A stretch of 64,000 nt of DNA, from NCBI RefSeq assembly GCF_018320785.1, contig NC_054866.1, positions 14,555,885-14,619,884 on the forward strand, written 5' to 3'. The notes beneath the pieces are model-generated. The model saw nothing but the letters and a program-made list of their open reading frames with translations. It searched no databases and was not told where the DNA came from. This stretch comes from Cheilinus undulatus (taxonomy: Eukaryota > Chordata > Actinopteri > Labriformes > Labridae). Below are positions 1 to 64,000 of the stretch, in pieces (within the stretch, counting starts at the first letter, position 1; every line of letters starts with the position of its first letter). A program made the translations under genes and the position numbers.

Positions 1-313
1 AAATCCAGGAGTTTGAACATTGTTTTATATGTCTTTGAAGGTATTGAAAATAATTTATGGAGACCTATTGGATGCAATTTTGTTTTTTAATCCTCTCTCT
101 AAACAGATGCTAGTACTTTTAAAGATAAGTGCATGCTGTCCTAAATGGTCTCGGCTGTCTCTTTACATTTCGGAAAAGGTTGGAATTAGGGCTGTGCATG
201 ACTAGCTGGCTCAACATTAAGCATTGAACTCAGATTGGTAGTCGGTGCTGATAGTTAAATTATTATTATTATTATTTTTTTTTTAATCAGTTTCACAATC
301 CATATCAAACTCT

Positions 314-914
314 GGCCTCATCCACATGGAGACGAATTCAGGAGTATACGCAAAAAATTTTTGTCATTTCGGCATTCCATCCACACGGAAATGGCGTTTT
401 GGGAGGCCGTCAATGCCACTTTTTGAAACCGGGTCCCAGAGTGAACAAATCTGTAAACGCTTAACGTTTTGTCTCATTGTGGAGAGGCAACCGCATCTTT
501 CTTGAAATGATTACATCATACATAGCATAGCCCACTTACGTCACATGCGCTGTCGAACCAAACAACAATTGCAGATTATAGGGTTGTGTACGTGCTGTAG
601 AAGCTATTGAGCCTATTATGGATTTCACAGCAAAATCTGTTGCTCCTTTACCACCACAGCGAATAGCATACACCAGATGTTCTTAAATCCACCACAGAGA
701 ACAACCAGAAGGGCAACTAGGAGAAAGTTTTTGGCAGTTTCTGTAATCTTCTTCTCTCTTTTGGTGCTTTTCCGTGGCAGTGTTACAGCGGCACTTACAG
801 GCTTGGCATATATACAACAGCGTTTTCAGTGGTTTCATGCTTATGCGGACATTTCCTGAAATGATCCCGTATTTACAGAAAGCATTTTCAAAACGTTTCT
901 GTGTGGACAAGGCC
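314..914. mobile_element. Non-autonomous DNA transposon with terminal inverted repeats
   Basis: The left end (GGCCTCATCCACATGGAGAC) and the reverse complement of the right end (GGCCTTGTCCACACAGAAAC) match over about 21 bases with four or five differences, so these are inverted repeats about 600 bp apart. No transposase is recognisable inside; a 60-codon open frame at 677-859 shows no domain. I could not fix a target-site duplication, so the superfamily is open. Confidence is for a TIR element, not for any named family. Confidence 0.65.
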
Positions 915-1744
915 CCTGTCTAAACTGCAATGCAGCCACCCACCACTAGTGGCCACTGTAGTTCTAGTTAATGGTCTTCAACCCAACAGCATACAACAGT
1001 GAACTGAAAGAACCAATAGCATCCTGTACGAAAGACATCATGCATCAATATTTTGATCTGGAAAATGGAGATGAAGGTGTTTACGTGTTTCGTTAAGTTA
1101 TACTCGCCTATTACCCAAAGCAATAAATACAGGAATGTTAATGTTAACCTAAAAGAAGTATCAAGAGCCAGTAATGCGAGCACTGCTAACATCAATCAGG
1201 CCATATACTATACAATACTTGTGCTCATTATCAGCCTGATTGCCCCCCATCAGACCAAAGGCCCTACAAATGGATTATCTTGTCGAATCATCTTGTGCAT
1301 CTGATAAAAGGGCATTCAGAGGCACCCAACCTCAAGATTGTGTGTATTACAGATGTTCAATATTTATGATCAGAAATCCTCTTGAGAATAGATGAGCAGT
1401 CATGTGCAGAATTCTTGCATGAATAGAGCAATGGAGGAACAACTTGTTAATTTGTAGGAACAAACAAGTTTTTGACCACATGTACTGTAAAACATTAAAC
1501 AGACAAACTGACAGGGGAGGGAGCTGGACCAAAATTGCAACCGCAATGGATGTAGCATGAAGCTAACAGCTACAGCAACCACACGTTGCAAACCAACTCC
1601 CCATTGTTAACCTGCTGATGCTGTGATCCCTACATTACAAAAACTGTGTTAAATTTTAGCCATTTCTAAGTATTTTCCATAGACTAGTCAATAAAACAGG
1701 ATTAAAATTGATACATATTTGTGTTTAAAAAGATTCAACTATGG

Positions 1745-2047
1745 CAATGGTTCTCAAATGGTACGGCAAGACACACTGGTGTGCCTTTAGCTAAGTCTTT
1801 GTGCCATAGCAATTTGTCCAACCATACATAATTACTGCAACTATACAATAAATTAAGCTCAGTCAGGACCACTTTGTCAAGAAACACACATGATTTGTGG
1901 TCATGAACAGTTTTTTCTTTATTAGCTGTTGTAAAGTTTCACTTATTGCTGTTATTCATATGTGGCTGTTCTAGGAAGGAGGAGCTGGGGTGGAGAAGGG
2001 TTGTAAAAAGTGTTTTGCAGAGGTTGAAAAAAGGTTGAAAACCACTG
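1745..2047. mobile_element. hAT-type MITE
   Basis: The element begins CAATGGTTCTCAAATGG and ends GGTTGAAAACCACTG, the imperfect inverted ends of hAT/Charlie-like MITEs. The flanking octamers AACTATGG (1737-1744) and ACCTATGA (2048-2055) agree at six of eight positions, consistent with the 8-bp target duplication of hAT elements. It has no coding capacity. Confidence 0.7.
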
Positions 2048-4507
2048 ACCTATGAGATGTGATGGCATTGATGAATACTGTCTTAGTGTTGTGATTCAAA
2101 TAAATGAAACTTATTATAAAGACGGCAAAAAGTTTCAACCGATAGCCTCAATGTGTGCTTTAAAATAAGTTGGTAAACATAGCAATTCACAATTCAAATG
2201 GTTCCCAAAAGTAGTGAATAAACATCTAGAATTGTTAGCTTAAAGAAGTATATGCTACTAAATAAAGAAGAAAAGTTTAGATATTAATTTAAGGGAGATA
2301 AATACTCTTGACACATAATTAAAGGTATTTTTAATTTCTGTCTTGACTATACAGTACAAATTGTTACCCTAAAGTAGTGGATGTAGTCCGCATCAAGTTA
2401 AAGGCCAAGAAAATGTCATATCTGATTTACACTGAGGAAGAAAACAAACCATTTACCCCAATGCTGAAGAGTGGCTGGGTGGCCTTCTGAATCACAAACA
2501 AACTTAATAATCTGAGTCTGATGGAAGATATTTACCAAACCAAAGCACCAAGCCGAGTAGGAGAACACTGTGGCTTCCAGCCAAGCAGCAGGAGGACAAG
2601 CTTTGTCCTTGGAACCCAAACATATGCACATCTGCAGTCAGCACTTTATCCCATTTAACTTTTGTTAAATTTAAATGTTATGTTCACCTTATTCAAACAG
2701 TGTTACTAATGTTTCAGGGGGATCAGGGATGTTGGATTATTTATAATGCTAAGTTTAAGAATCATATCTGCTGCTCATGATTTTTTGTATCTTTCCAGGC
2801 AATATAACTAGAAAGCAAAATAGATGTGGTAAAGGCATGTCAGGTCTTTGAGTTGCAACATCAGTCTAAGTCTTCTACAGTTGACAGTGGGATCCTATTC
2901 TTTCACATTTATTAATGTATTGTCCTTTCTCAGTTGACAGTAATGACCCTATCCAGGACATTACAGCTTGCTAGCATTATCATTGATACCTGCATGTTTG
3001 CAGCATGAAAGACTGTGGGAAATTGTTCTTTTCCCCCATGAGGAGCTCCACTCCCAGGAGTGATGCAATGCTGAATATCTGTCCAGGATGTGCATTTCAA
3101 GGGTCAATTTCTCTACAACGGTCATGGGAAATTATTTTTTAAAAATTAAAGATTGTACGAGTTGGCCCTGGATGTAAATCTGAGTTTGTCAGCTTGTTAG
3201 CTGTTGATTGTCTTTATATAAAGCATAATATTTTAAATATGTTGGTAAATGTGCTGCATATATAGTCCAAACATCCGATAAAGATGAGAAAATAAAGCTA
3301 AAAATGGTTTAGACATGCTTTTAAAAATAGTGAATATGTATTTACCTTAATGAACTCAATTTAGTAAATAAAGTGCTATATGCTCTGAATAGCAGTAAAA
3401 ATAGTTGCCCTTCGGTGAATATGAAGTTTAAATAGATTAAAAGAGCCCAGTTAAAATTGATGGATTAAATAGCTAGCTCTATAATCAGTTTTCTTCTTAA
3501 TGATACCAGTACCAATGATTTTTTTTAATGAACCATGGGGAGATAAACCAGAATCAAAGACTTTTAATAGAGCCTGAAAATTTGTCAGAGGCTTTTCTTT
3601 TAAATTTGAATGCAAATATGATCAGTAGATTGGTCAGTACCATCAAGAGCAACATATATAATTTATTTTTCCTGCATTTGAATTCTTATCCCTTTTACAT
3701 TTCTGGCAAAACTACAAAAATGCTTTTAAACTTGAGTTGCATTTCTCCAAAATCCTGAAAGTGTCACCCACAGTCTAACCCACAATGATTTCCTCTATTT
3801 AATGGTCATTTTCAGAGGATTGTTTAAAGGCAGACTGCTGCTGTGGCTACTGTAGCAGAAGCCGCTTGGACCCTGTGAGTGAACATTTTTAAATCATTTC
3901 TGCTGTGTGTGGGAGGCTGGAGAACCGCAGAGATTAAAAATGTGGAATCGCTTCCGCTTCTCATTTCTCTTCTGTGAAATAATTCAGAAAGCACAGGCAA
4001 GTGCCAAAGTCAGTTCGACCTCAGTTCCAGTGCATTCTGCCCTCTGATCGTGATCACTCCCTGTATTACATTTTATAAATGACTCTGTGTTTGTGCGTCA
4101 CATCGGAAACCACTGACATGATCACTGCAGGGAAAGGCCAGTAAAGCATAGAGGTTAGCGGTTTCATTTCCACTGAACTAAGCCATGACAGAGCTGAGTG
4201 CAGCATAGAAAATAACCTGTACCATTTAGCAGGAAGAGGATCATTTTATCTAAAGGCTATCCATGTTACACATTTGTCACAGTGGCATAAAAGTTCACAA
4301 TTAATGCACCCAATTATTTTGTTCATATCAGCTGAATGTTATTTTATTCATTATATTTAAGCTACTATCATGGAGCAGCTTTGGATGCTGCCCATGAAAG
4401 TGGGATTTTTTCATCTACTTTTAAATCCATAGCAAATAGTTTTTTCTGCAGTTGAGCTAATGTCATTTCCTGCCAGAAGTTCCTTATTTTCCCTCAAATT
4501 AAAAGCC

Positions 4508-4697
4508 GGTTGGGGGAGCAGGTGGCCTAGTGGTCAAAGGCGCTCCCCATGTACACGGGCGGCCCGGGTTCAAATCCGGCCTGAGGCCCTGTACCGCATG
4601 TCTCTCCCCCACTCTTGACCCTGTTTCCAACTCTATCCACTGTCCTCCTCTATCTAATAAAGGCACAAAAATAAATCTTAAATAAATAAAAAAACAG
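4508..4697 (+). mobile_element. tRNA-derived SINE
   Basis: The head contains a polymerase III A box (GTGGCCTAGTGGTCAAAGGC, like the type II tRNAs Leu/Ser) and a B box (GGGTTCAAATCC). These are followed by an unrelated body (CATGTCTCTCCCCC, TATCCACTGTCC) and an A-rich tail with AATAAATC. It is flanked by a direct repeat, TTAAAAGCC at 4499-4507 and TTAAAAAGCC at 4698-4707, which marks target-primed insertion. Related copies lie at 24994 and 42176. It is not a functional tRNA gene because the 3' half of the cloverleaf is missing. Confidence 0.88.
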
Positions 4698-6563
4698 TTA
4701 AAAAGCCCTTTTTTGTCCAAATAGGAAGTAAAGCACTGTTAGCTAAGGACAGTAAAAACATCAAAGGTACAGCAAAAAACAACTCTGGAGAAAATATCTA
4801 AACTTACTGTAACTTGTGCCAAAGCATGCATGAGCCTCAAAGTCCAATTTGTTTGATGTGAGTGCTCCATATGAAGTTCAGGCACAGTACACTTCATTGG
4901 CCCTGGTACAGATGGAAGAGGTGGGCACAACGGAAAGCTATATCTTACCAAAAACAGGTTATTGTGCTGGCTCTCAGATCCTATTCAGGGCAACTGCCAG
5001 ACTTTTTGGACTGGGTAGGGCCAACAGTGGCAGTGAATTATGTAGAGGTGACCCGCGGTATGTGCACTCACAAGATTGAATAACAATTATTTGTACAATA
5101 CAGTACTATATATATTTACAGTAAATACATAGTTACAGCATACAAGTCCTTCTAGCTTCATCTTTAAGGACTTATGAAGAAGATGTCAGAATTCACAATT
5201 CCAAGTACCTGAAAAGCAAATGTGCCATGCAAAGAGTGTTGCAATCACCCTGCAACTTAACCTGACAAGTTGAATAAAGTACAAGTCCTCCTTCGATGTA
5301 GCACATAGCCAATATTATAGCTGAAAAATTATGGGTTGCCAGGCAGATTTCTAGGTTTGCCATAGGTACACTTATGACTGTGGGTTTTGTAAACTGAGCA
5401 TGTCATATTACAATATGATGACATATCGGTGCTCAGGCCTGGCTGATCTTTGCCTAGGATCACCAGACTTCACTGGATCATTGTGTACATGCACTCCTGT
5501 ATGTTTCTTGATGTACATTAAGTGTATATTTTTTAATTCATTTAATTCCTTTTTGAGTAAACAGGTAATAGGTAAAAGGCAAAAACTAGTGTTGAATTCT
5601 CAGTGTTGAACATTTCAGGGTTGAGTTGACCCCTGAAGTGTAATTTTAACTCCATTCTGGATTAAAAGGCCTTCAGTGTTGTAGTTATTTGACAGTGTTG
5701 ATCCATCAATGTGTCAAACTCTGTAAAGAGTGATTGATCTAAGTTCCTCCCCCTGCCAGCCAAATCTGCAGAGTCTTCCCATCCTGCCCTTGGGCAAACT
5801 GTTTGGATTTGTTTAAGATGTTTTTAGATGTACTCATACATGTTTAGATGTTGCTTGTTGTACAGTGATCACTGCTAGGATTCCTTCGCTCATGTGTCTG
5901 GAAAATGACTGTTGTTTTTTATGTTACACACTTCTGCACCATGAATGAAGTTATCCATTGAATTAGCCACTTCTTGCCTTTGGCATGGGATAGTGTACAG
6001 TCAAGGGTGGTGTGCTGATTTTCATTAAAGAGCATGTCCTAGCTCTGCAATTGTCTGCACTTTGCAAGAAGACACCTGACTTTGCCACACGTGTTCAATA
6101 CAAGGTGGCAATCTTTATCAAGTGTGAAGAGTGCATTTCAAAGTCTCAGTAAGTAAAATTGTAAATATTTAGGATGTATACACATAGTGAGAGGAAATAA
6201 CACAGTGATGTATTATAAATACACTTTGATTTGTAAAAAAACAAAACACTGTGTTAGAAATGAAGATTACAAGAAAGTAAAAACATTAACACATTCCATT
6301 TAACTTGGAACCAGTGAGAATTATATAAACCCTTAAAAAAATTAAATTCAACACTTTGGGAGTTGAATTGGCACTGACTGTTTAAACTGCAGTTAATTGT
6401 AATTAACTATCAAAATTCTGGGATTAATTATGATTAAAACAGATGTAATGGTTTCAAAGCCCTAGTTGAAGCAACAGATTCATCCATAGCTTTATTTGAG
6501 TGTTTCCTGTGCGATATTTAGACCCCAGCCTTCCTCTATAACTGTTTGGTCTTTCTCCACCAG

Positions 6564-6758
6564 CTTCGCAAGGCCATCGAGGGTTCTGTGACCGTGAAAG
6601 GGGTGAAAGTGCGTCCTCCTCTGGCCAGCTTCAGGGACAGTGGCACCAGCAGCAGCGAGAATGAAGCCACTGAGCTCCACAAGCTGTGGGACCGCCACAA
6701 GAGCATGTCACTGCCCCGCGAACACACCCCCTCCGAGTCTGACGAGAAGTCCCAGTGA
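6564..6758 (+). CDS. clcn2: Chloride channel protein 2 (ClC-2), last coding exon
   Basis: ClC-2 is a plasma-membrane, hyperpolarisation-activated voltage-gated chloride channel with two C-terminal cytoplasmic CBS domains. This exon gives the last 64 residues and a TGA stop. It starts in phase 0 with LRKAIEGS, the end of the second CBS domain. It continues with [13 protein letters not shown] and [15 protein letters not shown] and ends PSESDEKSQ. These blocks match, from memory, the tail of vertebrate CLCN2 and not other CLC paralogues. The exon opens after TTTCTCCACCAG. All earlier exons, with the membrane domain and first CBS domain, lie upstream of the window. The gene points towards fam131a, which is on the opposite strand, as in the human CLCN2/FAM131A pair. 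I see no break in the reading frame. Teleosts can have more than one clcn2 copy, so the a/b/c suffix is unknown. Confidence 0.93.
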
Positions 6759-7700
6759 GGGAAAGGAGAAGAGGAGGAGAACAAAGAGGAGCAGGTGGAG
6801 GAAGAGAAAGAGGAGGCACTGAGATCTTTAATCCCCCCCCCCCCCCCCCAAAGCCACAAACATGCAAAAATCCTCAGGGCTAAGGATCAATATTTAATTC
6901 TGGAAAGACTTCCACTGCTACGCCAGCCTCTCTGTAACCCCTCATTTCTCTCCTCGTCTACTTCTCTCTTTCTCCTTCTCCCACTTTGAATCACCTGTAC
7001 TTCCCCCAGGAGTCTTGCACTGACCAAGCCACACTCCACCAGGGAGTGGAACACAACTCAGCCTGTGCCCTGCTCTCCATTTTCCCTTGGGAACCCACAG
7101 CAGAGTGAATGTGGATTAGGGAGAAAAAGAAAAAAAGACACATGTTGGTTGAATCCAACAAAGGGAGTGGGAATGGGTTCAAACCTTAAGAAAAAGGGAA
7201 TTTTTTTAAGCTGATTTTTTTTCACTTGTGTATCTTTAGAGTTTGATCAAAGTTTGGACTTCTAAAAGTTTTCTTTTGGAAAGAGTCTTCCACTTGAGTA
7301 GAAAAATTGAGAAACAATGACAAGGAATAATATTCCAAGTGAGTACTGTAAGTGAGAGTGTATGAAGTGAACAAATGTGTGTGCATGAAGAGGGAGGTAG
7401 CAAACAGAGGAGTACTAGGGCCAGGCACAAGAACAAAAAAGACGAGGATATTTTTATTCCTGCATTAGTCCAAGGCAAAAGAAAAACTGGTGTTTTTTTG
7501 TTTTATTTATCTAAAGACAGTGCTGAAGTCTGCAAATATTTTAAGATATTTGGCCAATTTTGGCATAAATTCCTTACCAAGATATTCTTTCACCTATATT
7601 TTCCTGAAGATGTTTAGTACCACCTATAGGAAAGCCCGTGAGAGCTGCTGAAAGTTTGGGTACCCAGAATTTAAAATGCTTACCACTGTCAGTAGATGAC
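6759..7700 (+). other. clcn2: Probable clcn2 3' untranslated region
   Basis: Sequence after the clcn2 stop starts purine-rich, has a run of 17 C at 6833-6849, and then looks unique rather than repetitive. I did not find a convincing AATAAA close to the stop; the first one I noted is at 8734-8739, so the end of the transcript is uncertain and the limit given is a guess. Confidence 0.45.
6833..6849. repeat. Poly-C homopolymer run
   Basis: Seventeen consecutive C residues about 75 bases after the clcn2 stop codon, probably in its 3' UTR. Length is likely to vary between individuals and between sequencing reads. Confidence 0.95.
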
Positions 7701-10700
7701 CTGGGAGGGGTCAAACTAGCAAACTGTTGCAAGCATTTCTTTTCATAGATATTGCTGGGTGCATGTAAATTATGAGTTAACTTATATGCCTTTGTATTTA
7801 CTTATCATGTACTGGTTACTACTGTAGTTGACTGGCATTTCCAGTGAATGAGTGAGTTTTGAATTGCAAGCAACCAAAATGCTTAAGCTGTTTGGTAAAT
7901 CACTGACACATTAGACTCCATTCATATTAATTAACTATTCTTCACTCACCAAGTTACTGCAAAGTAATTTGCATCTAATATGTCAGTGCAGTCTAACCTT
8001 TTAACAACTGGAAAATGTCATGTATTTGCACTGATAATGCATATTGAAAAATTTATATACAGAGTATAATTACACCATCATCAAATTTGCTAACTTGCCA
8101 GCTAGCTAGCAAACGGTTCTTCACTGTATTAGTCAGCTAACTTCCACTTGTGTATTAGCATGAACCGTAGAAAACACCAGATGGAGCCTGAATAACATCA
8201 GCCGTTTGCTTACTGAGGGGTTTTCGAGTGCTATCTGCTACAGCTGTTATATTGAAAATGCTGTCTCAACTAACTTTAGATCAATCTTGTAACAAGACAA
8301 AGTGATGGAGTTTAGGCAAACTAGCAAGCAGGCTAGCTGGCTAGCATTTTTATCAGCCATGCCCCTAACAATGCATAAACCAAAATGAATGTTATTTAAA
8401 TCAAAACAGTCACCCCTTGTACAGCGTGTGCCCATAAGGACTGAGGGTGAACAACTTCTGAAAATAATCTAATTGCAATTTTTTCCCGCAATACAGCGAT
8501 TGTGATTTAATATGCAATCATTTAGGTTCCTCATTTTATGTGTTGATCAACAAACATAAGCAAGAGATCATTCTATATTATAACAAGCACAATATTAGAT
8601 AAGTTAAACTAGAGATAAACAATTTAGAAAAAGATATCTTATTACGATTTTGGCCCGTATAGCCAATTTGATATCAATTGCTATATTGAAGGGGATGGTC
8701 ATTTCTCGTGTTATTCTCATTTTGATGAAGAAAAATAAATACATGAGCAAGGAAAGTAGGATTTTTGTCAAAAAATATAAAAATGAAAAAGACACTTGAA
8801 TGTTTGAATAATTTGTAAGGCGTAAAAAAGAAAAAAGATTGTATCAAACTGGTTATTTTCACACTTTTCAGGTTAAAGCATTATTGCACTGTCTGCGATT
8901 TGAAAATTGTGGCATGCCAAATAGCGATTTAATCTAACTTGCGATCAATTGCCCAGCCCTAATAAGGACATGAATAATTCGGACCAAAATTGTTTTTTTA
9001 ACAAGGCTGCAAACATGTTTAACAAGTCTGTAATTCATAACAGGGTGTTTATGTGACCTCTGGTGCTTTTGTAGACAGCCTCAAGTGGACACTTAAGGAA
9101 CTACCTTTTTTTTTTGCAATTCCACATTGGCTTCATTATTTAGTCACAGAGGTTGCTGCACCCCAAGCACATCTGTCTTGCTCTGAAGGCTAGTGCTGTA
9201 GGCTAATTAGCAAGCTTGCTTTTTTGTTGTTGTTGTTGTGGTTTCTGTATGGTTTTTGCAGTTACTGTATATTTGATGCCCTATTTAAAATACAACACGT
9301 TCAGGCTACACCACTGTTGGCAATCATTTCTGAATCTAAAAAGCTCCTAGTTTGACCCCTCAAAAACTACCTTAGCCAGAGGTAAGCATTTTCAGTTTTT
9401 CACTGATAACATTCTGGGTAGGCCAACATCCACAGCTCTCACAGATTTTCTACAGAAAGTTGCCTTTAAATTTCTCATAGGTGTTATAAGACAAATTTAT
9501 GGACACACTAATGAGGAAATATAAAGAGCTCAACAGTGCCTGCCTACTTTTTCAGCAGTTCTGGTTCTGGAAGTAAAATTCACCTTCAAATCCCCCATAG
9601 ACATTTGACTAAATCCTTATTACAACATGTTAAATGTATGAACGAAGCTAACCAGCTACTTGAGTACTTGTGACCATAAAACATTTGATTTGAAAAACAG
9701 GATCTGAAAATTGAGAAGAAGGCAAAGGTACAAGACTGTATATATATTTTATTTTTACGAGGATCAAGGTACTGCATATCCCACAATCGATTCATGTTAT
9801 TCGTTTTAAAGGATAGTTTTTGTAGCTTACAAGCCACATATGTATCTTGACGACATGTTTTAATGTAGTGTTTACATTTTTAATCATAGTGTTTTAATAT
9901 ATCATAGTTTGCGTATATTCTGCTTCATATTACAGAGGCATGTATTATTGTCAATAACCTTTGAGCGTGGTAGATGTTTCCGGGATTACAGGAGACCTCA
10001 CCAATCAGAGATGTAGCTGTGACACTCTAGGACTGTGGGTACTGTAGTAGTTTTGGTAGAGATTTCAAATAAACTATGTTTTTCTTAAAAAGAGGTTGAT
10101 ATCTTCCAAACTTCTTACGTCTTCTACAGGAGCACATACCATTGTTTCACACTGGGTAGCTTGTTGTAAGTCTACCCTGGATACTGCTGACAATATGGCA
10201 AATAATCAAATCTCCCATAGAGTAAATGAGTGGGAATTCTGCGTCCAGAACCACAATGTTGAGCTCTGCTGTTAAGGACTTCATTACCATATCTTCCCAA
10301 TATTCCCTATGTATAAATCTTGACAAACATCTAGCAGGAAATTGGGGAGGTCAGGAATAAAATATGACTTTTGAGTTTAATTGTGAGGCATCAGATATAA
10401 AACAGTTAGTGGGGGGTTCAGCAAAAAGTCATTCTCAGAACCTGAAAAAAAAGAAAGTTGAAATTGTCTTTCTTCTTTTCTTATCTTTTGACTTCTTATT
10501 CCTGGCCCAGGTACTCTTCCATATAAGTGACTTTTTGAAACTTCTTTTTAACTCAAAACACATTTCAGTCTTTGTTTTCCATATTCATAATTTAATTTCC
10601 AGGTGGTCTTGATTTAACTGGAATATGCCATTGCACAATTTCTTTGTAAATTACACTACAGTTTGTCCAACTGAGAAGCATTGGACTATGGATGAATGCC

Positions 10701-11775
10701 TTTTAATTATTTTTTAAGTCAGTTCATGTTTTTTCTTGTTTCTCCGCTAAAGACTTTAAATGGTCAGATGAGAGTACAGTCTATGCAAGCAGACATACCT
10801 GTGGGCAGCGGAGGAAGCACCTGTAGCCCTTTTTAGCATGTACACTCCTCTTATACTGTAGCTATAGTCTTACATCACAAAGACACATTAGAGACCCACA
10901 AACAAGACGGCGGCGATGCACTCCGAGAGTTTTCTGCTTATCTAAATTTAGCTCTTAATAACTGTTCTGCTGAAGGTTGGGGCGGATGGAGAGGGCAGGA
11001 AGCGGGGGAGAGACGGAGAACAGGGAGCAAATGGATGGCTGAAAGACTGAAGACATCATTACCTAACCAGCTGCTTTGGGCCCTCTCATCAATCTGCTTT
11101 TGATTTCCATGTTCACTTATCTCCATGACTATCAGAGACAGTAGACCCCCCCCATAAAGGCAATATGAAGTAATGGTTTATGGCTTATTTAAGACCTTAT
11201 TGTTGACATAACGTCAGACGACATAAAATATCTCATCAGCCTGATTAATGCAGCTCTGTAGCTATAGTGAAGCATAATCACTGTTGCCAGATGGACAGTA
11301 AAATAAGTATTTGTACAATAATACGCAGTTTTCTGTGTACGCCATGTTCCATCTGCTTTGTGTGTTCAGGAGCTGACGGCACCCTCTTTAGTCAGTGCTT
11401 GTGTTTCCACAGCAGCACATGCACAATACGGCGTAACTCCACTCTTCTACCTATGAGATACACACCCAGTCTTTCTTCTTTCATATGGTACTAAAAGGTC
11501 AGAGATTTAACTGAGAGCTAGGCCATAAAGAGCTTTAAAAGTAGTTGGTAAAAAAAGACTAAAACATACAAGGAGCCTATGTAAAGATGCTAAAACAGGA
11601 GTGACTTGTTTGTGCTTTTTTTGTCATTGTCATAAGCCTGGCAGCTGAGTTCTTTACCATCTAAAGTCAAGCTATAGATTTCAGGTACTGGTAGGTTAAA
11701 AATATTTTGAAATAACTGAGGCTTGATGAGATATTGGTGCGTAAAACTGTCCCTGTGTCATTAAAAAAAGGTAAA
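7701..11775. other. Intergenic DNA with degraded repeats
   Basis: No coding exon is recognisable. About 8450-8962 looks like an old DNA transposon: its right edge (CAATTGCCCAGCCCTAAT at about 8946-8963) is of a type common at fish transposon ends. About 9020-9165 resembles another dispersed fish repeat (GGCTGCAAACATG, CCTCAAGTGGAC). There is a short TTG microsatellite near 9222-9240. The stretch 10860-11140 is comparatively GC-rich and unique-looking. Family names cannot be given without a library search. Confidence 0.4.
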
Positions 11776-12325
11776 CCTGACACGCTAGATACATATCCAT
11801 ATAAAAATATTGATTGTGGCTATTATTGTTGTTCGCTATCAGTGGAGCCAGTTTGAAAGAACAATTTTGTGGCAGCTGGTATGAAGAAGAAGAAATAAAT
11901 ATTTTCTGCCAATAAAACTACAACAGCTTCATCCAAGCTAATTGCTCCACTTGCAGCCATTGTTTGCAGTGCAGTTAATCATACCCGTAGCTACCGCAAA
12001 CTCATGGCAATCGGGAGAAGAAAAAAAATCTTTTCTGCCAAGATAAGCTTTTAGTGTGTTTCTTTGCTCTTCTTTTGATTGAGAAATGTGGTCCAGTTTT
12101 ATCAAAACTGCCACTGTGGCTACATTCCAGCTAATCAGCAGTCGCCATTTTTTTCTTGCAGTACAACTTAACCTGCCCATAGCTACTTGCTGAAATCATC
12201 TTAATGACACTGATTGGAACAGTCCTTCTTACACTAGACACAAACAATTCAGATTGAGTCTGTGCAAGATAGATCAGCTATGACAGTCATGGAATCTGGC
12301 CAATCCACTGGCTTTACATGGTTTA
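11776..12325. mobile_element. MITE family A, copy 1
   Basis: It begins near CTGACACGCTAGATAC, and its right side reads CAATCCACTGGCTTTACATG. Inside are segments shared with the other family A copies: CGCTATCAGTGGAGCCAG, TCATCCAAGCTAATTGC and TAGCTACCGC. No transposase is visible. Other copies lie at about 15558, 23120, 41375, 52533, 53998 and 56090. Boundaries are approximate. Confidence 0.6.
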
Positions 12326-12329
12326 AAAT

Positions 12330-15300
12330 AAGTTCAAATTTGAATTTCAGATGAAAAGTTTAGATGCAAATTGCAGTATTTTCCTTTTTTTTTGTTGTAA
12401 CCAATATGGATTTTTGCTGATACCCAATATGCCAATATTGACAAAAATAATTTTAGCAGATATTGATATCAATACCGATATTTTAATGTAATTCAGACAA
12501 AAAAAATTCAGTCCTTAAAAAAAACTATTTAAAGTTTGACCAACAACTTAACAAATTTCCAAGCTGAAAACACCCCAAGTGTAAGTAATCATGATGAATA
12601 AAGAAAATAATCAGCTGAACTAGGTCTGTTTTTCCAGACTTAAATTTGGCAAACGTATTTTTTTTGAAATGCCAACATTTGCACCTGTTATAGGCTGATG
12701 TTTATAGCCAAAATATCAGTTGTAAATAGTGGCAGAAATTTTCTTATAGTGCATCCCTAGTATCCTGGCACCATCCAATGTTTTCTTGGTTTATATTATA
12801 TTTTTGTTAAAATAAAATCATCTTAAGCTCAAGTACTTTTTCATTTCCATCTGGCAACACTGAACATCACGTAGTGAGACTGACCCAGCTAAAAACAAAA
12901 ATGGATAATCATAGCACATTGTGAGAGGTGGAAGAAGTTTAACTATTAAGTTATTCAAGTCAAAAGTATTGTTTAATTACCACTACAGCTACGAGCCATA
13001 GCAGACTGATGGAATGTTGACCTGGACCCATTAATGTTTTTAATGGCAGCCTGGTTACTGATTCAGCAAGCACTCCGACATAACAGATGATGTATACATG
13101 CTGTGTGTTTAATAATTCATGTCTTCCATAATGCTTGATGCTTGTCAGTGAGCTCCCCGCTCATCGAAAGAAACACATTGATTTGTTTTCCGTCTCTCAA
13201 ACCCTCCATCCCGTCTTCCACTCCCATATTATTTTTTTTTAGCTACTGACCACAAATGCATCCTCTTAGACACACTCCTTTTTCTATATACATTTTTAAT
13301 GTTTTTAAGACCAGGCAAGAATGTCCACTACTACCTACTAGCTCTACTGTTTGGAGGCCTTAAATATGCACTCATAGCCAGCTTCTTTGTGGTAACTTAG
13401 CGTTTGTTGCATCGCATGGATTTAGTTTTTAGTGGTTTCTTGTCTTGCTGCGTACCACTGAAAGTAATACACTCAGTAAAATAGCATGGCTTTGCATGCA
13501 GAGAGTGCACGTAAGATTTGATTTATAAGATCAAAATGAACCAAAAACATAAACTTGACAGACTGAATATGGGACGAATGAATGATGTTTGCCATTATGT
13601 GCCTGTATGTTGTATATCCTTACAGTATCTTCTTTTATACTTAAAGTGTCTGATAGTTTCACTTTGATTGGCATCCTCCATTCATCCAGTGAGCTTTACT
13701 CATTGCCTGATTTTGACCTGGGGGTGGGTTAGCACATAATGCTTACAGATTAATATATTTAACATCATTTCTGTATTATGAAATCATAATTTAATGTCTA
13801 ATCTAAAATTGTTGACTATTCTCTGTTTGAAGAGATTTTTGGGGCGGTTTTATAATATTTTTTGTATTTGTATCACATTTGAAGATTTGAAGGTTTGATT
13901 TTAATGCTGTCTCTTTTTGTTTCTTAATGTTTTGACATGCTGTCTCAACATTTCTACTAAGAGAAGTGCAAATAACACTAACAGGTGAAGGCTGGTAGTG
14001 GCTTACTGATGGGAAAGCAAAAATTAAATGTTATTGCGAGGCCAAGAGGAATTTAGGGATTATGACATTTAGCAACCAGGTTCTTTTCTTGTGTATTTCT
14101 GGGTCAGCATCTAAGGCTGGAGATATACTTGCTGCTAACAATGTAAGTGTGACGGTTGCCTCGCTGTGCATGCCTTCAAAAAGTGGCGAGCGTGAGATGT
14201 AGTACACTCATGACCAGTAGGGGCAGAGGAGAAGTGGTGGAGTCAACACAGCAGCAGAGCAATATTGCCAAAAAGAGCAGTTAGTTTAGCTTAACCGGTA
14301 GAGTATTCACCCATGTACAGAGGCTCAACACTTAAATGCAATAGTCCCAAGACTTAAACCTGGTACTGGCACTGTTTGGTGCACTCTTCCTCCCCAGAAA
14401 CCTTTTTGAGAATTCCCCACAGTGGGCAGCGGAGCTGCCGGTGTTGACATTAGGCTACTGTGCATTTAAGTTGATAAAAAAGAACACTCAAAGGTGTATT
14501 TCAGAGCCAGAAACGTAGGAGAAAGCATTGAATTAGCCCTCTTGACACAAATGTCAGTGGCTGTGTCAGAGGAGCTGAGTCACCTCGGGGTTACTCACAA
14601 AGAAACTTGCAGAGACCTGACTGATAGGGGCGTCTCTGTACACAGTTAGTGATGTAAAAGCTTACAAAAGCCTTGTTGCCTACATAGATTTCCACACTCA
14701 TACCTCTTAGTTAAGTGTTGCATTTAAATGTCAAAATATGCTCATCAGACTTCACAATAACCATTCAAGTACTCCTTCTGTTTTCAACATCCCATTTGGT
14801 TGAAAGTCACCGGTAAACTGGGTCATGTTTTAAATCATGGCATCATTGGCATTAGCATTAACCCATCCAGTGCCTCTGTTACAAATGAGATGTTGCTATG
14901 GAATATGCTGGTTTACAGTTCCTAAAATGATCTACAACCCTTTAATTCTGATATTTCAAGCTTTCTAAGCCCTCTGTGTTCGCTACATAGATTACCCTGG
15001 GGAATTTGTGGACTATAGTTTTATTTAACTCTAGCACCATGATTATACACCAGTGAGTAGGATGTCCCTTTTGCTGTCCAGACAGGATGGGACAGGGTGC
15101 AATAGGCTGATTGAAACTTCTTTAAAATGACCCTGTAAACTGATGGCTTGAGTCAAGTGGGTCTATCGCATTTGCATTTGTTTAGCTTTTGGTTTGATAA
15201 ATGTCTGAGTATATTTTGACACAATAATGTAAAACTGAACAAAAAGACATGTAAGTGCAACTCTAAGCCATTAGCTAACGTGATCACTCTTTAAACCCAA

Positions 15301-15557
15301 ACACCAGGAAACTGTTATGGCTGTACTCAGAGGAAAATGTTGGAGAAACAATGCCAAAACAACAATGCTAATTGCTATTAATTATTTCAGACCTAACCCT
15401 AGAATTAACATAACAATAAAAAAGTCTTTGAGTGGCACCATATTTGTAGTTTACATCCTACACACCAGGTAGTTGTGTCTGGCCTGAACTTTCTGGTATG
15501 CCCTCGAGAGGTATTGTCCAAGATATGTTGCATTTAAGCAATTGCATTTATGAGTAC
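12330..15557. other. Intergenic DNA
   Basis: No exon or RNA gene is recognisable. About 12390-12775 has GATATTGATATCAATACCGA and CATCCCTAG-type sequence, typical of decayed hAT ends in fish. About 14281-14450 may contain a decayed tRNA-like SINE head (TAGCTTAACCGGTAGAGT). The remainder is unremarkable AT-rich DNA. Confidence 0.4.
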
Positions 15558-16111
15558 AATCATGCCAGATATACAGTTTCACATAGCTATTGTAAAGGAT
15601 ATACTTCATATCCATCTGGAAGATCTCCACAGCCTATGTTTTGAAAGGACAGAGCCATTCAAATAAATCGAGCTGTATGATTGGATGAACATTCTGTCAT
15701 ATTCATTACATGCCAGTCTAAGCAATCAAACATGTAACATAGTAGGCATTTACAGCCCCAAACTATACAATATAATCTTGACAGGCAGCCATTATCATTG
15801 CTATCAGTGGAGCAAGGTGGTGAATCAAGCTCTTGTTGAAACCAGCTGGGAAAAAACATCTTTCCAACAAGAAACGCTTCCTGTAGTGCAGTTCTTTACT
15901 CTTCTTATAATAAAAGAACTGTTCCCTAGTTCTGATAAAACTGCCGCTATAACTACTTCCACATTGCCATTGTTTACAGGCCTGCAGTGAAGATAAACCT
16001 TACTTGTAGCTACCACATCTGATTGGTCCAATCAGTCTCATACTGGCACAATTTTTTAGCTCGAAGCTTTGCAATATGAGTCCATTTGATCCATCAGCTC
16101 TGAAAGGTTAG
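15558..16111. mobile_element. MITE family A, copy 2
   Basis: The left part contains CATATCCATCTGGAAG, followed by AAGGACAGAGCC and GATTGGATGAACATTCTGTC. The middle contains CTATCAGTGGAGCAAG and TTCTGATAAAACTGCC. The right edge reads ATCCATCAGCTCTGAAAGG. These blocks occur in the same order in the copies near 41.4, 52.5, 54.0 and 56.1 kb. Open frames of about 100 codons within it are chance frames, since other copies do not keep them. Confidence 0.65.
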
Positions 16112-17043
16112 CTGTTTTTAGTGGTCTGGATCATGTGACTCAGCTCAGTAAGACAAGTAAGACAAGTCAGCTCTTCGCCTCCCTAGCAGCTCTTCTCATG
16201 CAATTATTTTCTTCTTGTGGGCCCAATGAAACTGCTCACTGGCTGGGCTGTATGACACCCATGGTATAAAACATTACAGTCATACATCAGGCATGTATAA
16301 CTCTGGTAGAGCATATTGGAAAAAAGATCATCTCTATTCTGTCAAGAAAATATCAAAATTGTAAATAAAAAAAACTTTTTTAACAGGATCCAAATCCCGT
16401 GGTTCACATAAAAGAGCTCTCTTTAAACTGTCTCTATCACATCACTACAAGGTTAAACAGCAAGTACATCTCCAGACCTATAGGAACAAAAAGATCTTAA
16501 ATGACATCTGTAAATCATCAGCTGGCAGTCACGTCACAGCTGAGGTTAAAAGTAATCTATGATGACAAATGTGCCATATCTGAGTGCAAATATCATTCCA
16601 GGGACAGATTTCTACAGAGATGGAACTTTTTTGTTTCAGAGTAGGGCGCTTTATCAATTTGTAAAATGACATTACATCACTCTCTTCAGAGCCATCGGAC
16701 TCAATCAGCAACAACAGTCATCTCAGCCTCCAAAACACAGGAACAGATTCTCTGCTGCTTCTTGGAAGAACTGCTTTATTCAGTCTTATTGTTTGTGAAT
16801 AAAGATTATGGTTTCTCCCACTCTTACAACAAGCAAAAACGAAAAAAAATATACATCAATTCAGGCAGATTCTGTTTTCTTTGAAATGAAATGACTGTTT
16901 TTGTCAGTGATGGGGGTCCAAGGCTTTGAAGAGAGAAGCTTTACAGCTGTCGTATAAATATCTGTCTCTGTCAGGATCCTTTTGAGGGCAAGGGTCGCTG
17001 ACTTTTTAAAATTTCATTCATTTATGTATTAAAATTTTCTTTT
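16112..17043. other. Intergenic DNA
   Basis: AT-rich unique-looking sequence. I see no exon, RNA gene or clear repeat boundary. Confidence 0.35.
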
Positions 17044-17745
17044 CCAATTCTGAAATTTAAGTCAAAATTCTGAGATCAAAGTCAGAATCCGGAGATTAAA
17101 GCAGAATCCCAAATTATAATCAAAATCAAAGTCCAAATTCTGATATATAAATCAGAGTTCTAAGAGTAAAGTCAGAAGAGATTCTGAGATCAATGTTAGA
17201 ATTCTGAGATTAAGGCAGATTTAAGGCAGATTGCTGGGTTTAAGTCACAATTAAAGTCAGAATCCTGAAATTAAAATTAGAATTGAAATGCATAATCCTG
17301 AAATCAAGGTGAGAATTCTGAGATTCAAGTCAGATTTGTGGGATAAAAGTGAGAAGTAAAGTCAGGATTCTGAGATGAAACTCAGAACTCTAAGATTTTT
17401 GTAAGAATTTCAGTCATTGATCTGAGATTAAAGTCAGAAATCTTTGATGAAAGCCAGAATTGTCAGATTAAAGTCAGAATTTAGGTCATAATCCTGAAAT
17501 TAAAGCAGAATTAAAGTCATAGTCATGACATTAAAGTCAGAGTTAAAGGCAGGTTTCTGAGATTGAAGTTAGAATTGAAGTGATTATTCTGAGATTAAAG
17601 TTAGAATTAAAGTCAGAACTCTGAGGTTAAAGTTAGATTTAAAAGAATTATCTTGAGATTAAAACCAATAGCTAGATTAAATTCAGAATCCTGGGATTAA
17701 AGAGAATTCAGACTTTTTCTTCAGCATTCTGACTTAAATCTCACA
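17044..17745. repeat. Degenerate minisatellite, about 20-bp unit
   Basis: The motif TCTGAGATTAAAGTCAGAAT and variants (GAGATCAAAGTC, CTGAAATTAAAG, AGAATTAAAGTCAG) recur about thirty times in the same orientation with frequent substitutions and small indels. The far right edge (TTCTGACTTAAATCTCAC, about 17726-17745) carries the unit in reverse orientation, and the flanks contain TTTTCCAA (left) and TTGGAAAA (right). The array may therefore be the internal part of an inverted-repeat element. Confidence 0.85.
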
Positions 17746-19984
17746 TTTCATATATTTTTCTCATAGTTGGAAAAGTAGAATTGCATCTCAAATTATTTTC
17801 TATTTGAGTGGCCCTGATTCTCTGCCGTATTTATGTTCGTTTCAGACAAAGAACAGTAGTCTGAGTTTGTCAGTGGTAAACTAAGACAAACATGAACACT
17901 CTTTTTGGGGGCACATTTGTCTTAAAAAAACTTGGAGTTGCAGCGACTAAAGCCTGTTTCACCATGACTGAATGAAGCATTTGTTCCTAACTTCCAATTG
18001 AGAGTAATGAAGACCCTGAAATATGTTAAATCAGTACCCATTTTTATAAAATCCTCAAATCCCTGCTGAGTTTTGAAGAGGCCTGCATGTGGTGTGATGG
18101 TTACATGTTCATTTCACAAGTGCCTGCATCCACCTTCCTTCTCAACAATAAGCAATTGATAAGTGTTTGTTTTTCTAGTGTTATGCATGTAGACAAGGCA
18201 CTTTTCATACACGCATGCACAAAAATGTAAGCAGGGTGGATGATGTGTCAGCTCAGGGTGCAGTTATCACCATGGCAACCTGACATTGTGTCCCCTTTTG
18301 CCTCCCAGACTGACTGAGATCCACTCATCTGATCTGGTTCTGTTCATTTGTTTGTGCTTTTCATTGATTTCTGCCTTCTACCACCAGAGCCTTCCCCTCC
18401 TCAGACATTTCATCTAATTTTTTCACATAGACAGAGGTGGATGCATATTTATTAGTGCATATTAATCAAAGTAGAAGTTGTAAATCTTTTTGTCTCGTTC
18501 TTTTTATGGATGATCTACTTGTAGGTAATCAGATTTGTGCAATAACGGTTGTTCATCTCACTTTGTAACCCACTTTTAATTGATGACATGAATGCAAGAT
18601 AACCTTATTTTTGTAAAGAAACCTGAAAAGTGTAAAAAGATGTATGTATATGTGTAGAAGTGATGCTCACATGGGAGCCTGTGTGTGATAATGAGATCTT
18701 TAAATGGTGGTTCAAAGAAGGAAGTGTTTCCCAAAGTCAGCATGGAGGCTGTTAGTCACCTTGAACGTTTAATATGCAACCTTTGAGCAGAAATCAACCA
18801 TTTCCTTATCTTCCACATTAAGGCATTTCTAAAAAAGAGTGAGATCAAACTCACTGAAAGACTGATAGACCGTTTTTTAAGTGCAAGATCTACTGGACAA
18901 CTGCTCTGAAAGTCAAATATAAAACCTTTAGGGTGGTGTTTAAAAACAAACATGTCAGATTCCTGATCTCGACTTTGGGAAACCTTCCCTGTCTGGTTTT
19001 CAGAGGCCTGTGGTGACTCCTGCTGCATGGACTGTTGTCGGCGCTCTTATAAAAGGCCCTCCCCCTCAGGCACTGATGCTGACTCGGTTTTATCATGCTG
19101 TCCTCTCCTTTTATCTGAGCCAGTTTGATAAGACCACACACTCGCATCAGATGTTGAGGTTTTATCTTTTTTTGTTTCCACTCCTTAAGGCTCTTAGGGA
19201 CTGTATATTGTACATAGAGGCCTCCACTACGGCAAACCTTGAAGGCCAAACCAGATGGAGCTGAACAAAATCCAGAGTTATTTTTCACAAAGGAAAATAA
19301 AACTTTGTTTTGTATATCAGGGATGAATAAATGAGATTTTAACAAACAGGAAGATGACTCAGTGTTTTTTTTTGTTTTTTTTTTTTTATTTCTCTCTGAG
19401 TGGTTTTCCTCTGCAGCCGTGATGTTCTCCTGCCTGCTCTCATTCCCTTCAGTAACAGCTGGGAAGCACCTGGAGTGTTGTTATTGTCCCGTACTGATAC
19501 TCCCAGTGGGGCAGCAAACACAGTTATGTCATAATAATGATCAAATTACTTGTTTTTTTTCTCCCATATCTTTTTATAGCTCACAGATTCAAAGGCTTCC
19601 ACAACATTTGGTAGAGGCGCTGCTTTTTGATTGGCTGAAGTGTCCTACATGCAAAACTCAATTTTATTCCATTATAATTCAATCTTCCTTGAAGATTGAA
19701 CCTACAATTACATAACCAATTTGTAGTTTATCTTCACTGATCTTTTCAGCGCTGATTGTTTATTTGTTTATTGGGTGTATGTTTTCTATTAATCTGTGAC
19801 ACACAGAGGCCTGAACTCAATGCATTTTTGATCCTTATCTTACATCAACAGTTTGACCATCAGTACTTTTACAGGCTATATAACAAAAAGCAGTGCCAAT
19901 AGAGAAATTGATTCTAATAATCCAAGTGGCCTGGATATATTTCTTTCAGGAGAGACTTAAATATGAGTGGACAATGATTTGCTT
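17746..19984. other. Intergenic DNA
   Basis: No coding exon is recognised. A 151-codon minus-strand open frame (18890-19345) has no recognisable domain or homologue and is treated as chance. T-rich runs lie near 19365-19390. Confidence 0.4.
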
Positions 19985-21395
19985 ACAACCCTAATTCCTA
20001 AAAAGATGGGGCACTGTGTAAAAAAATCAGAGTGCAACGATTCACAAATCTCATAAATCATTTTTTTAAATCACAATAGAACATATCAGGTGTTGAAACT
20101 GAGACATTTTAACATTTCAAGAAAAACTATCGACTTCCTTTTAATTTGATAACACTAACACATCTCAAAAAAGTATGGACAGGGCCATGCTTACCATTGT
20201 GCAGCATCACCTTTTCTTTTCAAAACAGTCTGTAAATGTCTAGAAAGTGAGGAGACTACTGTGAAAGTTTTGGGAGAAGAATGTTGTCCCATTCTTGTCT
20301 GATGTATTATTCTAGCTGCTCAACAGTCCTGGGTCTTCTTCAATGTTTTTTTTATTTAATGATGTTCCAAATGTTCAGGCCACTTGGACTCTTCTATTGT
20401 TAATCCATGCTGTTGTGATGGATGTTGTGTATGGTTAAGCATTGTCTAACTGAAACATGCAGGGCCTCTCCTGAAAAGATGTTGTCAGGATGGGAGCATT
20501 TGTTGCCTAAAACCTCTATAACCTTTCCAGATGTGTAAGCTGCACATGGCATAGGCACTAATGCAAACCCATACCACCAGAGATGCAGGCTTTTGAACTG
20601 TGGGCTGAAGCTGCTGGTTCCCAAAAAGAATTTCAAATTTTGATTCATCCGACCACAGAACAGTTTTCCATTTTGCCTCAGCCCTTCTTAAAATTAACTT
20701 TGGCCCAGAGAAGACGGTGGTGTTACTGGATAGTGTTCACATATGGCTTCTTCTTTGTATGATAGAGTTTTAACTTGCATCTGTGGATGGCACAGTGAAC
20801 TGTGTTGACAGTGTTCTTCTTTAATGTCGCCCAACTTGAAGATCACTAGTCCAGTGTTGACTTTTGGCCTTGTCCCTTGGGCACAGACATTTCTCCAGAT
20901 TCTCTGAATCTTTTGATGACATCATGCACTGTAGATGGTGAAATATTAAAAGTCCTGTCCATTTTATGTTGACGACCATTTTTGCTGAAAGTTTTCCACA
21001 ACTTTTAATCACAGTTTTTCAAAGGTTGGTAAACTTCTGCCCATCTTTACTTCTGAAGGACTCTGTCTCTTCAAAATGTTCCTTTTATACCCAGTCTCAT
21101 TACTGACCTGTTTTCAGTGAACCTTAATAGTTGCAAATTGATCCTCCAGCTGTTTTTTTCATTAGTATGGATTACTTTTCCAGCCTTTTGTTGCCCTGTC
21201 CCTACTTTTTTAGATGTGTTTCTGCCATTATATTCAAAATGAGGTAATAGTTCTCATAAGATGGTAAAATGTGTTATTTTCAACATGTGAATGTCTATGT
21301 TCTATTGTGAATTAAATATGGGTTTATGAGAACTGCAAATCAATACATTCTATTTATTTTTATTTAACACAGTGTCCCAACATTTTTTGGGATTT
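19985..21395 (-). mobile_element. Tc1-like DNA transposon, decayed
   Basis: The left edge (CAACCCTAATTCCTAAAAAG, then GGGGCACTGTGTAAA) and right edge (AACACAGTGTCCCAACATTT) form long imperfect inverted repeats that continue inwards (CACAATAGAACAT against ATGTTCTATTGTG). The minus strand keeps remnants of a Tc1-type transposase near 20500-20650 ([13 protein letters not shown], then SLHIWKG-like), broken by stops and frameshifts. A better preserved relative lies at 60852-62420. It cannot be active. Confidence 0.8.
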
Positions 21396-23119
21396 TTAAA
21401 AATTGATTTATTTTTGCAACAGACTCTGGATTACAGAGCTAGTTAAGTATATGGGATAATATTGTCATGAAATAAAGACCTTCCAAATATGACAAAAATC
21501 CTGAATGCTTCCTTAAAATATCTGCTTAATATTATCAATATTATTATTAATATGATCAAATATATAACAGAGACCTTGGCATGGGATATTTTTCCAAAGT
21601 AAAGAAAATGATGCTCAGTGAAATTGACCTTTGACCTATGCCCTCCAAAATCAGACCAGGTTGTCCTTGAATCAGAGTAGATGTTTGTCCAAAGTTCAAA
21701 GAAAATCTTTCAAAGCATTCTTGTCTAATAATTTATCACGTTCACAAGAACAACTCTGATGGATGTTTGTACAAAAAGATGGATCACCTGAAAACATAAC
21801 TCCTCCAGCCCTGGCTGTCCCTGGCACAATGGGCCTAAAAACATTACAGTTTGTCAGTATAGTCATGGTATAGCTTCACTGGAAGCTTAACCAAAATGTT
21901 CCATTATAAGTTTTACTATCTTCAGTACCAGCCTCCCTCAGCATTTGACGTAGTCAGGATTTTCAACCCTGAAAGTTTTTCATTGACCTATGTTGGTGTT
22001 TTTCTGTCCTCTCCTTCTGGTGTATCCTCATGAAAAAATGCCCTCACAGACTCACACTCCTCTGTACTGTTGTTTCACAGAGTGTGAATGGGAGGAGAGC
22101 ATCTGGACTGTAATGGTTAGAAAGAGCAAGAGTAAAAGCTTAATGAGCTAAATGAGCTCATTCGTTAAGTAGGCTGCAGCTCAGTCCCTAGGAGAGCTTC
22201 AGGTGGAAGAATGAGGCTTTCTCTGGAGAGACTGAGTCAGACATGTCTGCCTCTGTATGAGCTTAAAGTCACTGTTTAGCACTTTTTTGAAGCTTCTGTT
22301 GTGGTTTATACCTCCCATATTATCTTTAATCCACTGTAATCTCACTGCAGCTTAACAGCTGTGGTGATGTGCACTAACACCACTATATCCTGTTTCTTGA
22401 CCTGGTAATCAAAGTGTTCATGTGCCTCAGTGTGCATACATGTGTGTTTCCCTGTCAGAGATAGAGAAGTCAAAACTGTGGGAAAAATCACAGCATCACA
22501 GCGGCCCGTCTGTATCGCAGCGAATGAGGATGGAAACACATGATGTAGAGCAGAGCGCCATCTGTCCATGCGGTCGTCGCCCTCGCTCTGATGGATGCTA
22601 AATATTCATCAGGTTTCTCTCAAAAAGAGTCTTCCTGCTCTCAGTTATTGCTACAGTGGAGGAAAAGCTCATCTCACTTGGAGACAGATTGATGTAATGG
22701 CTGGTAAGAGGTGCAGACAGGCCTCTGGAGACAGATGCACTCAGCTCTGCATCTCTGTGTGAATGCATGTGACTTTTTCAACACTGTATCTCCTACAAAG
22801 AAGAGGAAAAAGTCAGTGATAGTATGCAAATTCATTTTCCATTGCCTCTATGCATCAGTTTTAATTTTGTTGATGAAAACTATGACCAAAAACGTCCATC
22901 GACCACCTTCTAAGACTAGCTAAAAATAGATCTTTGATCATAAATTATCTGATAAATAAAGGTTTTGTCTTTATCAAGGAGACATAGATGAGACTAAATT
23001 GTTAGTACTGCATTGGCTTACTTTAAAGACCATATGTCTCCTCTGAGCATACAATAGTGCATTAATCTAAGTGTGTTACTGCTGTATTAGTTTTACACTG
23101 TGACTAATTTTAACTATTG
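21396..23119. other. Intergenic DNA
   Basis: No exon is recognisable. The section 22050-22740 is unique-looking, with several AGCTC/GAGCT and purine-rich stretches, but I cannot assign a function. A conserved non-coding element is possible and would need alignment to other fish. Confidence 0.35.
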
Positions 23120-23668
23120 CAAGCAGATGGATTGACCGGACTCCATGTCAGTCATCTGGCAGATCCATCTTGCTAAGCGCCAATCTGACACCCTTGTGCC
23201 AGGTCTGAGAACGGACCTGACCAATCAGCGTAATTTGAGGAAAACAAGGCGGTAGCTAGGGGTGGGGTTTGGTTGAACTGGAAGATGGTAGCAATGGCTG
23301 CCGCTGCTGTAGTGTATAGCTCAGGTGTAGTCATAGTATAGCGTCAATTTTATCAGAATTGTGCCAAATTGTTTTATTAAAATGAGCAAAGAGCCACACT
23401 GAAAACTTCTCTTGGCAGAGAAAATGTTATTGCACTTCACCCAATCAGCCTTGCTATGAGTTTTATCCACCAAGCTTGACCGTTCATAAACTACACCTGC
23501 CAGTAGAGCTCAGGTTGCACATGTCTACCACCTCATTTTGTCTTGTTGCTCTAATATTCCATAATGAATGTGACAGACAGAACATTTGTCCAATCACCTG
23601 CCAAGAATGTTTTGAAAAGTCCCGCCCTTCCCAAAAGCTGTAAATGGGAAACCAGATGAATGTAAAAT
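23120..23668. mobile_element. MITE family A, copy 3 (inverted)
   Basis: This is a reverse-orientation copy of the family A element. The reverse complement contains ATCCATCTGG-like and GGGCGGGACTTTTC-like left-side sequence. AACATTTGTCCAATCACC matches the GATTGGATGATCTTTCT block of the 54.0-kb copy, and GTGAAGTGCAATAACATTT lies in the middle block. Edges are approximate. Confidence 0.55.
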
Positions 23669-24571
23669 TTTTCTCATGAAATGGATATTTGAAACTGTCT
23701 GCTGTGTTAGGTGAAACAACAACAAAACTACTGGTTGGTACTTCCCTCCTCATTAAAGCACTCAGTACCAGACCAAAGGTCTTTGCATACTGTTATTTTC
23801 AGATACATTTCTTTCAGACCCATTGTAGGTACCAGATCCGTCCGGGGTCAGATCTGTCCAGGGCCTTTAACTTCTGATGACGAGGTACATTATGATTGGC
23901 TGTGATGACGTCGCGTTATTAGTGGCTGGATGCTTATATAGTGAACCTTTTAGCTCTCTACAAAGCTAACTCTGAAAGCTAACTTTAGCATCATAACATT
24001 ATTCATACCATGACTTTCTTTTTACCTCCAAATCACCATCTTTCAACCCTACTTTTTAAGGTGATGTTTAATTCTTTGACATTTAAAGTCATAACTCTCT
24101 GTTTGTTCTTGCTATATATCGGGACAGTCTGTGATTGATGTCTTACATAATATTTAATAAGTGAGAGAACAAATAATAATTTAATTTATTACTTAACTAT
24201 AAAACTAGATCTTGTGTGTAGATGTGTCACTCTTATGCTTTTATTAACCAAAACATTTTTCATTACAAATATATTTCTAGTATTGCATGATTGAATTATA
24301 ATTTTTACCTACAAAATAAGGATCTTTATGAAACAAGGTAAAAATCCCTGTACTTGCAGTAAAAAAAAAAAGGAAAACAAATTTTTAAAAATCTGTCATT
24401 TTCAAAATAAAACATTAAAAATATCTATCTTAAACTGAACGATTAGGATATCTATTGATCTATCAACTCTGCGGTATCATGGTTTGTCACCTTGGAGTTG
24501 CCATATTTAATAATATTTGCGACGTTATCATTAGGCATAGGCCCCAGGACAGATCTGTCAGTCTGGACATA

Positions 24572-25586
24572 CACTATATTGCCAAAAGTATTCACTCACC
24601 CATCCAAACAATTGAAATCAGGTGTTCCAATCACTTCCATGGCCACAGGTGTATAAAATCAAGCACCTAGGCATGCAGACTGTTTCTACAAACATTTGTG
24701 AAAGAATGGGTCGCTCTCAGGAGCTCAGTGAATTCCAGAGTGGTACTGTGATAGGATGCCACCTGTGCAGCAAGTCCAGTCGTGAAATTTCCTTGCTCCT
24801 AAATATTCCACAGTCACCTGTCAGTGGTATTATAACAAAGTGGAAGTAATTGGGAATGACAGCAACTCAGCCACCAAGTGGTAGGCCACATAAAATGACG
24901 GAGCGGGGTCAGCGGATACTGAGGAGCATAGTGTGCAGAGGTCACCAACTTTCTGCAGTCAATCACTACAGACCTTTAAACTTCATGCGACCTCGGCGCG
25001 CCGGTAGTCGAGTGGTTAAGGCGCATGCCATATACGCAGGCGACCCGGGTTCGTGGCACTATTTCCTGCATGTCTCTCCCTGTTTCCGACTCTATCCACT
25101 GTCCTATCAAATAAAGGCAAAAAGGCCAAAAATAAATCTTAAAAAAAAAAAAAAAAAAAACTTCATGCGACCTTCAGATTAGCTCAAGAACAGTGCGTAG
25201 AGAGCTTCATGGAATGGGTTTCCAAGCCATACAACACCAAGTGGAATGCAAAGCGTTGGATGCAGTGGTGTAAAGCACGCTGCCACTGGACTCTAAAGCA
25301 GATAGAACACCTTTGGGATGAATTAGAGCGGAGACTGAGAGCCAGGCCTTCTCATCCAACATCAGTGTGTGACCTCACAAATGCGCTTCTGGAAGAATGG
25401 TCAAAAATTCCCATAAACACACTCTTAAATCTTGTGGAAAGCCTTCCCAGAAGAGTTGAACCTGTTACAGCTGCAAAGGGTGGACCAACATCAAATTAAA
25501 CCCTATGAATTAAGAATGGGATGTCACTTAGAGTAAGTTCATATGCGAGTCAATGCAGGTGAGCAAATACTTTTGGCAATATAGTG
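24572..25586 (+). mobile_element. Tc1-like transposon, internally deleted
   Basis: The inverted ends CACTATATTGCCAAAAGTAT (left) and ACTTTTGGCAATATAGTG (right) are flanked by TA dinucleotides, the Tc1/mariner target duplication. The plus strand encodes the N-terminal helix-turn-helix end of a Tc1-type transposase (starting MGRSQELSEFQSGTVIG at 24706). After the SINE, it encodes the C-terminal end (TLKQIEHLWDELERRLRARP). The central DDE catalytic part is missing and there are stops, so this is a non-autonomous relic. Confidence 0.88.
24994..25157 (+). mobile_element. tRNA-derived SINE inside the Tc1-like element
   Basis: The A box (GTAGTCGAGTGGTTAAGGCG) and B box (GACCCGGGTTCG) resemble tRNA-Leu/Ser. 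The body has CATGTCTCTCCCTG and TCTATCCACTGTCC, and the tail is about 18 A. An exact 16-bp direct repeat, AAACTTCATGCGACCT, flanks it at 24978-24993 and 25158-25173. The perfect duplication and long A tail suggest a fairly recent insertion. Confidence 0.93.
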
Positions 25587-25965
25587 TATCTGGTACCTAC
25601 GCCGTAATGCAAGAAAAACGTACTCCAACCTTGCACTATGAGTACAATATGTTTTAGTATTCAATGCAGAATTTCGTATAACGTGGCAAAGTGTTTCATA
25701 CTGCAAAGAGGAAAAAAGAGCTAAAGTGGCGGTTTGATCGATCCTGACAGAGATCTTCATTTGGTGCAAGCTCGCGTCACAGCAGTGTGCCAAAAAAAAA
25801 AGAAAAAAAAAAAAGCACAAAATAATTGAACCTGCTCTTGAAAAAACAATGATGGACAAACGTTTTGGAGTCATTGTGCAAACACTGTTAGAGCAACGTA
25901 AGTTTTTCTTTTTTAGAGTGCAAACGTTTTGTAAGAAAAAACAGGCTCAGTGTGCAAAGGCTTTA

Positions 25966-26593
25966 ACATTACAAAACTAGCTTTTATGGCTAGCATGGCA
26001 GCTAACAATGAAGTAATCTTATTTGAAGAATCTACAACAATCTCGAGAAAGACTGAACTTACATGGTACCTTCCCAAACTCATCAGTAAAATCTGCCATT
26101 TTCAAGTTTGTCACAAACCTCTTGTTGTTTGTATGATATTGTTGCTTCTTTGTCTGCTCTTCCTCATTTCCCGCCTTCACTGAGCAGTGCAGTGACATCA
26201 CAAAAAAGCAGCATCTGATTAGTTCTCTTTTGTTTTTCTCCAGTGCTGATTGGCCCACAGATAGAAACTTACAGAACCAAGTAAGACTGTGACTTTGCAA
26301 TTGTAACTGTGTGTTTTCATTATTATACATCTAGAAATATATATGGAAGTTGTCAAAAAGTAAGGATGTTTGTATATATCTCAATTTTGACAAACACGTC
26401 AGAAAGAACCTTAAAATTAAAATGTTAAGTGATGTCTGGATGTACTGACCAGTAGTCCAAGTAGTTGTTGTCCATGCAGCTTTAATTTCTCTTCATTGAT
26501 TCAAGATGCAAAAATCACAAGTTTTAAAAGACAAAAACACCATCTGATATTCATTCTAAGAGTGGGTGATGTACAGTAAAACAAGATCACAGG
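25966..26593. other. Downstream flank / 3' UTR region of the HSPB7-like gene
   Basis: Sequence after the stop of the minus-strand sHSP gene. A possible minus-strand ATTAAA polyadenylation signal lies at 26486-26481, giving a 3' UTR of about 130 bases; this is a guess. No other gene is seen. Confidence 0.4.
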
Positions 26594-26776
26594 TCAAAGG
26601 TGAGCTTCGCTGCGATAGATCAGGACACTCTGGGGCTCCGGTGCTGTGGTCCGGCGGACGCTCACAACTAGAGTACCATCAGGATTAATGTTCCCACTGA
26701 CAGACAAGGGGTCCATATCCTCTGGGAACAGGGACTTATGGGTGAAAGTGTCACTGACACTTCCATCATCGTGGAT
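26594..26776 (-). CDS. hspb7-like: HSPB7-like exon 3 (second half of alpha-crystallin domain, stop)
   Basis: 183 bases, 60 residues and a stop, after acceptor TTTCCCCAG. Contains DTFTHKSLFPEDMDP and DGTLVVSVRR, the best match to HSPB7. The C-terminal tail (EPQSVLIYRSEAHL) lacks a clear I-x-I motif of the kind used for oligomer assembly by alphaB-crystallin and HSPB1. Confidence 0.9.
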   Translation of the reverse strand: MHDDGSVSDTFTHKSLFPEDMDPLSVSGNINPDGTLVVSVRRTTAPEPQSVLIYRSEAHL

Positions 26777-29700
26777 CTGGGGAAATAAAAACAATAGTCA
26801 AAATAAGAAAATAGAGTTTGAGAAAGGAGGAGTTGCTGTGAGAAAAGGTCAGCAAAACACTGGAGGCCATCCAGGGACAGAAAGTGGGAAGAAGAACAAC
26901 AGGGCCAAGAGAGGTGCAAGGGTGAGAAAAGAGGATGAGAACCAGAGAAAGAAAGCGCTGTGACAGGTCAGTGCTGCTTAGCCGGTGGAGAGAGAGAGGA
27001 AAGATGAACAGTGACTAGTTCACTCTGATAATGCTTTACTAAGACCTTAAAGGTAAGTCAATGGTTGCTGATATTAGCCAAAATCCCTGCTGACCACAGT
27101 TAAAATGATCGTCCTACACTGTAAACACTCACTTTCTTTTCTTCTTCTACTCTCTAGACTTTAAAGCAGCATTATATAGCGACAAGGAGTCTTTGTTGGT
27201 GCCCACTAAGTGTCTTTAAATGCAGCTCAGACAACATGTGGAAAATGGTGAAGCCAGTGAGAAGCCAGAGAACATGCTGACAAGGAACAGTAATACTGCA
27301 AGATTTAGTGATTTAAATAAATGTATTCAATTATAACAATAAAGTTTATAGTCTGTAGTATATGGGATAAGTTGGAGAAGGTCATCTATTACATGCTGGT
27401 TGACACAGCTTTCTAAGCCTGGATTTGCAGAAGAGCAGAAATACACCTCATTCACAAACACAAACCTTCTCTGCATGAACGACAACGTGGTGGTTGAAGG
27501 CCATCACTACCACATCGTGCGGCTCAAACTGGCTCACATCAGCTGACATGTAGTAACTGTCTCCCAAGCAATGCACACCACCACCTGTACTGCTCTGTCG
27601 GGCTGTCACAGCACCACCTACGGGAGCTGAAGAATTATACACAGAAAGGAGGCTTAAAACAACACAAGATGTTTAGAAAATAACACCAAAAGCAGAACCA
27701 GGATGTTAAAGTAGTGAGTTCAGTGTTTCAATTTTTATTCTTTATTTTATATGGATATTTAATATGCACTTTAACACTGGCTAAGTAAAAGAGCATGCAA
27801 TTGATTTTGAGATGTTATAGCTATTGCTAATGTCAAACTCTTGTCCTGAAATGCAAAAAGCAATTAAAAACCCTGTGAAATCTTAGGGCTATTTCAGACT
27901 CTGTGTATTGGTTGTGTTATGGTTGCTGTATGTTAAGACTCGTGTGTTTTTATCTCTTACACAGCGAAAATTCGCAGAAAGTTTCTAACTGTTTCGTATT
28001 GTGAGTCTGTGGCTCTGTCACTCCTTTAAAACTACACCAGATCCATCCATGCATCCAAGTTGGAGAGATGGAGAACTACTTTTTTATTGAGTCTCAGTTA
28101 TGACCTTATTTATATGTTATATATACGTTATATTTCCACATAACACACAAGCAAATCACGGTGTTTAAAGCAGTGGTTCTCAACTGTTGGGTCGGGTCCT
28201 AAAAATGGGTCCTGAAATGGTTGTGTTATGCAAACGGTTATGTTTTCTCCTGTTTTATTGTTTTGTTACACCTTTTATACTGTCTTAGGCCCAAGCTCTG
28301 CTATTTTTTATCATGTACATCTGATTAACCAAAAAGATTTCCAAAATTTGGGTCACAATTCTCCTTGAGGGATTTATGGTGTGTGCCGTGACTCAACCAG
28401 CTGAGAACCACTGGTTTAAAGTGAGGTTTCAGTGTGAGAGAGAGAAGGGAGGGGTCAGCAGGGCTAAGAGAGCAAGTGAGAAAGAAGTAGCAGGCACTGA
28501 TCTGAATCATCAGTTACCCATTTAAATGACTTGGTTTGATGTGAAAATTTACATGAAAAGAACCTGTTCCTAAAAAAAATAATGATGGACAAAATTCTGG
28601 TATCAGTGTGCATACATGATAAGAACAACATCAGATCAAATTTATTTTTTTACTGCCAAAAGATTTGGACGATAAAAATAAACTCAGTGTACAGAGATCT
28701 TTGCAGTGTGTATTAATGACTGAAACACGCACTCAGAACCAGGGTAAGCTCTGCCATTATGCCTAGCACCCCATACATGACACTCCCACATAGAGTATTA
28801 CAGGCAGGAGACCTCTAACTAAGTGGGTAACTTCACTCATGGTGCAAAAGTTTCTAATGTCCCATGGCATGAGGAAACTCCGATTAACGGATGATTGTGA
28901 AACAATTTCACTGAAATGACAAAAAATACTTAGCTGGAGTACACAGGCCGTAACTTAAAATTTCAAAAACATCAACAGACACACAAAAGTTGAATTCACA
29001 GAAATTGTGTGTTGTTGTCACACGCAATTGCTTAAATGGCCAAGGCTGTTAAGTTTCTTCTTCTTTTTCTGCTTGTTGGAGTGTCGCTTTAACCTGGTTG
29101 CCGCCACTTACTGGACGGTGGCGTGAATCAGAAAATTGGCAGCTCAGACCTTAGATCAGTGATTCCAACCTGTGGGCCGCGAAGGTATTGCAAGTGGGCC
29201 GCCAAATCATTTCCAAAATAGTATGATGTTTGTTGTGTTTAAAAGGATATTAAAAATGTTCAAATATTCTTTTCATTATTTTGTTGTTTTTCCTTCAAGT
29301 ATCAGACATGTGACAAGCAAATGAGAGATAGGAACTTTTGTTGTTATCTAGAGGTTATTGTGTGGACAGCTCCTTGAAAACTGTAATACTGGAGGTGTTG
29401 CAATATGTTACAGATGCTGTGTTAGCGACTGTGAAGCTTCCAACAAGTTTCTCCTGTATTCAGTTCAGTCCTTTATGATCAATCGTTAATAAAAAATCGC
29501 TCTGAGAACGCCTCTGTATTTATGGGGTCAGAGGTGGGCCGCGAAAATTTTTGAGACTTAAAAGTGGGCCCTGAGTTGGAAGTGGTTGGGAACCACTGCT
29601 GTAGATGTTACTTTCTTACTTCCTTGAAACAACAATAATATGGTTTCCCCTTACCCTGATATTAAACATTACTTCACAGAACCTAATGATAAGTACATAT

Positions 29701-32700
29701 TGTATGCTTGACTATCAACTGAAGTTAATTTATGTGAGCCTAGCTATCAGGGTTTACAGTGAAGAACTAACTTGATCCCATAATGATTAGAAATAGTTCA
29801 TTCATACATGGCTATTAACTGGAGCTGTGAGTAAGCTCACCTTTGACTTAAAGGGGACATATTTTACCCTTTTAAGATAAGTTTATAATGGTCTCCAAAC
29901 ATGCTTGTGAAGTCTGCTGCTGAAAAAACACTTCAGTATTGGAGTATTGGATTTTTGCATGCCTGAAACCCCTCTGTTTCAGCCCTGCTCAGAACGAGCT
30001 GTTCTGTGTGTGTGGCTTTAAATGTTGCTGAGCTGTCTGACTCCGCCTCTGACCACGCCCCTCTCAGGAAATGAATGTGGCTTAATGGATATGGCTCTCC
30101 TGATCCTCCTCTTAGCTGGCAGCTGAGAGCAGGATCAGGAGAGGGGGGCGGAGCTTTCTTCCAAGCAGGGAGGGAAAACACCTAGGGTTGGTGCTGACTC
30201 CCCACATGACATCATGAGGGGAAAATCTGAGAAGGGCTTGTTTCAGCACACATTTTCTGAAAGGTCAAGAAAGAGAGGGGGAGGGTATGAATTTTTTTTG
30301 GTACTTGAGGTGATTGCGGACAGAAGAGGCATATATTTTTATTAGAAAAGCCTAAATAAGTTATTTTTGTATAATATGACCACTTTAAGTTATGGTAAGT
30401 AGATCTGTGTTTTCAGAGGACCTGCATATTTACTCAGCCATGGAAACAGTGCCTTTTCTAACTTTACATTTTCAGGCACCAAAACAGCTGATTTTAATGA
30501 AACAAACAGGCAAAGCAGAACAAAAGGCTACTGTTTTCGGCAGTAAAATTTCAGCTTTATTTTAGATAGTTCTGTTGTATATACGTTTTCTTTTAATTCA
30601 AAATTTGGCACAGACTTACACTTCAAATTGCATTCGAACTATGTAGATTGCCAAGAAAAAAAGGGTAAATTTTGTGCATCATTACAACCCCAATACACAA
30701 CTAGATTTTCCCTTAATTTATTACAAAACTTGCACCAACACTAATTAAAAAAACAATATTTCTGCTAATCACTACCCAGTTTTCATGCATATATTTTAAT
30801 CATTGAACACTCTTTGCCTTTTTATACAAGCCAAGCTTTATAGCTCTTCTTATTTATTGCTTTGTTTTGGTATTTTATGTTCAGGCAGAAAGCAGGACTG
30901 TTTAGGAAGAAGGAGGGACTGAATCTTACATTTTGACAGTAAATTCATTTTACTGCATGTCAGGAAACAAAAATCTCTCAGTAATAAAAAGCTTTACTAG
31001 GGATTTTTAATCACGTGCATTTTCTTTTTATTCCATCTGATGTGTGGGCGCTGGAATATTCCACGTGAGTCAGTGAAATCAAATTATATCCCAATAATTG
31101 ATTATGGTTTAATTGTCCTGTTGTGTCATGCTGGCCATTAAGCTTTTATTTTATTTTGCCTCTCACTGCTTTGTGTGAATGTTAATGCTTCGTAATATTT
31201 CTTCAGGCCCCCGTGTTTTATATCAGCTTGGTTCTTTTTCCACCCTTGCTTCAGTTTGTTATGCGGCCCAGTAGACGTTGTCTGGAGACGAACCAAGTCT
31301 TCTTGGTTTCAGACGCCGTTATGACTTTGGATCATTACTTTCTCAGTGCTGAAGGTTTTTTTCTTCTTTCTACTCCTTTTTATTTCAATCAAGCCATCGC
31401 TGTAATGTGAGAACTAATGCTTCTCTCCTGCTGGTGCAGGAAATGAACAGAAGCAACTCTTTTACCCCTCAGGAAATACTGCAAACGTGCCTACGACCAA
31501 GGCACTAAAGCTCCTAGAGGCTCCAGTAGAGCCCCTTAAGTATGATGGGAGAGAGGATGAGTCAGTTCTCTTATGTAACACTTCATGCCCTGTGATAAAC
31601 AAACCAAGAAAGATTTACCTGAGTTTGTTTGAACATCGGGCCAAATTCACCATCGTCTTTCTGAGATTTTTCTTAAATATGTTCTAAAAAGTTCTGTGTC
31701 TACTGAAGTAGATCTAAATGGTATGCCGCTCAAAATGAAAACCAAACAGGCTGATCTAAGGACAGAATATTTATTAGTGTCAGTCTAAAGGAATTATTAG
31801 ATTCTGATGGAAATGGAAACTGTGACAGTAGGTTCTCACGGTTTTAAATAAGTGTCTATGAAAACAGAATCTTACAAAATTGATAAGCTTTTATTCATAG
31901 TTTACTATCTTGCAGTTTAGATCAAACACTACGTGATTTAAATCAGTGGTTCCCATCAGAAGCTCTTTCCAGTGGGTTCAACTCATCTATATCTTAACCC
32001 CCATGACTAAATAAGCTCCCTGAGATAATGAGGAAATTCCTTGAGAAATTATAAGTGGTGTAAAGATAATCCGATATGGATCGGTTAACCGATCTTGACG
32101 TCAGCAGTCCAAGTGCATCGGTCTGCGGAGCACTGGATTGGTAAAAATGTGGCACAAGCCGGTCTTTGGACTGGTTTTAATGTTAGAGACCGGTTCATAC
32201 AGACTCTGCTGCTTGTTTTCACAGCCTGTTCCACCATGCTTTGGCTCTTGCAAGACCCGCGGTGACCTTTTACCTTTAAACGAGAGTTCCGTTCTCCGTA
32301 GGTGCTCGCTAGGTAGCTGGATGTGTTTCATTGGTCGCCACCTAAACGTCTTTCAGTTACAGTTCTGCACCAAAGGAAAAGTCATGTGAACTTTAAATGA
32401 AGGAAGGATAACTTGCGAAATGTCTGCCTGTCTGTACACTTAGGAGAACAGCGATTAAGAACTACGGCAGCTCATAAATCTCACCTGTTGAGACGGAGCT
32501 AAAGTTTAGCTAAGATGCTAACTCTAAACGCAGCACAAACAGACCCGAACAGAAACACTTTTCTGAGTTAAAACTTGGAGAAGTCTCCAGTTATCACCAT
32601 AACAACAGCCCCTTTAATCACGGGTTTTACAGCGGTAACATGTTGTTGGGAGTGATTGATTTGGAGGCATAATCAATACATCTGAGCCCACTGATATGGT

Positions 32701-35700
32701 ATTTAACAAAGAGGACTTCACTGAGCTGAGATCAGCTGTTCTCCAGTGTTCTCTAGTGAATACTTACATTAAGAAGAATTATAAAAGGAAAAAAATGTAT
32801 AGAAAGCTGTTTTAATTAGACTTCTTTCAATATTATTTTAACCCCTTGTTCTCCTGTACTAGCAGACACACAGAGCTCTGTCCATCCAAATCTCCATGTG
32901 ACTTTAAATTTGTTTTATTTGTGCTTCTTGGGAAAATTTGATATTTGGTTTGTACTGTTAATGGGATTAATTATGCTAAGGAAGTTACAAGTACAGAAGG
33001 ACAAACATGTACCCAATTTATTGTCAAAGTAAGACACCTGGGTACCTGGGCGTGATGAAAACTTTCTTAAACATAATTTTAGATGTAAGCACAAGAGGCC
33101 TGGCATTTAGTCTCTTTTATAAATAAGATCAAATAAACTTAGATTATTATGACATTATCTTGCCCCCCCCCTTTTTTTTTTTTTGCTAATTTTTGTTAAA
33201 GTAAAAAGTTATTTTGATTCTATAATTAGATTGTCCCAGATCAAATTGCACTGAACTGAATCGGATCGGATCGGACCGAATCGTTCTGTATTTTAATGAA
33301 TCATCAGTGAATCAATCGTAGTCTGAGAATCGAGTTTCAAAATGAATTATCCTGAGAAGGAGAGATTCACACCCCTAGAAATGACCAAATTCTCAAGCTG
33401 TCTGAGGAAAACTGAGTAAAATAAAACGTAAAAATGCATGCCCTTCAATAATGATGCACTTTTCAAACATGAAAATGTTTGTTTTGCCCTTTTTCTTTGT
33501 TCATTCATGTTTTCTTCCATTAAGGTTAACATTTTTCATCATTGGAAATGATTGAATGATTTCAGGAACGTGGGTCGTGATTGGTTGACAAGGAGGTGGT
33601 GGTGGGTCCTGGCTCTAGACCAGTTGAAAACCACTGATTTGGAAAAGGATGACTTATACACCTGTGTAAAGTACTAAGACATCCAGTCTCATAAACTGCA
33701 GATATGTGCAGCTTCCTATCGAAATGAAAATCCATCCCCATTCATTGTGTACTGCAACCAGTTGCTTCAGCTTCACTTCTCAGGACGTGTTGGAATATTG
33801 AAGACAAACCAAACCAGCAGGGGTTGGTGCTATTTGTTAACTGTTTTCCCTCCTCATTATGTCATAATCATGCATTTGGAGAAAACAGGTGTTTAGGTAA
33901 ATAATCCATGTGGATCACTGGTTTGACAAAAAACACTCCGCAGTAAGGACAAGTGGTGGGCAGAGGAAAGCAGTGACTTGCGGGCCGTCAGTCTGTCTCA
34001 TCACTGCAGGCTGAGAGCTCAGCTACTGTACTGTAGTTAATAGATGTGCAGACTCCATAGGGCTAAAACAGATGGTACTGAAAGAGCAGCTCAGCTGCAC
34101 AGAAACTGACAAACAAATTTTAAATCAGTGCAGGAAGACAGTTCAAACCTTTTCCACCTTCACAAAATTTTAAAACAGACCGCACATGTTGATACATGTG
34201 TGTTGCTTGTCAGCCAAGGTCAAGCTCAATGGCATCTCTTTCACACCCGGAAATACGCCCGGAGACCGCAGACAATTATCAAGTCCTTGGGCAGCCACAG
34301 CATGACCAGGGACTTGTCATAGCCCTACTACCCACCCAGACTGTATGCAAGGCCCTGCTCACTCACGTCCACCCCTTACTCCACCCGAATGGTGTGAACT
34401 TAATTAATTTTTCATGAGATTATTTTCCCATGCTCCTGGTAATATGCAAGGACATCTAGCACATGTTTGGGGATGTGTCAATCTTCCTACCTGTCCCAAA
34501 GTGCCCTCAGGCAGCTTACTTGCTACATCTATACCTGCAGCCTTAATTTTTTTTTTCAAATATGCCTAAAACTTCTACACAGGGTCTATGTACATATACC
34601 AGTACTAAGTTCTCCGCCCTCTCCACAAACATCTTGTTCCAGGCCACCATTTTTTCCCTGGTGTCCCTGGCTCCCAAACTGCTGACACAGACTTTGTACA
34701 CCCAGGCAACATCTGAGCAGGTATAGCTTGTTTTGTCTACACACATATCACAGGTACAGGTGTAGTGAACCTTCCCCAAGGGTCCAGACTAGTTGCTTAC
34801 CGTGCCCTGACACCATGTCATAGCTACATGCAAAGTAGATTGCAGCAACAAAATTGTAATCGTAGTGCTATTGTAGTGTCCCTACAGCATGCAAGCAATG
34901 CAATACAGCAGCATGCAGGATGGCATTCTATTCGATTCTCCTCTTGCAATAATAAAGATGAGGAGCAAAGAAACAGGTGGAGGACAAGGGATCAGGAGTG
35001 TTGGACATTAATATTTTCTTTTATTTGCTCACTCAACAGAGCTTGTTAGCAGAAGTGGAAACAGTTATGCATTAACAAAATCCAAAATTCATGTTAGAAA
35101 TGTTACACAGACCTGAGTCAATATGGAGTCAAAACTATGCGGCTCAAAGCTGTAAAAGGCTTGTCATTAGAAAGCACCACACTTCTGATTGTCTTCATTC
35201 AAAATACAGATATAATATAGATGTATTTATTACAAACTGAAATTTACAGGGCAGAAGAATGAGTATTTAACAGATGCAGTGCAGACAGCGTATGCTTTTA
35301 GTCTGAGAAATGCAGTAGCCTACATAGCTCAAAATTGACATTTATCAAATAAATATTACAGTATTGGGTTGTTTCTGATTCTAAAGGTATCATATATGTA
35401 ATAAGACAGCTCTTTAGAAACTGGAAAATGTGTTTTTATGGCCCCCTTCCTCTCTCTTAGACTAAATAGACATAGTTGCATGAATTAGGATTTTTTTTCC
35501 AATAAAATTTCCTCACCCATTTGTCCAAAGGAGGATCTGCTGCGTCTGCTAAAGGGGTCCAAACAGTTTTGACCTCCGGAGCCCTCTTCTCTAAACAAAC
35601 TGGAGTAACCGTCAGAGTCAAGAAATGGCTCAAAGAGTGGATCCAGGGAATCAGACGATCTGTCCAGTGAGCCCTCTGACCTGAAGGAGCTGGAGGTGCT

Positions 35701-35763
35701 GTAACGAGAAGATGAGTGGAAGGACGAGGAAGATCTGCGGCTGGAGGATGTGACAGAAGCCAT
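26594..35763 (-). CDS. hspb7-like: Small heat shock protein, HSPB7 type (three exons, complete)
   Basis: Small heat shock proteins are ATP-independent holdase chaperones; HSPB7 is the cardiovascular/muscle member. Coding exons on the minus strand are 35763-35517, 27626-27466 and 26776-26594 (stop), joined by GT-AG introns of 7.9 kb and 0.69 kb, for 196 residues. Residues 1-83 are Ser-rich with a DPLFEPFLDSDGYSSLF stretch; the alpha-crystallin domain covers roughly 97-185. Shared with HSPB7, from memory: the poly-Ser N-terminus, GDSYYMSADVSQFEP, HAEK, DTFTHKSLFPEDMDP and DGTLVVSVRR. Residue 149, at the position of alphaB-crystallin Arg120, is His, as in HSPB7. The ATG has a good context (GTCATGG) and no upstream ATG in the inferred leader. 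The gene sits between clcn2 and fam131a. It may be the fish gene hspb12 rather than the direct hspb7 orthologue; I could not test this. Confidence 0.88.
27466..27626 (-). CDS. hspb7-like: HSPB7-like exon 2 (first half of alpha-crystallin domain)
   Basis: 161 bases between acceptor AATTCTTCAG and donor GTTTGT. It supplies two bases of codon 83 and 53 codons, ending in phase 0 at HAEK. It contains GDSYYMSADVSQFEPHDVVV, corresponding to the first strands of the alpha-crystallin fold. Confidence 0.9.
27884..28701. mobile_element. TIR element family B, copy 2
   Basis: It lies in intron 1 of the HSPB7-like gene. The right end has AACTCAGTGTACAGAGATCT. An inner block with GTGAGGTTTCAGTGTGAGAG matches the copy at 47571-48213. 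The left end (TTAGGGCTATTTCAGACTC) is eroded. An hAT-type MITE is inserted at 28171-28413. Confidence 0.55.
28171..28413. mobile_element. hAT-type MITE with exact 8-bp duplication
   Basis: Ends CAGTGGTTCTCAACTGTTGG (left) and CAACCAGCTGAGAACCACTG (right) are inverted repeats. Perfect octamers GTTTAAAG flank it (28163-28170 and 28414-28421). The uninterrupted sequence GGTGTTTAAAGTGAGGTTTC survives in the related element at 47959-47978, giving an empty-site comparison. Confidence 0.92.
29157..29598. mobile_element. hAT-type MITE
   Basis: Starts CAGTGATTCCAACCTGTGG and ends GTGGTTGGGAACCACTG. The inner GTGGGCCGCGAA motif occurs near both ends (about 29173 and 29535). Flanking octamers CCTTAGAT and CTGTAGAT agree at six of eight positions. 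It lies in intron 1 of the HSPB7-like gene. Confidence 0.8.
29852..30384. mobile_element. piggyBac-like MITE with TTAA duplication
   Basis: Left end AGGGGACATATT and the reverse complement of the right end AGTGGTCATATT match at ten of twelve bases. TTAA flanks both sides (29848-29851, 30385-30388), as expected for piggyBac-type insertion. A second, related copy lies at about 63690-64000. No transposase is present; a 126-codon-scale frame in the reverse strand of both copies is not conserved. Confidence 0.75.
30389..31943 (-). other. Intron 1 of the HSPB7-like gene, unique-looking part
   Basis: AT-rich sequence with no recognisable exon or bounded repeat. ORFs at 31213-31410 and 31487-31687 show no domain. 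Confidence 0.4.
31944..33636. mobile_element. hAT-like element with nested insertion
   Basis: The left end CAGTGGTTCCCATCAG and right end CCAGTTGAAAACCACTG are of hAT-MITE type in opposite orientation. Flanking octamers ATTTAAAT and ATTTGGAA share five of eight bases, so the pairing is only moderately supported. Most of the interior is a second element at 32053-33377. Confidence 0.5.
32053..33377. mobile_element. hAT-like element (nested)
   Basis: The left end AAGTGGTGTAAAGAT and the reverse complement of the right end (AGGGGTGTGAATCT) are similar. Flanks GAAATTAT (32045-32052) and GAAATGAC (33378-33385) share five of eight bases. The CGGATCGGATCGG stretch near 33262 and AATCATCAGTGAATCAATCG near 33299 are typical of the ends of fish hAT relics. 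An open frame at 32101-32331 has no recognised domain. Confidence 0.5.
33637..35516 (-). other. Intron 1 of the HSPB7-like gene, 5' part
   Basis: No exon other than exon 1 at its edge. The 34430-35050 stretch has several 70-95 codon frames on both strands, one Cys-rich (34543-34779), but none with a domain I recognise; it may be an old transposon. Confidence 0.35.
35517..35763 (-). CDS. hspb7-like: HSPB7-like exon 1 (start codon, Ser-rich N-terminus)
   Basis: Encodes residues 1-82 plus the first base of codon 83. It begins MASVTSSSRRSSSSFHSS and ends FGQM, then a donor GTGAGG. The exon ends in phase 1; joining to exon 2 gives Ala at codon 83. The Ser/Arg-rich, phosphorylatable-looking N-terminus is typical of the class. 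Confidence 0.9.
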
Positions 35764-35906
35764 GACAGAGGATATACAGCAGACTGTGAGAATTTCTACA
35801 AATTAGCTTTCGGACAACTGCTCAGCGCTAATACAGAGAAACGAATTTTTAAAAAGTTACTAGAAGCCCTTTCAGCCTTTCTCACTGTGCAGGGGTCCGT
35901 CTGGAG

Positions 35907-35914
35907 TTTTTATA
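35907..35914 (-). promoter_or_regulatory. TATA box of the HSPB7-like gene
   Basis: TATAAAAA on the minus strand, within CTTTATAAAAACTCC, about 145 bases upstream of the ATG. Transcription would start near 35880 and give a leader of about 115 bases without an upstream ATG. Confidence 0.65.
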
Positions 35915-35974
35915 AAGTCCTGGTGCATTGTGGGTCAGTAGAGCAGTGTGGGTTTCATTTCTATCTTTCTGCAG

Positions 35975-35984
35975 CCTTAAATGG
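35975..35984. promoter_or_regulatory. CArG box (SRF-binding consensus)
   Basis: CCTTAAATGG fits CC(A/T)6GG exactly and lies about 60 bases upstream of the TATA box. SRF sites of this kind are common in promoters of heart and skeletal muscle genes, and HSPB7 is a muscle gene. Whether the site is used is inference. I saw no canonical heat shock element (GAAnnTTC arrays) nearby. Confidence 0.55.
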
Positions 35985-36159
35985 CAGTTTGTCGGACCAC
36001 TGGTGCCAAGAATGTAACGGACAAACTGATAAGAAGTGGAGACCCCTTCTTATTCAGACAGCAGAGATAAGGCTGAAGGGGCCCTCTCAGAGACGCTTCA
36101 AGCATGTGGTCAGAAATAGCAAAGTGTTGGAGCGGTCAGATCGGCCGTTAGAATGACTG

Positions 36160-37427
36160 AGCAGCCATGTGAACACTATTAATAATGCAAGACAAAATTG
36201 TCCATTAGTGTTTTGTACCTGCAAGCTGCTATAGGCTGAGACTGTCCTAGCACACTGAGCTCTTCTCTCTGTATGATTAAAGCATGTCACTAACTGTGAA
36301 CCTTCATGTATTCATTTAAAACCTCTGGTTACTCAAGTCCACAAAAACCTTCAATATTTATGATCAAATACAGACACTGTTTACTATAATGGAAAAGAAG
36401 AGCTGAGCTAGAGTCCCATCTACACGAGTGTTAACAGAACTACCTGCTTAGTCTGCTCCTCAGTTTAAGCTAACTTAACACTGCTCTTACAAATGTAACT
36501 CCTCAGTACAGGGGGGAGTGGATTATCCTTAGCAAGGATAAACAAGGAAGGATCAAGTTATGTAATTCTGTATCAGATGTCATAGGTTTTAATATCTAAG
36601 ATTCTCTAAGTTCACCTTTACCAAAGAAGTAAAAAAATATGTCCACTTTCAGAGTTTCCAATTTATTAGCTTGTTAAGGAGAATGGTAATAGCCAGCTCT
36701 GTCAGGAACAGTGTGACCTCGAGGCCACACAAAAACACACAAGATACTGACGTTTGAAGTTATAGAAATAACAAAATTTGTAATGCAGATTTTGTTTCAG
36801 AATAACACAGTTGTGTTCTCAATAAGGGAACTGTCCCTTCATAAGTACAAAACAAAATGTATACTCAGAAAAACAAAAATAAACAACTAGTAAGATTGAT
36901 CACTTTTAAAATAAATAGCCCTTTGCTGCACAAAAAAATGAAATTTGACCTCTTTAAATGTCTCAAGCTTTGATAATTGTCCTTCAATCCTTTAAGTTAC
37001 CCTTAAAGTTGAGAGAATATATACATTTTTTTGTCCCTCAATGTGTGTTTCAGTCTCTGTTATTGCTTTTTGGCCAAAAAAAAAAAAAAAAAAAAAAATG
37101 TACTAAGATCCCGGAAAAAATTAAAGTGCAAATAAAACTGGGAGCTCCTCAGTAAGTTTCCATGTGATGTGCATCCTACCACCCCTTGGAACGGGACGGC
37201 ATCCAAAGATCAGCTTCCAGATGATACGACATAATCTAATTCTAACACCACTTTGATAAACTTTGGGATGATAATTTTGGTCCCCATGAACATTTTTACA
37301 TAATTTTGTTATACAGATATCAAACAGTGAACACCAATAATGATTTCACATTTCTTTACCCTCCTCCCTGCTGGACAACATACACTGTTTTTACCTAACA
37401 TGCATTACATTCATTAGTTTCAATTCT
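36160..37427. other. Intergenic DNA upstream of the HSPB7-like gene
   Basis: AT-rich, no exon recognised. It includes a 23-base A run at 37076-37098. A GATA-type motif (AGATAAGG, 36064-36071) lies just before this stretch. Confidence 0.4.
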
Positions 37428-38325
37428 AAAGGTCTTTACACACTGAGCCCGTTTTTTTTTTTTTTTTTGGTCCAAATTTTTTGCATGTTTAAAAAGAAAA
37501 TCAAGCTCATGTTCCATCGTGTTTGTACACTGATGCCAAAATTTCCGTCATATTCTTTTTGGAACAGGTTCAATTTTATGCAAAATTCTGCATCAGTCCA
37601 AGTCATTTAAATGGGTGATTGATGATTGAAAACAGTTCCTCCTGCCTCTTCTTGCTCACCCCTGTCCAACCCCTCCCCTCTCTTGCACCGAAACCTCAGC
37701 CAGTTTGCCAGTGTATAATGTGGATATCAGCCATGGAAATTAAAGATAATTGCATGTGTTTGTAGCCTACTTACAGGTCATAACAGAGACTAAACTAGAA
37801 AAGCACTCAGAGAGCGCAGACCTCTGCCATTAGCCCTATCTCCCAATAGTAACAAATCCTTTAAAAAAAATCCATGGATCCAGACAGTGATCCGGATCAC
37901 TCCCAAAATCTAAAAAGTTCTTCCTTATGCCATTTCTGACATTTCCTGAAAATTTCATCAAAATCCATCCACAACTTTTTGAATTATGTTGCTAACAAAC
38001 TAACAAACAATTTAACTAACAAACCCTCCCGATCATAACCTCCTTGGTGGAGGTAATACAAAAGTTTCTCTTCATCCCTCCAACTTTGCTCAGTGCTATG
38101 ACGCATGAGCAGATCCTGTATGAAGCTCTCTGTCAGGATGGACAGATCCAGCAGGATTTTAAAGGAATGACAGATCCACAGGCTCGCAGTATGAAACAAG
38201 TTGCCACATTCGATGAATATTTACAGTGAAGACAAATAAAAACACACTGGACTCAGTGTGCAAGGTCTGAGTGCATGATGTTTTTTACATCCATAAATAA
38301 CAGACCCAGTGTGTAAAGACCTTAA
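37428..38325. mobile_element. TIR element family B, copy 3, with LINE insertion
   Basis: The left end AAAGGTCTTTACACACTGAG and right end CCAGTGTGTAAAGACCTT are inverted repeats with TAA next to each. The interior segment 38095-38228 (AGTATGAAACAAGTTGCCAC) is homologous to the reverse complement of 25650-25780 in copy 1. An RTE-type LINE tail is inserted at about 37869-38057. Confidence 0.65.
37869..38057 (+). mobile_element. RTE-type LINE 3' fragment
   Basis: CCTGAAAATTTCATCAAAATC, TTATGTTGCTAACAAAC and the terminal CATAACCTCCTTGGTGGAGG are characteristic of the 3' ends of RTE-clade retrotransposons in fish. Only the 3' end is present, as is usual for 5'-truncated copies; no reverse transcriptase remains. 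Confidence 0.7.
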
Positions 38326-38683
38326 CACATCATAATTTTGATCTATTTCCTGTTCTTTTCTGGGGTTTTTTCCATATGTTGCCCACCTACCATTGTTCAG
38401 TTTTGTTTTTTACAGCTTTTGTTAGTTAGCTTGCTTGAGTTTTGCAACAATAATGAAGCCATACAGTAGCTTCCAAAAACTGAAGCTTTAATGAGGACAA
38501 GGCGGGTGGATCAAAACATTTAAATGGGCTCTTGAGTTTGGCAACAGTAATAACTTCATACATTAACAATAACTTTCAAAAGAGAGAATAGTGTCTACCC
38601 TATTTCCAAAGACTGCTCAAGCCCACCTCGTCTCAGTATCAACATTATTAAACGGCAGATTCATTACAATTTTAAAAAGCTGG

Positions 38684-38964
38684 GTAACACTTTATCTGAA
38701 GTTTTATTCACAAGACTGACATGCTGTCATAATCATGGCATGACACCTCACATGTCAAATCAAATACCGCAAATGTCAAGTTATCATGATTATGCCTTCC
38801 GAAAAAGTGTCAACTTTGCGGTAAAGGTGTCATAATTTAGAGAATGACACTTAATGGCGACATTCATGAACGCCTATTCATCCCTATTAATGGCAGGTGT
38901 CATTTCATGATTATGACAGCATAATCTGTCAGTCTTATGAATAAAACTTCAAATAAAGTGTTAC
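38684..38964. mobile_element. MITE with about 65-bp inverted repeats
   Basis: The left arm GTAACACTTTATCTGAAG and the reverse complement of the right arm GTAACACTTTATTTGAAG continue inwards through TTTTATTCACAAGACTGACA and GCTGTCATAATCATG to about 65 bases with few differences, so the whole element can fold into a long hairpin. No coding capacity. Confidence 0.82.
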
Positions 38965-41104
38965 TAAGATGACTTCAGCACAATGTTAACTGACAGCTTT
39001 CTACACTAAGAGGCAGAATGGCTACAGATGCAGCGTTTTTTTGACAGATTTACCCACAGTGGAGAAATATCACGGATTTTGAATGTCCAAAGGAAACTAA
39101 TTTACATTTTAGTCTTGTTTTGGTCATCATCTTAATGAAAACTTAATTTACTTTAGTCAGTTTTAGTCATCAAAGAGCTACCTTTGGCTATTCTTTGTCT
39201 CGTCTTTCTCATGGAAAAAAGGCTGTCTACAAACATTTTTAGTCATAGTTTTAGTTGATGGAAATGCTTTTGCACCAAATCCACTAAAGAATCAACCCTT
39301 GACATACCCAGGCACCAAAGCACCCTAGATTTGGCCACCACACGCACCTTGCACGCTCTTTTCCACAGGTAAAGTGGCACACACATGGCCGTGTGCTAGG
39401 ATTTACGACACCAAAATGACAGAGTGAGACGGAAAAAAATACAATTTTTATACCAAGAACTTGTTCATGCTGCTAAACGCACAACTGTCTGCATATCAGA
39501 CAATTAGATGATCATGTGCAACCCAAACACAGAGAATAATAAAAACAAACGCACTGACATCTTTGTCTCTGCTGTTATTATTAGATTGCATAGGACACAA
39601 TTATCAGATAAATAAACTGGTATGTTTGTAAATCAGTAAGTCAAAAACAGACATCTTCAAACTGGCTAACATTAAAAAGTAGGAACCTGTCAAATGAAGC
39701 CCTTATATACTGTGATTTCTTTAACCAAATACTCGTATGATCTGAGAGGCAGCTTTCATGTTGTCAGAGTTTCCATTCACTCAGCATTGCCACAGCATGC
39801 AGATGTGTTTATTACACAAACTAAAAATGGTGAATATAAACTTAAGAAACATGATAAAACTTTAAGTTTCTGAGTGAAAAGTATTTTCAGATTGCGATAG
39901 AGCTCCAGATTCATCAGGAGCATGACTACTCTGTTTTTTATTGTAAATGTGCAAACTGAGACTCAGAGATGTTTTTGCTGCTGTGAGTTCACTGCAGGTG
40001 GTATCATTAATTGGGAGAGGGGCTACACACCAGTGAAATGTTGACAGTGGCTTTTCTTACAAGAATGGCTCATGGCACACAAAGAAAATATAAGATGCTG
40101 AAACAATCACTGCGCTCTGCCTTGAAAGCCCAACTGGTATCATGAGCAGCACATGGAGGCGGTACTCTGATGTGATTTGCAGCACTGCTGCATCCTTGAA
40201 ATGCTGTATGAGATTTAGACTTTATCTGTATGACTGTAGAAAGAATTACCATAGTTTCTGAAAGTAGGAACAGCAAAATTCAGTGTCTCCTGTATTTCTA
40301 TCTCAGTTGTAATTCCTGTCGGAGAGATCTGCTGTTCACAGAGTTCGGTCTCAGGGTGGACCATACTCGTTTTCAGAGCCCAGAACAGTCTCCGTCTTGA
40401 CCTCTAAAAGATGGTGTACTTGATAAGTTTGGATTCAGACGAGTGATGAAATGATGTTAATGACGCAAAAGGAGCAAAAAAAGAACATCAAAGGCGCTTC
40501 TTTGAGCACATCCAAGCATCAATTAATCATTGTCAAATCAGTCGTGAGCCTCTGAAGTCCTGTATGGACTTCACGGCCTAGACGAGGGACTGGGTTTCAT
40601 ATCTGTATTTTTTTTTTTTTTTTCTGCTATGTCAGGATGTTGCAACTGGTAGAAATTCTGGAAAAAAATCTGATATGTTCACTTGTGCATGGGTCAGCAG
40701 AGCCATGATGTACATCAAACATTAGACCGCACAAATGTGTTTGCTCTCAGGCATATTTGCACCTGATTTGGGCCGAACGTTAACTTGATCTCCATTAATT
40801 TTGACCCACTCTGGTCCAAAGCTGTTACACATTCATCATTTCAGTCCACAGCAGATCAGGTCCAAAAGACAGTAGGCTGGACCCACTTCCCCCAGTGTGG
40901 TCTGAAAATTAGAGTACATCTGTCCCATGCCTGGTCCAGTCACATTTTTTATATCTGGGCACTGTAACTCACTTTGCCAAACACTTAACTAGCAGCAGTG
41001 GACAATCATTACAAATCTCTCTAAAGAAATTATTAATCTTGTCGTGCAGGTCTTACTTGCCTTTGTACGTCATTAAAGGGTCATAAATATTATTTTCAGG
41101 CTGT
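38965..41104. other. Intergenic DNA
   Basis: No exon or bounded repeat is recognised. There is a T-rich run near 40608-40624. Confidence 0.35.
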
Positions 41105-41215
41105 TTCCTAGCACAAGCCCTGCCCAGCCTCTCGCCCAATGACAGCTGGGATAGGCCCCAGACCCCAAATGGGATAAGCGGTGTAGAAAATGGATGGATC
41201 AATATTTCATAACAT
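41105..41215 (+). mobile_element. L2-like LINE/SINE tail
   Basis: CAGCTGGGATAGGCCCCAGA and GGGATAAGCGGTGTAGAAAA followed by TGGATGG form a 3' tail found very widely in fish L2-type LINEs and their SINEs. Only about 110 bases are present. Confidence 0.7.
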
Positions 41216-41374
41216 ACTGAAAGATGTTGACCAATATGTCATTCTAAAAGGAAACATATTTCAGTGCACTTCTGGATTTTCACCATCATTTTCACATTTA
41301 GATCAATCAAAGAGCATTGGTGTTAAAGAGGGGGTATTGTGCCTTTTTTTCAAGGCTTTACACCATCTCTGATT

Positions 41375-41845
41375 CCCATGTAGTAGCTTCACATAGTTTA
41401 CAGGACAGGAATGCCCTGCCACATTCATAAAGGGCCAATCAGAGCAACAAAACATGGTGTCGTGTGAAACACCGTTGATTACATAAAGTAAGCTCCACAG
41501 GCAGACGCTATTGTTGTTCACTATCAGTGGAGCCAGTGGGTGAATCAAACTCTTGCTGAAGCCAGACAGGAGAAGAGCAAAAACATTTTTTTTCAATCAA
41601 AAAGGAGCATTCAATTCTGTTATCTTCTATTCTAAAGAAATGCTGTCTGGTTCTGACAAAACTTCTGCTAGCTACAAACAAGATAATTGGTTCACTGGCA
41701 GCAGCTACTGCTTAGCAACTAAACCATTCCTGTAGCTACTGCACAAACGTTTTAGATTGCATATTTGCAAGATGTCATCTGCCAGATGACAGGAATGGAA
41801 TCTGGCTTATCCATCGGCTTTGCACGTTTACATTATTAAGTGTTC
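41375..41845. mobile_element. MITE family A, copy 4
   Basis: Contains GGGCCAATCAGAGCAACAAA, CACTATCAGTGGAGCCAGTG, GGTTCTGACAAAACTTCTGC and a right edge CTTATCCATCGGCTTTGCAC, in the same order as the other family A copies. The left end is missing or eroded. Confidence 0.65.
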
Positions 41846-42175
41846 CTGTGGCAACTTGCAAATTTCTCACAATAAAGTATCCATTTTCAATAGGAAGCAT
41901 GCAACAACATACTGTACCATGCTATCATTCTGTTTCGTCCTGGCACACAGATCGTGGAGCTGCTGGTGATACAAAATCAAGCCTTGTGTATCTGAGTGAT
42001 CCTCCTCACTCTGCCGAGCTGCTCCTGGGTCACCAGTGTTTGAAGCACCAGGCTCTCTGGCAGCTCATTTTAGTAGAAGTGCTTTGCTTGGCTTGGTGCT
42101 TTATGAGATTAGAATTACTCCTGGTGGTGGACACCTCTGCATAAACTACAACTCACTGCTAACCACATCTGATTG

Positions 42176-42323
42176 GGGCACAGGTGGGCTGGTGGCTTAT
42201 GGCGCGCCTCATGTATGCAGTCAGCCTGGGTTCAAATCTGGCCTGTTGCACTTTCCATCATGTCCATTAGCCTCCTCTGTTCATAAAGGCATAGAAAGCC
42301 CAAAAATGAATCTAAAAAAACAT
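42176..42323 (+). mobile_element. tRNA-derived SINE, older copy
   Basis: The B box GGGTTCAAATCTGGCCTG and the tail CATAGAAAGCCCAAAAATGAATCT match the SINEs at 4508 and 24994, with more divergence. The A-box region (GGTGGGCTGGTGGCTTATGG) is decayed. Direct repeats ATCTGATTG lie at 42167-42175 and 42324-42332. Confidence 0.82.
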
Positions 42324-42332
42324 ATCTGATTG

Positions 42333-45300
42333 TAATATTTTGACATAAATACAGGGGGAAAAGTCTAAACAAAGAGGCATTTGCAAGGAACTCTCTTTTA
42401 GCAGCTGCTGTATGACAGCATCCAATGCAGTCGGCTGAAAGTCACCGGGTAACACGGTCACTAATCAAATGGATACACCATGAGCGTTAGACAGACAGAG
42501 CTGACCTGACCACAAGTCATCAGTCTGAGCCGGTCTGTTGTTATTATTGGTTTCTGATGTTTGCTACATTCATTTTGGGCTCAGAATTATCAACGTATTC
42601 ACTGTATTCATGTTTGGAGTTCAAATCTTTGACATCAGATAGTGGCCTCTAGATCACAAAACAGCAGGCCCAATACATCTGTGCATGGAAGAAAATGACT
42701 GTTGCACTGGTTGTAGTTTAAATAAATACAACACATCAGTTGTAAATGGCCTGAGCTCTCAGGAATGTTCTCTAGAGGTATCCTGCACATCACATATGGG
42801 TAATAGAATATATTTTCAATTATCATGACACAGCTGAACACATGTGAACACAGGGTTGAGTAGCAGGGAGAGAATCTTGGTTTTCCTTAATTTAAACACC
42901 ATCACATGTCATAGGAACAAACCATTTTGAACACATTTCTTTCGCTTTATTAGCATACAGTTCAATCAATCAGCAGTCTTATGGAGTTAAAGGATTCCAA
43001 CCCTAATAATTACACACTAGCCTTTGTTCAAAATCCTCCATGTCCTGTTGTGATATCTCCCCCCTCTCCCTGACAACCCCTATAATGGATTATTGAGCTC
43101 CCTGGGGGCCCATGATGTCATGGAGGAATGAAATACCTACTGCAGGAGGATCAGTAAGACTGGCTTGACTGCTGTCCTTTGCTCCGGTAATAACCTCATA
43201 ATGATGATGTCCTAGTGTCAGGGAGCTAATTGTGCTGTGTGTACCGCAGTGAAAGTCCAGTAGTAAATGATGTTGAAAGAGGTGAATGTGGCAGTTCATT
43301 ATCCTATCATAGCCATAAAACACTTCATAGAATTAAGTGAGATTAACTGAGCTCTCTAGGCGTCTCCTCCCATCTATCTGGAATATCTGTAGATACACCA
43401 CAGTGAGCTCTTACAAGGACTGTAACATTGAAATATGGTTAAAAACAACCATTTATCAAGCAAATGAAATATGTGTATAACATCAAAATATAATTCATGT
43501 TGTATGATTTTAGAAACTTCTTCATTTTAGGGTTACAAGGACAAAATAAAATATGACTGTTTCAGACTAAGTCAATAATCATGTTGCAGTGACTCTCAGT
43601 GAGGCCATTTCTGTGTGAAAATGATACTTCAGCAGATCTTAATAAAAAAATCATAAACGTGTTGCTTTACTGGCTTTGTGATGTTAATAAGAAGGGTCAA
43701 GGACACTCTGAATTCTTCACTGTGTCAGATAATTTGCACAGAAAAGGAAGAAATAAGACCGAGAAGGTGCCGGTAATTGAGCTCTGCAGTCCCTGGGTGC
43801 TGACGTAGGTTGACTAGTAAGCCCAGGATTAGGAGCAGATATATGTTTGTTTGAATTCAGCTTGACCAATTGATTTTTCCACTGTTGCATTTGATGCACT
43901 TCTCACTTAGTCAATAATTTCAGCAACAGTATAAAGGATTTAACGACAATTTAATCAGACTTAAAATTCATCATTTATATGTGTCGAAATTAATGATGTT
44001 GTGATTGGTTGGCCACTGGTCATTATGAGCTAATTGCAATTAAATTATGTGATGACTGGATGGGAATTAAAGCTTTATTTATTGATCCCCAAACCAATCA
44101 AGTTTGTAAATACCCTAGTACAAGGGTCGTCAACTACATTTGTAGGGCCAGGTCCAATGAAATAAACATAATGGTGAATTTGAGATATTGTATTTAAATT
44201 ATTTTGTTTCCAAAATGCATGCAATTTTTTGCCTTTGAAAGTGAGACCTGCCCTTATTACATATTCTACAGCCAGCCACATTGACACATTTTAGCCACAT
44301 ATGTTTTGAGCCTGCCATGTTCTCCATCACTGAGTTTAACACCAGTATACCACACCATGATTGGTCAAAAACACGTGCAAGAAACAGGTCTTTGGTTTTC
44401 ATACTTAGACAGGAAAACCTGCACTCTAAAAGAGCCAAAGTTGACACAACAATCCTCAACTTTAATAGAGAATGTATTGATTTACTCTACCTGTGTGCCT
44501 TCTCTCCTGTTGCAGCTTTTCTTGGAGCTGAGTGTTTGCATGGATTCCACCCTGCTGATATATGAATCCGTCTTCAGGGCTTTACTGAATACAACGGATT
44601 TTGAAATGAAGAGGAAATAGATAACTTTTGGATCGGTGTTCTTTTTTACGCAGAGCGCATTTCAAAGGTGGGATAGGACGTGCTTCTTTGTTGTGGCTCC
44701 AACCCACTGTAGAGAAAACCCGCCAATGTATCTCACAGACTTTGAAGAGTTACTCTGACTTTGGTGTTTTTGGAGGTTTTCATTCAGACTTTGAGAAAAA
44801 AGTTAAACAACAGGCTGTAAAATAAGAAAACAAAATGTTTAAACTACCAATCTTTCCTCATTTTTACTGTTAGTGAGACAATATTGTGTTTCATATTGGA
44901 ATGATGTAACAAAGTTAAGCTTGGCTTAGTTAGCAGCCTACCAGAAATAGTGGTCAAGGAATGTACTTTTATGGAACTGAAGTGGTCACATGGTCGCCTC
45001 CCTGGATCTGGCGTTGTGTATAAATGACTGTCAATGTGTGCATTCTTTATCTTTGGCCTGTGCATTTGTCAATGACTGCAGCTGCTACGAAGTAAATTAA
45101 GAGAGAACCCCAGTCTTCTTGTCTCTATGAAGTTTCTGAATCTTCCTCTCATGCCAATACATTTATTTCCACATAACACCTACCTCAAATTTCCACATAC
45201 TCCACTTGCTGTGCTGCGATTGCTTTGCTCTGACTGATGGAAAATTACCTTGCACACTGGAAACTTGTCAGGAGTGCTGTGCAGCGCCATGCAGTCTTGA

Positions 45301-46020
45301 GCAGATCAAGACTCAAGATCGCCGAAGAGTAATGAGTTCCAGCGGGAATATAAATAGCAGATTATTTTGCCTGTCTTGTGTTGATTTGCTGTTCATTTCA
45401 ACATGATTCAATGATTTTATTGCTTCTGGCATGGGTGAATATATAATGAAGTTAAAAGATTTATAATTTCTACAAAAGATGTGGGGTTTCATGTAATTTT
45501 ATTTTTTCACTTCAAAAGTTCACTTATTCTCATTAATGGTGTGATTTGCTCTGCATTGTCCTTTGCGAGCAGATTACAGTGCAGGTGTGCATGTGGAAAC
45601 TTGAGGTTGGATGTATGTAGACAGGATAAGGAAAGCAGAACTTTGTAGTCATGAAAAGAATTTAGAAATCCTTTTATGTGTGCCAGGTTTTAGAAGCAGC
45701 CATGATTGGCCACTCTACCTTGTTCACACCGCACAACCAACAGCATAGAGTGGCACTTCTGGCAGGGATGTAGCTAGGGATTACAGACCTTCGATATCTA
45801 AAGTCTTTTTCTTTGTTCATCCTTATACCTTAAACTGGAAAGTGTGGTTTAAGGACCCAAGTTTTATGTCTGAACTAATTTAGTAAATTTGTATTGATAT
45901 TGTTTAAAATGAATGGTAAATATCAGTATATTGGATATCTGCAAAAATCCAATGCCATACATCCCTAGAATATGTCAGTAACTATGAGAGAAGAAATAAT
46001 GACACCAGATCAATCCTTGT
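42333..46020. other. Intergenic DNA
   Basis: No exon is recognised. A hAT-like end may lie near 44118-44160 (CAAGGGTCGTCAACTAC), and CATCCCTAG-type transposon end sequence lies near 45905-45968. The rest is unremarkable; a chance 104-codon frame lies at 44306-44620. Confidence 0.35.
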
Positions 46021-47570
46021 TGCAAAGAACAATAACAATATTTTATTAACTTGAAATCATATCAGATGCAGCAAACAAAGATTCATTATTCAAATCCAAG
46101 GTGGCATATTCAAATAATTACATTCAGCCAAAGGAGGAAGAAATGAATCAAAGAAGGAAAAGAGAAACAGAAAGGTTGAAGTTTCAGAGGGAGAGGAAGG
46201 TTGAGTTTGAGTGTTCCAGTGATGCTGTGATGAAATGAAACCAGTGAGGATGTGGGTGGGACAGTACATTCATTTCAGGCCTTTTGTTCTCCTCCTACCC
46301 TGTTAGTTCATGGTGTCTTCGTCTCTGCTGGGTGAGTTTTATGGCTTTGTGAACCCTCATGAGCATCTTGTCTTTTTCTGAGTGTATGTGCCTGGTGTCA
46401 CTAAGTGCACCCCCGGGTATTGTGGGATGTTTTAATTAAAACGTTGGAGGCTAATGTGGGTTAGAACTCTCTCTGTAAGTATTATACTCTCTGTATTCAG
46501 CTCTGTCTGCAGTTCTCACTCTCTGTGTTGTTTTTGCAGGTTTTGTTGTAATAGTCACCACTGGGGTGGGGGTGGGGGGGAGGTGTGAGTGGCCCTTTAT
46601 CTTAGTTTTAAAATAATAAGTAGGCCATAGGGTGACGAGGGCACCACCATCTCTTGAATATTCATACACCCCCCTGCCTTGACGCTGTCCGACAGATGTT
46701 TTGATGTCTTTTTATAGCGCCGGGTTCTCCCGCCACTATCACAGTGAGCGGGACAGAATCTGGAGCACTTCTCTCTGATAAGTGTCCAATGTCAGCGCTC
46801 GCCTGAAGCAACAAACCAAAAACGCGCTCGCACACCCACAAAAAGAGACGTGTTTCATTCGAAAGACATCTGTCCGACTCAAGGACAGCCGGCTGCTCTT
46901 CTGTTTTTGGAAATATTAATCACTTCCGAACAGAGAGGCAAGCAAAAACACTTCTTAGAGCCACATTGAGTTTTCTGGGACAGCTAACCTCAAAAGATGC
47001 TGCTTAGGAAACGCTTGAGGCTGTAAGGATGGGGAGGAGATTAAATAAAAGAAAAGGGGAGGGTGCAGATGGAGCGAAGGGGAAAATGACACGAGGGATC
47101 GAAAAAGACAGACAGGAGAGAGATATGCATCTCCTGTTCGTCAGGCCGTTTCATAATCGAGGGCTAATTGCCTGTTGGCCAAGGTAGCGCTCAGACGTCC
47201 TCCTGGTTATGTAATGAGCCCCCACTGTGGGAAAAAGAAGGGGGAGAGGGGGGTGGAGACAAAGAGCAGTTGGAGGAGAGGAGGGGGGACAGGAAATGAC
47301 ACGACAGAGACAGCAGGATGGAGAGGGGAGACATTCATCAGGCTGTCTGTATGTGTGTCGGTGGGAAATTTTCCCTTTTCTATCACAAGGACAAAATGTT
47401 CCCTCTAGATGAGGGGATCAAACATGATGCCACATCCACAAAGATTCAGGGTTAGTCTTACATTTACGATGAAGTTGAAAATGAATAGAAACAAAAGTTG
47501 TATTCCTTAAAAGCAGAGGTGGGCACAGTCATTTAGAAATGTAAATCTGTTACCAGAGAGGCTAGCTTCA
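46021..47570. other. Repeat-poor, CpG-richer stretch; candidate regulatory DNA
   Basis: Around 46690-47240 the sequence has more CpG than its surroundings (GCGCCGGGTTCTCCCGCC, ACGCGCTCGC). It also has homeobox-type TAAT contexts such as TCATAATCGAGGGCTAATTG, and lacks recognisable transposon ends. It could be a conserved enhancer, an unannotated promoter or part of a long 3' UTR. I cannot tell these apart from one sequence. Confidence 0.3.
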
Positions 47571-48213
47571 GTAGGTCTTTGCACACTGAGTCTACTCCGG
47601 TTTGTTTTAGGGTTTGTGATCTGATAAAAATGCCACACACCTTGCACACATAGACTGATATATTCATTTTCCTATTCATTGCTAAAATTCTCAGTACAAG
47701 GTGAAATCCTCTTGTGAAAGAAAAAAGCAGTTTAAATGTTTATGTGGCTCTCACTACCTAAAAAAGAAAATCACTGGGTCCATCCATTCTGACCTTATGG
47801 GTATTTGCATAAGCTTGTGCAACACGGCGCTGTGACAAGTTGAAGAGAGTGCATCTTTTCAACTCAGCCCCCTTGTTACGTGGCTGTGAGTCCAAAATTG
47901 CCCTTATTTTCTCTCATGTTGGATGGTTGATATCCAAAGTATTCATGGGCAAAGCATGGTGTTTAAAGTGAGGTTTCAGTACTACAGAGAGAGAGAGAGA
48001 GAGGGAGCCGCAGCTGCAGCTCTGAAAAATACATCAATATGATTTACTTGGATTGATGCAGAAAGAAACAAAAAATAGAACCTGTTCTGAAAAAAAAGAC
48101 GTATGAAAGTTTCAGCATCAGAGTGCAAATTTAAGATTGTAAGATTGTAGTCTTTTTTTAATGTGCTACAGTTCACACGAAAGAAACAGACTCAGATTGC
48201 TAAGGCCTTTAAT
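47571..48213. mobile_element. TIR element family B, copy 4
   Basis: The left end AGGTCTTTGCACACTGAGTC and right end CAGACTCAGATTGCTAAGGC are inverted. It carries the uninterrupted GGTGTTTAAAGTGAGGTTTC that is split by an hAT MITE in copy 2. A GA microsatellite (47986-48003) lies inside. No transposase is visible. Confidence 0.65.
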
Positions 48214-51200
48214 CCATGGATGAAGGGTCAACTTTCACATTAATGTTAACGCCCTATGATTTGGCCATTATATTCCAAGAACTGATGAGCAACAAACCAT
48301 AGAAAACATGCTGTAAATCCCATCCCTAGTCCAAATCTATGCATCTGTTAGACCATGGATTACCAATTTACACTCATTATGCCTAACCAATTGAAGCTCT
48401 GCTGTTTTCTGATCATAATACTTTAACATTTCATATAAATCTAGTAAAAGATTACACACATAATGACTCACAGCTTGCTCCAAATCTACAGATATTACAT
48501 TTTTTATAAGGTACAAGTATGTAATCTAAATGAGCTCAGGAGCTACAGAACTTCATGTAGGTGAAGCAGCCTTTCACAATAAAACCCCTGAAGGCAGGCT
48601 TGTTTTCTTCAGTACAGGAGGCTCTATGCTCATGTTGAGAAAACTAGTGAAGAAGAAACGCAAGTAAACTGTTTTCAATCTGTTAAATGCATTTTTTTTT
48701 TTTTTAAATCAAAGATAATTAATGTTGGACAGATACGGATTAACAAGCCAAGTGCCCAGCTCTGCTCATATCTAAACTAAAAAATGTGAAAGTGAAAGAG
48801 ATAAAACAGTCAAGTGAATGAAGAGCACATCACACCAAGGTGCCCGTTTCTTTCTCACAGGACAGGGACACTCAGAGACAGAGGATGCCCTGGATTGGAC
48901 AGATAAAAAGGGGAGGGCGTTGAACAACGGCTCACTCATAACCGCACCAGGACAAAAGCGCAACCTCGTCTCGCCGGCATCGCCCAGCTTTTAATGTCAA
49001 CCCAAAGGACGATGACGCAAACTGCCCGGCGTAACCTCCAGATTCTACTTGCAGCAGGAAAAAAAAAACGTGCAACAGGATGCTTTTTTGTTCCTTTGTT
49101 GGTGCATTTCACTTTACTTTTGATCATCTAAAAAGGGAAGGAGAGAAAGGAAGCCAAGATATGGCCTGAGTGACAGCACGGATGATGTGATGATGATGGC
49201 AGTGCATCGTGAGAGGTCAAAGATGACAAATGAAAGGCACAGCTTCAATGGTTCCCCCTGAGTTGTCTCCGTCTTTCCTGCCTGGGGCTGCTCATGTAGT
49301 TTTCATGTAGTTTCGACCCCATTTATCATCTCCTCTCTTCTTTTTGAATAATTTCTTTATGTTTGTACTGAATGCTTTTATCCCCTTCAGTTAAATTGGC
49401 AGCACCAGTAAACCTCCAACGAAAACTCAGCTACACCAGACACTGCATTAAAGGGAATCGCTGCGTTGGAGGGGTTTTGTAATGACTTTACAGTGCAAGC
49501 TTGAAAGGCTCGCTGACATCTTTACAATACAGCCACTCATACGTTTGCACAAAACTCACGGATTCACACATTGAGGCTTTTTTGACCGTTAAAATAACAT
49601 TAAAAGAAGGATCTGGGGGCTGAATCTGTGCTTTAATTATTTGTAAAAAATAACCGCACACACCAGGCTTACTCTCTCTCACAAAAACGCACACAGTCAC
49701 ACTGAAGATGAGAGACAGAGGTGTGATGAGAGTGGTCGTGATGCACTGATGCTCTTGTCCAATGGAGTTTCCTGAGTTGTATGAATGACGATCCCTCTGG
49801 GAGAGCCTCAACGCAGCTCCTCACATCGACATGATGATGGGGGAGTTTCTGCATGTGCCACATTTAAACATGCCAAATATTTTAAAAAGTAAAAGTATAC
49901 ACTAAAAGGCAAAGATTCAGTATGAGAAGAAAGAAAGAAGAGCATCAAAATGAAGTAAAATAAGAGCTCTCCATGAGGATTATGACATATGGCAATAACA
50001 AACCGTATCACAGTATCCTCTTTTGAAAAACAAAATAAAAATTGTTCACATTTGTATTATTTTTTCCCAGTAAACTATATCACACAGTGATAACGAAGAA
50101 AAGGAGAAATCTACAGCCACGTTAGCTTCGTGCAAAAAACCACATACACTGGCACGCCGCATAGGCAAAGAGATCAAAGCAAGACAACGCATACAAAAAT
50201 ATAGAAAATCTTCGATGCAACTCTTCTCATCACAGAAAAATCTGTCTTTTCCACTTGCACCACAACCTTACTAAATCGCCAAAGGGTCACTTCAGGAACA
50301 TTCTGTCAGTGTTTGTTGTTGTCGCTGCTGCTGCTGCTGCTGTTGTGTATTTTTTTTTTAGAAATGACCAAGGTTCACGTCTTCCACGCAGGAATCCACA
50401 GAACCTCTGAAAAAATCCAGTACCTATGGTAGATCATTATGGCAGATATCCATCATAATGATGTTTGAATAATGTGAACAACAACATGTCTGAGTGATAG
50501 AAAACTAGTACAATAAAAGCATATCATTTCTGTCATATAATCTGTAACAAGTCTTCTTTTACTTTGTTATTTTAAAATACATACTATGTCCTGTCACTTT
50601 GAAAACATTCCAGCATTTGCTCATAACTTGTAGTGACAGGGTTAAATAGTTTGGCATACTCAGCAAGCCATGCCCAAAAGGATGCTATTTGTCTCTTGCA
50701 AAGGACAGAGGAGAGAGGGAGAGAAAAGGGGGGAGTTTAGGGCAGGTCCCAGGATGCAGTGTCAACCCTCCCTTCCACAGGAGACACTAGGGGTGTGGGC
50801 AAAGAGGATGGGGGGGGTTATACAGAACAGCTGAGATTACAAACCGTGCTCAAGACCGGGTCAGCCCATTGATTTCAGCACTTGCAAAACATGCAAAGAT
50901 AAGTCAGAGTTTAGGACTCTGGAGTCATTCTGTCTGCCTGTTGGTGGCGTCCATTTTTGCAGTCACTTCCCATGTCGGGACAGAGCCGAAAACTGTGAGC
51001 GTCATACCCACGAGGAAGTCCCTGGACTGCTGTAGCAAGTCCCACTCCTGCTGTCACACCGATAAAAAAGATTGTTTTGACGCCTCAAAAGAAAATACAG
51101 GGACAAAGCAGTTAGGGAGGAGTTGAAATGCTGCAAGTAAGGCATAGATGGATGCTTCAGTCCAAACACCACATGCGCGAATGTTCAAACTTTTCAGACA

Positions 51201-51262
51201 CGATGAAGAGAAGACGAAACCCCTCCAAGGAGGGATCAAACACTGAGGTGAAATGAGACGAG
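48214..51262 (-). other. fam131a: fam131a 3' flank, probably including its 3' UTR
   Basis: Repeat-poor DNA following the fam131a stop (minus strand). A possible ATTAAA signal on the minus strand at 49637-49632 would give a 3' UTR of about 1.6 kb; a minus-strand AATAAA also lies at 46047-46042. Neither is proven. It holds a short CAG/CTG repeat at 50324-50342. Confidence 0.4.
50324..50342. repeat. Short CTG/CAG triplet repeat
   Basis: About six GCT units, preceded by imperfect GTT units. On the fam131a sense strand it reads CAG and may lie in the 3' UTR. Confidence 0.9.
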
Positions 51263-51906
51263 TCATTGGTTGTTTGGCTCTGCTGCCCTCTCCTCTTCAT
51301 CTTCATCCTCCTCATCCAGAGACACCACCCCAGAAGAGGCCACGTCAGACACCCTCCTGCGTGGGTCGTAGTCGGGTGGGTACTCCTCTCTGTTGCCCTC
51401 TGCCTCCACCTGGCACACCGTGCTCTCATAGTCCTTGCAGGGGGTGTCATCGTCCTCGCCAGGTGACAGGTACGTCTCAGAGTACGACATGGAGTAGCAA
51501 GGAGAGTCCTGACCCCTGCAGGGCCTGATGCCCCGCCCTCTCCCATTCGGGCCGTGGAAGGCACAGTCCCCCCCGCCAGGCACGCTCTGCCCCGCCCTCT
51601 GAAGTCGGGCCAGCAGAAGCTCCTCCCCTCCCTGCAGTGCTGACAGGATCTTGGCAGCAAGCTCTGCTGCATTGCTGTGGGAGTGGGTGCCACGGTGGCC
51701 ACCCAGGTCCCGCAGCAGGGGGTGGTGCTCGTCCAGGCTGCAGAGACTTGAGCACAGGGTGTCCGGGGAGCCCGCTGTGGGGGAGGGCTCGCCACTGCCA
51801 CCTCCCTCTCCTCCTCCGCCGTCGCAGCATGGTCCACGCAGGCCCAGGTGCTGGCAGAGCTGGCTGTGGATCAAGTCCTTCAAGTAGGGAGGATATGATG
51901 GCACAT
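51263..51906 (-). CDS. fam131a: FAM131A terminal coding exon
   Basis: Opens after TTTTTCCTGTAG; with the phase-1 base of the previous exon it gives Asp then [10 protein letters not shown]. It encodes 213 further residues and a stop. It is the most GC-rich part of the window, and this creates long spurious frames on both strands. Confidence 0.9.
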
Positions 51907-54900
51907 CTACAGGAAAAATAAAGAAAATATTGACTGTTACAATAAGAAATAACTAGAAAGACTAACTAGAAATCTTATAATGCAGCATCTAAGAAGAGAA
52001 CAGGAAAGTGCAACAAAGAACACAAAGATTTAAAAAGATATTTGGAAAATATACACTCCCTGACCACTTTATTAGGTATACCGCTTTAACTTACTAATGC
52101 ATCTAATCAGTCAGACACCTGTCAGCAACTAATGCATTTATGCATGTAGACATGCTAAAGACAGTCTGCTCATGTTCTAACTGAGCAACAGAATGGGGGA
52201 GGAAGGTGACTTAAGTGATTTTGAACATGCCAGGGTTTTCGTCATCCTTTCAACGCCTAGAACAGTGCCACTATACTCTGGCCTGAGACAGAAGGTCAAA
52301 TTGAAAACATCAGTTTGATACTCCACTGCGAAAACTTAACTACAGATATAATATCAACCAAAGTCCCACTGTGTGATTGATACTCCCTGAAGTGCGCACA
52401 ATCAGAAATGATTATCTATAATGAAAAGAAAACAGTGATCCCAGTGTTTTTGCTAAGTAACCATTGATATCAGTAGCCAGCATGCTAGATTGATGGGGGG
52501 GGGGGGGGATGACATGAGGAGCAGGAGGTTTATCTGGCATGCCAGATAGATTCATATATCCACTGAATGGATACATTTCAAAATTCATCTGGGAAAGCTC
52601 CCATAGAAAGCGTTTGGGAAGGGCAGGACTTTACAAAACAATTACAGAAGGTGACTGGCCAAACGTTCTGTCTGACACATTCAAAATGGTCCAATCAGAG
52701 CAACAAGACGAAATGAACTAGTCGGGCATGTGTCATTAAGGTTGAAACCGGAGCTGAGGTTGGTGCTGCCATATATGAACACAGGAGTGTCTTGGTGAAA
52801 CTCAGAGCCAGAGAGGGTTTCTTGACAAAGCCGGCCGGGGGATGTGCGAAAACATCTTCTCTGCCAAGACATGCTTTCAATTTGTTTTAATTAAGAAAGT
52901 CATCCAGTTCTAAATAAACTGCCACTATACTATAGCTACATCCATGCTAATAGCTATAAAGCAGCAGTAATTGTAGCAAACCCTAGCTGTGACAATGGCA
53001 AACTCAAGCAGAAACAAACCAGGAGAAGCTCAAACACACCTTTTCAAAAATGAAGAGCACTCAGTTGTTTTTTTTTTTGTTTTTTTTTTTTGTTTTTTTT
53101 ACACAGAAATGTGGTCCAGTTCTGATAAAACTGCAGTTTTACTTAGCTACATCCAAGCTAATTGCCACACTGTAGGCAGCCACTGCTAAGCCGTGGCTTT
53201 CCGTACAACTAAACCCCATACATAGCTACCGCCTCACTCTCCTCAAATGTTGCTAATTGGTCCAAATTGTTTTCTTTTTCCTCACAAACATTGTGGGTTG
53301 TAGATTTTTAACATGGATTTGGCCGATGACAGACTGAAAAATTAATCTGTTTTACAAGGTTAGCAGGAAGTGGGGGGCCGCAATTAGGAATGAATGGGAA
53401 AGTTAGTATTTTAAAGCTCTGTGGAAGTGTGCATTGAAATTATCATCAGAAAATCTCTGCATACATTGAATACGATTCCTGCTCTTTACAAAAAGTAACA
53501 CTTTCTACAGATTAACAGATTTACCTGTCCTGGTGGCAATCAATACCCTAAATTACTCAGTGCTGCAGACCTTATACAGTCTACTGTCGTCTAGCCAGTT
53601 GAAATGAGCCAAGAGTCTAGAGGAGTCTTGAACTGAGCTAAGAGGCCAAGCTGAGGCCTTTTAACATATAAAAAAATCTTGATTTTGTCACAAACATTCA
53701 TATAGCGGGTGGTATACTATCAACCAAATAAACCATGTGGGGTAAGCGACAGAGTGATGATGTGCTGTTCACAAATGAGCCTGTGCTACAAAACAGCTCT
53801 TCAATGTGTAGATAGCTCCCATCTGATTTTATCTAATATGAACACAGCAGAGAAATAAGATGTCACATCTGACAGAGAAAATAAAGTACTGGGAAGTCTG
53901 AAGTCTTTAATGGTGGGATGAGAAAATGAAACTCTGTTATGACAAGTATCTGGTTGTTTTTCATTGGCTCTGGTGTCCATACATAGAACTGACAAGTAAC
54001 CTGACACGCCAGATGGATTTGTTTCACATATCCATCTGGAAAACCATTCATACACAGTGTTTGGGAAAGGGCAGAGCCTTTGAAAAAAAAAACTTGGAGG
54101 GTGATTGGATGATCTTTCTGTCTGTCACATTTTTACGGGCCAATCAGAGCAACAAAACACATGATGTCGTAGGTGTGTGCCACTACCAAGGAGCAAACTT
54201 CATAGAGCTCTGTATAACGTGAACCATGGAGTCTATAGACATGTCAGTACATGATTTTTGTCGGGTGAATCCATCTGTTTTGCAAGGTTAGCTGACAGGT
54301 CAAATTGAGGTTACAGATAATCCTCCATTTAGGTTGTAGCATTTTCTAAAGTTGAGAGAGGATTGTCTTTATCCTGGGTGGGTTTGGTTTTGGCATAAAT
54401 ATTGGAAACACCCACAGCATCCTAGAGCAGATATTACTGGCACAATTTCATGATTTTGGAATTTAACTTTATATACTTAGAGATTTTTTTTCATGACTGA
54501 AATTTGACAAGGTCATTAATAACACAGTCTTGCCATAAAACAAACCTAAAATACTTGGTTTATGCTTTACTGGGACTTTAAAGAATCATGGGTTTCATTC
54601 CTACAGCCTATGACACTTGTATCTCTGCCATATCATTTCTGATATTTTATAAGTGGGAGTATACAACTTAAACTAAGGAGATGGACAATTTATCAGAGGG
54701 AGCTGAGTTCTATCACGCCCCTCATGGTGCTAGGCCTGCAGTGAGCAAAAGAAAGCTTGAAGAAATAGAAATATATTATTTTGCAAAGCTGTATACACAT
54801 GCACCATGTTACATTTCTCCATGAGGTGCCTTTAAGAAGGAAAATGTATCATTTTATACAAAAATCTGGATTTTTGCATGACAAAAAGGAGGGGAAATGC

Positions 54901-55566
54901 AAGTAAGTAAAGATTTAGGTAAGAAATCATAAAAGCATGCTAATAAAGTACTTAAAATGCCTGTATCACCTACTGGCTAGTACATGCAATGCTCCATTCA
55001 CTAGAGGCCTGCATGCCTGACAGTCAGAGGCCATAGATGAATGTATAAAGATGGAGAAGAGACACTGAGCTGAATGTTATTAGCTGCAGGACGGGTTATT
55101 GGTGGTTCAGTGTAATCAAGATGAAAGCTCTGGCGTACACACAGACACAGCCTTGGTCAAATACAGTGTGTGTATTTATAACTCGCTCACACACAGACAC
55201 CGTCTCTGCAGCAAAGGAAATGATATTAAACTTGCAGGAGGGATATCAAATTGCACCGAGGAACAAAAAAAATGTTGGGAGGGAAGAAAACTAGGGCACT
55301 GGGACAATGACTGAGAGGGACGACGTGAAACAGAGAAAGAGTGGAGGAGAGGGATGATTGGGTGATAGGAGGGACGGACCAGAACAATATGAAAGGAATA
55401 AATATGTAGGTGAAGAGGTACAATGTGTGTGTACCTGTGCTCTGTGTGGCGGGCTCGTTGGCAGGCAGAAAATCCTCATCATATGAGTCATCGTTGGATT
55501 CGTCACCGTCAACAGAGGACCAGGCCCTCAGCTTAGCCTCTGCTATGGCAAACTGCTCCGCGACTC
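51263..55566 (-). CDS. fam131a: FAM131A, last two coding exons (5' part outside window)
   Basis: FAM131 proteins are small vertebrate proteins without an assigned biochemical function. Exon 55566-55435 opens in phase 2 of a Gly codon and encodes [20 protein letters not shown] then DDSYDEDF, the family signature. It joins by GT-AG to 51906-51263, which gives [13 protein letters not shown] and ends at a stop. From memory, [31 protein letters not shown] and [17 protein letters not shown] match FAM131A better than FAM131B or FAM131C. A Gly/Ser-rich, GC-rich insert lies between the first blocks and the tail is acidic (DEEDEDEEE). About 257 residues are visible; the N-terminal domain exons (IEWKGW region) were not found up to 64000. 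The opposite orientation to clcn2 matches the human locus. Confidence 0.9.
52054..52260 (+). mobile_element. Tc1-like transposon 5' fragment
   Basis: Begins with CACTCCCTGACCACTTTATT after a TA, then CATGTAGACATGC and AATGGGGGAGGAAGGTGACT, the start of a Tc1-type transposase frame. The 3' part is gone; the right limit is approximate. It lies in the last fam131a intron. Confidence 0.75.
52261..52532 (-). other. fam131a: Last fam131a intron, unassigned
   Basis: Remaining intron sequence with a G run at about 52496-52508. No feature is recognised. Confidence 0.4.
52533..53360. mobile_element. MITE family A, copy 5 (long, possibly internally duplicated)
   Basis: The left end has GGCATGCCAGATAGATTC, then GGCAGGACTTTACAAAAC and GGTCCAATCAGAGCAACAAG. 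The middle block with TAAACTGCCACTATAC and TACATCCATGCTAATAG appears twice: again at about 53113-53185 as TAAAACTGCAGTTTTAC and TACATCCAAGCTAATTGC. The right edge is TTAATCTGTTTTACAAGG. This copy is longer than the others because of the second block. Confidence 0.65.
53361..53997 (-). other. fam131a: Last fam131a intron, unassigned
   Basis: Intron sequence; I see no bounded feature. Confidence 0.4.
53998..54300. mobile_element. MITE family A, copy 6 (short, internally deleted)
   Basis: Shows the cleanest left end of the family, ACCTGACACGCCAGATGG, followed by CACATATCCATCTGG, GGGAAAGGGCAGAGCC and GGGCCAATCAGAGCAACAAA. It then jumps to the right edge AATCCATCTGTTTTGCAAGG. The central block is missing. 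Confidence 0.7.
55435..55566 (-). CDS. fam131a: FAM131A penultimate coding exon
   Basis: 132 bases between acceptor GTGTGTACAG and donor GTACAC, encoding the near-invariant [20 protein letters not shown] block and [17 protein letters not shown]. Phase 1 on both sides. Confidence 0.93.
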
Positions 55567-56089
55567 CTGTACACACATAATCACATATTCTCATAAGTTC
55601 CACATGCACAAATATATATGGTTGGCATAGCAACAAGAAGGCAGCAGGCCATTGTATCTCCATGTCATGTAACGGTTTTTGATTGGCAGGTCAGAGTGAG
55701 CAACAAAGTGCACAGCAGTCCCATACATCTGGTGTTCCTCAGCGGTCATCTGGCTGCTGGTGCATTTTGTCTGGCTGTCATTGAGTGGTGGAGTGTTATT
55801 TAGGTTGCATGCCTGCCACTGCAATGAGGAGAAACACACAAAAGATTCTTAAGAAAGCAATGATGAAACCTTTACGTCACTGGAAGTGAAAGGAGAGGAG
55901 TGTTTGTGTCATCAGAGCAGACCATATTCCCAAGGTGACCGTGTTCCTGTGATGTCACACTCAGGATGGGAAGCTCAAATGTAGTTGTCATGTAGTAGTG
56001 TTACATTCCAGGTCATTTGTCACATGAAAGTAGAGATTCAAATAAAGGGAGCGATGCATACAAGCTAGTTAAGGCAGACCTCTTGAGCA

Positions 56090-56688
56090 GCACTGATTGA
56101 TGATACATCACGCCTGAAATGTATCATTGTCCAATCACCTGACTGGTATACTTGCAGTTTGGCAGTCTAAGCTGCAAGATTTCCGGTTTCTCCTTCTGCT
56201 TTATCATTGCCAACTTTGCCTCAGAGGGTGAATTGAGGAATGTTCTGGCTGCTACATTCATTATGGGCCAATCAGAGTGACAAAACATATGATATAGTAG
56301 GCGTGTGCTGCCCCATTGAATAATCACTAAAAATGAGCATGACAGACAGCCATTGTCAGTGGAACCAGATCAAACTCTAAGCGAAGCTGCAGGAGAAGAG
56401 CAAAAAATCGTCTCCACCCAGAAAAGCTTTCAATCTGGTTCTTTGCTCCTCCTAAAACAAAATGTGGTCCAGTTCTGATCAAAACTGTTATTACTGCTAC
56501 ATCTGAGCTACTCACTTCTCTGGAGGCTTGAGGCACAACTAAACAGCTGTAGCTACTGCCTTATTCTCCTTAAATGATGCTGACAGGTTGAAGTCATTCT
56601 CTGACTGGGAAAAACTTTCCAGAGAGAAGCTTTTCAAGATAGATCTGCAGGCAGGGAATCTGACTAGTCCATTGGTTTTGAAAGGTTA
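56090..56688. mobile_element. MITE family A, copy 7
   Basis: Left part has CATCACGCCTGAAATG and TGTCCAATCACC, then GGGCCAATCAGAGTGACAAA, CAGCCATTGTCAGTGG, TGGTCCAGTTCTGATCAAAA and the right edge GTCCATTGGTTTTGAAAGG. Same block order as the other copies. Confidence 0.65.
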
Positions 56689-57089
56689 AAATAACAGGCG
56701 TCATACCTTTTTAGCAGAACAGGTGGTGTAATCTTTCTCTGGATTTTAGAATCTGTTGTTTTTGTGGTCACATTGCTATCAAGAAGTGATCAAACAAAAT
56801 CAGTGAATAGTACTGAGACGGGACTGGCTGCAGACAGTAGATCTCAGACACACCACTTGCAGACCTGGGGTACTGCATACAAACGAACTTAAAGCATTTG
56901 TAGCACTTACACATGTTGTTTCCTCTTTTCTAGATCTTGCTTATCTTGTTCTTACTCTCACATGTACATCACTGTGGACAAAAGCCTCCGCTAAATGACA
57001 CTGTAACATCGAGATGCCACCATGTCAGGATGGAAGTGACGTAATTTGCCAGAACGACGTATTTCTCATTGTCGAGGTAGTTACGTGAA

Positions 57090-57320
57090 CTTGGCTTGTG
57101 CAGCTATGTAGCTAAAGCTAATGTTGCTATGCTAGTGGCACGTTAATGTAGCTACATTAGCTTTGGATTTAGCAACATTATCTTTACAAATGTTGCTAAA
57201 GTTAACATAGCTTTGACAGCTTTCACTTTGTAAGCTAGCATAGCTAGCTTTAGCAAACATAACTTAAGCTAACATTGCCTCATTAGCCTTCGCTACATTA
57301 GCTGCGTTAGAGTGTTTTCA
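57090..57320. repeat. GCTA/TTAGC-rich degenerate repeat
   Basis: The words TAGCTA, GCTAA, TTAGC and ATTAGCTTTG occur over and over on both strands (for example GTAGCTAAAGCTAATGTTGC and GCTAGCATAGCTAGC). The array is locally palindromic and has no fixed unit length. Confidence 0.75.
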
Positions 57321-60300
57321 TGGGGGACAAGCTTTTTTCGGTAGACTGTTTAATTGGCTGTATTGATGGTTTTGTAATTAGGTTTTGCTTTTAGCTACTA
57401 ACTTTTGGTGTCCAAACCCCCACCCTAACCCTAAACAGAAATTTAATCATGTTTTGTTTGGAAAGTTTTTGCTTGTTTTTCCATCCTGACAGTGGTGGTG
57501 TCTGACAGCAAGGCTCTGAGAGAGGCAGTGTACAGCCAGACTGTCTTGACAGAACCTCAATTTGGCAACGTGGAGAGTAACAGTAGGACATGATGACATG
57601 ACTTGTGTTTTCACCTATTTTTGACGTCACAGCAATTCGGATGCTGTTGGAATATGGTGTATTTGTAAGCCATGTTTTTTCCGTTTTTCAACAACAACAA
57701 AAAAATATTTAAACTTCCCTGTCTTTGCAATCCAAATCATGTGTTTCATTTCCAGTTTTAAACATTGATTCCAAACTCACATGGATGTGTATGTAAATGG
57801 AAAATACATGTTAGCCCACCAGTGTCTGTGTGCACAGCAGAGGTGACTCAGCATGTGCCAGAACTTGTAAGAGCCACAAGGTCTGAGAGACCAATCACCT
57901 CCAATCATCATCAGGAGCTGTCCAATCACAGAATAAGACTCCCTTTTCTCCCCTTCCCTTTATCTCTCTGTCCAGCCTCGTCCTCGTCTTCCTCCCCATC
58001 TGTCTGTTTTGTATTCCTCCGCGTTCATCCACTCCCTCCTCCATGTCACGCCTTTTTTCCAACTGTCTCTCCCAATGAAACGCTCTATCGACTCACCTGA
58101 CTCTACCCATCCCCACCAATTCCTTTTCTTCCACCGTGCAATCTTTCAACCACGTCCCTCGCTTCTTTTTGATTTCTATCGGTCTCCCAGCCTGTGTCTC
58201 TCTCGTTCTCCCTTTTTCTGGTCGATGCTCAGTATTCATGCATTGTCTCCCACAGAGAGTGAGATCGATGCTCTCATTCATCTCTGACTGTAGCTGGGCC
58301 TTAGACTCTCCTCACAAACACTGACACACCCTCGAACACATGCACAAGCACAGGAAACTCTTCAATGCTCTTTTGGAAATCTTTATTTTTTTTTTTCTTG
58401 GTAACCATTCTCCCAAGGAAGAAAGAGAGTTTTCAGATGCATATATACATTTGTATTTCTGGTATATCAGACAAAAGAAGGGAAGACAGTGTTACTTCAT
58501 AAAAATGTGTAAAAATCTAGAACTATAGCCTGTTTTTTAGACACCTCTCTGAGTACACATCCGTCAGCCATTGAAAGTTTGATGGTGGTTTAAGACGAAG
58601 GGCTGAAGTGGTTAGTGTGATTGGAAGAAATGTATTTATTAAATGGTGTAGGTAAATGTTTTGCAATAAACCTTGAAGTACAGAGCTAGTAAAATGCTGG
58701 GTCAAACTGATGCATAAATCAATGACCTTAACCACTGAAATCTAATGAGTTTGCCCTGAAGTACGTGTAGCCGTGTGCCAAATATTGTGCTCACAAAATT
58801 AGAGGTCACAGAGCTCTAACCTCCAAAATCTAATCACACTATCCTCCAGTCAGAGTGGAAATTTTTGTAAGGCCTAAAGGCAATGCGTTGTAGTATTCTT
58901 ATTTATATTCAGCATTCACAATAATTGCCTGGACGAATGGTAAGCCAACAACCTGAAAAAATGCCTCCTGTCTTGGCCATAGCTAAACTCCATTCCCAGT
59001 GCTATAAGACATTAGTTTCCAACCTGGGGTCCAGGCAGCCCTGGGGGGGCACCAAATATCGGGGGGGGGGGGGCACGGGACCCTCTTTGCTCTGAGGTTG
59101 TCAATGTTAGATGTACACATACTTGAAAAAATAATCATAATCAAAAACAAAAAAGTATTAGGGCACATAAAAGATTTTCAAAAATGAAGAGAATCTGTTA
59201 ACCTTGTAACAAAAACGCTGACTATTTTAGGGTAAAAAAAAATCTTTATTTTTGAGATTTTAAGTTGCTTATTTACAAAAAACAAACATAGTCTTTCTGA
59301 TTTAAAGAAGTCCTAAATTTTGACGATAAAAACTAAAAGTATTAAGTTTTAAAAATCCTACATTCACAACAGTGTTAAGCCAAAAATGTACAAGAAACCA
59401 AACTGAAAATAACGGTTGGAATTTTGACTTTTCAGCTTTATAATCTCAAAAATACTACATTGGTTAACTTACATTTAAGACTTGTAAATTCAAAATTAAA
59501 AAAAAAGGAAAGTCTCCTAAATTAACAACTTTGTAAACCTGATAATTTTGATGGTTTTCTTAAAAATTAACAGTCCCTCTTTATTATTTGTATTTTTTAA
59601 AGAGTGGCCTTTACAAAGAGCTTTTGTCAAGAACAAGTGCCTGTAGACATATTATGCTGGTGTTTTCTCACAGGAAATGTGCAAGCATTTGCACTTTTTG
59701 GGATTTCTTTTTTAGCTTCTTCCTCTGTGTAAGATACTCAGTAAGGTTAACACAAAGCTAAAAACAAACAGATCTTTGTTCTACTTTCCCTGTATTATTT
59801 GTACTGTCTAGGAGTATCTTCCTTCCTGTTTGGACAACAACTTGTTTAAATTTTGAATAAATGAAAATATTTCAAGCAAATGGGACAAGGTGAAACTTTA
59901 AGTGCCACTTTTGACTTGTCCAATGAGATGTCTGCAAGCCTTTAAAAATGTAATGAGACAATCAAAGGAGCAGCGAGAAACGCTATCCAGCTACTGCCAT
60001 GCTATGGTAGATTACTATTATTGCACCCGAAACAAGGAAATACCATGCAATTATGATTATAAAAATGAAGTGCAATTATTTCAGATCTTAAGCTCATCTC
60101 AACAAACAAATCAACCCTGAAAAACCTTCTTAATATCATTAGTTTAAAGAACAGAGAGTTTTAAATTGTCTCTTTCCTCTCTCTATCTTTCTATAGCAAA
60201 AAAAGACACAGTTTTCAAAATGCCAGTTCCTAGATTAAGATTATCTAACAGGTTTGTTTGCTACTGGTGTCGTGTAAACTTGGTGTGCTCTAATCACATA

Positions 60301-60851
60301 CACCTCCGCTACACTACAGTGTACTAGAAACTGGACGACAGCCACTCACATCCACACACTTCACACATCCACACGTGTGCTTCAACAATTTTTCTCTCTT
60401 ACGCTCTGTTCCACCTAAATTCACACACACAGTGCAATAAGCCTCTCTGCGTCGGTCAAGCCTGACAGCCAGTTTCACGCGCTACAGAGAGACACTGCAG
60501 GATTAACTTCAAAGAAAGTGAGCGTGTGTGCCGCTAGAAGTCATTCTGCCAATAGGACGAGCAAACCTACATTCCCATTCTCCTCCTCACATACACATGG
60601 GGCTGTGTTCCTTTGTAGAAGGTACCAAACACTGACTTCACACATTAGCATGTGCTGCCTTTGTGTACTAACATGCTCAGTGACATTCACGCTGAGTGTC
60701 CAGTCACCTGCTGTAGCTCCATCACTACGAGAGCTTCAAGGAGAGAGGAGTCAGCACAACTTGCCGCTCCCTGATGGTACGGCTACACAATGATGATGTA
60801 ACAGATAAGACATCTAGAAACAAGACCTCAACCAAGACCCAGATTCAAGTA

Positions 60852-62420
60852 CAATACCAAGTCCAAAAAAGTTGGGACACTGTGTAAAATGTACATTAAC
60901 AGAATGCAATGATTTTCAAATCTCAGAAACCCATAGTTTGTTCACAATAGAACATAAAAAACGTATCAGATGTTGAAACTGAGACCTTTTACCACTTCAT
61001 GGAAAATACAATCTCATTTTGAATTTTAAGGCAGCAACACATCTCAAAAAGTAGGGACAGGTCCATGTTTACTGTCATGTAGCACCCCCTCTACTTTTAA
61101 CAACAGCCTGGAAACGTCTGCAAAGTGAGGAGACCAGTTGCTGGATTTTGGGGGGAAGAATGTTGTTCCGTTCTTCTCTGGTATAGAATTATAGCTTCTC
61201 AACACTCCTGGGTCTTCTTTGCTGGATTTTTCATTTTATGATGTTCTAAATGTTTTCTATTGATGAAAGGTCTGGACTGCAGGTGGGCAAGTTCAGCACC
61301 TGGACTCTTCTACTGTGAAGCCATGCTGTTGTGAAGGAAGCGGTATGTGGGTAAGTATTCTTTGAAGCTGAAATATGCGAGGCCTTCCTTGAAAGAGATG
61401 ATGTCTGGATGAGAGCATATATAGTCCTAAAACCTCTGTCTAAGAATTGATCGTGCCTTTCCAGATGTGTAAGCTGCCAATGCCATAGGCACTAACACAA
61501 CCCCACACCATCAGAGATGCACGCTGTTGGACAATGTGCTTATAACAAGCTGGATGGTCCCTCTCCTCATTTGTCTGCATGACACTGCACCCATAGTTTC
61601 CAAAATAACTTAAATTTGGATCAGTTTGACCACACAACAATTTTCCATTTTGCCTCAGTCCATTTTTAATGAGCTTTTGCCCCAAGTAGTTGGTGGCATT
61701 TCTGGATTTTATTCACATATGGCCTCTTTTTTTGCATGATGCAGCTTAAACTTGCATTTGTGGATGTCATAGCAAACTGTGTTGTCAGACAATGATTTCT
61801 TGAAGTGTTACTGGGCCCATGCAGTAATTTACAGTACAGAATCATGTTTGTTTTTAATGCAGTTCCACCTAAAGGCCTGAAGGCCACCAGGATCTAATAC
61901 TGACCTTTGGCCTTGTTAGGAACTGACAGAAATTTCTCCAGATTCTCTGAATCATTTGCTGATATTATTTACAGTAGATGGTGGGTGATTCGAAGTCTTT
62001 GCAATTTTGTGTTTTTCTGAAATTGTTTCACATGTTTGAGTTTTTTTTTTTTCAGATTGTTAACTTACTTTTGACAGAATCTCTAAGATGCTCTTTTTAT
62101 ACCCAGTCATGCTTCTGACCTGTTGCCAATTAACCATATTAGTTATAAAAAGGCTCCTCCAGCTGTTTTTCATTAGAAGCACTTACTTTAGCAGGCTTTT
62201 GTTACCTTATCCCTACTTTTCTGAGATGTGTTGCAGCCATCAAATTCAAAATGAGCTAATATTTTCATGAAATTGTAAAATGTCTCAGTTTCAACATCTG
62301 ATATGTTGTTTATGTTCTTTTGTAATTAAAAAATGGGTTTATGAGATTTGAAAACCATTGCATTCAGTTTTTTTTATATAGATTTTAGACAGTTCCCCAA
62401 CTTCTTTGGAACAGAGTTTG
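60852..62420 (-). mobile_element. Tc1-like DNA transposon, nearly full length but inactivated
   Basis: The element is 1569 bp, flanked by TA on both sides, with inverted ends (CAATACCAAGTCCAAAAAAG left; CTTCTTTGGAACAGAGTTTG right) and longer subterminal inverted repeats. The minus strand carries transposase remnants: LRQNGKLLCGQ, NEERDHPACYKHIVQQ and ASLMVWGCVSAYGIGSLHIW, the Tc1 block around the second catalytic Asp region. Frameshifts and stops break the frame, so no functional enzyme is made. It is related to the element at 19985-21395. Confidence 0.88.
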
Positions 62421-63689
62421 TAGATTTGATCCCATTTTTTTCCAAGGCACACAGTCACAAACCACTTTTGGGTCTCCACCTACCTCTTGAGGCATACTTA
62501 AAAACATCTGATATAAACTAATGTCACCCTGTTGATGTCATGGCTGCTTCTTCTTGGTGGATTTGCACACCAACTTCACATATAACCTAACGATAGTAAT
62601 GTGAAAGGAGACCAACAGGGAAGAGGGATGAGTAAGCAATCATGACAAATATAAATACTATTTTAATCATAATGAAGACCACCTCTTCACTTGTGTTCAC
62701 ATTGTTTAAATGAACCAGACTTTGTGGTCAAGTGTACTTGGAACCAGGCCGAGGTCCCTTATGTGAAACCACCCTAATTAAACCAATGTACTCTATGCAA
62801 TGGATGGCCAGGTTCAAACAGTACAAAAAGGTCATCTGGAGATGCTTCAGCTTCTTAAAGAGTATGAGGTAATTAACTTTAATAACTGGACAACCGGTTT
62901 GAGGAATTTTAACAAATTAGTTGGTGTGAATTGTCGTTAGTTTAGTCGATAGTTTCCAATCAAACATTCTGACCAGTGATTTTTAAAAGTGATCCTCTAC
63001 TGTGATGCATCACAAAGATAGAGGCATGAGAAGAGAACAGAAATCATGTAAATAGTAAGAAATAAAAGAGGAAAGATAAAACAGGGAGGTGAACAGAGGA
63101 GGCACAGAGGAAAATCGCTCAGTCACGGTGGCACTAGCCAGGAGCAAAACCTTACTGTGCAAATTAACCTTGAGAGTCTGCATTGCAGGGAGCAAGCGAG
63201 GAATGGAGGGAGAGGAGGCGAGAGGGACGGGGTGAGAAAGACAGAGAAAAGAGGAGATAAAGAGGCAGAGGGCAGAGAGGAAATCTAACAGAAGGAATAG
63301 TGTGAGTAGGAGGTGGAAGGAGTGAGAGATTGGAAAGTAAAAGTTAGAGAAGACAGATGAGCTGGACTGTTAAAAGAACAAACCATTAGTATCTGCAGAG
63401 TCAAACACTATTTACTACTCGGAATTAAGACGTCTGACTGCAGTCCCTTGAGCTTAAACTCCATCTAAATGAGTGAAATGCTTACCGTGACTCTACCCAC
63501 ATTAGGTCCTGTGAACTCATGTTGCTTCATTGACTACTTCTTCTGTCTTGTTAAAGAATATCTCTCTTAACATGTTGTTTTAGGTGTTTCAAGTCAACTT
63601 TTCTTGACTTAGCTACTATAATGAAGCAGGAGAAACACTACAACATATGCAGTTATCATCAGAAAATGTGATACTCGCATTGCAACTTT

Positions 63690-64000
63690 TTTGAGACATT
63701 CTTGAGACTTTTAGGAAATATATGAGAAACTCAGAGACTGACTCCACCTCTCTCAGAAAATTGATGTGGCTTGATGGATGTGTCCAAGGGGGAGGGTCAA
63801 CCAAACCTGGGGGTGGGGCTATCTCCCCACATGACATCATGAGGGAAAAAACTGAGACAGTTTGTTTCAGCACACATTTTCTGAAAGGAGGAGAAAGAGA
63901 GGGGTAAAGAATTGATTTTTCTGATTCTTGGGGTGATTGTGGACAAGCTAGGGGCACATATTTTTGCTAGAAAAGCCTGAAAACATGTATTTTGTATGAT
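63690..64000. mobile_element. piggyBac-like MITE, second copy, cut by window end
   Basis: Shares with 29852-30384 the blocks CTCCCCACATGACATCATGA, TTTCAGCACACATTTTCTGA and TAGAAAAGCCT. The left end is eroded and the right TTAA lies beyond the window. Confidence 0.7.

Follow-up and report, generated by a model that had tools for sequence, protein, structure and literature searches.

The small heat shock protein gene that lies between a chloride channel gene and a FAM131 gene in the wrasse Cheilinus undulatus raises the question of which member of its family it is and how it came to stand between these neighbors. We analyzed a 64-kb stretch of DNA around it, referred to here as the window. A first-pass annotation had described a complete HSPB7-type gene between tail-to-tail clcn2 and fam131a, and the exons, a Pfam match, and PDB matches bear this out, with FAM131A recognized by position. 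The annotation's starting coordinate, 6564, is exactly the start of a clcn2 exon, and the HSPB gene itself is an intact three-exon gene of 196 amino acids on the minus strand, spanning 26594-35763. Exon 1 (35517..35763) begins with the ATG at 35763-35761, encodes a Ser-rich N-terminal region (residues 1-82 and one base of codon 83), and ends at the donor GTGAGG. Exon 2 (27466..27626; acceptor CTTCAG, donor GTTTGT) carries the first half of the alpha-crystallin domain, ending in HAEK, and exon 3 (26594..26776; acceptor CCCCAG), within an open reading frame, carries the second half and a C-terminal YRSEAHL before the stop at 26596-26594. The joined exons total 591 nt, and their translation is identical to P0001, a Cheilinus undulatus protein named "heat shock protein beta-7-like", which exon 1 also matches on its own. 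Both introns are bounded by GT/AG, and predicted splice variants of mammalian HSPB7 support the same two positions (the second through one variant, P0270). A retro-copy origin is rejected because two introns are present and stand at the HSPB7 positions. Around the coding exons, on the same strand, motif matches mark a candidate polyadenylation signal downstream (ATTAAA, 26481..26486), a TATA-like element (TATAAA, 35909..35914) starting 151 bases before the ATG, and, upstream of the latter, a CArG-like (SRF-type) element (35975..35984; 221 bases before the ATG). The whole window contains five CArG-like elements against 5.67 expected by chance, and we therefore make no claim for a muscle promoter.

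The flanking genes run tail to tail, with the HSPB gene between the last exon of clcn2 on the plus strand and the FAM131 gene on the minus strand. Only the last coding exon of clcn2 was found in the window (6564..6758, plus strand), preceded by the acceptor CACCAG and ending in a stop at 6756-6758. Its top PDB matches are to CLCN2 (88.6 and 86.8 bits), followed by CLCN1 (23.1 bits), and CLCNK is absent among its four matches. The FAM131 gene is represented by its last coding exon (51263..51906, minus strand, 5' end approximate, stop 51265-51263), which matches PF15010 with 174.6 bits over profile positions 131-290, and by an upstream exon (55435..55573, minus strand, both ends approximate) whose open reading frame matches profile positions 83-132 with 74.3 bits. 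We assign this gene to FAM131A rather than FAM131B or FAM131C purely by its place beside clcn2.

The wrasse protein is a small heat shock protein: it scores 39.7 bits with the Pfam HSP20 family (PF00011), whose cut-off is 20.8. Among solved structures it comes closest to human HSPB7 (8pa0, 76.9 bits), with HSPB1 next at 37.5 bits. It shares with HSPB7 (cvHsp) a Ser-rich N-terminal start with SSxx[FY]R-ER-like letters and a C-terminal end of [FY]R[TS]E type, but its identity to 8pa0_B is 46% over 74 aligned columns, and it falls in a separate clade. We collected 322 proteins through searches that listed the best 120 of 235, 161, and 350 matches, each match being a 90% cluster, and labeled each sequence HSPB12 or HSPB7 by the search that returned it. 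All 322 split at one branch into 202 HSPB12 and 120 HSPB7 proteins, with zero crossover. A 73-row tree, with 37 of the former and 35 of the latter chosen for taxonomic spread, separates the two groups on one branch with 100/100 support, found in 100% of 200 bootstrap trees. The branch keeps 100/100 when the outgroup and seven long or odd rows are removed, and 99/98 under LG+G4. The wrasse gene sits deep within the HSPB12 clade, and the placement inside the direct hspb7 clade that the first-pass annotation had set against its own reading was not obtained. Its suggestion that the gene was possibly hspb12 proved correct: orthologues in seven teleosts (Clarias, Genypterus, Fundulus, Menidia, Festucalex, Vanacampus, and Nothobranchius) already carry that name, and the wrasse gene is the wrasse member of their orthologue group, although the zebrafish hspb12 protein is not among the matches listed. 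The gene is thus hspb12, an ancient paralogue of HSPB7.

What the HSPB12 protein does can be approached through the residues it shares with HSPB7. A structure model built from an alignment of 36 rows (30 HSPB12 and six HSPB7) has its top PDB match in 8pa0, the complex of HSPB7 with filamin C (rmsd 1.3), and HSPB7 chains make up its four best matches. HSPB12 has the alpha-crystallin domain in common with canonical small heat shock proteins such as HSPB1, alphaB-crystallin, and HSPB6, which, according to passages of PMC12046049, carry Asp/Arg at HSPB7 positions 118/129 in support of dimers. Unlike them, HSPB12 has Asp118 in 0/202 proteins and Arg129 in 1/202, so that the pair is absent; at position 118, three of the 202 have Lys or Arg and two, the wrasse included, have His, while His129 is found in 195. 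Lacking, like HSPB7, the charged pair that aids dimerization, HSPB12 is predicted to be a monomer. It would engage filamin C domain 24 through the beta4-beta8 face of the alpha-crystallin domain and so compete with filamin dimerization in striated muscle. The filamin C contact residues give a mixed picture. Most HSPB12 proteins share with HSPB7 Asp100 (197/202) and Asn107 (177/202), with Val or Ile at 102 in 194/202. Differences from HSPB7 include, at such contact positions, the predominance of Val102 and of Ser143 and the rarity of Glu99 (4/202) and Arg113 (3/202), and, beyond the protein, other flanking genes. Thr143 occurs in none of the 202, its place being taken by Ser in 161, Cys in 20, Arg in 13, Gly in seven, and Ala in one. 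The loss of Glu99 and the change at Arg113 suggest that HSPB12 binding may answer differently to filamin C phosphorylation. Judged from its conserved residues, then, HSPB12 is predicted to be a chaperone that stays monomeric, binds filamin C, and differs from HSPB7 in phospho-control.

Alternatively, HSPB12 may have kept the HSPB7 fold but lost the filamin C role, acting as a general anti-aggregation or developmental factor, a view of function alone that is compatible with an origin by genome duplication. Its longer terminal branches (median 0.125 vs 0.064 for HSPB7) point this way, as do the loss of Glu99 and the changes at Arg113 and Thr143, but most of the 202 proteins keep Asp100, a hydrophobic residue at 102, Asn107, and His129, the last two being present in 32/32 non-teleost rows. 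We regard a lost filamin C role as possible but somewhat doubtful.

The origin of hspb12 is bounded by its age. Cartilaginous fishes, ray-finned fishes, coelacanth, lungfish, and tetrapods are represented on both sides of the split. AU tests, run on ordinary taxa that were named after the tree was seen, reject holding together the two genes' copies from teleosts (lnL 147.8 lower, p 8.4e-5), actinopterygians (119.0 lower, p 5.6e-55), chondrichthyans (95.4 lower, p 2.9e-6), and sarcopterygians (163.2 lower, p 1.4e-4), which excludes duplications confined to ray-finned fishes, cartilaginous fishes, or the lobe-finned lineage. Because both clades span these major groups and the AU tests reject later duplications, the split between HSPB12 and HSPB7 predates living jawed vertebrates. 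The root of the pair is placed only loosely: the branch to the HSPB1 outgroup has a great length (3.07) and attaches differently under different models, joining the HSPB12 side in one run, and the tree rows include neither jawless fish nor tunicate. HSPB7 has been reported in Styela and hagfish (in passages of PMC12046049).

We consider it likely that a CLCN-HSPB7-FAM131 block was duplicated in the whole-genome duplications of early vertebrates (1R/2R) and that hspb12 is the HSPB7 copy on its CLCN2-FAM131A descendant, the CLCNK-FAM131C descendant having kept HSPB7. In line with the first-pass annotation, passages of published papers place HSPB7 with CLCNKA, CLCNKB, and FAM131C at human 1p36.13, within 49 kb of SRARP, and CLCN2 beside FAM131A on 3q, together with EIF4G1 and POLR2H. 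Both flanks of hspb12 are therefore paralogues of the human neighbors of HSPB7, and the duplication is, by the tree and the AU tests, older than living jawed vertebrates. From these flanks and the tree we infer that hspb12 is an ohnologue of HSPB7, a product of genome duplication and not of an early copying of one gene. The ancestral block proposed in the annotation thus gains from the tree and the paralogous flanks, but the two arrangements are not collinear: published distances put human HSPB7 outside the CLCN-FAM131 pair, beyond CLCNKA from FAM131C, whereas HSPB12 lies inside the pair in the window. CLCN also stands next to FAM131, as in the window, in the CLCN1-FAM131B block at 7q34, which is not known to contain an HSPB gene.

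The difference in position leaves some room for a single-gene copy, dispersed or tandem, that arose before living jawed vertebrates and either inserted at a CLCN-FAM131 region or remained close to one. It would also fit the equal length of the contigs that carry hspb7 and hspb12 in Synaphobranchus, possibly one chromosome, and the HSPB12 gene order considered here is that of the wrasse window. We nevertheless think it unlikely, given that both flanks of hspb12 are paralogues of HSPB7's own neighbors; with few CLCN-FAM131 intervals among some twenty thousand gene intervals, a chance landing there would, by rough reasoning, occur about once in 10,000. Highly improbable is a second hspb7 copy from the teleost-specific duplication (3R) moved beside clcn2, which the name "heat shock protein beta-7-like" and the all-teleost named matches of the first protein search might suggest, but which is refuted by the tree, with its AU rejection, and by the named non-teleosts that make up 32 of the 120 HSPB12 matches listed (the best 120 of 161). 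Conger retains two hspb7 rows besides one hspb12, so hspb12 is not a teleost-duplication copy of hspb7; Anguilla rostrata likewise has two hspb7 copies.

With genome duplication as the preferred origin, the distribution of HSPB12 can be considered. The CLCN2-side copy is indeed kept in this fish, as the annotation held, but the wrasse shares it with other teleosts, gar, bowfin, sturgeon, and paddlefish, and HSPB12 is not confined to fishes: the orthologue group extends to batoids, to coelacanth and lungfish, and to sauropsids (turtles, squamates, gharial, and birds). The HSPB12 matches listed (the best 120 of 161) name no mammal or amphibian, and the HSPB7 matches listed (the best 120 of 350) no bird, neither being proof of loss. 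Tentatively, and with less confidence than in the duplication itself, genome duplication may have given the first jawed vertebrates a pair of filamin-C-capping chaperones, HSPB7 and HSPB12, of which descendant lineages retained both or just one (HSPB7 alone in mammals; HSPB12 in birds, with HSPB7 perhaps lost or altered); the lineage losses are read from the matches listed. Filamin C control in heart and muscle would then be shared between the two proteins in fishes and reptiles, with a simpler arrangement in mammals.

Heart formation in zebrafish was reportedly tied to both Hspb7 and Hspb12 in a 2013 paper. If the two are genome-duplication twins older than the fish-tetrapod split, that work could be read as one divided function. 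Our result predicts a second HSPB7-type protein in reptiles, birds, lungfish, and rays, would account for the single one seen in mammals, and suggests a new name for many reptile and fish records now called "HSPB7-like". The medical interest lies with HSPB7, whose loss is embryonically lethal in mice (PMC12046049) and which is a candidate gene at a human heart-failure locus (passages of PMC6791514). In the available passages of PMC12212883, PMC9082939, PMC5992778, PMC6791514, and PMC5587339, hspb12 appears only in reference to Rosenfeld 2013, and a zebrafish gene table in PMC10376781 includes Hspb12; the apparent "hspb12" of PMC11550807 is HSPB1 run together with a citation number. Neither hspb7 with clcn2 nor paralogon with CLCNKB and CLCN2 was found together in the literature searched, though the origin may still have been published, and "heat shock" and FAM131 were not found in passages of a corn snake CLCN2 paper (PMC11948899). 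Among ten other open reading frames scanned in the window, nine of them between clcn2 and fam131, nine have no Pfam match at 0.01, and the remaining one resembles a Sleeping Beauty transposase HTH, with a score below its cut-off.

The small heat shock protein gene lies on the minus strand in three exons (35763-35517, 27626-27466 and 26776-26594), with GT/AG splice sites at both introns. The joined 196-residue translation is identical at 196/196 residues to the Cheilinus undulatus (humphead wrasse) protein 'heat shock protein beta-7-like', includes an HSP20 domain scoring 39.7 bits (cut-off 20.8) and has human HSPB7 as its closest solved structure (76.9 bits), with HSPB1 second (37.5 bits). In predicted mammalian variants of HSPB7 the sequence changes on the N-terminal side of ARPGG-GNIKT, the place of intron 1, and one of them, database protein P0270, is missing the residues that directly precede LAADG, the place of intron 2. 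The last exon of clcn2, the only clcn2 exon found in the window, is at 6564-6758 on the plus strand (88.6 bits to the PDB CLCN2 vs 23.1 to CLCN1); farther along, two minus-strand exons score 174.6 and 74.3 bits as members of the FAM131 family, and we call this gene FAM131A by its position. Together, the identical protein, the HSP20 domain and the CLCN2 and FAM131 matches bear out the first-pass annotation of an HSPB7-type gene between clcn2 and a FAM131 gene. Between clcn2 and the HSPB7-type gene is a diverged tandem array (17046-17663) of about 20-, 32- and 64-base units. A Sleeping Beauty HTH model match at 24616-24846 (plus strand; 35.1 bits, under the cut-off of 43) and two minus-strand ORFs resembling transposase by eye, pieces of which gave no Pfam match (20485-21018 and 61246-61893), are probably broken Tc1/mariner-like transposase pieces.

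In the first protein search, 235 proteins passed; 119 of the 120 matches listed carry an organism, every one a teleost, and one (P0030) carries none. Names of hspb12 or b12 are borne by P0062, P0063, P0068, P0095, P0102 and P0108 among these 120, and a seventh protein named hspb12, P0179 from Clarias, came from an alpha-crystallin profile search. The window gene is therefore wrasse hspb12, as had been guessed from the sequence. In the database, other hspb12 orthologues (P0002, P0012, P0016, P0047, P0064, P0087 and P0167) go under names that include heat shock protein beta-1, alpha-crystallin A or B chain, or protein lethal(2)essential for life-like. As a gene, hspb12 is already known; zebrafish Hspb12 was reportedly studied along with Hspb7 in heart morphogenesis, in work attributed to Rosenfeld in 2013. 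The literature searched gave no account of its origin; key papers lie outside that search, and such an account may already be published. What is added here is the age of hspb12, its occurrence in sauropsids, lobe-fins and batoids, and the probable status of ohnologue.

HSPB12 is not confined to fishes. Built from three teleost sequences over their alpha-crystallin part, the profile matched 161 proteins; it is short, so the search's length rule dropped most long teleost matches. Among the 120 matches listed, 32 are from named non-teleosts: four non-teleost ray-finned fishes (bowfin, gar, sturgeon and paddlefish), coelacanth, lungfish, two batoids and sauropsids (9 turtle, 8 bird, 6 squamate and 1 gharial rows); the remainder are one labelled Escherichia coli, four without an organism, and teleosts. 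None of these 120 is named as from a mammal, amphibian, shark or chimaera. The human HSPB7 query returned 350 matches, and the 120 listed include chimaera, sharks, skates, coelacanth, lungfish, reedfish, gar and sturgeon, as well as amphibians, reptiles, mammals and teleosts. Turtles, alligator and lizards are present in that HSPB7 set, and named birds supply 8 of the 120 HSPB12 rows and 0 of the 120 HSPB7 rows; judged from these best 120 of 350 matches, which are cluster representatives, HSPB7 may have been lost or strongly altered in birds.

The tree proposed in the first-pass annotation places the window gene in a separate HSPB12 clade. With 73 rows (37 HSPB12, 35 HSPB7 and an HSPB1 outgroup; IQ-TREE, LG+C20), a single branch parts HSPB12 from HSPB7 at 100/100, in 100% of 200 bootstrap trees, and remains at 100/100 without the outgroup and seven long or odd rows. 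Under LG+G4 it is 99/98, with a program warning that the long outgroup attaches to the HSPB12 side. FastTree set all 202 HSPB12-search proteins opposite all 120 HSPB7-search proteins across one branch, with zero crossover. The outgroup branch, at 3.07, is too long to fix the root within the pair. Batoids diverge first within HSPB12; ray-finned fishes group together at 99/93 and the ten sauropsid rows at 98/83. Start type SSxx[FY]R-ER and end type [FY]R[TS]E are frequent in both clades, some rows excepted. The 'Hsp20 family protein, partial [Escherichia coli]' (P0188) is a vertebrate HSPB12 beside the sauropsids (98/86); its 139 residues fill nearly the whole 428-base contig and thus cross the wrasse-gene exon borders with no intron. 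The record looks like vertebrate cDNA, perhaps amphibian, that contaminated a bacterial assembly.

Later origins of the pair were each rejected when the copies of one group were held together: ray-finned-only (lnL 119.0 lower, AU p 5.6e-55), cartilaginous-only (95.4 lower, p 2.9e-6), teleost-only (147.8 lower, p 8.4e-5) and lobe-finned-only (163.2 lower, p 1.4e-4). These four rejections and the spread of both clades across taxa date the duplication, on the protein trees, to before the living jawed vertebrates. Two hspb7 rows come from Conger conger, which also has one hspb12, and two more from Anguilla rostrata; for Anguilla, the hspb12 row listed belongs to A. anguilla. Across the two genera the hspb7 copies group in pairs, and their presence beside hspb12 argues directly against an origin of hspb12 in the teleost duplication. 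In an indirect comparison that takes each cluster's longest contig, the hspb7 and hspb12 contigs differ in size in nine of ten species (Conger conger, Albula glossodonta, Esox lucius, Genypterus blacodes, Clarias gariepinus, Osmerus eperlanus, Protopterus annectens, Diretmus argenteus and Tachysurus ichikawai) and are equal in the tenth, Synaphobranchus kaupii.

The flanking genes bear on how the pair arose. In PMC5928383, the distances to SRARP at human 1p36.13 are 5.2 kb for HSPB7 (antisense), 10 kb for CLCNKA (sense strand), 35 kb for CLCNKB, 49 kb for FAM131C and 116 kb for EPHA2. These distances imply the order SRARP-HSPB7-CLCNKA-CLCNKB-FAM131C. The human map has this order too. On human 3q, PMC4763861 names EIF4G1, FAM131A, CLCN2, POLR2H, THPO and CHRD together, and FAM131A adjoins CLCN2 in the list of PMC4173130. 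Both genes beside the window gene are therefore paralogues of HSPB7's neighbours, and this much of the proposed ancestral CLCN-HSPB7-FAM131 block stands. Its collinear order does not: human HSPB7 falls outside the CLCNK-FAM131C pair, next to CLCNKA, whereas wrasse HSPB12 lies between clcn2 and FAM131, which calls for one local rearrangement or more. CLCN1 and FAM131B likewise adjoin each other, at 7q34. HSPB12 is probably an ohnologue of HSPB7.

The 2025 structure paper on HSPB7 and filamin C (PMC12046049), whose main text has no occurrence of hspb12, attributes the monomeric state of HSPB7 to the lack of charged residues that other members have at 118 and 129. There, beta4 of HSPB7 forms the pairing with domain 24 of filamin C, in contact at Ile102, Asp100, Asn107 and Thr143, with extra contacts at Glu99 and Arg113 once filamin Tyr2683 is phosphorylated. 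Shifting that numbering by 5, a value deduced from Cys131, fits it to the 170-residue protein, and the other eight residues named also agree. At position 129, HSPB12 has His in 195/202, and at 118 Asp in 0/202 and Lys or Arg in 3/202. Asp100 (197/202), Val or Ile102 (194/202), Asn107 (177/202) and Ser143 (161/202) prevail at the filamin C contacts, and Asn107 and His129 are each present in 32/32 non-teleost proteins. Glu99 is found in 4/202 HSPB12 vs 120/120 HSPB7 proteins and Arg113 in 3/202 vs 70/120, the other HSPB7 states at 113 being His (30), gap (19) and Cys (1). In the wrasse structure model the domain is confident (block means 94-96), the N-terminal half is low and the whole-chain mean is 67.5; its four top PDB matches are HSPB7 chains, 8pa0_B being best (E 9.3e-10, rmsd 1.3). 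The residue pattern and these matches suggest that HSPB12 is a monomeric chaperone, predicted to bind filamin C, whose response to filamin phosphorylation would be altered relative to HSPB7. The changed filamin C contact residues would also suit a function wholly different from that of HSPB7. The wrasse protein has His at HSPB7 position 118, a state of 2/202 HSPB12 rows.
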